A stretch of DNA of 64,000 nucleotides from Beroe forskalii (Eukaryota; Ctenophora; Nuda; Beroida; Beroidae), in contig WFMF01000246.1 in assembly GCA_011033025.1 (NCBI GenBank), positions 62,001 to 126,000 of the forward strand. Reading direction: 5' to 3'. Shown here in pieces: positions 1 to 64,000 of the stretch (position 1 is the first letter of the stretch; the number at the start of each line of letters is the position of its first letter). Below the pieces are notes generated by a model, which was not told the DNA's origin, did not search any database, and was given only the letters and a program-made list of their open reading frames with translations. The position numbers and the translations under genes were made by a program.

Positions 1-3
1 TTA

Positions 4-170
4 TCACTCGATAGAAATTATAGACATTTCTTCAGCTTCTTTGTCTTCGTTCACATCTTCGATATCTTCTTCGATGTTTCCATCAGGAAAAAAGGCCTTC
101 AAAATTTCAGTGGAATCATCGGCCAATCTTGAATCTTTCATCAAACTAATAGTTCTTCTTGACATGCTTT
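4..170 (-). CDS. C-terminal exon of an unidentified gene with an acidic tail
   Basis: On the minus strand an acceptor (TTTTCAG) at about 171 opens a frame of about 54 codons ending in TGA at 4-6, followed at once by TAA. The peptide begins SMSRRTISLMKDSR and ends in a strongly acidic stretch (EEDIEDVNEDKEAEE) followed by SIISIE. I do not recognise the family. The rest of the gene is not visible: on the minus strand its upstream exons should lie at higher coordinates, where the nearest exon belongs to UTP15. It could therefore be a gene whose other exons I missed within 171-1336, or chance open sequence. The in-frame double stop and good acceptor favour a real terminal exon; function unknown. 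Confidence 0.35.
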
Positions 171-1336
171 CTGAAAATCTCAATTAGGTACTTCTTCGTT
201 TGCTTATCTGTTTCTCTAGAACGCCTAGTTTTACTTTTGTCTATTTCATAGATCCCAAATAAATTGAATTCAATGGAAAAAAGCTACCCTCTTCTTGTTT
301 TCATATCGGTATTTTTGATTGAAAATTGGTGAAACGACGTGAAATTTAGTCCTAGATTTGCCTGATTTTTGGACAAATTTTACTGCCTTAATTAGTACAC
401 TTCTTAATTAGTACGTCCTTAATAAATACACATCTTAATTTCTACCACTAAGGTAGTCGAACGTGTTTCGCATATTTGTAACACGTAGGTTATATGTAGC
501 TGTGGTTTGGGGATGACTGTGAATAATATTCATCTTGGGGCTATCAATTACATAAGGATACAAAGAAGACGCATGATAAATTGGCATGTGAATTAGCAAA
601 GATATATTTTATATAATGTTGATGTAGAGAAGATATAACATTGATGCGGTGTCGGATTTATCAAATAGAGCTCATGTAATAGATGGGTTTTTCATTTAGA
701 ATTTTTATAAAATGTATGTGAGAGACGCTAGATATCAAGGGATGTAATTCGCAGAGGAGCTATGTTAAATGTGCGTGAGACTATTATAGTTGCTTGTACT
801 AATTCTCGTGCATTCGAAGCTTCAGAAGTAGGGTATTTGTTTGTTTCAGTAGATTCCCACAGTTGGTTTGGTGACCATTAAGAATCCGCCAACTAATTCC
901 TTAATCAACATTACCAAACTTACCAGTAATCTGTAGGCAATAGCTCTGTTCTATGCTTTCTCTCGTCGTCTGAACGTGTAACTTCACATGCTATCAAATG
1001 ATATCCATTAAATCTATGTGTAAAAGCGTTTAAAACACAACTCAAATCTTTCAATTTTATGTGTATTACACTCGTCTACACCAAAAAACTGCGTTGTACT
1101 TAAGATTAAATCTATTTTACTAGATATCGTTACTTATTGAAAATGAAACGAAGTTATGCAGAGTAAATGAAAAAAATCAAACGTTTAATGTCAAAGGTAA
1201 AATGTGATAAGACAAATTATCAGGAACAATAGTCAAATTATCATCCGCTCTCGAGAAACCGCTCTCGCGAATAACGAATAAAAATGCGAAACAATCTACA
1301 TTCTTAAACTACTGAAATAAAGTGTATTTCAGTAGT
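171..1336. other. AT-rich spacer, no gene seen
   Basis: No coding exon, RNA gene or clear repeat could be supported here. The sequence is AT-rich with short simple stretches and contains the region downstream of the UTP15 stop codon. Confidence 0.5.
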
Positions 1337-4300
1337 TTAAGAAAGGCCCGTGGCTGTAAAGAAGCAGTCCATTGCCCCCTGCAGTTTCATGTAGTTCTCT
1401 TGTACTTTAACCTCCAGCTTCAACCTCCTGTTGAGCTTGCCAAAGAGCGTGTCAATGGAGGGGGACATTCCCAACACAGGCGAATACAAGTCTGAAATGA
1501 CACAAGATGATTTGCGAATTATGGTAGGGTTTCATGTACATTAAATGGTATTCAATATTTAAATGATCTCAGAACTAAAGATTTTGATTATAACTCATAA
1601 GAATTACCTTAGTAGTGAGGAAAATTGAAAACATTTTTACAGTGAACTTCAACCTTCAATTCAAGGTACCGGACATTGAAATAACGCTATTTGCTTAATT
1701 GTCCCGAATTTTCGATTAAATGATGACATTAATCACTGCTCATCATTGATATGGTTTCCTGATTTCAGAACTGCACGCACGATTTCCACGATATTTCAAC
1801 GCTATGTATATGAGTACCCACTACCGATCACCATCGCGTAGTTCCTATGAGTATGAAAGTATAAAGCGATCGTGATTGGGGAAAGGGTAACTATCTCAAA
1901 CCCCTCAAATTAAGCCCCATATTGACAATATCTTGTATCCACTCGGGGGATTTAATCGAACTTCCCAAAATCGGAAGCAAAAATCGGAAGCAAATTTTGT
2001 TACCATTTTAAAAAGTCAGAAGGGTACTGTATGTGTGAAGAATCAGAAACGACAACGGTACCAATTGAAAATGATCCTAAAATCAAAAACAAAAATGGAA
2101 CCATTCTACAAAAGGGTCAAAAATCAAGAAAAAAATGGTGCCATTTGAAAAAATCTTTTATTTGCTGTTAACTTTGTTCTGACAGCCAGAACTAAGCCCC
2201 CTTAAACCCCCTCCCCCTAAACCCCCAAATTTAAACCCCCTATTGGCGATTTTTCATATCCACCAAAAGTGAGGGGGTAGCCCCCCTGATTTATCTACCG
2301 GAGATGATTAGTTGAGTCATTCTGAGAAAAACCTGCTTTACCACTCAAATTAACAACATTTCATGAATTTATATTAAACCCCTCAGACACCCGTAGAACC
2401 CGATGTCCTTCCGTCTGAAAGTATAGTTCCCTTCTTTCCGAAAGGTACAGGACTCTAAACTGCTTAACAATACCCGCACAATACAACTTTACCTCCCCAT
2501 TTACAATTTTATTATCCGCCCGGGATATCGCCCTCTAAAGCCCTATCCGAAGATCTCACTATCTAACAGGACTCAAATGCGGACCCGATTAAATTATCAA
2601 GCCGGAAAAGTTTACATGCGGGTTAGTCGCTCACACTCCACTTCACTCTTGTGCACACTCCGATCCCCTTATAATTCATATTCACTTTTCATTGCGTACT
2701 AAACCTTCGTATTTTGGACATTAGAAAAGACAAAGTGGTAATATACGCTTATCTTACGGCGCATACTGATACTGTTGCAGTAAGGTGGTCACCTAAATAC
2801 CACTGAGGGTCAGGTACATTCAAAGTTCACCGAGAGTTTATCCAGTAATTTGGAATGGGGCTGGGGGCATAAAAAAATAAAAGGGATAACTGATAAAATC
2901 AAACTCGCTCTCAGTGAGATTTTTAATAGGTATTCTTAAAACTTTTTCAGTACAATTGAAATACGTTATGAAACATGCAATGAAATATAATGCTTTTTGA
3001 AATACACAATTCGAAACACAAAAAATATAACTACAATATAGGGCAATCGAAATGCCATCAATAGACCATGCTTTCTGTATTTATCCATACTTATTTTTGC
3101 AAATGTCTGCTTTATCGCCGTATACAATTAAATTTGAGCTTGCCAAGAAATTATCAAGAGTTCAAACGAAGGCAAAAGAGCAAAAGGGAGAAAAGAGACA
3201 TCGTTGCTATATGGAGATTGGCTATTTGCGCACGTGCAAAAAAGAAAAGTTCGTAAAGTAGTGTTAATGTTACGATGTTAATGCAGTAAAGTTGGTGTTT
3301 TTAAATGTTGTTGTTGCTTTTGAATTTTTAGTTCATGAGGCATGTAGGACGATAATCATTGGAAGTTTAGGAAAGGATGATTACAAGTATCATTTTCCTG
3401 GGATGTCTAAGCGGTAAAAGTCAATCGAAGAAATAAATTATCATTGAAAAATATCCGTACTTTACGGCATGATTCAAAATCAATGATAGATGTTCACTAC
3501 CTACTCGATTCAGAAAGGAAAAATGAAATTGTTCAACTAACGCGATAATTTTGTTGGAAAGTTATTTCAGAAAATCGAATCACGTACTAGCAACAAATGT
3601 GCAGCGTAAAATTATGAATTTTGATTTTGCTCCGCTTAGCCTGAGCGCCCGCCACGAAAGGCCTTAATATCTCATGATTTGAAATGTAGCGTCAAATTTA
3701 CGATCATTAAGCGTTTATCATTATCAGAGGCGAGAATGCACATAAAACAACCCATTATCCAAGTTTAGAACGTTGCATGCTAGTAGAAAAAGGTTACGGG
3801 GTACTGGTAGTTACAAATATATTGGAAAATAAATCTACGTTATTTATTTTTGATTCTAACGCGGTCTTATTCAATGTATAAATGAAGGGAAAATAGTATT
3901 AAATATAATTCACGACAAAATCAGTAAAAGAATATTTCAGTGTTACCCTAGCCTCACGCGCGGCGCAACGCGAACGTTCCTCACTTGACATCATCTTAGA
4001 TACAACGCATTTCGGCAATGTCTGTTCTTTTTTTATAACATCATTTTGCGGACTTTTAATAAAAATTTGCGAACGAGGCGGCGCGTAGCGCCCCCGAGTG
4101 AGCAATGTAGTAGGAGGCCCACCGGGCCTGCTAGTTTAGTGCCTAGTTTACAATAATCTCCATGAGTTTCGGAGCTTTGGAGAAGGGCGAAGAGAGAACT
4201 AAGAACTTGAGCATGGCAGATCCATATTTCCAAAACGTTGCCCGTTAGAAGGCAATCGCAAATACCATGAGGAGGGCAGTCAGGTTCAGTCCCATCCCAG

Positions 4301-7300
4301 CACCGGCACCTGAAACATACAGCTTGTGAGGACTTAACAGCCAAAACCACCGCATTCTAGATACCTAGATGTAGCAAAACTTATGCCATCATCAGGCTGG
4401 AATTATATTGACATATATATCATGCTAGATCTTAGGTGATACAAAATATCGTCATTGTGTTGATGATCGCCCATTCTTGAAATTAGGTACCTATATCTTT
4501 TATTATAGCTTTATAGATATAGAAGTCAGACTAGTAGCGCAAGCCAGGTGGGTCCCAACGGAACGCTCCACAATGGAGGGGTGCCACCACTCACGCGTGG
4601 CGTGAGGCGTGGTTAGTGGATTTTGCACATGAAAAGATATGGTGACTGTCCCACATTATGAAAACTTAAATATATCGTAAGGTAACAGACAAACCATTCG
4701 CCACGACTTTGAACATTCCTGTCTTCAGGGTCAGCAGGTTGTCCGGGTCAGGTGCAGAGCGACGCTTCCTACGACCACCGTCAGGTTCGCAATTAGGAGG
4801 AATATCACAGGGTTCACCCCTGAAATTACATTTGGTAGTGACGATTCAGCGCTACCACATCGTATCTTCATTATTAGTGTTCAAAAAACGGAATGGATGA
4901 GTGGGAAAACTTTTCTAGATAAGTTAATACGGAAGTACTTAAGAGATTGAAATTTCATTTTTTAAAAACGATATTACTGATTAAGTGACCACGCCCACCT
5001 TTGACCGTGGGAATTTTTGAGTCAATTTCACATGATATATTTCCAGGCCAAACTGTGGCACGTTAGGTGTCTAAACCCATGTTTTGAGACGCATACAGTA
5101 AGCCATTAGTGACCATGCCCACTTGCATCCCTTGAATTATGTTACGACTCGAAACCCACGTTTCTAAGGACTCTGAATCAATTTAAATCGTTTATTTTAA
5201 GCAATAATAATCGTAATGGACGAAAGCGAGCACACCTATCCAAGGCCATGACGCGATACATTTTTCTTGACCAAATCCAGGGGGAAGTACCAGTTGATAA
5301 TAGACCTCACAGGCCTCAACAAGTGTATTGACAGGAAAGAAGACTTCAAGATGCAGAATCATCATCAACCACTAGATTCGATGAAATCAGGGGTTTTCAT
5401 GGGGGGGGGAACCCCCATAAACCCCCATTTGCCACTTTTCGATCTCCACAGGGGTTTTATTGGGGTCGCCCCCCGCCTACCTACATAATTACATAAATCA
5501 TTATTTTACAAACTTTTTAAGAACTGCTTACAATTTTTTACAAACTTTAAAAAAATACACACTTGGAATGTAATAAAAAATCTCGAGAACTACAGTCTTT
5601 ACTCACGTTTTACAAACCATCACTGTAACTGAAACTAGCTGGTTAGATGCAGCAGCAAACTCAAAAGCTCGAATGGTAAATTGAAACACTCCCTTGTTGG
5701 AAGTGCTGACTACAACGTAGTTAATTGGGTTGGCGTTGCACTTGATTTTGGGCATCCTGAGAAAAAGCATTTGAACAAATACCTTACAGCACAATATTGA
5801 ATAATAAATGGAGTATAATGTAACTCATAAAAGCTAATGAAAATACGCCATTTTATTAAAATAGGATTCTTCTTCGTTAAAATTCTGTTTCTTCATTTTA
5901 TTGCATTGACTAGGTATAAAAATTGATCAGTTATTGATCAATTAATTTCACGACTCACGGGCTTTATTACCTTGAATCCTTAAATTCCTGTCATTGGCCG
6001 AAAGTCCGGGATTTGTGAATAATAATTTTTGCGCAAACTGTACCATGATATAATAGGTATTATTTTGATTCAGTTAACCTTGAGACACTGCTTGATTTTT
6101 AAAACATATTTAGCTTTATTTTATTAGCCTTCAAAGAAAGTTTCTACTCCCATTATTGCTCATGGAATGTAGGATATTAAATCCTGCAGTAAATTAAAGG
6201 ATTGATGATCAGCCTGATTTCTGACCTGCAAAAGTGGGGGTTCTGGGGCTGTAGCCCTCAGAGTCCACAAGTTTTGAGACAATTTAACCGTCACCTCGAC
6301 AGAGTTTAAATACGCTTATTTCAGTTAAATGTGAACGTTTTAGACAGTGAAAGTGTCTAGGCGCTAAACACCGAACATTTGACACAGATTAGCAAATTTC
6401 AAAGTTTAAAACACCGCCATTCAAATTGATTGGATACTTTTTACCGCATCAGAAAATCTTAATTAGATCAAAAGTTATGAGTTACGAAATCAAAATTTAA
6501 TTCTATGAAGGAGCAGAGTGGAAAATAGAACTTCGTCAGATAGTCTTACTGCCTTAATCGTGGTAAACCATGAGAGTTTTGTTCTAGCTTTCCGTTTTGA
6601 TTGCAAGATGATATTAATTCTGGCAACTGATTTTCATACATATACTGTCATTTGGAAAATTTTGTTTGTTCACATTACTACAGGCCAGGAACTGTCTTCG
6701 TAATCAGCTAAACCAATAATTCGATTCGATTGAATTTTACACTTCTGAATTACACTTTTGAATTTTACACTTTTACACAGTTACTTTTGTTATCACCGAC
6801 TAAGCATTGATAATCGGCCGACGCTTTATGAACACAATCCATCTGGAATATCCTCGGTTATTCAAATTATGTCCATTCTCTATCTTGAGATCTTGAATTT
6901 GAAGTAGTGAGAAAACGCCAAATTTTCACGCCCGGAAGTTCGACAAGCTGCGAGAGTGTCGAACTTCCGGGTGTCGAACTTCCGGGTGTCGAACTTCCGT
7001 CCCTGGCCCTTTCACAACATTCAGCAGTAGTAATAAACGTAATAGAAAGTGCTCTCTTACTCTCATTGAACTGATTATAATCTGCACGTGCATAACAAAT
7101 TGGTCTCCACAGTAACGATCACTTGTTTTCGCTTTTGCCTTCGTTTCTCTTGATATTTTCTTGGCAAGCTCAAATTCAATTGTCGACGGAAGCACAAATA
7201 ACATTATTCACGTGTAAATTCATTTTATATTAAAGATGAAAAAATCGAATCAGAACTTAAGTTACAGTTTCAGAGGAGTAGCGTACAAAATTAACAAAGC

Positions 7301-10300
7301 AAGAAATGAAATACAACATATTCACAGTATCCTTAAACACATTTTTCCCATTCCAATCTATGATGCCGACACAATAAACCACACAGACACTGTCACTGGT
7401 CACAGAACCCATTACTCCATTATAGACTTGAACAATCTCAATATAAGAGTAGCAGGCTTCTTGGGCCTGTTAATACACAGCTCACTCGTTGCTGCTACGC
7501 AGTAAGAAAATTTTGAACGTATTAGACATGAAAAATATCGTCAAACTATATGCTATAAATTGGGGGGTCTGAGGGCGACAGCCTCCAGCGTCCAGACTTT
7601 TCGAGTAAATTCAGAAGTTTGCGAAAGCCACATGCCCAAAGTAAGTAAAATAGTTGGATCCAAAAGCACTTTGAATTGAAATCATGTTTAATCTCGATGA
7701 TTATTAAACTACAAAAATGTAAATCATGTTGCGGAGTCAATCAAGTTAAGGCAGTTTTTTAGGAAATCCTCGACAAAATCCCGGGCAGCAGGGATTGTGA
7801 TTCATTATACGGGGCCGGGATTTTTTTCCAAGGTGTGGTCCAATATACCACAATATAATGAGATGAAAACATACCCGCCTTCAAGAATAGCATAGCTGTC
7901 ACTGTTTGCTCCCGTCACTTTGATTTCCATGGGGGTGATCCCTTGCAGAGTGCCAGCGGTAAAGTCTTTCAATGTCACCTAGTTGAATTACTTTGTCACT
8001 GTCAATTGCCAGGTTTCACAACACTTTAATGAGACACACGAGCTGATTGTAAAATAGCAAAGTACTTTCAGAACATCATCAGTGCTACAATCATATTTGA
8101 GGCCCCCATTGCCTATCGAAATGTCAAAAGTTAGTGTGTTATCAGAACGAGCGTTTTTCTGGATTTTGAAATTTTGTCTTCAATTTCGAAATCCGTGGAG
8201 TTTTTGGAAAATCCAAAGGGGCCTGGACGTTGAAATTTCGGCACCTGTTGTAATGTCCAAAATGCCTGTGATGTCTCAAATGGACCTGTTTGTGATCAGT
8301 GATGTTTTTTTCACAAACAAGTCTGTGCGGTCTCATTTGGGCCTTTTTATGCCATCCGATGGGCCTGTGATGACTCAAATGGGCATAGTATTGTCTCAAA
8401 TGGGCCTGTCGTGTCTTCAATGGACCTGTGTTTGTGATCAAGTTTTTCATAAAAATTGGGCATATGTGCCGGAAAAAATTGGCCCAGAACGACGAAAAGA
8501 CAGCATCCTACGGTGGGCTTTTGATTAAAAGAAAAACTTTCGGTTGAAAGCAACATGTGTACACTTTGCTATAGAAAGATAGAAGTAAAGTCTTTTAATA
8601 CCACCCACCCCCTCATTATTAAAGTATAAGAAGGTCCGTTGGGTTTTCTAGGTCACAGGACACCCAACCCATCCAATACCGGGCACAGAGTTGAGAGTAC
8701 TACTATACGAGCATTTTATTAAGATTTATAAAATAATTATGCCCTGATAAAAACTAAAATTCGCAGAATTTTCATTTTTCAAGTTTTCAGTTTACAGAGG
8801 AACTTTGTTTACCTATATCTTTTTCAAATTGCTGCAACATTCACATAAATTTCTCTGCAATCTGAGAAATTTAGCAGGAATTTGCAGTTCCCGCCAGGAC
8901 TCAGGACCTTCAGTCGAGCCCTCTCTGTGGAGAACTTTTAATAATTGGAAGCAACTTGAGTTGGAAGTTTCTCAGAAGAGTATTTCAGTTTGTAAATTTT
9001 AAAACAAATATTATCAATTTTGATATATGGAGCTATTTTACGATCGTAAGGCTAGGGTTGAATTTCAAAATAATAGTTGAAAGTTGAAAATATTGATAAA
9101 AAACTTTATTTAGATACGAAGGCACCTTTTGTCAACCACCCTGCAAAAAATCGCAGCTTTTCAACTCCATTTGTGTCAGATTTTCATGGAGAGCGGAGGC
9201 TCCTACTTATAACGTTATAACTACCTCTTTCGATCATAATAATCTTAGATAATAAGCAGCACTGCTTCATGATACCACATTACCACGTACAGTGAATGTG
9301 AGAGTGTCCCCAAGGTAGATTTGAGCGGTGCCTAAATCGTCACCATTCTCATGCAGTCCGGTTAGCGTGATTTCGAACTTGCCTTTTCCGCTGGACACCA
9401 CGCTATTAACAGCAGTGCCAGAGAAACTTTCTGTATCCGCTGTCAAGGTGAAAAGGTGTTTGCTGGGCATTAAATTTCAAGAAAAATTACAAGGGATATA
9501 TTAGAACTTTAGAAGAGCCCTATTTCTGAAGGTGACAGATTTTTCAACAAAAACTCGTTTTTAGGCATTTGGCAAGTCATGAATGAATGAGTGCTTAATA
9601 GTCGGACGTTTATGAGGCCAAGCACCGCATAGGTAATTGCACTAATTAATGCTTATTGCTTGTGGTACAGACGATCAACCCCATGTCAGCTTCAAACCGG
9701 AGTGTATGTATTAATAATTAGAGCGATTAATTATGAAACCGAAGGCCGAATCGTTAATCAACACGATTAATGCATTAATAACTCATTAACGTCGGTCGAT
9801 TTACATCTCTACATGATATTTTAACATTATACTATTATATCATTATACATTGTACAATAATATAATGTTAAAATTGCATAATATGATGTTACTGCACACT
9901 ATTGAGGTGATTGGTGAATATTCCTCGAGGCGAAGCCGAGTGGAATATGGGGAATCCACGCCGATATCCGTGTGTATTAACACTATTACCGAAAAAAGTA
10001 CGAGGCTGCTCCGTAAACTGGTTTCAAACTCGTCGAACGGGCTGTGAGTTAAATAATATAGAGTTACATAACGAATAAGTGTGAAGTAACATGATTTACG
10101 CCACGAGCGAAGCGAGTTGCGTAAATCGCATTATTCACTGAAGCCGAAGGCTGAGTTGAATAATGAAGGGTTTAGTAACGAGTAAAAATTGCTAACCTTG
10201 ATATAACACACGAGGGCCGAAGGCCCGAGTGTGTTATATCGCATTATGCACCTTCCAGGCGTGTTTATGCTATGTATTCAAAAACCCTATAGGCACCAGG

Positions 10301-13300
10301 GTACCGTGCGCAATAAATTATTGCGCACTGTAGTGCCGAAATCTTGATTTATTACGCACTGTAGGTCATAATAATTTATTATGGTGCAGTAGAACAGTGC
10401 GTAATAATTTATTTCGCACAGTTGAGCAAACTGTACCTTCAAATCTTAATTTAAAACATTTCCTTGTGTTTGAAAATATTGCCATTTTTTCGAATAAAGT
10501 CGGTGCATAATTCAGTTTAATAACTCGTAAAAATTACTAAACTCAGCATTAAAAAACCTCGGCCTTCGGCCTCGGTTTTCAATGCCATATTACACTCGGG
10601 CCTCCGGCCCTCGTGTAATATGACGTTTAGTAATTACTCGTTACTAAACCCTTCATTAAGAACCGAGGCCGAAGGCCGAGGTTTTAATACTGAAGGTTTG
10701 CAATTTTTACGAGTTATTAAACTGAATTATGCACCGTAATTACTCGTGAAAATGGGGATAATTTCAAACACAAGGAAATGTTTTAATTTATGATATGAAG
10801 CTACAACTGGGACGACTGTGCGAAATAAATTATTACGCACACCATAATAAACTATTATGACCTACAGTGCGTAATAAATCCTGATTTTGGCACTACAGTG
10901 CGTAATAATTTATTGCGCACGGTAGCCTGGTGCCTATAGGGTTTTTGAATACATAGCAAAAACATGCCTGGAAGGTGCATAATGATTTGTTTTCATCGAG
11001 GGCGCAGCCCGAGTTGAAAACAAGCTGTTACTTCATACTTATGAGTTGTGTAACGATATTATTCACCAAGTGAAATAGATAAGATAAAAATAAGATAAAA
11101 ACTGGGTGTACAACTTTGGCATACTGCACCGAGCACAGTGACAGGCAAAAAAGGACGTTCTATCGTATCACTATTTTAGAGAAGACCCTCCATCGCCTGA
11201 TCAGTTCACTTGCGGTACCAATACTACTCGCAGCAGAAAAGGACGTTCTATCGTATCACTAATTTGTAATTGGAGAGTTGGAGGAGGAGCACACCGATCA
11301 CCTGATCTGCTCACTGGTAGTACTACTACCGTTGCGCGGTATGTCGGCGTGATGGAATCTGCAATTGGATTGTCACGTGACACGATTTCCGCTCAAAAAA
11401 GTGCACGTGACCTATCACGTGCAGTCAGGTTCCTGAAAAGTTGGCCGAGAGCCCAGTTCTTAACCACAGTGAGTATTAACTAAAGTGTGAAGTAATACGG
11501 CCCAAGTGTTGAATAAAATGGTAAAAATGGCAAATAATATGGCGTAAGAGTGGAGTAACATGGTAAAAGTGGAAATAACACCAAAAAGGGTGAAGTAATA
11601 CGACAAAAAACTCTGAATAATACGTTTGTATTCAACCGGTATAACCCCACCACATGGTGAATAATATGATGTTACTACACACTATTGAGGTGTGGATTGG
11701 TGAATATTCCTCGAGGCGAAGCCGAGTGGAATATGGGAAATCCACACCGATATCCGTGTGTAGTAACACTATTATTTAACGATCCGAAAAAAGTGCGAGG
11801 CCGCTCCGTAATCTGGATTTCAAACTCGGCGAACGGGCTGTGAGTTAAATAATATACAATATATATCCATATTATGATATTATCTATCTATCTATAAGAC
11901 AGACGCTTATTTATTCGGCCTAAACTACTCAATTCTGTTTCATCCTGGCACGAAGCACATTCAGAAGAGATCAGAGAAGCTTATGAAGTTATAAAGGAGT
12001 AGTGTCAAGGGATCCCCTGCTTATGAAGTTATTAGTGAGTAGTGTCACGGAATCCCCTGATTATGAAATTATTAGTGAGTGGTGTCAAGGGCTCCCCTGC
12101 TTATGAAATTAAAAGTGAGTGGTGTCAAGGGCTCCCCTGCTTATGAAGTTATAAGTGAGTGGTGTCAAGGGCTCCCCTGCTTATGAAGTTATAAGTGAGT
12201 GGTGTCAAGGGATCCCCTGCTTATGAAGTTATAAGCTTATAAGTGAGTGGTGTCAAGGGCTCCCCTGCCTATGAAGTTATAAGTGAGTGACTGAGTGGTG
12301 TAAAGGGATCCCCTGCTTATGAATTTAAAAGTTAGTAGTGTCAAGGGCTCCCCTGCTTATGAAGTTATAAGTGAGTGGTGTCAAGGGATCCCCTGCTTAG
12401 TGCTTATGAATTATAAGTGAGTGGTGTCTAGGGATTCCCTGCCTATGAAGTTATAAGTGAGTGACTGAGTGGTGTAAAGGGATCCCCTGCTTATGAATTT
12501 AAAAGTTAGTAGTGTCAAGGGCTCCCCTGCTTATGAAGTTATAAGTGAGTGCTGTCAAGGGATCCCCTGCTTATGAATTATAAGTGAGTGGTGTCAAGGG
12601 ATTCCCTGCTTATGAAGTTATAAGCGAGTGGTGTCAAGGGATCCCCTGCTTATATGTAATTAGCAGTGAGTGGTGGCAGCCGATGACGGGAACATCAAAT
12701 GTACAATGTCACGAAGCACTTTTACTCTTTTACTTACACAGTGATTTGTCAAAGGTACAAGTGATGTCCACAGACGCTTCCGGATACAAAAACACTTCTT
12801 GGCTTGCATCCCTGGTGAACTTCAGCTGTAAGAGAATCATGGGTCATATTATGAAAGCTTGAAAAGATTTTTAAGTATTATTGTATTACCAGGTCAATAT
12901 CAGTTCAATATCAAAACAGTTGGCACTAAGAAGCTCTCAGGGGTAGTGGGAATCTAGCAGTGGGCACTAGGAAGCTCTCAAGGGTTTATGGGAAGCTCTC
13001 AATGGTCACAAGGAAGCTCTCAGGGAAAGGGGTAATGAGAAGCTCGCAGTGGGTATGATGAAGCTCTCAGAGGGTAATGGGAATCTAGCAGTGGGCACTA
13101 GGAAGCTCTCAGGGGTAGTGGGAATCTAGCAGTGGGCACTAGGAAGCTCTCAGAGGGTAATGGGAATCTAGCAGTGGGCACTAGGAAGCTCTCAGGGGTA
13201 GTGGGAATCTAGCAATCTCAGGGGTTGTGGAATCTAGCAGTGGGCACTAGGAAGGATCTGTGCTGAGGATCCCATATTGTCTTCCTTAGTGGTGCAACAC

Positions 13301-16300
13301 TCGACTTGCATTTGCATACTTTTTCGCGTAGCTGAAAAAGTACTTGGGTTGTTCTTGATAGTGCTGACTGCATAGGACTCCCGCTGGTTTAGTTGGGCAA
13401 AAATTTCGTCCTTAATTGCCTAAGATATCAGACTGACTTCTTTTCAAGCCCAGGAATGAGCATAGAGGAGGATTGTTCACATTCAAGTCATCTATCTTCC
13501 TGTTGAGCTTTCTCCTCTTCATTTTCAGTGAGTTAATCAAACAACTATTTTAAAATCAAACAACTATTTTATTATTGTACTACAATCAATGAATATAAAT
13601 TAACGTTTGCTACTTGAAAGATTTCCTGCTGTTTATTTTCCCACCAACTTTTTAGGAGGAGCCATCATTAAGGTCACCTGTAGGACAGTAAGTACAATGA
13701 GGCGTTTGAAAAGTGTGCCATCTGAGGACAGAATGTGAAGAACCTCGTGTATCACAATATATTATGTCATATAATGTTTGGAATAACATTTTATAGCTTT
13801 GATATTCCTAGGTATCAGAAATAACCTTGCTGTTTTCGCAGCATGGACCAAATTCAATTAACTTAGTCTGGGGCTCTTTTAGGCTCCAGAGGATAGAAAA
13901 AATTTGAAAAGAGCCCTAGAAAGTGGGGCCTAAAAGAGCCTAAAAGAGCGTTGGCCCCCCCCCCTAACTCGCATTGAATATGGTGAATCCCATCCAGACA
14001 AAATCCCATCCAGACAAATTCCATCCAGACAAAATCCCATCCAGACAAAATCAAGACATTCCCATGAGAATATATTCAGATTGATTTCATTATACGCTTA
14101 TTTGGCTCAACGTTGTGTTCTTGCTTATTGCAGTAGGTACTCAATAGCTTGTTAACTGGCTCACTCATTTCATATTTTTACGATATTATGCAATATTGAG
14201 TTTCACACTTGGGGCATACGGTTGACTAAGTTTAATTGGAGTACCTGATGGTCTGCTTTGCTGTGTAAAAAGCGTGTTGGGTGAATCGTTGTGATAATAT
14301 TGTACAGCGTAAATGGGCAGTGAAAATTAATCTCATATGTCGCAAACACTGATTGCGCATTCATTGTAGTTTGGGACCTTTTTAACATAGTGTCAAGGGA
14401 TCTCCTGCTTATGAAGTTATTAGTGAGTAGTGTCAAGGAATCCCCTGCTTATGAAATTATTAGTGAGTGGTGTCAAGGGCTCCCCTGCCTATGAGGTTAT
14501 AAGTGAGTGGTGTCAAGGGCTCCCCTGCTTATGAAGTTATAAGTGAGTGGTGTCAAGGGCTCCCCTGCTTATGAAGTTATAAGTGAGTGGTGTCAAGGGA
14601 TCACCTGCTTATGAATTATAAGTGAGTGGTGTCAAGGGATCCCCTGCTTATGAATTATAAGTGAGTGGTTTCAAGGGATCCCCCTGCTTATGAGTTATAA
14701 TGGTGTCAAGGGCTCCCCTACCTATGAAGTTATAAGTGAGTGACTGAGTGGTGTAAAGGGATCCCCTGCTTATGAATTTAAAAGTTAGTAGTGTCAAGGG
14801 CTCCCCTGCTTATGAAGTTATAAGTGAGTGGTGTCAAGGGCTCCCCTGCTTATGAAGTTATAAGTGAGTGGTGTCAAGGGATCCCCTGCTTATGAATTAT
14901 AAGTGAGTGGTTTCAAGGGATTCCCTGCTTATGAAGTTATAAGCGAGTGGTGTCAAGGGATCCCCTGCTTATATGTAATTAGCAGTGATTGGTGGCAGCC
15001 GATGACGGGAACATCAAATGTACAATGTCACGAAGCACTTTTACTTACACAGTGATTTGTCAAAGGTACAAGTGATGTCCACAGACGCTTCCGGATACAA
15101 AAACACTTCTTGGCTTGCATCCCTGGTGAACTTCAGCTGTAAGAGAATCATGGGTCATATTATGAAAGCTTGAAAAGATGTTTAAGTATTATTGTATTAC
15201 CAGGTCAATATCAGTTCAATATCAAAACAGGGGGCACTAGGAAGCTCTCAGGGGTAGTGGGAATCTAGCAGTGGGCACTAGGAAGCTCTTAAGGGGCAAT
15301 GGTAAGCTCGCAGTGGGCACTAGGAAGCTCTCAGAGGGAGGGGTAATGAGAAGCTCGCAGTGGACACTAGGAAGCTTTCAGGGGAAATGGGAAGCTCGCA
15401 GTGGGAAATGGGCAGCATTTCTACGATTACTCTAAACTATAACTTATTAACCTACCGTATTTGAGTAGGTGATAAGGTCACCACCTGAGGTTACTATGGG
15501 TGCACAATCACTTATTGGCCAAGTTAATGCCATTACAGCGTCTAGTGAGGCATCCACACTGCATGTTCCTGAAATAAGAGTTAAGACTTCCTAATCTTTC
15601 CAATTAACTTTTAAGAATTTTAACATTGCAAGTTTACGCTTATAACTTAATTAAGTTCACCATAAGCTTACACCCGTGATCCGATTTACCATAACTTTAA
15701 AATTAACCAGTATAAGTTTACTCTAAAGTTTTCACCATATTTACATTGAGAACATTCTTTGTCTTTAATAAACCTTTAGCACTTAATTTAAATTTTAGGT
15801 AAACTTTTGTTGGAACACTCGCCAACTTCTTTAGTCTCAAAGGGCTTCGTCTCGAACCTCTTTTTGCGGTCATACATAACTTGGGATATACAATTTAGGA
15901 TAATCTGTAATTTGACTGTACATTATATTCCTATTTCTAATCTATTGGTCAACTTATAACTTATGTTTTAAAATTATGTTACCCTTATGGCAGTACTTAT
16001 ACCTCCGACAGTATATCCTGAAACTTTTCCAAGCCAAGTAGTGTCAGCTGCTTTTGTAGTGAATTTCATTTCAGTAATGGAACAAACTGTTGCGTATCCA
16101 GCTGAAAAGGGTAAAGCATGAGCGTTTCAAGCTTGTACGAACATGTGTAATGTATATTTGATATATAGATATATGGCTTATGTTATCAGTGATTCCTTAT
16201 AGGAATTTTAAGACGAATGCAATTTTGTGTATCATCATCACGAGAAGAAGTCGAGTGCAATACTAACAAATCACTAAATTATGGCACCACGAAAGTGAGA

Positions 16301-19300
16301 AGGTTCTTAATAGGGAAATTAGGACATACCTCCGAGCAATGTGTTAATGTCACTAGTTGCTTCCGCCACATTGAAGCTGAGTAACATCACCAACCAGACG
16401 AAAAAGCACATCTTTGTGACCTGTATCGAGCGCAGTGGGGTAACGAATAATCTCATTTCTTGGTGAATTCCTTCCCTCTTCGTATACTCAATTGCTTTTA
16501 ATATTATAGATATAAAGGTAAATTTTATTGTGGAGCAAAATAATATGATAAACAAAACCTTATTAAAACTGTAAATATTCGTAAAAATTTACAACAAAAA
16601 AATCAAAAACAAAAAGGTCTATTGCGGGTTCTAGCGATAAGAATGAGTTCTAATCTCCTGACATTTGGAGGTGACTCCTCCTCAACATGACAAACAACAA
16701 AATGCCAGTTTAAAATCAAACAATGACTCCCAGACAAATCCCCAGGTTTTTTATTTTTCCCACAATTCAAGCCGATGACGCTGATTGACGAGCGCCAGCA
16801 ATTGGGTTAATTGATCATAATTGCATCTGTAAGGCTTCGTGCAGCGCGTCAGCGTTCCTTTTCTCCTAAGATAAATATGTTCTATATTTATCTCGCCATT
16901 GCAAGTGGATTTCAGGCAACGATTCACTGTTCTAAACCTTGACAATAGCGTCAGTTTACTCTCTGCTCCTCTGATCATGAGGCATTCCTGATCTAAAAAT
17001 AATGAGATTTTGTGTCGTATCGTGGAATGAACTTGCACAGGAATACCGGTTTCAGGATAAATTTCTCCTGATTTCTTAACGACGTTACCTGTCATTCAAT
17101 GATTGGTAATGAAACCTAGGCAATGACAGGCAATAGGTAAACAAACTCATCAGTAAAAGAATATAGTGTTAAAGAGATTCTCCCACATCACGAACAGAGG
17201 ATTGTCTTAGGGGGGGGGGGGGGGCTCATATATTGGAAAGCACAATTATGACATGAGTTGCCAGGATGGCGTTGTGGACATGTAACAACATTCCGACGGT
17301 GGTCTTGAGTCCATATTATGTCGATCTATTCCCATGTGAGACCTCGGAACAGAAATAAGTTCAAGAATCAAAAGGGATAAGTTTCGGTTGCAATGTTGCA
17401 TTCGATTGCAATGGATTCGTCTTGGGGAGATGTTTATCTTAGTGTATTTTTGTCAAAATTGGATGAAAAATGACTGAGTTAAGGAGTTGTAGAAATAGAA
17501 TGACCATGTGAAGCGCGCGCCAAAGTGGCGCAGACCTATTTTTGGCCAAGAGATGGCCATGATGGCCATGATGGCCATATTTTTGGAGATATGAGCTATG
17601 TACTGAACAGTCAAGACCATCGTCAAAATTTTGGTACAATTCCAGGCTATCCTGGCAAACTAATATCTCAAATTGGTTTTTCCGAAAATATGATGAATTA
17701 ACACTGAGACCCCCCTCTAAAATTTAAAAAGGAAGGCTCTTTTCTGCAGAAGGCTCTGGATCTTCTGGTGACAGCCTTGAAATGAAATGGTATCGCATTT
17801 CCTGAGAAATTCGGATGAGGGCTCACCAATTTGACACCTTCCACTCCAATTCTATACCCTACTACTGTAAAAGTGTAAAGCCGTATATTTCACGGGCACT
17901 TTTTTTTCAGCGTTCTTATAAACGGGTAAATTTCACGGTTTAAATTTTCACGCAAACCAAAATCCCCTATTTATAAACCAGTGCATGTGTGACCATGAAT
18001 CATTTCGCTAATTATTTGCTGAAAAAGGAGGGAAAAGCACATTAAAAAGAGGGCAATTCCTTGGTGTTTACTTTTCGGCAAATACCAAATGGAAAGATAG
18101 TAGGTATGTCGACCTGTTTTAGGTATATTCTCAAATGATCTTTAGGGCAAAAAGGCAGTCGACCTTTTTTAGGTATAACTTCCAGATGCAGTATTCGCCG
18201 AAAACTTTTGTTAACTTTTTTAGGTATATTTTCAAAATCGGTTTAGGTATATTTCTAAAAAGCCTAACAAGGAGGGCAAATTGGTTAAAAAAGAGGATCC
18301 GGAGAGCGAGGTCCAAAAAGGAGGGCAGAAAGAGAGAGATTTCTAACTTCTGAAGGTCCCCGTGAGGCACCCTAAGAATAGGAAACATACTACCAGTTCC
18401 CCTGCCACCACAAGTTCCCTTCTCTCCAGTGCAGCAGAGCTTGGCTCATGCTAGATATTTAGATATCCGTGCCCTAATTCAGCGTGCTCCACAAAACCAC
18501 GCTGCGATATTTGGGTCTTTGGGTGTACACGGGGTGTACCCTGGGTGTACACGGGGTGTTTTTTGGTTTACCCTGGATAATAACCATTTACCACGCAAGT
18601 GTCATGAATTAGTGAATTTATCGCGATTCGCGACTTCCCTGTATCACAGGTACCTTGATTGAAGGATGAAGTTCACTGCACATGATAAGATTTCATCATG
18701 CTGTCAAAGTGTCAATGATTCAGCGAACTGATCCCCACCCTAACCTGCCAGTATGTGTGCCGTATCGCACAGCACGGTGAAGTATCGCGGGTTGGTCACG
18801 TGGTACACCAGGAAGGACAGGATTGGTTGGAGGCTATCTTCGTTTCTCCCGGACAGCACGCGCTTCAACGCGTCCCTCCGGCAGAGCTCCTGTATCACTG
18901 AAACCACCACTTCCGGCTCACAGCGGTTCTGGGGTTTGAGGTTTCGTTAGCTCAGATACCAATGGGCCATAAGCGACGGCTCTGGGAAACATTTATCCTT
19001 TTCAAAATATTAACTCCTTCTAGTGTTGCCAAATGATATGGTTTTTAGCTGCTAAGATAGCAATTATGTTCTGAAACGCTGTTCTGGTGATATTGAACGG
19101 GTCAGTGGTCACTCGTGCTGGGTTATTGCATTAATAGGTACCTGCTTACTGATCTACTGTTAGAACATGGATTATCGCACGAATAGGTACCTACCGTTAG
19201 AACATGATCAAATGCCTCAGTGTACTGAAAACGCTTCAGATGCAGGTCGTATTTAGCAAGTTTCTTCCTCTTTGGTTCCATACCTGACACAGCATCAGTC

Positions 19301-22300
19301 GGAAACGAGGAATTAAGTGGACTGTAGAGGGAAATCTTTAATTGTTAACTAAACCGTTAATCATTCACCGTTATAAAAACCAGAAAAATGCATTATGAAA
19401 GCACCGAGCACGATTCAGCCCTATACTCTTATACTATAAACTTTTCGATCGCAGAGTCTCTGTTCAATGTTAAGTCTCGTAAGATCACGTCATGAAATAA
19501 TCATAAAGTTTATAAGTTTATAGTTAACCGGAGCAGGTTTGAGGTTCTTTCCCCTAGCAAAGTAGCCGTATGAGCCAGGAGTAAGGGCCGAGAGGGGGCG
19601 CTTCGCTGCAGCTTCTTTGGGCGTGGGGTTGTGTCGGATGCTTACAATGCCGTCATTGCACCCCGCCACTAGGTGAGTGTTGTGCGCCTGGGGGTTGAGA
19701 GGTGAGTGTTGTGCGCATGGAGGTTGAAAGGTGAGTGTTGTGCACCTGGGGGTTGAAAGGTGAGTGCTGTGCGCCTGTGGGTTGAAAGGTGAATGTTGTG
19801 CGCATGGAGGTTGAAAGGTGAGTGTTGTGCACCTGGGGGTTGAGAGGTGAGTGTTGTGCGCCTGGGGGTTGAAAGGTGAGTGTAGTGCGCTTGGGGGTTG
19901 AAAGGTGAGTGTTGTGCGCCTGGGGTTGAAAGGTGAGTGTTGTGCGCCTGGGAGTTGAAAGGTGAGTGTTGTGCGCCTGGGGGTTGAAAGGTGAGTGTTG
20001 TGCGCCTGGGAGTTGAAAGGTGAGTATTTTGCGCCTGGGGGTTGAAAGGTGAGTGTTGTGCGCCTGGGGTTGAGAGGTGAGTGTTGTGCGCCTGGGGTTG
20101 AAAGGTGAGTGTTGTGCGCCTGGGGGTTGAAAGGTGAGTGTTGTGCGCCTGGGGGTTGAAAGGTGAGTGTTGTGCGCCTGGGGGTTGAAAGGTGAGTGTT
20201 GTGCGCCTGGGGTTGAAAGGTGAGTGTTGTGCGCCTGGGGGTTGAATGTGAGTGTTGTGCGCCTGGAGGTTGAAAGGTGATTGTTGTGCGCCTGGGGTTG
20301 AGAGGTGAGTGTTGTGCACCTGGGGGTTGAATGTGAGTGTTGTGCGCCTGGAGGTTGAAAGGTGAGTGCTGTGCGCCTGGGGGTTGAGAGGTGAGTGTTT
20401 TGCGCCTGGGGGTTGAGACGTGAGTGTTGTGCGCCTGGGGTTGAGAGTTGAGTGTTGTGCGCCTGGAGGTTGAAAAGTGAGTGCTGTGCGCCTGGGGGTT
20501 GAGAGGTGAGTGTTGTGCGCCTGGGGGTTGAGAGGTGAGTGTTGTGCGCCTGGGGTTGAGAGGTGAGTGTTGTGCGCCTGGAGGTTGAAAGGTGAGTGCT
20601 GTGCGCCTGGGGTTGAAACGTGGAAGGGGTTGAAAGGTGCGTGTTGTGCGCCTGGGGGTTGAAAGGTGTGTGTTGTGCGCCTGGAGGTTGAGAGGTGAGT
20701 GTGGCTATCAATATCAGAGGGTTGTAAGAATACCCACAGCGTAAAGGGGTCCCTGTAACAATGGGATATTGAAACATTATTAACAAACAAAAACTGAGTT
20801 GAACGTAAGCATTTGCGTTGTTGGTCAATTGAAACAAGATTGATAATAAGGAATCCTAAACAGTTATTACGCCGCTGAATGAATGAATGAATGAAATGTG
20901 TTGACTTACAGTCGTTCCAACAGCGAGAACTGGGGCCGAGTATTTGATGGAATGAGTCACTTTGTAATCGCTCAAATCGTACATTTTCACTTGACTGCAA
21001 AGGTTGCAAAATTATGTTTTTTTAATAAGATTAATTTTTAGTAAATTCTGATTCATCTCTAACATACTTCATGCATGTAATTCTGTAATTTTAACATTTA
21101 TATAAACCCTCGGGTTTCGAACAAGTAGCCTCCAGGATGCAACATGATATTTTCTATCAATTTTCTACATTAATTATGCAGGACCCCTTCAGGATTTTTA
21201 GGAGTGACCCCAGAATATCTCACCACTCACTGGTCTAAAGAAACTAAAGCCAGGATGGGTATAGGGAAGGGGAGGGGTAGAGGGGGAGGGGAAGCGGAGG
21301 GGGAGAGTGGGAGGGGCATCCACAGAATATTACAACACCCAATGGTCATATCGCACTCACTGATCTAGAGATGCTGAGAGCAGTCTTCTGTTGGTGTGAT
21401 CAAGTGCTAAACAGGTGATGGTTTTCTGGTGGTTTGAAAGGGTGACTAACGGGCTGCCTCCTTTGTGAACATCCCATACCCGTACTTTGTTACTTCCTGA
21501 GAGGGTGTGCATTGTGTTACTTCCTGAGAGGGTGTTACGAATACCTGAGCTGATAGCAATACCTCCAGTGTTAGACAAATACCTGAGCTGATAGCAATAC
21601 CCCCAGTGTTAGACGAATACCTGAGCTGATAGCAATACCCCCAGTTTTAGACGTATACCTGAGCTGATAGCAATACCCCAGTGTTAGACAAATACCGAGC
21701 TGTTAGCAATACCCCTAGAGTTAGACGAATACCTGAGCTGATAGCAATACCCCCAGTTTTAGACGTATACCTGAGCTGATAGCAATACCCCAGTGTTAGA
21801 CAAATACCGAGCTGTTAGCAATACCCCTAGAGTTAGACGATTACCTGAGCTGATAGCAGTACTCCCAGTGTTAGACGAATACCTGAGCTGATAGCAATAC
21901 CCCCAGTGTTAGACAAATACCTGAGCTGATAGCAATACCCCCAGTGTTAGACAAATACCTGAGCTGATAGCAATACCCCCAGTGTTAGACGAATACCTGA
22001 GCTGATAGCAATACCCCCAGTTTTAGACGTATACCTGAGCTGATAGCAATACCCCAGTGTTAGACAAATACCGAGCTGTTAGCAATACCCCTAGAGTTAG
22101 ACGATTACCTGAGCTGATAGCAATACCCCCAGTGTTAGACAAATACCTGAGCTGATAGCAATACTCCCAGTGTTAGACAAATACCTGAGCTGATAGCAAT
22201 ACCCCCAGTGTTAGACGAATACCTGAGCTGATAGCAATACACCCAGAGTTAGACAAATACCTGAGCTGATAGCAATACCCCCAGTGTTAGGCAAATACCT

Positions 22301-25120
22301 GAGCTGATAGCAATACCCCAGCGTTAGACGAATACCTGAGCTGTTAGCAATACCCCCAGTGTTAGGCAAATACCTGAGCTGATAGCAATACCCCCAGTGT
22401 TAGGCAAATACCTGAGCTGATAGCAATACCCCCAGTGTTAGGCAAATACCTGAGCTGTTAGCAATACCCCCAGTGTTAGGCAAATACCTGAGCTGATAGC
22501 AATACCCCCAGTGTTAGGCAAATACCTGAACTGATAGCAATACCCCAGTGTTAGGCAAATACCTGAACTGATAGCAATACCCCCAGTGTTAGGCAAATAC
22601 CTGAGCTGATAGCAATACCCCCAGTGTTAGACAAATACCTGAGCTGATAGCAATACCCCCAGTGTTAGACAAATACCTGAGCTGATAGCAATACCCCCAG
22701 TGTTAGACGAATACCTGAGCTGATAGCAATACCCCAGTGTTAGACAAATACCTGGGCTGATAGCAATACCCCCAGTGTTAGGCAAATACCTGAGCTGATA
22801 GCAATGCCCCCAGTGTTAGACAATTACCTGAGCTGATAGCAATGCCCCCAGTGTTAGACAAATACCTGAGCTGATCGCAATACCCCAGTGTTAGACGAAT
22901 ACCTGAGCTGATAGCAATACCCCCAGTGGGCAGCACCACTACGCTCTCCACAGGTGCCCCGTGGTCTAGAGACAGCGAACTCTCTCCCGCTCCTCTTATC
23001 CCAAACACGCACAGTGTGGTCGTAGCTTCCTGGAGGGATTAGGAGGGTTTAAACCTATATAACCTGTTATAACCCTACTAATTCACAGGGCACCCCACCC
23101 ATTCAATTATATTGATTGGGAGCAACGTGAGTTGGGCGTTTTTCAGAGACTAACTTACGAAATATTCACATAGGCTGAACAAATAAATGAAAGGAAGACA
23201 CCTTGTTTGCCTAACCTTGTCCGGATCGGTTTAACTTTTTTATTAACATTTACCTTGTCGATAACGAAAGTAACATAAATCGGCGTTATAGCTTTATAGG
23301 AAATAGTCGCTTTTACTTTTTCTATTTATTTAGCTGTACCTGTTATCCATACGTCAGGAGACAGGGGAACGGAAGTAGCACTTCTGATGTAATCCTCGTG
23401 ACCGGTCATACACAACAACTCCTCTCCTGTAGGATTTGTTTAGGATTTCTGCCATTAGTAGAATACAATCACTCGGCGGTGCTGACGCAATCAATCTTCT
23501 ATAAACAAGAAAAGGAGCTGTAATGACTAATGCTCAGACAAACAAGTTTGCTGTCACCTGTAGGCAAGTCCCAGCATCTCAGGGTCTTGTCGTCTGCCCC
23601 ACTGATGATGTGCGTGTTGTCCTCACTGAACCTGGTCACGTGCACCGGTCTCACGTGACCTGTCAGCTGCCGGAGAATGGACCTGGTGCCCACCTCGAAC
23701 ACCTGTATCGGGAATCCGGGGATATCTGTTATCCAATATATTTTAGACTGGTGATATCTAATATTCAATATCATATTTTAGACGGTTTAATAAGTTTTTA
23801 CTGTCTACACTGTACCCCGTACCGTTCTGTTGACAATGGCCATTTACCATGGTAGGTACTACTACAGTGGAAACTTTCGCCATTGGTCACCACAGTCCAC
23901 AGCAATTCGCAACTACCTCTGAGTAATCCCAAATCATGTTACCAGGGGGTAAACTAGGTACCATGATGCCATAGTAACTACCTCAGGTATCTTCACACCC
24001 TGCCATCAATAGTTTCCAATGGTAACAACAAAAACCCCATAGGTATAGCAGGGTTTAAATCTGCGAGTACAACTTAAAAATGTGTCAAATTCCATTGATG
24101 AAAATGGTACCATGGATAAGTCCAAAATTCCCAAACAAAAACGGTGCCATTCCAGAAATGTGCTAACTTCCTGTATAAAAATGGTATCAGTTCCCGCCAT
24201 ATCGGAAAAAACCAAACTTACCAGAAAAATGGTACTATTTCAGAAATTTCCCAAAATTGCCCAACAAAAATAGTACCATTTCTGAAAAGAAGTATGGTAC
24301 ATTTGTCATTTACCAAAAATGTGGTTTAAAACCTGCCCCCATAAGCCCCGAAAAGTTAGACCCCCATTAATTGCCAATTTTCAACTCACCTGTATTGAGT
24401 TGTCCTCACACCCTGCTACCACAAGCTTTCCATCCTTTCTGATGCACCCCGAGTAAGCAGTCTTCTTAAACCTGCTGATGCTTTGCTGAACCTCGTTACT
24501 CTGCACGTTGTAGATGTTCACCTTAGAAGAGATTCTGGAGTTAAGAAGTGACTGCTTTGAGTCGAGTAGCACGGGATCGAGAGTGATCAACGCACTCTGT
24601 TCTTGCTAAATTATGCCTAATTGCTGTATTATTCGGTACCTTAGTCCCGGAAGTCACTGTGTAGCAGTAAGGTGGCTCGCAGGAGAATGAGAGATGGGTA
24701 GCCGCTCCGTACTCCTTCACAGCAGCAGCAAACTGAAAACAGCATCTGTGACGGAGGGAGAAAGGAAATTGAAAGCATCATTTCACATTCTGCAAACTTC
24801 CGACATAGGTATAGAGGAAGCCTACATCTAAACAAGTGCTGGAATATGTGGACAAGAGATCCATTCACCACTTACCTACCTATATCTTGAAAGTTCAAAG
24901 TTGAAAGGCTATAGGTCTTCTTGTTCTTCTTTAATGATCACCGGTTTCTAGTTACAACACCCGTAAAGTAAAATAAAGATATTTAGTTTAAGCATGCCAA
25001 TGATCCATGAACTATTTAGTTTCAAATTTACCTTGAACTTTTTCCAGAACCGAGTGTCAGGTGTAGCCTTACAAACAGTCTTTTGTGCTCTGGAATTATC
25101 AGTTTCTTGATGTCTGCCAT
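1337..25120 (-). CDS. UTP15: U3 snoRNA-associated protein UTP15 (12 exons, about 488 aa)
   Basis: Nucleolar WD40 protein of the t-UTP/UTPA subcomplex of the SSU processome, needed for 18S pre-rRNA processing. Exons on the minus strand: 25033-25120, 24640-24732, 24390-24521, 23558-23702, 23340-23426, 22903-23029, 21361-21496, 20910-20994, 19529-19687, 19195-19269, 18745-18928, 1337-1491. WD motifs include ISGADDKTLRCWDLPTG, GSYDHTVRVWD and NKVRVWDVHKGG. The UTP15 C-terminal domain follows (KYDLHLKRF; EVVVSVIQELCRRDALKRVL). The final exon (YSPVLGMSPSIDTLF) lies 17 kb away and joins in phase with the residues expected for the family. Human UTP15 is 518 aa. Exon 1 appears to lack one base in an A-run, and exon 6 appears to have one extra base in a GGGAGAGAG tract; these may be assembly errors or true lesions. 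The start is an ATG in good context giving MADIKKLIIPE. Two introns carry splice-site-derived minisatellites, and the last intron contains the ZP gene. Confidence 0.88.
1895..2310. repeat. Dispersed repeat with AAAATGGTNCCATT motifs, copy 1
   Basis: This contains several spaced copies of an AAAAATGGNNCCATT-like palindromic motif, flanked by C-rich segments of the CCCCCTTAAACCCCC type. The same two ingredients recur at 24010-24390, and a related C/G-rich block is at 5395-5485. The short open frame here (1933-2148) is repeat sequence, not a gene. Confidence 0.5.
3046..3262 (+). repeat. Dispersed repeat family, copy 1 of 3
   Basis: It shares AAATTTGAGCTTGCCAAGAA and flanking sequence, in inverted orientation, with 7060-7215 and 38866-39020. 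The other two copies read TTCTTGGCAAGCTCAAAT and end in an ATTATTCACGTG segment. All are probably fragments of one transposable element; the internal ORFs do not look like genes. Confidence 0.5.
4245..16456 (-). CDS. ZP-domain membrane/secreted protein, nested in a UTP15 intron (about 344 aa)
   Basis: Nine exons in consistent codon phase: 16330-16456, 16003-16101, 15456-15568, 15049-15136 (or its copy 12738-12825), 9276-9439, 7875-7978, 5607-5756, 4695-4819, 4245-4309. A signal peptide (CFFVWLVMLLSFNVAEA) is followed by a ZP-N module with the family pattern of cysteines, DLITYSNTLKF and VDITCTFD. ZP-C follows with LGDTLTFTV, SYAILEGG and FEFAAASNQLVSVTVMVC. Next come a cysteine pair, a furin-type site RRKRRS and a C-terminal hydrophobic tail (LNLTALLMVFAIAF) at the stop. 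This order (ZP, then cleavage site, then membrane tail) is typical of ZP polymerising proteins of egg coats and apical matrices. The tail has no cytoplasmic residues, so a GPI anchor is possible. Specific identity unknown. ATG choice is uncertain: 16411 gives a more compact signal peptide. Confidence 0.78.
5950..6010 (+). repeat. SINE tail remnant
   Basis: The stretch around 5972-5998 (GAATCCTTAAATTCCTGTCA, then TTGGC) matches the 3' part of the tRNA-derived SINE at 63247-63553 nearly base for base. The tRNA head is missing, so this looks like a 5'-truncated old copy inside a ZP-gene intron. Confidence 0.45.
6930..7000. repeat. Short tandem repeat, 15 bp, about three copies
   Basis: The unit GTCGAACTTCCGGGT is repeated about three times in an intron of the ZP gene. 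It lies next to copy 2 of the dispersed repeat at 7060-7215. It gives a shadow ORF with repeated EVRHP. Confidence 0.6.
7060..7215. repeat. Dispersed repeat family, copy 2 of 3
   Basis: It shares TGATTATAATCTGCACGTGC at its left side and TTCTTGGCAAGCTCAAAT to ATTATTCACGTG at its right side with 38866-39020. It is related in inverted orientation to 3046-3262. Confidence 0.5.
8220..8440. repeat. Degenerate tandem repeat with TCAAATGGGCCTGT motif
   Basis: Several imperfect copies of a unit containing TCTCAAATGGGCCTGT(G) are spaced by roughly 25-40 bases in a ZP-gene intron. The overlapping ORFs on both strands are explained by the repeat and match nothing I recognise. Confidence 0.45.
10235..10990. 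repeat. Large imperfect palindrome
   Basis: The left arm starts CATTATGCACCTTCCAGGC and the right arm ends with its complement (GCCTGGAAGGTGCATAATG). Both arms carry the segment CCCTATAGGCACCAGG or its complement and repeated GCGCAATAAATTATTGCGCA-type palindromes. The centre lies near 10610 and contains paired CCTCGGCCTTCGGCCTCGG hairpins. This would form a cruciform with arms of roughly 350 bp. Confidence 0.75.
11668..11770. repeat. Nested hairpin in the terminal repeat
   Basis: Concentric complementary pairs are visible: TACTACACAC with GTGTGTAGTA outside, then GGTGTGGATT with AATCCACACC, then ATATTCC with GGAATAT, closing on GGC-GAA-GCC. The copy at 9892-9990 has the same plan with more mismatches. 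Confidence 0.7.
11985..12660. repeat. 40-bp minisatellite, copy 1
   Basis: About 16 units of about 40 bp contain GTGAGTGGTGTCAAGGG and CCCCTGCTTATGAAG. Units vary by small indels. The same array recurs at 14390-14975 as part of a larger duplication that includes a ZP-gene exon. Each unit has a donor-like AAGTGAGT on the plus strand, but the gene is on the minus strand, and I found no exon from which this unit derives. Confidence 0.85.
12738..12825 (-). CDS. Second copy of an 88-nt ZP-N exon
   Basis: The sequence is the same as the exon at 15049-15136 as I read it (LKFTRDASQEVFLYPEASVD, then ITCTFDKSL), with the same acceptor (TCTCTTACAG) and donor (GTAAGT). It lies in the left copy of a duplication with flanking minisatellites. 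At 88 nt it is not a multiple of three, so using both copies together would shift the frame. It can only be an alternative to the other copy, or unused. Confidence 0.6.
12925..13255. repeat. Minisatellite with GGAAGCTCTCAGGGG unit, copy 1
   Basis: This is an irregular array of units such as AGTGGGCACTAGGAAGCTCT and GGGGTAGTGGGAATCTAGC just upstream, in gene sense, of the duplicated ZP exon. A shorter array of the same family is at 15232-15415. Confidence 0.75.
14390..14975. repeat. 40-bp minisatellite, copy 2
   Basis: This is the same unit family as 11985-12660, with about 14 copies. It is followed by near-identical single-copy sequence and the ZP exon at 15049-15136, which marks a 2.3-kb-spaced tandem duplication inside the ZP gene. 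Confidence 0.85.
15232..15415. repeat. Minisatellite with GGAAGCTCTCAGGGG unit, copy 2
   Basis: This is the shorter counterpart of 12925-13255, with about five units, also placed just 5' (in gene sense) of the duplicated exon. Confidence 0.7.
16457..18744. other. Gene-free part of the last UTP15 intron
   Basis: This lies upstream of the ZP gene start, so it should hold its promoter, but I see no TATA box or other clear element. A run of about 15 G residues sits at 17210-17224. A GGCCATGAT triplication lies near 17553-17580, and GGTGTACCCTGGGTGTACAC-like sequence is near 18530. The 114-codon minus ORF at 16751-17095 matches no family I know. Confidence 0.5.
19671..20706. repeat. 29-bp minisatellite made from the UTP15 exon 9 acceptor
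   Basis: About 35 units of about 29 bp. Read on the gene strand each unit is TTTCAACCCCCAG followed by GCGCACAACACTCACC. The true exon 9 begins with exactly those 16 bases after the same CCCCAG (exon high end at 19687), so the authentic 3' splice site is the array copy nearest the exon. Units differ mainly by one C in the CCCC run and by A/G changes. No frame contains a stop, which creates long meaningless ORFs of 394 and 446 codons on the minus strand. Confidence 0.9.
21484..21545. repeat. 27-bp tandem duplication of the UTP15 exon 7 acceptor
   Basis: On the gene strand CACCCTCTCAG|GAAGTAACA occurs twice, 27 bases apart. The nearer copy starts exon 7 (GSNKVRVWD). The farther copy would add nine residues in phase (GSNTMHTLS). 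Confidence 0.8.
21537..22927. repeat. 38-bp minisatellite made from the UTP15 exon 6 donor
   Basis: About 36 units. On the gene strand each unit contains CTGGGGGTATTGCTATCAGC then TCAG|GTATTYGTCTAACA. The first part is the last 24 bases of exon 6 (encoding TGGIAISS) and the second is its 5' splice site and first intron bases. The authentic donor (exon low end 22903) is the first unit. Some units differ by one C or by A/T and A/G changes, and near-identical sub-blocks recur, as expected from tandem expansion. Confidence 0.9.
24010..24390. repeat. Dispersed repeat with AAAATGGTNCCATT motifs, copy 2
   Basis: Five or six spaced AAAATGGTACCAT-like motifs lie between C-rich ends (AACCCCATAGG; AAGTTAGACCCCCATTAATT), as at 1895-2310. 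It lies in a UTP15 intron and ends only about 10 bases from the donor of exon 3. Confidence 0.5.
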
Positions 25121-25446
25121 GGCTCAAAAATTAGTCAAAATCATTGAGATGCAAAAAAAAATGATGGACTTTAAATCATGAAGATAGGGCGACATCCATG
25201 GATCATAACATTTCCTATGGATCAGGAAATTCTTGCAATACTCAATAGAACCAATTCTTCATTCCTGTTTGAATTTTTGTAGAATCTCAATTTTTCAAAC
25301 TTCAAAATAAGAAATAAGAAAAGACTCTTTCATATCATGTATCATATTCACATATTTACAAAAGTAATTCGCTTACGACTCTTAAAAAACCATAGACAAA
25401 TCTAGAAATACGTGACCCCGGTTTTTCACAACTACATCCATACCCC

Positions 25447-27552
25447 TCAAAACAGGATGTCATGGACCTGTACGCAGCAGTCTGACGCGCAGGTCACGAG
25501 TCTCCCCGTCTTATCCACCACGAGGCCCTCCACAGAGCCGTGGTGCAGCCTCTCTTGATACAGCACTCTTCCACTCACCAGGTCCCTCGTTATGAGGTAG
25601 CCGTTCTCAGTACCACACACTACCAGGACCTGACCTGCGCAGCTGCTGAACACCTCAGTGGCAAGAGTGCTACTGAGGATAGTGTTGTCAGTAGTGTTGT
25701 CAGTAGTGTTGTCAGTAGTGTTGTCAGTAGTGTTTTCAGGAGTGTTGTCAGTAGTGTTGTCAGGTATAGTTACCACAGTGACTTCACCAGGTGACGTTGC
25801 TGGTCTGATGATAACACCAAGGTAAGTCAGAGTACAGAAGCCTATGACACCCTCAGGGAGAGATAAAACGGACAGTTTGGTTCGTGTTTCAGTCTCCCGG
25901 ATTACAATAGTGTTGTCATCCGAACAACTGACAACCAAAGATAACCCAGCGTGGCGGATCCAGGCTAGACTTGTCACAGCGAGCGCGTGATCTCTGAACT
26001 CTGACACTGTTGTCTGAGATTCTAGGTCCGTGATTTTAACAGTTTGATCCTCAGAACAGGTTGCTATTTGGGTGGCACACGGACTAAAGACAAGGGACCA
26101 AACCTCCGCTTTTATACCGAGAGATCCGAATCTGAGATCGCAAGGTTCTACGCTGGGATGGTGTATTTTGAGGGAGAACAGGTGTGAGAGAATGGCAGAG
26201 GATCCACATAGCGTGATATCGTACATCTCAATAGCCCCGGTGACGAGCCCAAAACACAGTCTATCTGAGGTGGTCCTGATGCAGGTGATGGTGTCCTCGT
26301 GGTGCACTACGAGATCAGGAGCCCCACTCTCCGGACCCCACTGGAGCAGACACCCACTGAGGGTCCCAATGAACACCACCAGGGAGTCTTCTGCAGGTCG
26401 CACTGCAGCCAGACACCTGATACTATCGTCTATCTTTACTCTGTCAACAGGATTTGAAGAGGATGAGGTGTCCCAGATGAGGACATTGCCCGCGAGATCA
26501 CCACTGATTACACTAGTGTCGCAAACACACAGCCCACAACAAGAGATCTCGTGGAATAAGAACGGTGTTAATTTAGTTTCTAGAGCAGGCGCTGCATGGA
26601 TTTCAGATAAATCATGGACCCCAGAACCTGTTTCTAGACCCTTCAAAGCTTTCTCCTCGAATTCTACTCTGAACACCCCGTCGACCGTTCCAATCCAAAG
26701 CATGTTTCCCACCAGCTCCATAAAGCAACAGAAACTTCCAGGTCCCTCAAAAGTCCGCAGGGTACTTCCGTTTCTAACATCCAATATGACATACTTTTCA
26801 CAACTTCTCTGAAGCAGGATATTTTCAGGTGATACAAACTGAATGGCCCATATCGGTGACTTGGAAACACCCTTCAAATTATCGGATGGAATCTGCCGCA
26901 TGGTTTGTGTATCAAGGAGCATCAGATCTCTGCTCTGAAAAGCCAGGACTATGTACTTCTCATTGATGGCGTGTCCGATAGCAGCTGATTTCTCGGTCAG
27001 CAACTCGAACTTAGCCTCCAGTTCCATCTTCTCGTTGTACCGCAGGAGGGAGAACTGGGGCTCCACCCACTTCCAGACGTAGAGCCGGCCCCGGTGGCAG
27101 GCCACCTGCCACACTGCATCACGGAGCTCCTCCGAGACTCCGACCACGCCCCCCGCCCCCACCTCCACCACCACGACACTCCCCGGAGCGAAGTTACTCG
27201 TGCCCCGGGACAGCACCACGAGGTGGGAGGGAGTGAGGAACTTCACTGCGGCACAGGGGGGGTTAGGGGCGGGGAACGTGTATTTCAGTTGCCAGGTTTT
27301 GTCGTACACTGCCACCAATCCCGACCAATCACACGTTGCGTACAGCTGGGAGGACTGGCAGGCGAAGGTGATGATGCTCCTGTGAGGTGTTCTGATGCGA
27401 GGTGGAGGATCTGAGGTGGCGGGCGCTGAGGTGGACCAAGTCTTCATCTCACGTGACAGAGGGACACAGATAGAGTCCGGGGAGGAGACAATGGCTCCCA
27501 GAGTAATGGTGTGGCTCCCAAACACACGGGATTCCAGGGTAAAGTCTTCCAT
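25447..27552 (-). CDS. WD40-repeat protein of unassigned family (about 701 aa)
   Basis: This is a long uninterrupted frame with many WD-like blades: LYATCDWSGLVAVYDKTWQL, VISGDLAGNVLIWDTSS, EVWSLVFSPCATQIATCSED followed by QTVKITDL, LVVSCSDDNTIVIRETET, and a last blade SVEGLVVDKTGRLVTCASDC. No transmembrane segment or signal peptide is evident. I could not place it in a named family. The first ATG in frame encodes MEDFTLESR at 27552. The frame stays open upstream to a possible acceptor (GATATAG) near 27630, so an upstream exon may exist. A threonine/asparagine/aspartate repeat (TTDN)n interrupts the blades near residue 605. The stop lies about 330 bases upstream of the UTP15 start, on the same strand. 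Confidence 0.8.
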   Translation of the reverse strand: MEDFTLESRVFGSHTITLGAIVSSPDSICVPLSREMKTWSTSAPATSDPPPRIRTPHRSIITFACQSSQLYATCDWSGLVAVYDKTWQLKYTFPAPNPPCAAVKFLTPSHLVVLSRGTSNFAPGSVVVVEVGAGGVVGVSEELRDAVWQVACHRGRLYVWKWVEPQFSLLRYNEKMELEAKFELLTEKSAAIGHAINEKYIVLAFQSRDLMLLDTQTMRQIPSDNLKGVSKSPIWAIQFVSPENILLQRSCEKYVILDVRNGSTLRTFEGPGSFCCFMELVGNMLWIGTVDGVFRVEFEEKALKGLETGSGVHDLSEIHAAPALETKLTPFLFHEISCCGLCVCDTSVISGDLAGNVLIWDTSSSSNPVDRVKIDDSIRCLAAVRPAEDSLVVFIGTLSGCLLQWGPESGAPDLVVHHEDTITCIRTTSDRLCFGLVTGAIEMYDITLCGSSAILSHLFSLKIHHPSVEPCDLRFGSLGIKAEVWSLVFSPCATQIATCSEDQTVKITDLESQTTVSEFRDHALAVTSLAWIRHAGLSLVVSCSDDNTIVIRETETRTKLSVLSLPEGVIGFCTLTYLGVIIRPATSPGEVTVVTIPDNTTDNTPENTTDNTTDNTTDNTTDNTILSSTLATEVFSSCAGQVLVVCGTENGYLITRDLVSGRVLYQERLHHGSVEGLVVDKTGRLVTCASDCCVQVHDILF
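25675..25775 (-). repeat. In-frame 15/12-bp coding repeat (TTDN)n in the WD40 gene
   Basis: On the plus strand GTTGTCAGTAGT recurs seven or eight times with small variations. In the protein it encodes TTDNTTDNTTDN, a hydrophilic loop between two WD blades. The repeat keeps frame and is probably length-variable between alleles. Confidence 0.8.
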
Positions 27553-27585
27553 TATAGCGGGAGATAGTGCAGTCACTCGGTCCAA

Positions 27586-29900
27586 GGCATCAGTGGGACT
27601 TGATAAACGTGAGTCATTACTTGCTACCTATATCCTATTTAATGAGAGGTTTTATCGATTTTAAATTTATTATTTAAGGTAAGCCTGAACTCATGTTAAT
27701 AAATCTTGAGAATTGAATTGATTATCTAATGGCCACAAAACGAAGAGTCCGTTACCCTTCAAATAAAATACTGCATTATACCTAATACTCTAATACTTAC
27801 TCTTCACGGTGTTGAATATAGAATTAGCATTTGGCATACTTCATACTTTGAAAGATGTTGTAAGAGGATACAAATTCGAATGAAACCCAATCGATTCAAA
27901 AATCAAGTTTTCATTAAAATGAGCGTTACAATGATTCCCGCCCTGGCCAGGGCGGTAACCCCCTGCATATCAGAAAAATAAAAAGAAATAGAGAGTCAGG
28001 ACCTATCTAGAACGATTCGTCGTAAAATTTTAGGTCTAGAACAACCGTTCTTATAGATACGCGTATACTTAAATCGCACGCTACAGTAACGTAACTGGCC
28101 AGGGCTATATATGAGAGAATTCAGTGTCACAGGAGTTTATATAATAATAATAAGATAATTTGTGACCCAATTTAAATCGATGAGATCTCAAGTTCTACAA
28201 ATGGTAGAGTCATGATCGAGGTCAAGTTTTGTTGATCTAAGATGGGAGTGTGGCTTAGGCTATGTGAGAAGTTCTGGTGACGTCATTTTCACGTCACTAT
28301 GACGTCATCAACTTAGCGAAATTTTGTTTCTTTTCTAGCGAAAATAAGCTAATTTCGAGCGCATTTTTCACCAAGAAGGAAAGGAGATAGCTGTCTGATT
28401 TTTTCGGAACAATTTTTAGCAAATTTAAAGAGCTTTCAGAAAATCATATGGATTATTGGGCTATCTTGATTTTTCATCGAGATATACGCGATTTTCTAAG
28501 GTACGGTGAAAAATCGATTTCCAAATTATTGGACAAAACTTAAATGAGTGAGATGTCAAGAACTACGACTTATCTTGAGATGAGACCGGCCAAAGTATGT
28601 TGTGCTAAGGCGGAATTGTGGCTTAGGCTATATGGGAAGATGGTTTGAGCCTATTTGGGTGCTGTGATGACGTCATCAAAATCGCGTAAAACCACTAAAA
28701 TAGCGTATTTTGCGATAAAATGCTATTTTGCGCTACTTTGAACATCTCTAACTGAGAGAGTTTTCATCGGAATATGTTTTACTTCGATATTTTGCTTTTA
28801 GACCTCGAGATTTAGCTATAAAACGAGTTTCAAGGTGATCGGTCGAAATATGTTGTCATGCGAAGCCTCTAAAAATTGAGCCGCAAAATGGTTGAAATTA
28901 CGTTAATGATGAAAAATTGTCCTGTAGCCCTATTCTGTGATGCGATGGTGAACTAATAATGGTTTCTTCATGTCTCGCAGTTACTAAATGTGGGAAATAT
29001 ACGATGAAATAGTGAATCACGTGAGTTCACGTGGACGTTTTGTACTTTTGTAGAAATTAGGGGATTTCAAGAAAATGATATTTACACGCGATTTTCGACT
29101 TGATTACGTTGAAATAAGTTCAAATACGACTAATGCACGTGAAATTAGATCTAAGTGCTACATTTCAGCACGTGAGTTCACGTGGACGATTTGTAGAAAT
29201 CAGGAAATTGGTAAATTCTAGTAATTCCAAGTTAGAATAACGTTGTTTCGGAATGCGTGAGGTTTAGTTACGTTGGTTCCAACCGAAAGAAATGGACTGA
29301 CGTCAACAAATCAGCAGGGGGTTACTACGACAACCGTCCCGGTTTTGGAGAGCCTTATAACAATTTAACAATATGGTACATAACATTATAAGAATCAGTA
29401 TCAAATATATCACATTTTAGATAGATTTCATAAAACTTAATAAAGGTAGGAAATTGACTCTTGAAAGATCAAGAATTTTGAAAAATACAAGCAGTATCAT
29501 AATATCATATGAAAGGAATGGAGCAATCTAAAGATCCAAGGATTATTATTAACAAATCGCAAGAAGATCATTAAAATATGGAGAATCACAAAAAATTTTC
29601 TAAGCGAAATTCTAAGTAACTAAATCATGAATGCTAAAATTCAAATTAAATATCTACTGATCGATTCAAAATTAATTTTCTGATACTCAAAACATCTGAA
29701 AACTGTACACGAGTATTTGGTGGTTCATGAATTGACCACTTTACACCGTCATATCTCTTTGAACCACCAACTATCCATGCACTGCCTCAGAAGTACAATA
29801 ATTCAAACTACACACTACTCACGAAATCACATGAATGGGTTCTGTTACACTACTTTGCTGGTAAGCTAGTACACAAGATGCCATATCTTGCTCACGTACT
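27586..29900. other. Gene-free spacer with a candidate non-autonomous element
   Basis: No coding exon was found. Two diverged copies of a roughly 380-bp unit are visible (28150-28330 and 28540-28720: GTGGCTTAGGCTAT followed by a TGACGTCATCAA palindrome). CACGTGAGTTCACGTGGACG occurs twice (29018 and 29169). The sequence TAACCCCCTGC at about 27957 is the inverted complement of GCAGGGGGTTA near 29315. They may be the ends of an element about 1.37 kb long. Confidence 0.35.
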
Positions 29901-32551
29901 CTAGTAAACAAGCGGCCATATCTTGAGAGTGCCCTGCTTGGGGTAGTCATCGAACTTGGAGGCATACCACTGGTGGGTGTGGTGGGCCCGAGCACAGAGG
30001 TAGGCAACCATCGGAATGTAGGAGAGGAAACCGCCGAAGTTGAAGGAGGTTATAGCGAACCCTAACCAGGAGACCAGCTCACTGAGGAAAGGAGGGGTAG
30101 AGTGGGGGGGTGGAGTGGGGGAGGGGTAGAGTGGGAAAGGAATTGTTAGAGATTCCTCATTGTCGGGAATGATTGTAGAAAGTTGGAAATTCTCAATCTC
30201 TCTGTCGCACTTACCCGCAGTACTGGGGACAGACCACCAGCCCAAACAGTCCCCCAGTAGGCACCACGTATTTGAAGTTTCCAGGAGCTCTGAGGTTGGC
30301 CAGTATGTAATGGTGCACCAGGTTGCAGAGCTGGCCTGCAGCAAACACTCCCAAACCCACCTTCACGCGCACCTGACACGGGAGTGTTTAATTAAACAAT
30401 GCTTCATTTCCTTAACGGACATTATTATCACGGACAATATAGTCACCTTAGCGTGAATAGTAATGTCCATGAAAGTTATGTCCGTGATTTTCATGTCTGT
30501 AAAAATCAAGTCCAGTATTTCCTATTTAAGTAGGCCTGCGTTTAAATAGACCTGTGTTTAGATAGGCCTGTGTTTAAAACGTAAGATTAGACTTTCTCTG
30601 CTTCCCGCTCAGGCGCGCACCTCGTCATCAAGGAAGGAGAACCGTTCCTCTCCAGTGAGCTTACTGCAAGTGTAACACGTGACACCAGCACTCAGGCAGT
30701 ACAGGGAAGAGATCTGGGGGGGTGACGTCATTATCAGGGCTTATAATGGTGAGTTGATGACGTCATTATCATGGGTTAGAATGGTGAGTTGATGGCGTCA
30801 TTATCAGGGGTTAGAATGGTGAAAGTGAGTTGATGAGCTCATAATCGAGGGTTAGAATGGTGAATTAATGATACATCATTAGGGCCCTCATTGTCATGGT
30901 TTAGAATGTCAGATTTATTGTGGACAGATTGTCATCTATTCAACTAGGATTGGATTCTTAGGTTCTTTGGGATACATTTAAACTGATTATGGAATAATAA
31001 ATATCAGGTCAAATGATCTTCGATAGCTGATAACTGTTGAATTGAGGGGGGGTTTCACTGTCCCAATTGTCCCAATTGTCCCAGTCCCAATTTATTTTTT
31101 TGAGTTTGGGACTGGTTTTGGGACAATTGGGACATAACATTTGGGATTAGGACAAACAAAAATCAGTCACATATCATTTTTTACATTGATTCAAGATTTT
31201 CTATCATTGAAATGAATGTTATATTCATACTAGTATACTAAGTACATATTTCGGTTGTGTTTGTCTATGTCATTTTTGTCCCAATTGTCCCAAATGTCCC
31301 ATTTGTCCCAGTCTGCATTCACTTTTTTGAGTCCCATTTGTTCCATTTTCTCTGTCCCATTTGTCCCAAATGTCCCAGTCTGCATTCACTTTTTTGAATC
31401 CCATCTGTTCCAGTTTCTCTGTCCCATTTGTCCCAAATGTCCCAATTGTCCCAGTCCGCATTCACTTTTTTGAGTCCCATTTGTTCTATTTTCTCTGTCC
31501 CATTTGTCCCAATTGTCCCATTTGTCCCAAATGTCCCATTTGTCCCAATTGTCCCTGTCCCAATCCACTTTTTCTTGAGTTTGGGACAATTGGGACAGTG
31601 ACTTGGTGAGGGATTGAATGATTAGAGCTGATAACAAGGAGTTGGATGTTTACACGCACCGCGATTACACTTTGCAGGAGACAGTCCTTGCTGTACTTGT
31701 GCAGGAAGAGGACTTCCAGACACCGCTTAGTGAAGTGGGCGCAGTAAACACCCATCACCAGAAGGTCGTACGAACTGTGGGAGGGAGAATCAGTGGTAAT
31801 CAAGGATTAGAGGGATTAGAGGGAGTCACTTTGGAAGTTCAAACATATCAGATTAATCCCAGGAGGGGCTATGGTTTCATGTGACGGCAATATATTATGT
31901 TCTTATGTTGTTTTATTTAAAAAAGATTCACATAATAAGTTACAATTGATTTAGTAATATCATCACAGTAATATGAATTCCTACCTGTTCGGGTCCCAAT
32001 GTAGCACCAGGTGCCCAAGTAGAGAACAACAGGACTAAAGTAGATGACGAACCAGCCTAAGCGTGCGGGAACACCGCCCTCCATTGAGAACTTACTGAAA
32101 CAGAAAACCTGCGTCATCTTTATGTTTTAAGGAACGAGTCTCTGTTCATCTTTTTGTGATATATTTATCGAAAGGCCAAGGGATAAGATGCGATTTTCAT
32201 TGTTCACATGATTTCTACGATTGTAAATTGTATTTATTAATCGGACATTACCGAGACTTTAAATCTTGTTGCTAAACATTATACCGTATAATAACATCCA
32301 TCTAATGTCAAGAAACATGGCTACTGAATTTGAATAACCAATATTGCAACTAATGTGTACCTGTATTGTAGAGGAAAGTACTGAAGGTACTCATTGATGT
32401 AGTTGCTAACAGTAACGGAGACACAGATTCCCATGAGAACGTAGTGCTGCCATAGGAACTCTTCCGGAAACCAGATCCAACCCTTCAGATACGACAGAAG
32501 AACTGGCAAAATGCCAAAACCAAATCCAATAATGTATGGACGGTCACCCAT
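29901..32551 (-). CDS. Steroid 5-alpha-reductase/TECR-family membrane enzyme (about 282 aa)
   Basis: Six exons: 32361-32551, 31985-32094, 31660-31774, 30621-30713, 30215-30372, 29901-30081. The protein is mostly hydrophobic helices (for example LGWFVIYFSPVVLYLGTW). It carries family signatures HFTKRCLEVLFLHKYS, NLVHHYILANLR, PTGGLFGLVVCPQYCGELVS followed by WLGFAI, and the C-terminal HTHQWYASKFDDYPK. Family members are NADPH-dependent ER reductases of steroid delta-4 bonds or of trans-2-enoyl-CoA in very-long-chain fatty acid synthesis. The signatures mix both, so I give no symbol. All junctions keep phase except exon 2 to exon 3, which is one base out as read: either an indel or a splice site I misplaced. 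Intron 3 holds two tandem-repeat tracts. Confidence 0.75.
30735..30880. repeat. About 43-bp tandem repeat beside the reductase exon 4 acceptor
   Basis: Four imperfect units of GGTTAGAATGGTGAGTTGAT plus TGACGTCATTATCA. The array includes the last intron bases before exon 4 (acceptor CCCCCCAG at 30714) but not the exon itself. Confidence 0.65.
31055..31605. repeat. TGTCCCAAATGTCCC low-complexity tandem repeat
   Basis: Runs of TTGTCCCAAATGTCCCA are interleaved with a longer unit containing GTCTGCATTCACTTTTTTGA about four times. The ends contain the inverted form GGGACAATTGGGAC, so the tract can also fold back. All ORFs over it on both strands are repeat artefacts. Confidence 0.75.
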
Positions 32552-33373
32552 TCTATAACCTGATTGCAGAAGTAGGTAATTTAGATGATATAAATTATAT
32601 GGTCAATGATTCAGGATCAAAATTACAGTCATGATCTCAGAGCATCTACGGCTTACGCAATCTCTTCTGTCGTATTTCAGTCTGCCATGAAACTTATATT
32701 ATGTCGATTTAGATCTATGTTAACATGTTAATTAGTGGTTTCTACAAAAGCCTTAATTTGATTTTTAAAAGTCTTGTATTTAATTCAAAATTGAAATAAA
32801 CAATATAAAACCATCGACATTGTTCTAATGAGTCTGACAGAATATTGGACCATTGGGACTGTGAGGGGTTTCAGACAACAATAAATGAAAATATTGACAA
32901 TCAATGAAAATATTTTCTCATCCCAACCAATGGCAACCATCTTTGTTATTGTAATTATATCAAACTAAGATTCCTGATTTCAAATCAAATTACTTCCACT
33001 AAAGCACTAATAACATCTATCATGTACATTCAATCTAACCCAGAACCTCACAAACTCAATACTTCAATATGAAAATAAGCTGACGAAAAGATGCATAGTA
33101 TTATGTTCCCAAATTATTTGTGCATATTTCTAGCAGTCAACCGAGCATGACTCATAATGGAATATTCTTTTTCCGCAAAGTTATATTCAATTAATTCTAT
33201 TGCCCTGCAGAACCTAGCTAGCTGAGGAGACGATAGCAATTTTTGAGTGAACAGCCCAGTACATCTATTAGACACCCTTCCTGCTTAGGCAGCCTCCCCT
33301 GCTCAGTAGTGAATAAAAAGGTATGATTTACTTGAAAAGCAAGTTGAATTTAAAAAAAGATCTGAGAAAAAGT
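32552..33373. other. Spacer between reductase and NUBP2, nothing seen
   Basis: AT-rich sequence without recognisable exon, RNA or repeat. It should contain the promoter of the reductase gene and the 3' end of NUBP2. Confidence 0.5.
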
Positions 33374-35556
33374 TCATCCACCTTCAATACTTTCAGATCC
33401 TAAGGTGATGTTTCCCAAAATTTTCTCAACGATGTCACAATAGCTTTTATATGAAACACAGGAAGCCCTATTCTCACTCAAAGTCCCAGTATCCAGATAC
33501 TGACACAATTTTGGATCTATTGGCACATCTCCAAGGAACTCTAACTTGCAGTGTTCGGCAAGACGTTTGCCACCTCCTTTGCTGAAAAGCAGTCCACAGT
33601 CTGAACAATGAGGACACACAAACCCACTGAGTGTCTCAATGATTCCCAAAACATTGGCCCCAGTCTTCTTGCAGAAGGTCACCTGTCGAAGCACGTCTGC
33701 AGCAGCAACTGCCTGGGGATGAAAGGATGAACTTAATAGACATGAGGGAGAAAATTAGAAAATAAAGAACTCAGACATTTGAATTTTAGGCATTTGAGGC
33801 AATACTTGATTACAAAAGACAGGCTCTTTCTGTCTCCAGAGGAAGCCAAGATTTGATTTGCACTTCTGAAAAATTTGAAGAAAATCAAGAATGTTATTCA
33901 AATTACTGTATGTCTTCATTAAACCATGATCTCTTTAGATCAGAAGTCCTAAAATTACATACTTGTGGAGAGGTAACAAGGACAACAGAGCAGTTTGGAA
34001 TACATTCCATAACAGCCATGTGCTCATCTGATGTACCTGGTAAATGAACAAAGGAACAATAACACTTAATCACAGATGATTTTTATAAATCAATTAACAG
34101 TACCTATCTTATTTCCTAACATGTTCAAGTAAGATGCAATGCTCATTCACATGAAATAACATGACAGTTCGTAGCAACTCAGAAGCTTTAAATCTAAATT
34201 AGATCAATCTTACCTGGAGGTGTATCTATGATCAAATAGTCAAGACTGCCCCAGCAAACATCTTCAACAAATTGCCTGATCATTGCTGTCTTTTTTGGCC
34301 CTCTCCAGATGACAGCTTCATCTTGGTCTTCTACAAGATAGGACAGGGATACAGCATGAATTTGACCACCACCAACAGATTGGGAGAGTGGAACCCAGCC
34401 TTGATCACAAGATAGGATGTTCCCCTAAAGAGAGAATACTTTCATTCAAAAACATTTGTATCAAATAGTTGTTTTAAATAGAACTAGAAGTTATAAACAA
34501 TTGTCTTAATTTGACTATAAGTCATGTCTTTAATACTTGCCTGATGAAAAATCTTTTTTTTTCTTATCAGATTACCAAACACAGTTATTACTTACCTTTA
34601 ATCCAATCATCTTTGCTAAACTTGGTCCACAAAGATCTGTATCAAGTACTCCAACACTATAGCCTTTCTGAGCTAATTCAAATGCAATCACAGCAACAGT
34701 AGTGCTTTTACCAACACCACCTTTACCTGAGCCAGCAAATAAAGTTAATCAACTATGATTCTCTTTTTTGCATTTCTTTAAAAAGGATTAATTTTGCCGC
34801 TTAAATTTTCACAAATTGCTAAATCCCTTAGAAATAAACCAGTTTTGTGGTCATCAATAATTTTTGCTATAATTGCTGTACACCTTGAGAGCTGTCTGTA
34901 CAAATGAGGTGTCTTGTTCATCTATGTTTACATAAGTGTGTCTGTGTTTGTCTAACATAACAGCCTGTCATTCATACTATGTTAAACAATCCTGAGATGA
35001 TAGTTGAGGGCTTAAGGTTTCTAATGAGCCACCTTCAAATGAAAAATTATGCTTTGATGTGATCTAATCTATCAAATATACTCATGATAGAACCAAAGCA
35101 AATGAAGCTGTGTGCTCTTTGCCGTACCTATTAATGATTCTCTTGAAGATTCAGGACAATAAGTTCACATCTGATATTTGATGCCAAACACAAATTAATG
35201 ACTTTACAGTAACAACATAACCATGTATAATATATAATGAATTATTAAATAAATTATGAAATTGCAGCTTATTTTCAATCTGGATGAAGATATTTATTTG
35301 ATATAATCATGGTGTAACTGCTGAAAAATAATAACCATTGTTTCATTATTGTTCATTGCACATGGTGCTGCCCAATTAGAGATATCATAATTATTGTGGC
35401 TTGACTGTACAAAGAAGGCTGAATTTGTATCCCAAAGTTATCATGATTATTCTTGTTTTATTTCAAAAATGTTGCAACACCTTTATTACCTGATAAGATG
35501 GCAATTATGTTCTTGACATCACTGACACCTGCATTAACTGGTTTTTCTTCAGACAT
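33374..35556 (-). CDS. NUBP2: Cytosolic Fe-S cluster assembly factor NUBP2 (5 exons, 273 aa)
   Basis: P-loop ATPase of the Mrp/NBP35 family. With NUBP1 it forms the cytosolic scaffold on which 4Fe-4S clusters are built for cytosolic and nuclear proteins. Exons: 35490-35556, 34596-34726, 34214-34424, 33963-34036, 33374-33712, all with GT-AG borders and matching phase. The summed frame is exactly 273 codons plus stop; human NUBP2 is 271. Visible motifs are Walker [11 protein letters not shown] split across the first intron, [28 protein letters not shown], and the C-terminal metal-binding FVCPHCSDC with LFSKGGG and FLGDVPIDP. The ATG is at 35554-35556 ([13 protein letters not shown]). The upstream region runs straight into transposon-like sequence that is also duplicated near 57600. 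Confidence 0.95.
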
Positions 35557-35608
35557 CCCGACTTCACTTAACTGAACTATCATTTAAATCCAAAGTCCTA
35601 ATTATAAA

Positions 35609-37366
35609 GGTGTATGGGTATATCACAAACATAAATAAATTCTATATGTATTTGAATTAAAAAGAAATCTTTCTTCAAGACATCAATCTGCAAGACTTTT
35701 CTCCAACTTGAACATCAACATGATCCCTTTAGGTAATACAGTGTTGAGAGCAGTAGGATCCAGGTGAGTCACACCAAGTCACACAAGCCTCTTCCAGATG
35801 TACAGGAGACATGAGAATGAGAAGAAATCAAAGTACAATGACAGGGTACTGCAGGTTGAAAAAGCCACTTTCACTCCCCTCGTCTTCAGTACAACTGGTG
35901 GCATGGGTAATGAAGCTGCTAGGTTTTTAAAGCATTTGGCAGTGAAACTGAGCAATAAGACTGGACAATCATACAGTGACACTGTCGCTTTTGTGAGGAG
36001 ACGTCTCAGATTTGACCTTCTCAAGACATGTGTCATTTCACTCAGGGGCTATAGAGGCAAGCCCAGTGGAAAAACATCTGAAATGGACACACTTGATTTA
36101 AATCTCATACCTAAAACTGATTACTAGTTTTGAATGTGGAAGTTTGCCCTTATAACCCTCATAATTTGTTGTTGAGAGTTTTCAATTGAGTCTTTTTCAT
36201 ATTATGATTGTTATTGAGTTATCTAATCCATATAAAAAGTTAAAACATATTTATATATTTTTGGATGTTTGCATTTACTTTTTGACATTGACTTAGGCAA
36301 GGGGTTTAGTTTTTTTTTAAATATTGGATTCACACTTGGAGTGTTCTAATATTTCAGATTTATATTCAATAGGGTTTCTAAAACTGCAAACATTCCTTAC
36401 CCTTTTTTCATATTCATTGTCCTTCCCGAAACCTTTGCACTTATATTTTTCATCATATCAGATTAATTTATTGTTATCAGATATTAATTTATTGTTATTT
36501 ATTGTCATTCCGATACACCATTCATTATGAATGTTTGGTGCTTCCTCGAACTATATAATATTTTACTCTCTTCGGAGATTTTTACAAAAAAGATGAGTGG
36601 TGTGCAGGCATCTTAAGTACAATACCTACCTCAGCTTTCGGGGTGTTTAAATTGCAAGAGCATTTTATGAGGTAGGCCCCCAGCAGTCGCCCCCTGGTAC
36701 CAGGGTATAGCACCGTCAAGTGCAGTGACCGCCTGCCTGATGAATGAAACTGAAACTTGCTCTCTGGTATTTGTTTGTACACCAAGCACCAAGAAATTAA
36801 ACAACACACTTAATGAAGAGAAGTACAAGACCAGTGGATGGATCTGGGTTATTTGTGACTGAATATCAATTTTCTAATCCAAAGATCAGAATGGAGGGGG
36901 AAGAGACTAAACTGGGAATCATCAGCCGTTACCCTGCAGATGCAAGGTCCTCCCTTGTCAACTGCGATGAGGTTGACAAAATTATACAACGAATGAGGTA
37001 AAAATGAAGAAGGGATTAGGAGGCATCTGCCTGTTCAGTTCCCTTTTTCCAACTCAATGCCAAGGTACTTCTGCAGTAAATTGCTTGAAGTCAGTAGACT
37101 AAGCGGACGGATCCAAAGTCTGATTGACAAGGGAGTTTATGCATCCATTTAGGGACACTCGCGCCACTATCCCATAGTTATACAGAGTGAGTGCATATAG
37201 TGATGTTAAATAAATAAAAAGATTTTGCCAATTGGGCAACACGATTCAATGCACATCATTCTTCAAAACACTTAATCATTATGTTTCTTATGTCATGTCA
37301 ATCCTTGAATTAGAAAATCAATGTACAGTATTTTGTTATGTTTGTAGTAGACCCATACACCTCTAA
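35609..37366. mobile_element. Inverted-repeat element upstream of NUBP2, copy A
   Basis: The left end reads AAGGTGTATGGGTATATCAC and the right end TTATGTTTGTAGTAGACCCA then TACACCTCT, which is its inverted complement over much of 70 bp. An intact version of the left end is at 48731-48800. The interior includes GAGACTAAACTGGGAATCAT and GGCATCTGCCTGTTCAG, also found at 48720-49240 and 58070-58400. It was interrupted by the 35786-36588 insertion. Confidence 0.5.
35786..36588 (+). mobile_element. Retroelement 3' fragment inserted in copy A
   Basis: The 109-codon frame at 35798-36127 (FTPLVFSTTGGMGNEAARFL; YSDTVAFVRRRLRFDLLKTC) resembles the extreme C-terminus of non-LTR retroelement pol proteins of invertebrates, just after the RT core. 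An A-rich end (ACAAAAAAG) closes the insert. The duplicate at 57785-57795 lacks it: there CACACCAAGATGAGTGG is continuous, an empty site. It is therefore a 5'-truncated insertion of about 800 bp, not a gene. Confidence 0.7.
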
Positions 37367-37680
37367 AAGATGAGACATTGGATTACTTTTTAAGAAAGCA
37401 AACAGTATTATTGGCAATGTAAGTATAATACCTATTATAATCATGGACTTTAGTTTCACGGAGCTAAAACTTCACAGACATTACTATTCATGCTTAATCG
37501 TGCCACTTCAAATTTTCAAAATTATAACATTTTTAATTTGATTTTTTTCTTCCACGATTTGCATACTTGAATTAAGATTTTCAATATATTTCTTCTTTGT
37601 AGAACAAACATTTTTCAATATATATTCATTAATATATATGCAATAAATTTTAATTTTGCAGTTACTTAGCATGGAGGTAC

Positions 37681-38260
37681 CCTAACGCTAACCAGGACAC
37701 TGGTTACGCGCACGGAGTGCGCGGCGCGGCAAGCATTTCGCGACGCCCCTGGTTAGGGGAAAACATTGAAAAAAAGTAAGATTTCTTGAAAAATTTCATT
37801 ATTTGCACATTTAAAGAGATGAAGTCAGAAGTTTTGTGTCTTTAACCTAAAAATTCTAAGAGGAAATACTGGACCTAATTTTTATAAACCTGAAAATCGG
37901 CTGCAGCTGCGAAGTTTGCCCTAACCAGGACCCTGGTTACGCGCACGGAGTGCGCGGCGCGGCAAGCGCTAAACCCGTTTCGCGACGCGAAGTGCGAAGC
38001 GGCTGGCGTCATGTGTCAGCGCCGCGCCGCTGATTCTCTTCCTAAGCCCGCATAGGAGTGGGTACGCGCGCCGCGCTACCCTACGGGACACACATACCCT
38101 GTTCTGAGGAAGCGCGCCGCGCAACGCAGACAGGGATATACGTGTTTAGCAAGTCTGACGTTGACATGGACAGACCCTCTCGAGAATCAGCGCCGGCGTC
38201 AGCGGGTCATACATCGTACGACAATGCTGATGAGTGCAATTTTTCCGTAAGGTAATAAAC
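37681..38260. repeat. GC-rich micro-element cluster
   Basis: In AT-rich surroundings there are two copies of CAGGACNCTGGTTACGCGCA plus CGGAGTGCGCGGCGCGGCAAGC (split here for length) at 37695 and 37926. They are bounded by CCCTAAC/GTTAGGG ends, and then come modules CCTAAGCCCGCATAGG and CGCAGACAGGGATATACGTG. The latter module also sits inside the 317-bp element at 62372-62688. Another module (GACAGACCCTCTCGAGAATC) is at the 5' end of the LINE near 62190-62215 in inverted form. The 65-codon ORF at 38058 is repeat sequence. Confidence 0.55.
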
Positions 38261-38865
38261 CCCAAGATAATGAAAAATGATTGAAACCTCTTCCATCAGA
38301 TTTGTAGTTGTGTAAACATTCAAAATAAATAGCAAAGTTTCCTTGAAGCTATTTTGATAATTATCAATAAACTAGAAAAGCCCATTGGGCCCGCTAGATA
38401 ATACAGAACCAAATAATAAGCTCAGAAATAGTTTATGAAGGAAAAAAATTAACATTATTCGTGGGTTACTTTTAGTAATGCTGGAGCGGGCAAGTTTTGA
38501 TTATTATGCTTTGCTCTTGATGAGGTTAAATCTGAAAATTAAAACCGAGTATCGTATTCATACTGAACGTTGAATTAAGCATTGATTCACGCCAAGAGCA
38601 GTCAATGTGCTATGCCCAAATTCGATTGAATTTGATTTTGCTTTTGGTCAATCGTAAATTGCTCTAAATTCACATTTTTCCGTTATCATCAACTCAGCAT
38701 TGATTTAAATCGACCGACGTCTGCCACAGATTTATGAAGAGATGCTATCGGAAATAGCCTCCACGATGGTAGCCATACCCGTCCTCTACCTTCAGATCTT
38801 GAATTTCAAATGAAAAACAGTAAACAAACGCTACAATGCAGCAGTCAACAACGTATCAGAAAGAA

Positions 38866-39020
38866 CTCGCATAGAAATGATTATAATCTGCATGTGCAGA
38901 ATACCTGTATCCATAGCAACGGCACGACTTTGCCCAACTTAGCCTTTGTTTCTCTTGATATTTTCTTGGCAAGCTCAAATTTAATTCGGTGCGGAAGCAC
39001 AAACATTATTCACGTGCCCT
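38866..39020. repeat. Dispersed repeat family, copy 3 of 3
   Basis: See copies at 3046-3262 and 7060-7215. This copy has TGATTATAATCTGCATGTGC at its left and ACATTATTCACGTGC at its right. Confidence 0.5.
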
Positions 39021-39235
39021 TACGAAATTATAATTAAGATTATTGATTTATTTAAGTTGTTTTTTGTTATTTGTATATATGTGCAATTAATAACCTAATT
39101 TCACTCATGATTATCTTTTGAGATTAAGAGAAATTGATGTAATTAATCTTTGTGCCGAAGGGGTAGGGGTCAGACAACGTCTGACAAAGATTTCTTTGTT
39201 TCAAATTTGTTTTATTTACCTTTTGTTATATTTTT

Positions 39236-42200
39236 TTTTTCAAAAAATTAAAGAAAATATAAATATCAAGTAATTTTTTTTTTCAAGTAATTTTCAAATA
39301 TAATTTGTAACAAATGCATTGTTATTCAAATCATACACACTCAGAAGTATGTTAATGGGTGTTGAGTAGGTGATGCGATGATAAGTTGAGCGTGATTCAG
39401 ATGTTAATTGAGCCTAGGATATCAAGGTGATTAGTGGTTCATAGGAAGGCGTGAGCAGTGAGTGACAAAGATGAAGTGCCTGAGTCACTGTGCTGAAACA
39501 GAGAAAGGAGCGAAGCAAGGGGAGAGCAATAGTGAAAGGTTGGGGTGGGGTGGGTTGGGGTGGGACTAGGGGATAGAACACCTGAAATCAAACAGAGGTC
39601 AACGTAGTGTGGCGGTAAGTGAGGCGGGATGGTGAAGAGGGTGCTGAGAAGCAAGGGGCGAAGAGCAAGCAGAAAGAACTCGAAAGATTGGGGCAGGGAC
39701 CTGGATTGTTCCAGTTGGGGCCTCACGCACCTCCCCCTCCCGAGTGTGCCAACTGCACTTCCCCATGCAGTTGGTATCATCCACACCTTCCACCTGCTGG
39801 GTACTCTCTTGTACCACTCACCAGCTAAGTATCATTTAAACCTCACTACCCAATCCCTCATAACTATTTAATAACTTTAATTTTACTTTATAACCACCCT
39901 TGCTCACTCTTTCTCACTGCTTTGATATTTTTACTTAATCCATTATAATACAGGTACACTAACCAAGTCTATCCTCAAAGAGATTATCAACCCATACATA
40001 TTATATACTGTAGCAACATGGACAGACCAGTACTCAACTTGTACAACACAACATCCAATATGACTTCCTCCCCCCAACTCTCAAAGGCTTCTCAAAAACC
40101 CCTGATGAGATTCCCACCTCATACAGCTAAGTAGTAAAGGGGTCCAAATCCCTCCCTAAGTCCCTCAGCACCATTGCAGCAAGATTTATTTTGTTTCCTT
40201 CTGGAAGCAGCTGTTACATTGGGGACCCCTGGTTGCATTATTCACCCCCTTTAACTGTCCAACTTTCTGCAAGAACCAGTAAGTAAACTCTTCTCTTTTC
40301 CCCCACTTTCATCACCCTCACCTGCTGGGTACTCTGTACTTCAAACCAGCTAAGTCTCATTACCTCACCAAATCCGTCAAGCAACAAATGCTTACACATA
40401 TTATAGACTGTTTAATTAAATATGATATACTGCTGCCCATATGGAAAGGATAACTCCCCAATAAATCTGATTTAGCAATGTTATCACGATTAATGAACAA
40501 CCTTCATGGATCTTCCCTAAACAGGAAAATTTCATACGTCCAAAATGCTAGACTAGACCCTGTATTCTGCTCAAATGAAACAGCAATACACATAGTATCG
40601 AAGACTGGCTAGCACTCTCCTAATAGGCGTTTAGAGAATAAAATATCAACTTTTCACTTAAAAATTTAACTTCAACCTACCTAAATCTCATACCAAGAGC
40701 GGAGTATTAACTGAACTTGAATGTAATGTCTTTGAGAAGATATTTCCCTGAAGCTGTTGATCATCATGGATCTATACACTAACATATATGACAAGTTTTT
40801 ATACAGCTTATCTTATTCCTAAAAGATTTTATGTGTCTATTTTAATTCTGAATCACCTGCGTGTAATTTGTTTATCACACTCAGCCTTTTATAAAGGTAT
40901 TTCACTGATAACGGTTTTATAATTCATGATATAATGCTGTGAGTATTTTTATGCGTGTAACTTGTAATGTAGCTCTGGTCCCACTAAACACACAGCTAGT
41001 AGGCTGCTTCCAATTTACACTTTGCTTTTACAGTTATAAAAAGGCTTAAAACGCTACATGTTCATTTTGTTCGATATTTTCGCCTCAATTTCAGCTTGAT
41101 AACGTGTTTTCAAATTCTCTTTTCTCAAACACAAGAATATAATTTAACCATTTTATATATGTTTGGCTCACCTGAGCCGATCAAGGAAACGTCAAAGGAT
41201 AGTCAAAGAACCCATGCTCTGCCCAAAACAACATAAACAAAACAGCAACAACAGCAAATATAACGACAACAACTGCAACAGCAACAACATTTAAATCAAT
41301 ATCAACAGTACTTTCCTTCTGTTCCAGGCAGTATCCTGGAACTGGGCTTTGCCCATTGAGCCCAGTTAAATCCCAATCGATGGGAATATGATTTACACAG
41401 TCTGGCTGGGTCAGGCCACCCTGTGATCCACTAGACAATGGGAGGTGGTACATAGCCACCTTCGGCTGATAGCTGACCTAATCTGCAGGCAAGCCCTGAC
41501 TTGTTTTGCAGTCCGTTTGAAGCCAGGGGCGTTGGTAGAATTCCAGACCTGCGTGGTCCAGGACTGGGTTCTGCTCTCAGCCCAGGATATAACCCGGCAG
41601 TCGGGTGGCCTAAAAACCACCCAGGAGTTCACACCCTTGGCCTAGTGTATAGGGAAGTCTCCATGCTCTGCATGGCTGCCACCGGCCTGGTTGATTAAAC
41701 CGACCTTGGCCATTTTACTAAGACTAAGACTAAGAACTCGAAAGATGAGAAAGAGATAGGAACGATGATGTCCCCCAGCCTAGGCATGCCCCACGCATGG
41801 GACACAAGCCCAACGGTACGTAGCCAGGCGAGTGTCGGAGAGGCACCTACTTCCCACACATATGTAGTAGGTGGCTGGATCACTACCAGCGCAAGTCGGA
41901 AACACCCCCTCTTTTCCACTCAGCCATCTGGGATCCAAACTGAGTGGGACACTTAGACAACACCATTACCTAGAAGGAGAAAGAAGTGGAAAGCAGGAAG
42001 TGAGTGAAGGGGAGGAAGGTTGACAAGGCTCACTGACTAGGTATTGATCTTATTGCCTGTCTTCTTGCACTTGAGGGACATTTTATACATACACTTGATA
42101 GCTCTAGTCACTATCTGTATGTGCTTCGAGAGTTGTTCCTCGGTGATAGCGTGATTTTCGTCTGAATTGGGAGTTATCTTCCCAATGCCGACGCTGTCAA

Positions 42201-42490
42201 GGGATAGATCTTTGTTGCAGTGTAGCTCCTGCAGCAGGGATAACATTCTTATTCTGTGAGACTCGCCAACTGGACAGTCTGAAAGAAGGTGTGATTCATC
42301 TTCGATGATACTCCTAACAGGTGCACAGAAGTCACATGATCTTTCTTCTCTGGGTATGTTAGAATGCCTGCCAATTTCAATATTGAGCTTATGTGCACTA
42401 CATCGTATCCTTGATGACATTTTTCTATCCTCAAATGATCGAGCGTGGTCAAGATATGGCTCCCAGGTGATAGACGTCTTGAGCTTAAAT
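39236..42490 (-). mobile_element. 3.25-kb retroelement insertion in copy A
   Basis: The duplicate copy reads straight through this point at 62979-62990 (CGTTATATTAATTT), so copy A carries an insertion. At its left edge GTTATATT is followed by a T-run, and GTTATATT recurs at its right edge. This fits a minus-strand retrotransposition with a poly(A) tail and an 8-base target duplication. The interior has one recognisable coding piece (42037-42420), CTAAGACTAAGACTAAG repeats near 41718, a (CAACAG)n-like stretch near 41240 and poly-pyrimidine sequence; it may be composite. Confidence 0.55.
42037..42420 (-). pseudogene. C-terminal zinc-finger fragment of a LINE pol protein
   Basis: The frame (HKLNIEIGRHSNIPREERSC; DFCAPVRSIIEDESHLLSDC) has the pattern HKL.IE.GR....PREER.C..C....EDE.H.L..CP. 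That pattern is typical of the C-terminal zinc-binding region of many invertebrate non-LTR retrotransposons. The RT itself is not readable upstream, so this is a truncated relic. It lies inside the insertion 39236-42490. Confidence 0.7.
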
Positions 42491-43159
42491 ATGTTATATT
42501 AATTTAAATTAATTTCACCATTTATTTTTTTGCAAAAATTACAACAGGAGAAGGCTGACTTGTTGCTACAGATCAGCAGTGCTCTTCCCCTTTCCCTGCT
42601 GGGGCTGCCCCAAGGGCCAAGACCACCTGATACTACTGGCTTTTATTTATTAAATCTGACAATAGTAAATAGCTTATACTATCACACTTCTTGCATAGGC
42701 ATAACATACACTTAAAAATAAACTGAAATTTAAATTAAGCCTTTTAGAATAAAAACTTTAGGCAAGTAAATTAGGGTCAATAGATAGATTATTCAAAAAA
42801 ATTTTTTCAGTATACTGTATTGGTTATTGATTAACATAAACTGTTACCAAGTACAAATTAAAAATGTTCCCTAATAATACAATGGTATCTGCACAGTTTA
42901 TAACGAGTTAAACAAATACAAAATTTGCATGCCCCTTATTAAATCTTTTCGCAGGATGCAGTTTATGTAGAGGTGCCCAACTCTAATCAAAGTAGTCAAA
43001 ATAGAATCAGAGATCATAATAAGCTAGATACAGTTCCCAATTTATAATTATGAACATAGAACAGTACACCTTAAGGAGTTCATGATAATAACCAAATCAA
43101 TTCATGTTACTACTGTGTTATACAGGATGTATGGAAGAACTTGAAAAAGTCCCTGCCCT

Positions 43160-43310
43160 AAGTCTTCAGTTAAAGGTTCTTAACAAAAGTCTCTGACAAA
43201 AGTCTTTGACAAAAGTCTTTAACAAAAGTCTTTGACAAAAGTCTTTGACGAAAGTCTTTGACAAAAGTCTTTGACAAAGGTCTTTGACAAAGTCTTAATA
43301 ACTGAATAAT
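43160..43310. repeat. 16-bp tandem repeat upstream of RPL28
   Basis: About eight copies of ACAAAAGTCTTTGACA/ACAAAAGTCTTTAACA. The same array lies upstream of the second RPL28 copy at 63125-63245, where a SINE has landed in it. It lies about 270-420 bases 5' of the ATG. Confidence 0.85.
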
Positions 43311-43349
43311 ACACTGGCTTAAAGGCCACTCTGCCCTTCAGGCAGTCCC

Positions 43350-43372
43350 TCACTTCCCTCTATCCTTCTCGT
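43350..43372 (+). promoter_or_regulatory. Possible 5' TOP-type pyrimidine tract of RPL28
   Basis: CACTTCCCTCTATCCTTCTC is conserved between both RPL28 copies about 215 bases before the ATG. Ribosomal-protein mRNAs usually start within such C/T tracts. The transcription start is not shown by the sequence, so this is a suggestion only. Confidence 0.3.
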
Positions 43373-43583
43373 TGAACAGTCAGAGCTTGCTTTCTCAGCT
43401 ATTTATTTAATATTTTACTCTAGTTTTTAAAATGCCTATGTCCAATTTATTAAACTCAGCCAATCATATTGGTATCCTAGTTAAAAATGATTTTTCTATC
43501 GGGAAATTGGAAGAAGCATAATATATTTAGTCTCGTAAATGTTATTTCTATTTCATTGATCTTAAATCTGAGGTAGGTGCATC

Positions 43584-43967
43584 ATGTCTGCTGAACTACA
43601 ATGGGCTATCATTCGCAACAACTCTAGTTTTATCACTAAAAGCCTTGGATCCACCCTCTCACGAGACCCAAACAATATAACTGGAACAAATTCCTTTAAA
43701 TGCAATGGGCTCGTTAACAAGCATGTAGTTGGAGTTAAGGCTGCAGATAAAGGTGTTGTTCTCACAACCAAATCCAGAGGAAAACTTGTCAGCACCACCC
43801 TATCCAGAGGCGGTCGGAGGACTATCAAAACCATCAGAGCTGCTTCTGAAGGCAGTCACTATCGTCCTGACCTTTCTGATGCTGCTATCAGGAAAGCATC
43901 TGCTATCATCAGGAGTCAAAAGAACAAGAATGTGGCCAAGAGGAGATCAAGAAAAGCAAAGAACTAA
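43584..43967 (+). CDS. RPL28: 60S ribosomal protein L28 (eL28), 127 aa
   Basis: Component of the large ribosomal subunit in the cytoplasm. The frame has the family pattern: ELQWAIIRNNSSFI near the N-terminus, FTRDPNN-type SRDPNNITGTNSFKCNGLVN, KTIRAASEGSHYRPDLSDAA, and a basic C-terminus (RRSRKAKN). Human RPL28 is 137 aa, so the length fits. The coding region is continuous without introns. An identical N-terminal half, with the same 5' region, is present at 63851 as part of a segmental duplication. There is no sign of retroposition (no A-tail, and the upstream region is co-duplicated). Confidence 0.95.
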   Translation: MSAELQWAIIRNNSSFITKSLGSTLSRDPNNITGTNSFKCNGLVNKHVVGVKAADKGVVLTTKSRGKLVSTTLSRGGRRTIKTIRAASEGSHYRPDLSDAAIRKASAIIRSQKNKNVAKRRSRKAKN

Positions 43968-44302
43968 TCAAATGTTGAATTTCCTTGTTTTATAAGTTAT
44001 TTTAACCGATATCACATGTTTCTTTACTGCTTTCTCTGCAAAATTATTCAGCAATACCCAACTAGTTTCTAGAAGTCTTCTTGATACATAGTAATCAGTC
44101 AGGAAGAGTTGCAGAGTTTAGAATGCCTGGTGTGATGTGTATAATTGTCTGCGAGGAACTTGTCAATTGTTTTTGTTGGGGTTCAGTAACTGTAAGTGTA
44201 ATAAGTTCAGGTGGTGTGGAGCATGGCTGCTCACATTCTTTCAATATAACATTTAGAACCATTCATAGGATTAGTTACTGGTGTCAGTGCACAGCCGTAA
44301 CA

Positions 44303-47300
44303 ATGTTCAAGCTCACAAAGTGCAGTGCTAACATCTGCACCAGAAACCTGCAGACCACTGCAGGACTCTTTCAGAGAGTTCCTATGAGCAAATTTGATCC
44401 AGAAACAGATGTCAGGGATAACTTTGCAAAGTGAGTTGAAAAAATGAACTATGTTAAAATTATGCAGGTTATACAATGCCAGTTCCAATTCAATTCAATT
44501 ATAAATTTTTACAGCACAAAACATGGAATATATTTTTTCTCTGGGTTATATAATGAAGCATAATTTGGGATGTGCTGAGGGTTGGCACCAGGGGCGTAGC
44601 CAGATTTCTGAAAAGGGGGCGGCGAGTTACATTCAAAACCTGTTTAATGTTTTATTTTGTTGGCTCAAAGCTCTCATTTTATCAAAATGAACAAAATTTT
44701 CATATCATCTGTCTTAAAAGGGGGAGGCGACCGCCTGTGTCGCCTCCCCCCTGGCTACGCCCCTGGTTGGCACCAAGACATTAAAGTCGCATGGTCAGGG
44801 AAAACTGACTAGGTTAGTGATAGACACAGATCCCTATTAACACTATTAACTTATGGAGATGTTCCCTCCAGGTTGCAGCAGAATGTTGATATTGTGAAAT
44901 CGCGACTTAGACGTCCATTAACGTTATCAGAAAAGATTGTGTATGGCCATTTAGATGAGCCTGAAACTGCAGATATTGCAAGAGGCGAATCCTGATATAA
45001 TGATATAATGGCGTTTTAGAACAATTCCAATGCCATCTACTGGCTGGTTGGCAGATTAACCAGCCAACCTTAACATACCATTTCTCACTTCCTTCAGAAA
45101 TTTCCTTATTCATAAATTTATCCAACAAGAGCAATGAGCTGGAATATAACTTGTTCTCCTTCCCAGGCGAATCCTACCTGAGACTGCGGCCAGACCGTGT
45201 AGCGATGCAAGACGCCACTGCCCAGATGGCCATGTTACAGTTCGTGGCAAGTGGCATCCCTCAAGTGGCAGTCCCCTCCACCATCCACTGCGACCATCTC
45301 ATAGAGGCTCAGCTCGGGGGTGACAAGGACCTGTCACGAGCCAAGGATATCAACAGGGAGGTCTACAACTTCCTCTCAACAGCAGGTCAGCGACACTTGC
45401 TATTCATACTTCATTCGTCAGCAAGTCAATTCTTCAATTGTGTGACACTTGGTATTGGTAGCCGTCAATCCTCTAAATTCACTGAGGAATTTCACAGAAT
45501 GTTTCATGATCAATTGATTATTGATTGCAAGGTAGACGTTTTTGCATCTTATTGGTCATTGCTAAGATCAATTAGAGAACATGTTTGAGAGGCTAAGAAT
45601 TATTGGATTTGTTTCCACCACTCTTATTTTCAGGAGCCAAATACGGAGCTGGGTTCTGGAAGCCTGGCAGTGGAATCATCCATCAGATCATCCTGGAGAA
45701 CTACGCTTATCCTGGAATCATGCTCATAGGTTACTAACGTCCTACCGAACGTTTTACCGAAAGTCTTACAACTTCTTACTACTTAGTAATATCTCATTAC
45801 TTAGTAATATCTCATATCTTTCTACTGATTGAATCTTGAAATATTGGTCAAACAAGGCAGCAAAATACACTTCCAAACCTAAGTTGTTGACCCATAAAAC
45901 ACTGAGTCTGACTATCATCCCACTCAGGCACTGACAGTCACACAGTGAACTATCGTCCCACTCAGGCACTGACAGTCACACAGTGAACTATTGTCCCACT
46001 CAGGCACTGACAGTCACACAGTGAACTATCGTCCCACTCAGGCACTGACAGTCACACAGTGAACTATCGTCCCACTCAGGCACTGACAGTCACACAGTGA
46101 ACTATCGTCCCACTCAGGCACTGACAGTCACACAGTGAACTATCGTCCCACTCAGGCACTGACAGTCACACAGTGAACTATTGTCCCACTCAGGCACTGA
46201 CAGTCACACAGTGAACTATCGTCCCACTCAGGCACTGACAGTCACACAGTGAACTGACCTTATTGTCCCACTCAGGCACTGACAGTCACACAGTGAACTA
46301 TCGTCCCACTCAGGCACTGACAGTCACACAGTGAACTATCGTCCCACTCAGGCACTGACAGGCTCAGGCACTGAACTATCGTCCCACTCAGGCACTGACA
46401 GTCACACAGTGAACTATCGTCCCACTCAGGCACTGACAGTCACACAGTGAACTATCGTCCCACTCAGGCACTGACAGTCACACAGTGAACTATCGTCCCA
46501 CTCAGGCACTGACAGTCACACAGTGAACTATCGTCCCACACAGTGAACTATCGTCCCACTCAGGCACTGACAGTCACACAGTGAACTATCGTCCCACACA
46601 CTCAGGCACTGACAGTCACACAGTGAACTATCGTCCCACTACAGGCACTGACAGTCACACAGTGAACTATCGTGAACTATCGTCCCACTCAGGCACTGAC
46701 AGTCACACAGTGAACTATCGTCCCACTCAGGCACTGACAGTCACACAGTGAACCAGTCACACAGTGAACTATCGTCCCACTCAGGCACTGACAGTCACAC
46801 AGTGAACTATCGTCCCACTCCAGGCACTGACAGTCACACAGTGAACTATCGTCCCACTCAGGCACTGACAGTCACACAGTGAACTATCGTCCCACCCAGG
46901 CACTGACAGTCACACAGTGAACTATCGTCCCACCAGGCACTGACAGTCACGATGAACTATCGTCCCACTCAGGCACTGACAGTCACACAGTGAACTATCC
47001 CACTCAGGCACTGACAGTCACACAGTGAACTATCGTCCCACCCAGGCACTGACAGTCACACAGTGAACTATCGTCCCACTCAGGCACTGACAGTCACACA
47101 GTGAACTATCGTCCCACTCAGGCACTGACAGTCACACAGTGAACTATCGTCCCACTCAGGCACTGACAGTCACACAGTGAACTATCGTCCCACTCAGGCA
47201 CTGACAGTCACACAGTGAACTATCGTCCCACTCAGGCACTGACAGTCACACAGTGAACTATTGTCCCACTCAGGCACTGACAGTCACACAGTGAACTATT

Positions 47301-50300
47301 GTCCCACTCAGGCACTGAGAGTCACACAGTGAACTATCGTCCCACTCAGGCACTGACAGTCACACAGTGAACTATTGTCCCACCCAGGCACTGACAGTCA
47401 CACAGTGAATGGAGGTGGATTAGGTGGAGTGTTTGTGGGAGTGGGTGGAGCTGATGCAGTGGACGTTATGGCCGGCATCCCTTGGGAGTTGAAGTGTCCT
47501 AAAGTCATCGGGGTTCACTTGACAGGTGTGTTAGATTAACCGAATTATCCGCCTCAATACCTCAAAGCACAAGGTAAACAAAATTTTCAAAAATACGTGA
47601 TGCGGTACCTTTAATCAATGGACTACAGGAGAGGCTACAGAATTTATTTACAGTTTTACTTTGTTTTTGAATTACATACCATATCCTCAAATCCCCGGTT
47701 TTCTCAGGAGAGATCAGCGCGTGGACATCCCCCAAAGACGTGATCCTCCGGGTAGCAGACATCCTGACAGTAAAAGGTGGCACAGGAGCCATTGTGGAGT
47801 ACTTTGGTCCCGGTGTCCATTCCCTCTCCTGCACGGGAATGGGGACTATCTGCAACATGGGAGCTGAGATCGGCGCCACCACCTCCATCTTCCCTTACAA
47901 CGAGAGGATGGCTCGTTACCTCCACGCCACTGACAGAGGAGAGATAGCCAAGGTGGCAGACCAGTACAAGAACTTGCTGGAAAGCGACGAAGGGGCGGAG
48001 TACGATGAAGTTATTGAGATAAACCTGTCGGAGCTGAAACCCCTGATTAACGGCCCCTTCACCCCCGATCTCTGTACCCCAGTGTCTGAGATTGGAGACA
48101 GGGCCGAGAAGGAGGGCTGGCCCACCGAGGTAAAAGTGGGTCTGATAGGGAGTTGTACCAACTCCAGCTACGAGGACATGACACGCTCTGCCAGCATCGC
48201 CAGACAGGCCCAGGAGAAGGGCCTCAAGTTCAAGTCCCTGTTCACCATTACTCCGGGATCTGAACAGATCAGGGCGACTATTGAACGGGATGGCATCGAC
48301 CAGCCACTCCGGGACATTGGAGGCCTAGTCCTGGCTAACGCCTGTGGGCCGTGCATCGGGCAGTGGGACCGACAAGACGTTCCCAAGAACGAGAAGAACA
48401 CGATAGTGACGTCATACAACAGGAACTTCACAGGAAGAAACGACGCTAACCCCAACACCCACGGCTTCGTGGCGTCCCCTGAGATAGCCACCGCCCTGGC
48501 CCTGGCGGGAACTCTCAAGTTTAACCCTGAGACGGACTCACTGCTGGACAAGGACGGCAAGGAGTTCATGCTCGACACGCCCTATGGAGATGAGCTGCCG
48601 GCTGCTGGCTTCGACCCTGGCGAGGACACCTGTAATGTATATTTTATCTGATAGAATTGAGACTCCTCTGCTTTTATGACAAGACTTGTTTCCAACCTTA
48701 GGTTTCTAGTCCAATGTCTTATCTATAGAGGTGTATGGGTATACTACAAACATAACAAAATACTGTACATCGATTTTCTAATTCAAGGATTGACATAAGA
48801 GGCGGAAGAGACTAAACTGTGAATCATCAGCGGTTACCCTACAGTTGTAAGGTCTCCCCTGCCATCTGCGATGTAGGTGTCCCATCAGCAGGTGACAAAG
48901 GGAAACGGAGGGTTTCGGCCCACGTACCCCTCACAGCTTACAACTGCAGGGCTGGGCCACCCAGGACTCCGGATTCCTGAGCAACACAGTTTAGAGGGAA
49001 GGGGGAGGAAAAGGAAAGAGTTCAGTAGAGGCAAAAGATCAATGAGTGTTATTAAATTCGGATGAAACATCTTAATGTTACGCTATTTAAAACCTGAAAG
49101 TGGAAGTTAAAATGAATGGGAGGTTACAGGCATCTGCCTGTCAGCCCCACATTCAGTCCCAGGCTAATCATACAGTAAGTTGCTCAAGGTCAGCAACAAG
49201 CTGCACAACTATCCAGTACAGAATGTGAAGAACCTCGCGTGCCAATACCTAAACAAATTGATCTAAAATTGTACTGTTATCTAAAATTGCATATTTCTGA
49301 AAGACTAAGCTATTCTTATTAAGGCAACGTTTGATAATGTCTACAAGATTGGAGTTACTATATCCTCTTTCAATCAGTTTTTGGAAAACTTTTTAAGATT
49401 GAAGAGGAAAGTTTCTAATTCAGTACAAATGTTAGCATACCTAAGGATTTGACTATAGAATACATTATGGCCTACTTCTAGAGGGATATTACTCTGTGGA
49501 AATGTTAAGGAAACTACAGAGAAATTAAAGTCATCGGTCTTGTTATATACAGACACAATAACCTTGCTTGGTTGGATAGAAATATTGAGGTCCAGGTAGT
49601 TCACGTTCTTGTTGTCATTACCTGACCTCTCCATTTCAAGAGAAGAATGATAGATTTGTTTGATTAGAGCTTCAAAGTTGAGATAATAAGTGGTGATAAG
49701 ATCATCGACGTAGCGTCGTGTTTTAGAAAGAATCTTAGCTAGGGAAAACTTTTTGGACTTTAACCCAGATTGGACAGCTTTTTTGTTTCTCGATAAAAAT
49801 CGATGAAATTTTAGTCAGTAGGTGCCATTGGTCTAACTAAGAAAATAAATCAGTATTTTTGAGTATATGTTTTACCGTTCTCGAGAAATCGATGGGGTGG
49901 AAATCCACCCCTTTGTCCAATTAGCCAGAGGTCGTTCGAAAAAAAAGTTTCATAAAATTTCAATCTGAATGATTTATTTCACTATTTATATGGTTTGGTA
50001 CGGTGAACAAAACTCCTTTTTCGACAATATTTGTCCGTTCAGGATTTTGGGGTGGAAAATCACCCCTTTGTCCAATATGAAGTATGAAATTTCAGATGAT
50101 TAACAAATATGTTACCATTGAAAGAATAACGTGCCAAGGTGATTTTTGGCGATTTCTGTGACAAAATATTCATGCTAGAACTGGTTTTACCTAAGAAAAT
50201 GGTATATTTTCGGGATTTGGGGTGGAAAATCACCCCTTTGTCCAATATGTGGGTACAGGTCGAAATGACGAAAATCGATCTGAGGGCCATAAAACTGAAT

Positions 50301-53300
50301 TGTACGTAATTTTTCATTATTTCGGCATTGTTTAGACGCCTTTGAACAGAACTTACAAATTTGGAAACGTTTGGGGTGATTTTCCACCCCTTTGGCACCC
50401 GAGACCCGGGTTTTTGAAGGATGAAATATTTAATATCAGAATCCATAAAAAACATTTCGGTTACCGACAATATGTTTATGTGCACAAAAATTATAGTTTT
50501 GGTGTCATTTACGTTTTTGTCATTGCTCTTATTCTGCGAATAAGAGCATTTGAGGATACAAAAATGAAATGAGAAGGATTTCCGAACCTCTGGGGTGAGT
50601 CAGACCAAAAATTCTAGGAGGTTAGCTGTTTTGGTTCTCTTCAATGGTTATTGCTCTGGCAATTACAGTAGCGGCTTCCCAGATGTCTGGGCAGCCCGGT
50701 CATCTCTTTGAGTCTTTGGTACTAAGCAGTACCACAGCAGTTCTGTGGCATAGCCATGGTACTGTTGGAACCTATCTAAACTACTATTTGATATGACAGA
50801 AGATATTATGCATAGTGCTGTAGAACGGCAGCTTCATGATAGTCTTACAGCAGTGGAAATTTAATGTAGTATCAGGGCAACGCCATAGTAATCTTATGGG
50901 CCACGGCAGTTCCATATTGCAGTGCTTCTGCCATCTTCATGATACAGCACTAACTCAGTAATAAGACTATAAGAGAATAAGATAGAGGGTACAACGGCAG
51001 CTTCAACTTTCAAGTAAGCCTGAATCATGGCAAGCCCCAGCAACACTATAAGAATACTAACATACTGGATATTGGACGTATTACGGCAGTAAAACGGCAG
51101 TGTCAGGTCTTTTTTCTGCTTTGCTGCACATGGTCATGTGGAATGGTCATGGCAGCCTACCAGCTTCACAGACGTTTAATGGCAGTGCTCATGAACGACC
51201 ATGTCAGTCCTATTTGAAAGTAATAAAGTAATAACAGTATCACCGAAGAGCCATTCAGATGTATCAGGACTACCACAGCATTGCTGCAGTAGCCGCAGTG
51301 ACATAGCACAACGGCTGTGTCAGGGAGGTTAAGGACTGCTTGCAAGGGCAGCACCGTTACTCCGTTGCAGCTACTACTTTTATAGCAGTGCCAGTATGAC
51401 GTCGGAACAGGTGAATTGCTAATCCAATAGATTTAGGGAATTACTGGGTTATACGATATACAGTCGACAATAAAGCTATTGCTGTGGTGCTGCAAAAGCA
51501 CTGCTGCTTTACAACCAGACCAGCTTTGCAGTGATGTAATAGTTAGGTGCCCTAGTTAGGTGCCCTAATAATGCAGTCGCATTATTGTAATTATAAAGCT
51601 ATAGCACTGTTTAAGCACCACCATAACTCTCTGGCAGTGACTGGGTCTTCTCAAAATCTACCTGCTTTGGTTCTCAGTGACGCGATTTTTTATGTTTGCT
51701 ACTAGCGTTTGAACTTTGAATACTATCAGACAACCATGAAGACTGAAGCTTGAATCGGCCATTGTAGATTCTGTCATATCGCGGTGCTGTTGTCAGTACT
51801 AAGTACCAGCAGTTAACTGTACCATGCTACCCTAGTATTACTGCGTTGGCCTGCCACATGACTGCTGTGGTACTGCTAAAGTGCCAAAGTGATGTTGGGG
51901 TACCCCATTGGAATGTATCAGGGAGAGCAATATTAGCAGTCTGCGACAGCAATCACTACTTACTTACTTAGATGACCAAAGCAGCTAACCTCCTAGAATT
52001 CGTAGGCCGACTCTCCCCAGAGGTTCGAAAATCCTTCTCATTACCTTTTTGTTCCACAAATATCTTCAAATGCTTTTATTCGCAGAATAAAAGCAATGGC
52101 AATGACGTAAATGACACCAAAACTACAAATTTTGAGCACATAAACGTAACTTCCATGTGAATTGTCGGTAACCGAAACTTGTTTTGATGAATTCTGATAT
52201 TCAAGATTCCAGCCTTCAAAAACCCGGGTCTCGGGTGCCAAAGGGGTGGAAAATCACCCCAAACCTTTCCATACTTGTAAGTTCTGTTCAAAGGCGTCTA
52301 AACAATGCCGAAATAATGAAAAAATTACGTACAATTCAGTTTTATGGCCCTCAGATCGATTTTCGTCATTTCGACCTGTACCCACATATTGGACAAAGGG
52401 GTGATTTTCCACCCCAAATCCCGAAAATATACCATTTTCGTAGGTAAAACCAGTTCTAGTATGAATATTTTGTCACAGAAATCGCCAAAAAACACCTTGG
52501 CACGTTATTCTTTCAATGGAAACATATTTGTTAATCATCTGAAATTTCATACTTCATATTGGACAAAAGGGTGATTTTCCACCCCAAAATCCTGAATGGA
52601 CAAATATTGTCGAAAAAGGAGTTTTGTTCACCGTACCAAACCATATAAATAGTGAAATAAATCATTCAGATTGAAATTTTATGAAACTTTTTTTTCGAAC
52701 GACCTCTGGCTTATTGGACAAAGGGGTGGATTTCCACCCCACCATATTGCCCAGGTAATAGGTCTCAAATTTGAGCTCCACATGAGGTGAAAATTGGTAC
52801 TATCAAAATTTAATCTTTCTGCTACAAAAAGCAACCATTTTGACGTCATATAAGTCGAAATTATGAGTACAGTGGCACGTCAAAGTGATCGAATTGAAAT
52901 TTCGGATTTTCACCATTTTTGGGGCCACCGTGCAGCAAAACTAATTTATAAAATCCTTAAATTTTTTCTATTCTGAAAAATTTGATCCTTCTTCTATGTA
53001 TAAAAATAGTTTCCAGCACTAGAGAAGTTACCAGCTCAACAGTATAGCGCCATACTTTGAGGGTCTATTTTCCACCCCTTTGGCATATCTGGGTTAAAAG
53101 ATTTAGCATGAAGTTAAACTCTCGTTTAGCGAGAGTGAGATCCGCGATGGGGGAACTGGAATTTCCACCCATGGGGATTCCTAAGACTTGGATAAAAACT
53201 TTACCTGCGAAGACTATATAGGTGTGATAGATGATAAAATGAACTGCTTCTTGGAGCTGATCTCTATCAAAACTATGGTAGCCATCATAGACCTTCTTCG

Positions 53301-55683
53301 CGAAGAAACACTTATTTGTATCATATTTACAAATATTTATGTACTTGTTTCTTTCAGAGAAGATCAGATCTATAACTTCTCCAATCATATCATCAACTTC
53401 TTTAAGGTCTAAATTGGTATATAAAGTGGTAAAGTCGTAAATTTGGAGATTAAATGCTTCACTGCCCTGCAGTGACTCAAGAAAACTTGTGCAGAAGAAT
53501 CTATGCTCCAGAACACATTGACACCACTGTTATTGTATATTGTCTGACAATACTTCTTGAAGTATTCTCGTAGGAGTTTAAGACTACAATTAACAAGGAT
53601 GTTCAGCTGTTTAGTAGCACAGCTTCTTGCCCCAGCTATGAAGCGTGCTTTGTATGGGTTCTTGTGGAGTTTAGGATTCCAGAACAGCCGTGGTAGACAC
53701 ATGTTTTGGTCGTCGATGGTGATGGAGTACTTGTCTCGTAGTGTCGAAGCGATTTGTTCGACGTAGAAGTCAGGGTCGTTTGGGAGAGGAGAGTAGGTTT
53801 GTTACCCGTACATTCTAATGTATCAGTGTCAAAACCAAGTTCTTTGAGAGGAGTTATAACATAGAACTTCTTGGATAAAAGCGAAGTTGTTAGATGCTTT
53901 ATCGATAGAACAAATGATATAAAGCTTCTGAAGATGTTTCAGTTCTTCCTTGACACCCTCTCTCTCAAGGACATTGTCTTCAGTTTGTTCAAAGACATGT
54001 GGATGGTTGTCTTTATAAAATCTAAGTCTATTATTAACGATATCCGACACTCTGCTATACCAAGAATCAAAAGCAGCGTTCTTCAAGTGGTACTTCTTAC
54101 TTTTGCTCTTGATAAAGCTTGTCAAATCATCGTCAATACTAGCTTTGATCTCTGACACAGTCCGATGACAAGGAATTCTAAATTTACTACCGAAAGATAA
54201 AATATTTCTTAAATCTGGATCATTGGCAATACTCAAGTCACCAGTAACAATATGCCCTAGTGGCTCATAATTATAAGATGATAAACTACAGTTACATTGA
54301 GAATTTAGAATTGCTCGAACATCAGTAATGGTAAGATTTTTAAGGAATTTGCTGTAATTACAAACGAATAAACTAAGAGGTTTACTATAACGATAGTAAA
54401 CGCGTAGAGGACTCTTCTCAGAGTAATAAAACCATCGGCAAGCGCAAGTAAAAGTGATGTAGTTTACTCGCCTGTAATTTGTTTGTGTCATTACTTAGCT
54501 GGCTTCGACCCTGGCGAAGACACCTATCAAGCGCCCCCTGCTGACTCCAGTGCAGTAAGTGTGGACGTGGACCCTAACTCCAACAGACTCGAGCTCCTCA
54601 CGCCCTTCAACAAATGGGACGGTAACGACTACCACGGCCTGCAGCTCCTTATCAAGGTGATTGTGAGGAAATGTTGGGGGTTTGTGTGGAAAGGTAACAA
54701 GAAATGGGCCATGGGGTAACAAATAGAAGTCTATAATCCCTCACCCCATTTCTTGGTACCTTTCCATTCATAGTCCTATGAGTGGTGAGCACTGCCACAA
54801 ATTCTTACTGAAATACGATTTTGATAACTTTAATTTCTTGTTTGCCGCAGGTGAAGGGCAAGTGCACGACGGATCACATCTCTGCCGCGGGGCCGTGGCT
54901 CAAGTTCCGCGGTCACCTGAACAACATCTCCAACAACTTCCTTATCACCGCAGTGAACAGTGAGAACGGCGAGATGAACTCCATTAAGAGCGCTGTCAGC
55001 GGGGACTTTGGCCCTGTTCCAGCTACTGCCAGAGAGTACAAGGCTGCAGGTGAGTGGGAGAATGGGGAACCTAACTGTAATTTATCTCTCCCCACTCTAA
55101 CCGTCCTCTTTCTACCAGTCCCCTCCTTCCACCACTGAACCCCTCCCACTCGACCTCTCCACACATCCCCTCTCTACCCCTCCCCACTCTTTACTACCCT
55201 CCCCACTCCATCTTTCCCCTCCCCCTTCATTCTACCCTCCCCATTCTACTCCTTCCCACTCTACCCATCGCCTCTTCTTACTCTAACCCTCCCCACCCAC
55301 CACTCCCAGGTATTGGTTGGGTCGTTGTTGGAGATGAGAACTACGGAGAAGGAAGTTCCAGGGAGCACGCCGCCCTTGAACCCAGACATTTGGGCGGCAA
55401 AGCCATCATCGTGCGGTCCTTCGCACGAATCCACGAGACCAACCTGAAGAAGCAAGGCATGTTGCCCCTCACTTTCGCCGACCCAGCAGACTACGACAAA
55501 GTCCAGCCCGGAGACAAGATCTCCATCCTGGGTCTCACAGACTTCACTCCCGGGGTGCCGCTCACCTGCCAGCTGGAACACGGAGACGGGTCTGTGGACG
55601 AGTTCCCTCTCAACCACTCCTTCAATGAGAACCAGATAGGGTGGTTCAAGGCTGGTAGCGCACTCAATAAGATGGCAGCGTAA
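44303..55683 (+). CDS. ACO2: Mitochondrial aconitate hydratase (9 exons, about 782 aa)
   Basis: Converts citrate to isocitrate in the TCA cycle using a 4Fe-4S cluster. Exons: 44303-44430, 44872-44984, 45167-45385, 45634-45729, 47388-47525, 47708-48631, 54499-54656, 54851-55049, 55310-55683; phases all agree. A basic N-terminus ([17 protein letters not shown]) fits a mitochondrial presequence. Seen in order: [42 protein letters not shown] (catalytic Asp/His), [10 protein letters not shown] and [12 protein letters not shown] (cluster cysteines), [71 protein letters not shown]. Human ACO2 is 780 aa. Oddities: intron 2 has a GC donor and flanking 11-bp repeats; intron 4 ends in a minisatellite of the exon 5 acceptor; intron 6 (5.9 kb) is flanked by repeated exon sequence, so the spliced product would carry an extra SGFDPGEDT. 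The longer upstream reading of exon 1 was rejected because it precedes the presequence. Confidence 0.95.
44589..44765. mobile_element. hAT-type MITE, 177 bp
   Basis: Ends CAGGGGCGTAGCCAG and CTGGCTACGCCCCTG are perfect inverted repeats. The element is flanked by the 8-bp direct repeat GTTGGCAC. An 8-bp target duplication with CAGGGGC termini is typical of hAT elements. It lies in ACO2 intron 1 and has no coding capacity. Confidence 0.92.
44985..45166 (+). other. ACO2 intron 2 with GC donor and 11-bp flanking exon repeat
   Basis: Exon 2 must end at AAGAG|GCGAAT to keep the aconitase frame, so the intron starts with GC and ends with CCCAG. AGGCGAATCCT occurs at both borders (44983 and 45165). 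The intron contains a small hairpin (GGCTGGTT with AACCAGCC near 45040-45062). Confidence 0.65.
45911..47409 (+). repeat. 38-bp minisatellite made from the ACO2 exon 5 acceptor
   Basis: About 39 units of CCCACTCAG|GCACTGACAGT then CACACAGTGAACTATCGT (38 bp). The part after CAG is the start of exon 5, whose first codons read (G)TDSHTVN. The authentic acceptor is the last unit (CCCACCCAG, exon begins 47388) after which the sequence departs into [11 protein letters not shown]. Most units are identical. A few are truncated or fused (46362, 46540, 46668, 46750), and T replaces C in ATCGTC in some. Confidence 0.93.
48604..48632 (+). repeat. Direct repeat at the left border of ACO2 intron 6
   Basis: GCTGGCTTCGACCCTGGCGA plus GGACACCT here matches 54498-54526 (same with AGACACCT), one mismatch in about 28. 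The two copies encode GFDPGEDT and bracket the 5.9-kb intron; the donor GTAATG follows the left copy directly. Confidence 0.9.
48720..49240. mobile_element. One-ended copy of the 70-bp inverted-repeat element
   Basis: AGAGGTGTATGGGTATACTA and the following 50 bases are the inverted complement of 37296-37366 and 58515-58587. Downstream GAGACTAAACTGTGAATCAT and GGCATCTGCCTGTCAG match the interior of the copies at 36860-37140 and 58070-58400. The opposite terminus is not visible here. Confidence 0.55.
49374..54491 (-). mobile_element. Penelope-like retroelement, interrupted and decayed
   Basis: Coding pieces on the minus strand: 53829-54491 (N-terminal part, [20 protein letters not shown]), 53409-53702 ([20 protein letters not shown]), 53098-53388 ([20 protein letters not shown]), then after the inserted element 49764-53093, about 49374-49759 ([38 protein letters not shown]). 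PKLHKNP, GIPMG and YVDD with the VNYLDL region are features of Penelope-like RTs. Frameshifts separate the pieces outside the insertion. No GIY-YIG endonuclease domain could be recognised. The element fills ACO2 intron 6 antisense to the gene, and its N-terminal end touches the exon 7 acceptor. Confidence 0.75.
49764..53093. mobile_element. 3.33-kb TTAA-flanked piggyBac-type non-autonomous element with long inverted arms
   Basis: TTAA at 49760-49763 and 53094-53097 flank ends CCCAGAT and ATCTGGG, which is the piggyBac pattern. Deleting the element with one TTAA rejoins the host Penelope frame exactly. Inside, 49889-50632 and 51972-52741 are inverted copies about 750 bp long (GGGGTGGAAAATCACCCC recurs several times in both). 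The 1.3-kb centre is rich in GGCAGT/ACTGCC words without coding content. ORFs in the arms are mirror artefacts; no transposase is present. Confidence 0.85.
54498..54526 (+). repeat. Direct repeat at the right border of ACO2 intron 6
   Basis: This is the partner of 48604-48632. The acceptor TTACTTAG immediately precedes it, so both copies are exonic after splicing, in phase. Confidence 0.9.
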
Positions 55684-56147
55684 TGTACCAGGTGTTTCAC
55701 TTGTTCTCCTGCTAAGTCTGAGATCAATCCCTCCTGCAAATTCTGAGACCAGTTCCTCCCTATTCGTCATGAACTACAAATATGCCATCGTTTTAGATGT
55801 ATGAAGTTACTGAATGGTCATTATAATGCAATAAAGTTTACGACTTAGAAGTTAGATCATTTTCTAGAAATATTGAACTTCGCATTCCAATTTGAATTTA
55901 AATCAATGAGCTCGAGTAGAACTATGGAGACTTGACTTGATAATGAGTTGTTGGCGCTGTGTAGTCCACAATTTGACCTTAATTTCAATTAACTTATTGT
56001 AACCAAGGAAGTCTGAAATCATATAAACAATCTGCGTATCGTGCGAGGTGAGTCAGCAATTGATCACGTATTATTATGGTGACGCATTTCATCCTTGAAA
56101 CGTTTTCTCAATCGACCTTGTAAGAGTTAATCTGATTTATATTTGCT
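55684..56147. other. ACO2 3' flank
   Basis: It holds the ACO2 3' UTR with its poly(A) signal and then AT-rich sequence without features up to the start of the duplicated NUBP2 segment. Confidence 0.6.
55830..55835 (+). terminator. ACO2 polyadenylation signal AATAAA
   Basis: This AATAAA lies about 147 bases after the ACO2 stop codon, a normal 3' UTR length, with T/G-rich sequence following. Confidence 0.6.
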
Positions 56148-56162
56148 GATAAGCTTTAAATC

Positions 56163-57559
56163 TAAATTAGATCAATCTTACCTGGAGGAGTATCTATGAT
56201 CAAATAGTCAAGACTGCCCCAGCAAACATCTTCAACAAATTGCCTGATCATTGCTGTCTTTTTGGCTCTCTCAGATGACAGCCTCATCTTGGTCTTCTAC
56301 AAGATAGGACAGGGATACAGCATGAATTTGACCACCACCAACAGATTGGGAGAGTGGAACCCAGCCTTGATCACAAGATAGGATATTCCCCTAAAGAGAG
56401 AATACTTTCATTCAAAACATTTGTATCAGATAGTTGTTTTACATAGAACTAGAAGTTATAAACTATTGTCTTAATTCGACTATAAGTCATGTCTTTAATA
56501 CTTGCCTGATGAAAAATCTTTTTTTTATCAGATTACCAAACACAGTTATTACTTACCTTTAATCCAATCATCTTTGCTAAACTTGGTCCACAAAGATCTG
56601 TATCAAGTACTCCAACACCATAGCCTCTCTGAGCTAATTCAAATGCAATCACAGCAACAGTAGTGCTTTTACCAACACCACCTTTACCTGAGCCAGCAAA
56701 TAAAGTTAATCAACTATGATTACTTTTTTTGCATTTCTTTAAAAAAGGATTAATTTTGCAGCTTAAATTTTCACAAATTGCTAAATCCCTTAGAAATAAA
56801 CCAGTTTTTGTGGTCATCAATAATTTTTGCTATAATTGCTGTACACCTTGAGAGCTGTCTGTACAAATGAGGTGTCTTGTTCATCTATGTTTACATAAGT
56901 GTGTCTATGTTTGTCTAACATAACAGCCTGTCATTCATACTATCTTAAACAATCCTGAGATGATAGTTGAGGGCTTAAGGTTTCTAATGAGCCACCTTCA
57001 AATGAAAAATTATGCCTTGATGTGATCCAATATAGCAAATACTCATGATAGAACCAAAGCAAATGAAGCTGTGTGCTCTTTGCTGTACCTATTAATGATT
57101 CTCTAGAAGATTCAGGACAATAAGTCCACGTCTGATATTTGATGCCAAGCACAAATTAATGACTTTACAGTAACAACATAACCATGTATAATATATAATG
57201 AATTATTAAATAAATTATGAAATTGCAGCTTATTTTCAATCTGTTGATTATTGATGTTAAGTTCAACTAATATTTCCCCAAATCTGGATGAAGATATTTA
57301 TTTTATATAATCATGGTGTAACTGCTGAAAAATATTAACCATTGTTTTATTATTGTTCATTGCACATGGTGCTGCCCAATTGGAAATATCATAATTATTG
57401 TGGCTTGACTGTAAAAAGATGGCTGAATTTGTATCCCAAAGTTATCATGATTATTCTTGTTTTATTTCAAAAATGTTGCAACACCTTTATTACCTGATAA
57501 GATGGCAATTATGTTCTTGACATCACTAACACCTGCATTAACTGGTTTTTCTTCAGACA
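56163..57559 (-). pseudogene. NUBP2 5' pseudogene fragment
   Basis: It contains copies of NUBP2 exons 3, 2 and 1 with their introns, highly similar to 34214-35556. The exon 3 copy has lost one T and one C near 56260-56272 relative to the intact gene, which shifts the frame. Exons 4 and 5, including the cysteine motif, are absent because the duplication begins in intron 3. Exon 1 and the Walker A exon copies are intact. A functional product is not possible from this copy. Confidence 0.9.
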
Positions 57560-57604
57560 TCCCGACTTCACTAAACTCAAATTTGATTTAAATCCAAAGT
57601 CGTA

Positions 57605-58590
57605 TCTATTTAAAGGTGTATGGGTATATGAAAAACATGAATAAATTCTATATGTATTTGAATTAAAAAGAAATCTTTCTTCAAGACATCAATTTGCAAG
57701 ACTTTTCTCCAACTCCATACTTGAGCATCAACATGATCCCTTTAGGTAATACAATGTTGAGAGCAGTAGGATCCGCATAAGTCACACCAAGATGAGTGGT
57801 GTGCAGGCATCTTAAGTACAATACCTACCTCAGCTTTCGGGGTGTTTAAATTGAGAGAGCATTTTATGAGGTAGCCCCCAGCAGTCGCCCCCTGGTACCA
57901 GGGTATAGCACCGTCAAGTGCAGTGACCACCTGCCTGAATGAAGCTGAAACTTGCTCTTTGGTATTTGTTTGTACACCAAGCACCAAGAAATTAAACAAC
58001 ACACTTAGTGAAGAGAAGTACAGGACCAGTGGATTGATCTGGGTTATTTGTGACTGAATATCAACTTTCTAATCCAAAGAGACTAAACTGGGAATCATCA
58101 GTGGTTAAGATAAGATAAGATAAGATAATATTTTTGACATAACATCAACTCAAATATTCAAACAAATTTCACCATATTATATCACTATATTAAGCACCCT
58201 TATGTCGAGGTACCCACAATAAATTACTAAGGTTACCCTGCGGATGCAAGGTCCTTCCTTGTCAACTGTGATGAGGTTAACAAAATTATACAATGAATGA
58301 AGTAAAAATGAAGAAGGGATTAGGAGGCATCTGCCTGTTCAGTTCCCTTTTTCCAACTCAATGCCAAGGGACTTATGCAGTAAATTGCTCGAAGTCATTA
58401 GACTAAGCAGACAGATCCAAAGTCTGATTGACAAGGGAGTTTACACATCCATTTAGGGACACTCACGCCACTATCCCATAGTTATATGGAGTGAGTGCAT
58501 ATAGTGACGTCTCTTATGTCAATCCTTGAATTAGAAAATCAATGTACAGTATTGAGTTATGTTTGTAGTATACCCATACACCTCTAAATA
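57605..58590. mobile_element. Inverted-repeat element, copy B
   Basis: This is the duplicate of 35609-37366 without the retroelement insertion. It has the left end AAAGGTGTATGGGTATATG and the right end ACCCATACACCTCTAAATA. It has gained a GATAAGATAAGATAA microsatellite and about 130 bases at 58105-58235. Confidence 0.5.
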
Positions 58591-58854
58591 TAAATATAAA
58601 TAAAAGGATTTTGCCAATTGGGCAACACGATTCAAAAGATAAGTTATTGGATTACTTTTTATGAAAGCAAACAGTATTATTGGCAATGTAAATATAATAC
58701 CTATTATAATCACGGACTTTAGTTTCACGGAGCTAAAACTTCACAGACATTACTATTCATGCTTAATCGTGCCACTACAAATTTTCAAAATTATAACATT
58801 TTCAATTTGATTTTTCTTTTTTTTTCTTCCACGATTTGCATACTTGAATTAAAT

Positions 58855-61800
58855 AAATAAATAAATAAATAATTTATGGTATTCAACCATCACTCTTCAT
58901 AACATTTTAACAAGAAACATTAGCTCCCATTGAAAAACACACCATCAAACACAGGTGTCCACTGTCTACTGTTCATTTCAATGATATATAATTTAAATTA
59001 TGAAATAGAGATTTAAAAATAACATCCAGCAAGTTCATATGATCTGTGATAAAAAACATTCTAGACTCTTAGAAACAATCCCTGATGTTGATTCCTTTTC
59101 TCTTAGCCACAAATGGATTACTTTTTAAATATTGATTAAATTTTTCCTTATTAGACAGATAATTATTCCCTTCTATTTTTTCTAACACCAAGTTAGAAAC
59201 ATACCAAAAGTTGTTTGGACTAATAGTACAGGTATCCCTCTTATAGCACTCTAAACTAGCTTTGAAAATGTCAACAGTTGAAGCATCCCTTACATATTTG
59301 GGTAGATCATTCCAAAAACCTCTAACCCTTTCTAAAATAAAGTTACTATTCATTCTACCAATATCTTTAGAATAAGACACACTCTTATGCTTATAAGTTA
59401 ATAAATTTCTCCTACTTCTACCACATTTAAACAAGTCTTGACAATACTGAACTTTATTGCTAACAACCTTAAAAGTTTCAATTAGATCCCCTCTTATCCT
59501 TCGTTCTGCCAATGTAGTGAGATTCAATCTATCAAGCCGCTCACTGTAGGGAAGTGTACCTATGCCATTTATTAGTCTGGTGAAACGTCGCTGGACACCT
59601 TCCAGCTCCAAGATGGTACCCCAGTTCCCATGGCGAGCAGCAGGAGACCAAAGCTGAACACAGTACTCAAGCTTTGGTCGGATAAGAGCTTTATAGATTC
59701 TCAACATTATATCAATGTCTTTTGCAAAAACATTTCTACTTATCCAAGCAATAGTTCTATTAGCATCCTTAATACACTTATTGATATTACTTCCCCAGAG
59801 TAAGTCGTTTTTCATTAAAACACCTAAGTCCTTTTCTAAGCAAGTTTCTTCAAGGATCTTATTATCTAATTCATACTCATTTCTAGGATTATCATTCAAT
59901 TCAATGTGCATGACTTTGCATTTTTCTGTGTTGAACTTCAAAAGCCAAGTTTCTTCCCAGTTCTCAAGTGATTTCAAATCCATATTAGTATCATCATACT
60001 TAGCAGCATTTGCAACAACTTTTAAATCATCAGCAAATATTTTAGTGACATTTTTCATCCCATTAGGTAAGTCGTTAATGTAAAGTACAAATAGCAAGGG
60101 ACCCAAAACTGATCCCTGTGGTACACCTGATTTCACAATCTTAGAACTAGAATATTCTCCCCTTATGATAGTCTTCATTGTTCTATTTGATAGAAAATCC
60201 TGAATAATTGCAAGTACCTTACTACTAAACCCATAATTCTCTAACTTTATCAGAAGCCTATAGTGTGGAACAGTATCAAAGGCCTTCATAAAGTCAAAGT
60301 ACAGTACATCTACAGGATACCCCTCTTCAAGCAAATCAATGATATTGTCAACAGTCTCTAGAAGGTTAGACAAGCATGATTTACGTGGAACAAAACCATG
60401 CTGATCCTCAGTTATATCATCTTCAATAAAATTCAAAATATGTTGTCTCAGAAATTTCTCATAAACTTTAGATATGATACAAGTCAAAGAAACTGGCCTG
60501 TAATTAGATGGATCATTTCTAGATTCCTTCTTATGGAGAGCAACCACATTAGCTTCCTTCCAAACATCAGGTATTCTTGCTTCATTAGCACATTTATTAA
60601 AAAGCAGAGTTATTATTTGAACAAAATCATCATTTTCAGCAAGAGCCTTCAAAAGTTTGGGATGTACATTGTCAGGGCCAAAACTCTTGAAAACATCAAG
60701 CCTTCCTAACTCATTATAAACTTCAGCAAAACTAATTACTAGATCCTCACATTTTTTCACATTTTCAGTATTGTAACAAGCTTTTGGCATAGGACCATGA
60801 GGCTCCTCAACAAAAACTGAACTAAAAGTATCAGCTAAGCACTCAGCTGTCTCCTTATCATTAGTTGTACGTGTACCATCTGGTTTAACCAGGCTTGTCA
60901 CAATATCTTTAACTTTATTGCGCGATCTTAGATATGAAAAGAAGGCACGAGAATTATACTTTAGGTCCTTAGTAACCTTTCTTTCATACTTAACTCTTGC
61001 TTTACATTCACATTCTTCAAATAATTGCTGTTTTTCTAAAGCAGTATTCCAATTTCTTATATTTGGAGTAATATCAAAGACATTCCAAGCCCTATTTTTA
61101 TTTCTTATTGCTCTTTTTAGTGATCTATTAACCCATGGTGAACTATAGTTAATATCAACATTGTTTGTATGCTTTTGAAGGGGAACCTTATCAGAAATAA
61201 CATTTAATTTTTCAAGTATCATTGACCACAAATCATTAACAGACATATCATCTAATTTTGTTGGATCAAACTTCCAGTCGATTTCTTGAGACCATTTGAG
61301 AATTTCTTCGCTTGTTACTTTGGACCAGCATCTTCTTCCTTCCTTTGTTACCTTGTTTACTTCCAACTTTCCTGGGTGAGATACATTGAGTTCTGTAGAA
61401 AGAGTTACATGATCACTCTTGCCGAGATGAGGACCTAACTTGAATTCATTTACCAGGCTTTCATCTGTGAAAAGTAACTGGTCTAGCAAACTTTCGCTCA
61501 TTATTCCAGACATTGTATTAAGTCTCCGGCGAGTTACTTCAGATGTCAATAACCATGAAAGTCCTAAATCATGGATCAACTCTAAATACATTTTCTGCAT
61601 AAGAATCAAATTACTACAAGAATTATCATTAGCACCCAATATAGTACCAGATAGCCAGGAAACTTGAGAAAGATTAAAGTCTCCAAAACAAAAAGTTCCA
61701 AGACATCCTTTTTCTTGAAAAATACTTTTCATGAATTTCAGCAACTTGATGTCTTGTTTCTTATTCAATGATGGTGACCTATACACACATGCTATCATAG

Positions 61801-62285
61801 CCTTTCCCATATCACATTCTATACAAACAGCAACTGAGTCTGGACCATAGACACTTCCATGAACTTCAATATTGTGACGAACATAGATTACAGATCCACC
61901 ACAGTCACTTACTTCCTTATCATTCAATGTTCTTTCTAAGATAAAGTCTCTGTCACCACGGTATGGGGTATATCCTGGAATATCATACTCAGCAGGCATC
62001 AGTTCATCATTGAAATGTGTTTCAGAAATGCATAAAAATATCATATTTCTTCTTTGATACAATCTGCTTTAGTTCAGTCATTTTGTTTTTCAAGCTACAT
62101 GCATTTGTGTAAAAAACATTCAGAAATTTTATGGACCTGAAATCATGGGCTGCTGCGAAGCGGCTGGCGTCAGCGCCACGCGCGCGGCGCGGCGCTGATT
62201 CTCGAGAGGGTCTGTCAGATTTGTAGTTGTGTAAACATTTAAATAAATAGCAAAGTTTCCTTGAAGCTATTTTGATAATTATCAA
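58855..62285 (-). mobile_element. CR1/jockey-group LINE, nearly full-length ORF2
   Basis: The main frame 59069-62062 (about 997 codons) encodes an apurinic-type endonuclease (CISETHFND, CFGDFNLSQVSW, KSDHVTL) and reverse transcriptase (DPSNYRPVSLTCIISKVYEK, DQHGFVPRKSC, FDFMKAFDTVPHYRLL, GVPQGSVLGPLLFVLYINDL, IFADDLKV). A C-terminal region (YKALIRPKLEYCVQLWSPA) is typical of CR1-like elements. The first part of the endonuclease (FLNVFYTNACSLKNKMTEL) is in another frame, 62022-62285. One extra T in the T-run near 62043 explains the shift. The 3' end on the plus strand at 58855-58880 is an AATA/TTAT microsatellite, as in CR1-like tails. It lacks ORF1 and is absent from the left duplicate, so it is a fairly recent insertion. 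Confidence 0.9.
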
Positions 62286-62371
62286 TTAATTATCAGACGA
62301 TGTCTGACCCGCTGATGAGCGGTGCGCGGCGCGTCGCTCGGAAGGGTCTATCAACAATTGACAATCAATTA

Positions 62372-62688
62372 GGCGCCCGTAACGTTCGTCGGTCGATCGA
62401 TTGGAATTGGTCGATCGATCAACTCCAGTCTCCATTTGAACGAATGATGTGTTTCACTGGTCCCTAATGACTTGAATCGCGTTTAAATTAGCAATATTTA
62501 GTTGTTTTCCTATTAGCTCAAAGATTTTCTATTGAAAACACATCAGTCGATCAAATTAAGTTGATCGATCGACCATTCCTAAGCCCGCATAGGTGTGCGT
62601 ACGCGCGCCGCACAACGCAGACAGGGATATACGTGTTTAGCAAGATCGACCAGTTCCAATCGATCGACTGATGAACGTTATGGGCGCC
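62372..62688. mobile_element. 317-bp element with about 45-bp inverted ends and 7-bp target duplication
   Basis: The ends are GGCGCCCGTAACGTTCGTCG and the complement of CGATGAACGTTATGGGCGCC-like sequence (a few mismatches), rich in TCGATCGA. TCAATTA is repeated on both sides (62365-62371 and 62689-62695). There is no coding capacity. Internal inverted copies of GGTCGATCGATCAACT are present. It carries a nested GC-rich insert at 62576-62643. Superfamily not assigned. Confidence 0.85.
62576..62643. mobile_element. 68-bp GC-rich insert with 9-bp direct repeats
   Basis: GATCGACCA lies on both sides (62567-62575 and 62644-62652). The insert starts TTCCTAAGCCCGCATAGG and ends ATACGTGTTTAGCAA. A longer version of the same module is at 38039-38150, which argues for mobility of this very small sequence. 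Confidence 0.6.
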
Positions 62689-62754
62689 TCAATTATTGAT
62701 TTAATGATTTATTTAAATTGTTTTTTGTTATTTGTATATAAGTGCAATTTTTAA

Positions 62755-62850
62755 CCTAATTTCACCTAATTTAACCTAATTTCACCTAATTTCACCTAAT
62801 TTAACCTAATTTCACCTAATTTCACCTAATTTCACCTAATTTCACCTAAT
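62755..62850. repeat. CACCTAATTT tandem repeat
   Basis: About nine copies of TTTCACCTAA/TTTAACCTAA lie where the left duplicate (39095) has only one, a local expansion specific to this copy. Confidence 0.85.
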
Positions 62851-63124
62851 CTTTTGAGATCAAGAGAAATTGAAGTAATTAATTTTTGTGCAACTGTAAT
62901 GTGCTACAAAAATCAATCTTGCAGATTGATGCTTCAAAGAAAGATTTCTTTGTTTCAAATTTGTTTTATTTACCTTTCGTTATATTAATTTAAATTAATT
63001 TCATCATTAATTTTTTGCAAAAATTACAATTGGAGAAGGCTGACTTGTTGCTACAGATCAACAGTGCAGGATGTATGGAAGAACTTGAAAAGTCTCTGCC
63101 CTAAGTCTTCAGTTAATGGTTCTT

Positions 63125-63245
63125 AACAAAAGCTTCTGAGAAAAAGTCATTAACAAAAGTCTTTGACAAAAGTCTTTGACAAAAGTCTTTAACAAAAGTC
63201 TTTAACAAAAGTCTTTAACAAAAGTCTTTGACAAAAGTCTTTGAC
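63125..63245. repeat. 16-bp tandem repeat upstream of the second RPL28
   Basis: This is the counterpart of 43160-43310, ACAAAAGTCTTTGACA units, interrupted on its right by the SINE. Confidence 0.8.
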
Positions 63246-63246
63246 A

Positions 63247-63553
63247 GGTAGCGCAGTGGTTAAGGTGTTGTACTTTCAATCAAGATATTGGTGGTTCGAT
63301 TCCTGGCTGTGCCTATTGTGCTAAGGGTGAGAATTCTCACCTAAGCAGCCACACGGTTCACTCAGCCGAGTGTTCAGGAAACTGTGCGGGAGGGTTAAAT
63401 GAGGAGCTGCCCATTGCAGCCAAGTCTCGGGTGACTTAAGTATGAATTACACTTCTTTAACCGTCACTGGCCTGATTACACCTGAATCCTTCAATTCCTG
63501 TCATTGGCTGTTACAGCTGTTGGAATAGAAGTCAAACCTTCAAAATAAAAATG
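63247..63553 (+). mobile_element. tRNA-derived SINE, about 307 bp, with 10-bp target duplication
   Basis: The head has an A box (TAGCGCAGTGGTT) and a B box (GGTTCGATTCC at 63293-63303) within about 70 bases that fold roughly like a tRNA. The body ends in AAAATAAAAATG. GTCTTTGACA flanks both sides (63237-63246 and 63554-63563). The left duplicate near 43270 has the empty site. RNA polymerase III would drive transcription from the internal boxes. Confidence 0.92.
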
Positions 63554-63850
63554 GTCTTTGACAAAGTCTTAATAACTGAATAATACACTGGCGTAAAGGC
63601 CACTCTGCCCTTCAGGCAGTCCCTCACTTCCCTCTATCCTTCTCGTTGAACACTCAAAGCTTTCTCAGCTATTAATATTAAATATTTTCCTCTAGTTTTT
63701 AACATGCCTATGTCCAATTTAAACTCAGCCAATCATATTGGTATCCTAGTTAAAAATAATTTTTCTATAGGGAAATTGGAAAAAGCATTTAATTTAGTCT
63801 CATAAACGTTATTTCCATTTCATTGTTCTTAAATTTGAGGTAGGTGCATC

Positions 63851-64000
63851 ATGTCTGCTGAACTACAATGGGCTATCATTCGCAACAACTCTAGTTTTAT
63901 CACTAAAAGTCTTGGATCCACCCTCTCACGAGACCCAAACAACATAACTGGAACAAATTCCTTTAAATGCAATGGGCTCGTTAACAAGCATGTAGTTGGA
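63851..64000 (+). CDS. RPL28: Second RPL28 gene copy, cut by the window end
   Basis: The first 50 codons are identical in protein to 43584-43967 (MSAELQWAIIRNNSSFI and onward to NKHVVG), with only scattered silent changes in DNA. The upstream pyrimidine tract and TAGGTGCATC before the ATG are conserved. Whether the rest is intact cannot be seen. Silent-only divergence in the visible part suggests it may be functional. Confidence 0.85.
   Translation, partial: MSAELQWAIIRNNSSFITKSLGSTLSRDPNNITGTNSFKCNGLVNKHVVG

Follow-up and report, generated by a model that had tools for sequence, protein, structure and literature searches.

Arrays at splice junctions of UTP15 and ACO2

The window, a 64,000-nucleotide stretch of Beroe forskalii DNA, harbours the genes UTP15 (minus strand) and ACO2, encoding mitochondrial aconitase (plus strand). 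Three minisatellite arrays, designated A1, A2 and A3, lie at the exon-intron boundaries of these genes:

19529-19687, minus strand: UTP15 exon, opening AHNTHLVAGCNDGIVSIRHN, its start repeated in A1; end site judged by eye
19671-20702, minus strand: array A1, 29-bp unit, 33.2 copies (Tandem Repeats Finder); splice junction checked by protein alignment
21361-21496, minus strand: UTP15 exon downstream of A2, beginning SNKVRVWDVHKGG (protein alignment)
21488-21535, minus strand: two-copy 27-bp duplication at the acceptor of the A2 intron, ACACCCTCTCAG/GAAGTAACA
21540-22928, minus strand: array A2, 38-bp unit, 36.8 copies (Tandem Repeats Finder)
22903-23029, minus strand: UTP15 exon, its end (PVESVVVLPTGGIAISSG) repeated in A2 (protein alignment)
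45634-45729, plus strand: ACO2 exon upstream of A3 (protein alignment)
45911-47409, plus strand: array A3, 38-bp unit, 39.0 copies (Tandem Repeats Finder)
47388-47525, plus strand: ACO2 exon, its start repeated in A3 (protein alignment)

The unit of A1 consists of the acceptor TTCAACCCCCAG followed by the first 17 nt of a UTP15 exon, that of A2 of the last 26 nt of a UTP15 exon and 12 nt of intron with a GTATT donor (both minus strand), and that of A3 of 16 nt of intron ending in CAG and the first 22 nt of an ACO2 exon (plus strand). When the exons are joined across A1 and A2, the resulting peptide aligns with human UTP15 gap-free at both junctions (E 4.7e-45), and the peptide spliced across A3 aligns with mammalian ACO2 gap-free over 79 residues (E 2.6e-43). 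Repeat calls and alignments thus bear out the preliminary description, according to which three arrays in two unrelated genes have units of 29-38 bp that straddle a splice junction. The exon part, given there as 16-24 bases, is nearly right, although the 26 nt of A2 exceed that range. The claimed expansion away from the exon is not an independent fact, since an array with a junction-spanning unit is necessarily bordered by exon at one end and by intron at the opposite end.

The UTP15 exon at 22903-23029 also shows an apparent one-base frame shift near position 22970. Once the array is subtracted, just 48 nt of the A2 intron are left, and these resemble degenerate copies of the start of the following exon.

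Junction arrays in other loci

The survey set comprised 46 arrays (period 15-200, at least 70 bp) in 204 kb, 37 of which have no junction assignment. In 12 unselected 10-kb stretches, 6 of 29 arrays were assigned to splice junctions, two by homology, two by paralogue comparison and two by open frame only. The homology-based assignments are L016:33-924, at the acceptor of a JNK exon (E 7.1e-18), and L011:1-3722, at the donor of an exon of the RNA polymerase III subunit RPC2 (POLR3B; E 7.1e-9). One GPCR-like gene carries two arrays, at a donor (L012:8423-8678) and at an acceptor (L012:9003-9125), while L006:2797-2970 and L017:4364-5516 are the arrays assigned by open frame. Both junction types are hit: donors by A2, L011 and L012:8423, acceptors by A1, A3, L016 and L012:9003. 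The names ALDH, carboxypeptidase, SPRY gene and GPCR-like represent our own reading of translations; a Pfam search of the GPCR-like and two L017 peptides gave no match. A further candidate, L012:1823-5406 (79 bp, 46 copies), was left uncounted on account of its poor donor.

The copies within arrays, up to 93 in the largest one, are homogenised. The AG or GT dinucleotide is kept in 32 of 36 copies of A1, 37/37 of A2, 38/40 of A3, 83/93 of L011 and 51/52 of L017. When positions of the unit are ranked by conservation, this dinucleotide takes rank 1 of 37 in A2 and 3 of 21 in L017, but 14 of 28 in A1, 13 of 37 in A3 and 22 of 39 in L011. Selection holding every copy as a working splice site was therefore rejected, given that in A1, A3 and L011 the dinucleotide is conserved no more strongly than the rest of the unit. 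An open reading frame is obtained from 1 of 39 A3 acceptors, 1 of 28 exact A2 donors and 10 of 32 A1 acceptors; the earlier suggestion that all copies are functional splice sites is thus at odds with the frame, even though most copies keep the dinucleotide.

Sister genes and the order of events

A twin of the ACO2 gene, L005, which may be an allele or a paralogue (dS 0.110, dN 0.0019 across 687 codons), has a single unit in the intron that holds 39 in A3. It shares this intron without the array, hence the intron predates the array. In the case of the GPCR-like genes, the donor of the second intron is present in five copies in L012, two in L019 and one in L020, with differing units (48 bp in L012, about 35 bp in L019), and the acceptor of the first intron is single in both L019 and L020 but arrayed in the L012 gene (array L012:9003). 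The latter two genes differ by dS 0.20 and dN 0 over 124 codons. Since array-free sister introns exist for A3 and both GPCR-like arrays, the introns concerned are, as judged by sequence comparison, older than their arrays. No second UTP15 was found in a genome search, the remaining matches having 27-32% identity, so that no sister gene is available for A1 and A2; the same origin may apply to them.

The explanation that we favour, at a probability of about 0.66, is that these arrays are "mirages", in which a tandem duplication across a pre-existing junction was subsequently expanded and tolerated. The seed would be a short tandem duplication including the splice junction, which slippage or unequal exchange would then amplify. 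Use of the outermost splice site, beside the intact exon, would restore the original mRNA, the copies being in effect all intron, and arrays would persist for this reason; correct splicing in vivo is likewise presumed. Tandem repeats are made at a high rate here and the annotated introns are short, with a median length of about 200 nt, therefore junctions would often be included, and tolerance may account for most of the pattern. The single open-frame acceptor of A3 and the single open-frame donor of A2 speak for use of the outermost site; against it speaks A1, where 10 of 32 acceptors would likewise yield an open product.

Placement of arrays relative to junctions

The placement null concerns arrays in annotated introns and tolerates any position outside exons. 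Ten arrays enter it, and a junction is straddled by 8 of them versus 2.67 expected (P 5e-4, in a small sample); L017:3479-3816 and 55173-55266 of the window were scored as off-junction. With the sample loci only, 5 of 6 straddle versus 1.77 expected (P 0.009). After removal from the full set of three arrays with an unseen far intron side, 5 of 7 do (P 0.012). The calculation uses 34 intron lengths, 3 of them assumed and several obtained after subtracting array length, and its 10 arrays come from genes partly noticed through arrays; where genes are unannotated, arrays in their introns may have escaped the count. Omitted from this test were L005:5205-5586 (period 204), 21264-21316 of the window (53 bp) and, at 8359-15416, six arrays that are intronic if the 17-kb last UTP15 intron is real; restoring L005:5205-5586 and the six arrays gave P 9e-4 (8/11) or 6e-5 (8/16).

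On a blind score, 10 of the 46 arrays reach P<=0.05, where 2.3 are expected (outside the window, 7 of 34 versus 1.7). At P<=0.01 two of 46 are left (0.46 expected), and at 0.005 none. Seven of the 10 matches are junction-assigned, the other three being L012:1823, L017:3479 and position 30723 of the window; A1 (P 0.055) does not reach the threshold, nor does L006 (P 0.091). Hence it seems improbable that ordinary intronic minisatellites overlap exon edges by chance in a repeat-rich genome: the density of 46 arrays in 204 kb, the 37 among them without a junction assignment and the short introns, which make edge overlap common, all favour such overlap, yet both the blind score and the placement null show an excess. 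The recurrence at junctions of unrelated genes noted in the preliminary description is likewise upheld above the tolerance null, by JNK, RPC2 and the GPCR-like gene as well as by array placement, small as these samples are.

Short exact duplications (run of at least 10) were sought at 54 junctions, those with large arrays being excluded. They occur at 3 of 54 junctions versus 22 of 2097 array-masked control positions (1.0%; nominal P 0.023). With runs of at least 12 the numbers are 3 junctions versus 12 masked controls (P 0.0055), and with runs of at least 8 they are 4 versus 83 (P 0.17). All these P values are nominal, the controls lying 5 nt apart and being non-independent, and four thresholds were tried.

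The excess of array placement over tolerance (8 versus 2.7), together with that over masked controls, leaves room for a junction preference. It is suggested, although we regard it as somewhat unlikely, that junctions are hotspots of tandem duplication, through R-loops or transcription- or splicing-linked breakage, beyond mere tolerance. In addition to both excesses, the duplication of the same GPCR-like donor in L012 and L019 with unlike units points in this direction. However, when arrays are left in the control, 3 of 54 junctions compare with 70 of 2268 positions, and the excess is no longer clear. Among the three duplications at junctions, that of the L014 donor is a G-rich simple stretch, and the nominal P values and the exclusion of large-array junctions weigh against this explanation as well.

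Direct repeats at intron ends

Two ACO2 introns lie between direct repeats of exon sequence:

44983-45175, plus strand: intron between 11-nt repeats AGGCGAATCCT (44983-44993 and 45165-45175)
48604-54525, plus strand: intron between 28-nt repeats (48604-48631 and 54498-54525; one mismatch)

In the case of the latter intron, no canonical GT-AG pair was found by eye that takes out exactly one repeat copy.

Among 30 hand-annotated introns, the repeat shared by an intron's own donor and acceptor has a mean length of 4.0 versus 3.02 for mispaired ends (permutation P 5e-5), and repeats of at least 7 nt are found in 7 of 30 introns versus 2.2% of the 870 mispaired combinations (again P 5e-5). A comparison of medians gives P 0.009, and leaving out the two longest gives P 0.003 and 0.0003. 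This excess of exon direct repeats across intron ends extends over the 30 introns and is separate from the arrays themselves. Along with the 48-nt remainder of the A2 intron, it would suit the idea that arrays are scars of intron birth, either by exon-segment duplication (the Rogers model) or by insertion with target duplication, later expanded. The array-free introns of the sister genes of A3 and of both GPCR-like arrays nevertheless make this origin hardly probable, and they contradict the earlier proposal of intron-insertion target duplications for these three arrays, no sister gene having been found for A1 and A2.

It may also be imagined that short tandem duplication at exon edges is a continuing, junction-biased process from which mirages as well as new introns arise. 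Array, two-copy duplication and repeat-flanked intron would then be stages of one pathway that could be caught in paralogues; at present this appears rather doubtful.

Relation to known systems

A minisatellite of splice donors with 12-bp units occurs in the human interferon gene 6-16 (IFI6). It resembles the arrays described here in its exon-edge position and many donor sites, but concerns one locus, whereas here several genes are affected. In lancelet, Adh3 reportedly contains a mirage showing somatic instability, an observation attributed to Canestro et al. in 2002.

Minisatellite-like duplications of exon/intron boundaries, termed mirages, are found in the lancelet globins BflGb6 and BflGb9 (PMC3087553) and also in PGBD5 and troponin C (PMC3902484). 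Their units are, like those reported here, part exon and part intron over a donor or acceptor, with the signals kept in many copies, and the BflGb6 mirage sits at an intron conserved across globins (PMC3087553). This shared architecture overturns the initial impression that no named system of this kind exists; in a literature search covering few subscription journals, the pattern was found named only in lancelets. Copy number of lancelet mirages varies between haplotypes, and their splicing is backed by RT-PCR. Here copies differ between sister genes (39 versus 1; 5, 2 and 1), of which the ACO2 twins may be alleles or paralogues, and the consequence of splicing for the reading frame was computed. 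Unlike in lancelet, the host is a ctenophore, arrays reach 93 copies, and by our assignment 6 of 29 arrays in an unselected sample are involved. An intron gain in potato RdRp shares the same first step, a short tandem duplication over an intron-exon boundary, but yielded a new intron, whereas A3 and the GPCR-like arrays lie in older ones (PMC4974935).

With mirages known in lancelet, the ctenophore case would extend the pattern to a second, distant phylum. If the mirage reading is right, such arrays occur in a ctenophore too, and not rarely; single-, two- and many-copy states in sister genes would allow the onset of arrays to be measured, and both the handling of dozens of equal sites by the spliceosome and the question of whether exon-edge duplications feed intron gain would become measurable.

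Splice-junction arrays in UTP15 and ACO2

Tandem Repeats Finder (TRF) analysis of the window confirmed the three minisatellites which the preliminary description had placed at exon-intron junctions (slash, splice junction; A1 and A2 units in gene orientation):

19671-20702, minus strand, UTP15: array A1, 29 bp x 33; unit TTCAACCCCCAG/GCGCACAACACTCACCT, acceptor plus 17 nt of exon
21540-22928, minus strand, UTP15: array A2, 38 bp x 37; unit CACTGGGGGTATTGCTATCAGCTCAG/GTATTTGTCTAA, 26 nt of exon plus donor
45911-47409, plus strand, mitochondrial aconitase (ACO2): array A3, 38 bp x 39; unit CTATCGTCCCACTCAG/GCACTGACAGTCACACAGTGAA, acceptor plus 22 nt of exon

The UTP15 peptide spliced at the A1 and A2 junctions aligns gap-free there with human UTP15, its query having been written through an apparent one-base frame shift in the exon near 22970, and the ACO2 peptide spliced at the A3 junction is likewise gap-free against mammalian ACO2. 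The conserved UTP15 exon at ~22970 needs two frames to be read, which is the mark of either an assembly error or a broken copy.

Array copies are 93-98% alike to their own consensus, and most retain the splice dinucleotide. In A1, A3 and the junction array of L011 (a 10-kb stretch of the same genome) this dinucleotide is kept no better than other positions, while it is the best-kept pair in A2 and the third best in stretch L017. An open frame results from the exon-side copy alone in A3 (1/39) and in A2 (1/28 exact donors), and from 10 of 32 acceptors in A1. We infer from this that, for splicing to be correct, either the outermost site would have to be chosen or the other products degraded. A1 is stop-free in all three sense frames (open frames, 404, 400 and 450 aa), so any inner acceptor used in frame would insert repeated peptide units.

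Array-free sister genes

A second ACO2 gene lies downstream of the window on the same contig (893-5961 of the adjoining stretch L005), ~20 kb from the window gene (44873-55674). The two differ by 2 amino acids over the 687 codons compared (dS 0.110, dN 0.0019), and the intron of the twin that matches the A3 intron is 378 nt long and carries a single unit, ...GACTATCATCCCACCCAG/GCACTGACAGTCACACAGTGAACGGAGG. Searched against the genome, this single-unit stretch matched nothing but the twin and the gene of the window. The twins are either tandem paralogues or a second haplotype misplaced in the assembly; both supply the array-free state.

A GPCR-like gene in L012, whose peptide gave no Pfam match, has two paralogues (L019, L020; 79% and 77% identity over 186 nt). 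Its first intron occupies the same position in both, where the acceptor is single as opposed to 3.2 copies in L012, and the second-intron donor is present in 5 copies in L012, 2 in L019 and 1 in L020. The unit duplicated in L019 (~35 bp) is different from that of L012. L012 and L019 also show the second-intron acceptor; none was located within the L020 stretch. As sister genes share these introns with fewer or single units, the arrays and duplications of ACO2 and the GPCR-like genes began at pre-existing introns, and at one donor repeatedly.

Recurrence in the genome

Fourteen 10-kb stretches were sampled: L004 and L005, which lie next to the window, and 12 chosen by contig number (L006-L017). 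In these and the window TRF listed 46 arrays (period 15-200, at least 70 bp), of which nine were assigned to splice junctions by inspection: the three window arrays and six others, all among the 29 arrays of the 12 unselected stretches. Two of the six rest on exon homology (JNK; RPC2/POLR3B), two belong to the GPCR-like gene, with exons conserved in its paralogues, and two (L006, L017) have an open frame only.

Arrays were also scored blindly for splice signal and codon usage, with calibration on random positions of the same sequences; the score is weak for individual arrays, and three open frames in the window supplied its codon table. At P ≤ 0.05 it picked 10 of 46 arrays against 2.3 expected (7 of 34 against 1.7 outside the window), at P ≤ 0.01 2 of 46 against 0.46, and at P ≤ 0.005 none of 46 against 0.23. 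Seven of the ten positives had been assigned to junctions by inspection and three had not; the assigned A1 (P 0.055) and L006 (P 0.091) arrays missed the cut-off.

Further repeats were seen. A 15-bp unit x 3, absent from the TRF list, crosses the donor of another POLR3B exon (L011 ~4893-4948, minus strand). Window segments 11979-13239 and 14390-15416 form a local duplication (offset ~2.4 kb) with two different arrays (40 and 42 bp); none of its four arrays scored as junction-spanning in the blind test. At 25680-25763 a coding 12-bp array (7 copies, Thr-Thr-Asp-Asn) lies within a single-exon WD40 gene. In a genome search many kinase domains were found whole within single open frames of ~300 codons, perhaps an intronless kinase expansion.

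Tolerance or a junction hotspot

Junction placement could arise by tolerance, with array seeds surviving unless wholly in exon. The annotated introns tend to be short: with arrays excluded, their median length is 203.5 nt (34 introns, three lengths assumed). Under a null allowing a seed anywhere but wholly inside an exon, 8 of 10 annotated-intron arrays straddle a junction against 2.67 expected (P = 5e-4). With the long transposon-bearing ACO2 intron counted, P was 1.5e-5; the sample loci alone gave 5/6 (P = 0.009), restoring dropped arrays 8/11 (P = 9e-4), adding to these a putative long last UTP15 intron 8/16 (P = 6e-5), and removing three arrays with an unseen far intron side 5/7 (P = 0.012). 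Tolerance by itself thus falls short of explaining the whole pattern in this small sample.

A hotspot, in which junctions themselves are prone to duplication, was addressed through short duplications (exact run of at least 10, period 8-120; junctions bearing large arrays excluded). These cross 3 of 54 junctions, one being a G-rich simple stretch, compared with 70 of 2268 nearby control positions with arrays left in. Masking arrays and the surroundings of the three cases leaves 22 of 2097 controls and a nominal P of 0.023, the control positions being non-independent (matches fall in 9 of 54 neighbourhoods). Against the masked control, runs of at least 12 gave 3 junctions versus 12 controls (P = 0.0055), and runs of at least 8 gave 4 versus 83 (P = 0.17). 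A junction hotspot for short duplications is thus suggestive, not more.

Direct repeats at intron ends

In 30 introns, donor surroundings echo those of their own acceptor (mean shared repeat 4.0 nt vs 3.02 nt mispaired, P = 5e-5; medians, P = 0.009), with boundaries hand-chosen and other paired-site biases possibly contributing. Repeats of at least 7 nt occur in 7 of 30 own pairs against 2.2% of 870 mispairs (P = 5e-5), and without the two longest the excess persists (P = 0.003 and 0.0003). Two ACO2 introns have exon repeats of 11 and 28 nt at their ends. Such repeats are consistent with the trace expected if introns were born by duplication of exon DNA.

The second of these introns is bordered on either side by an exon direct repeat of 21-28 nt (window 48604-48631 and 54498-54525; L005 ~3320-3515); inspection by eye revealed no canonical GT-AG pair excising exactly one repeat copy in either gene copy. 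What we take to be Penelope-like element pieces lie inside this ACO2 intron of the window gene (53065-54494), and a long open frame at 59069-62068 is presumably a LINE-like retrotransposon.

Phylum and known counterparts

Ribosomal protein L28 of the window is 68-85% identical to its 16 best proteins and 50-51% to those of Actinia, Exaiptasia and Hydra; the only named one of the 16 bears a EukProt name in what we take to be the Pleurobrachia style. Of 8000 candidates scored for the single-exon WD40 protein, four match at E 1e-10 or better; just one of the four carries a name, Mnemiopsis leidyi (55%). At its start the 18S gene shows features that we presume to be non-bilaterian. The DNA is thus very probably that of a ctenophore, and a lancelet is unlikely.

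The preliminary description knew of no named system of this kind, which does not hold: lancelet work describes minisatellite-like duplications of intron/exon boundaries, named mirages, which affect either exon end, keep AG/GT in many copies and vary in length between haplotypes, the data suggesting that regular splicing is retained (PMC3087553); further ones are described at PGBD5 and troponin C (PMC3902484). Given this known structure, the arrays here are further mirages and not a new kind. No paper on mirage-like arrays in ctenophores was found in a literature search that was thin in subscription journals. If the ctenophore identification holds, mirages reach a new phylum, in which the copies before and after array formation are clear.
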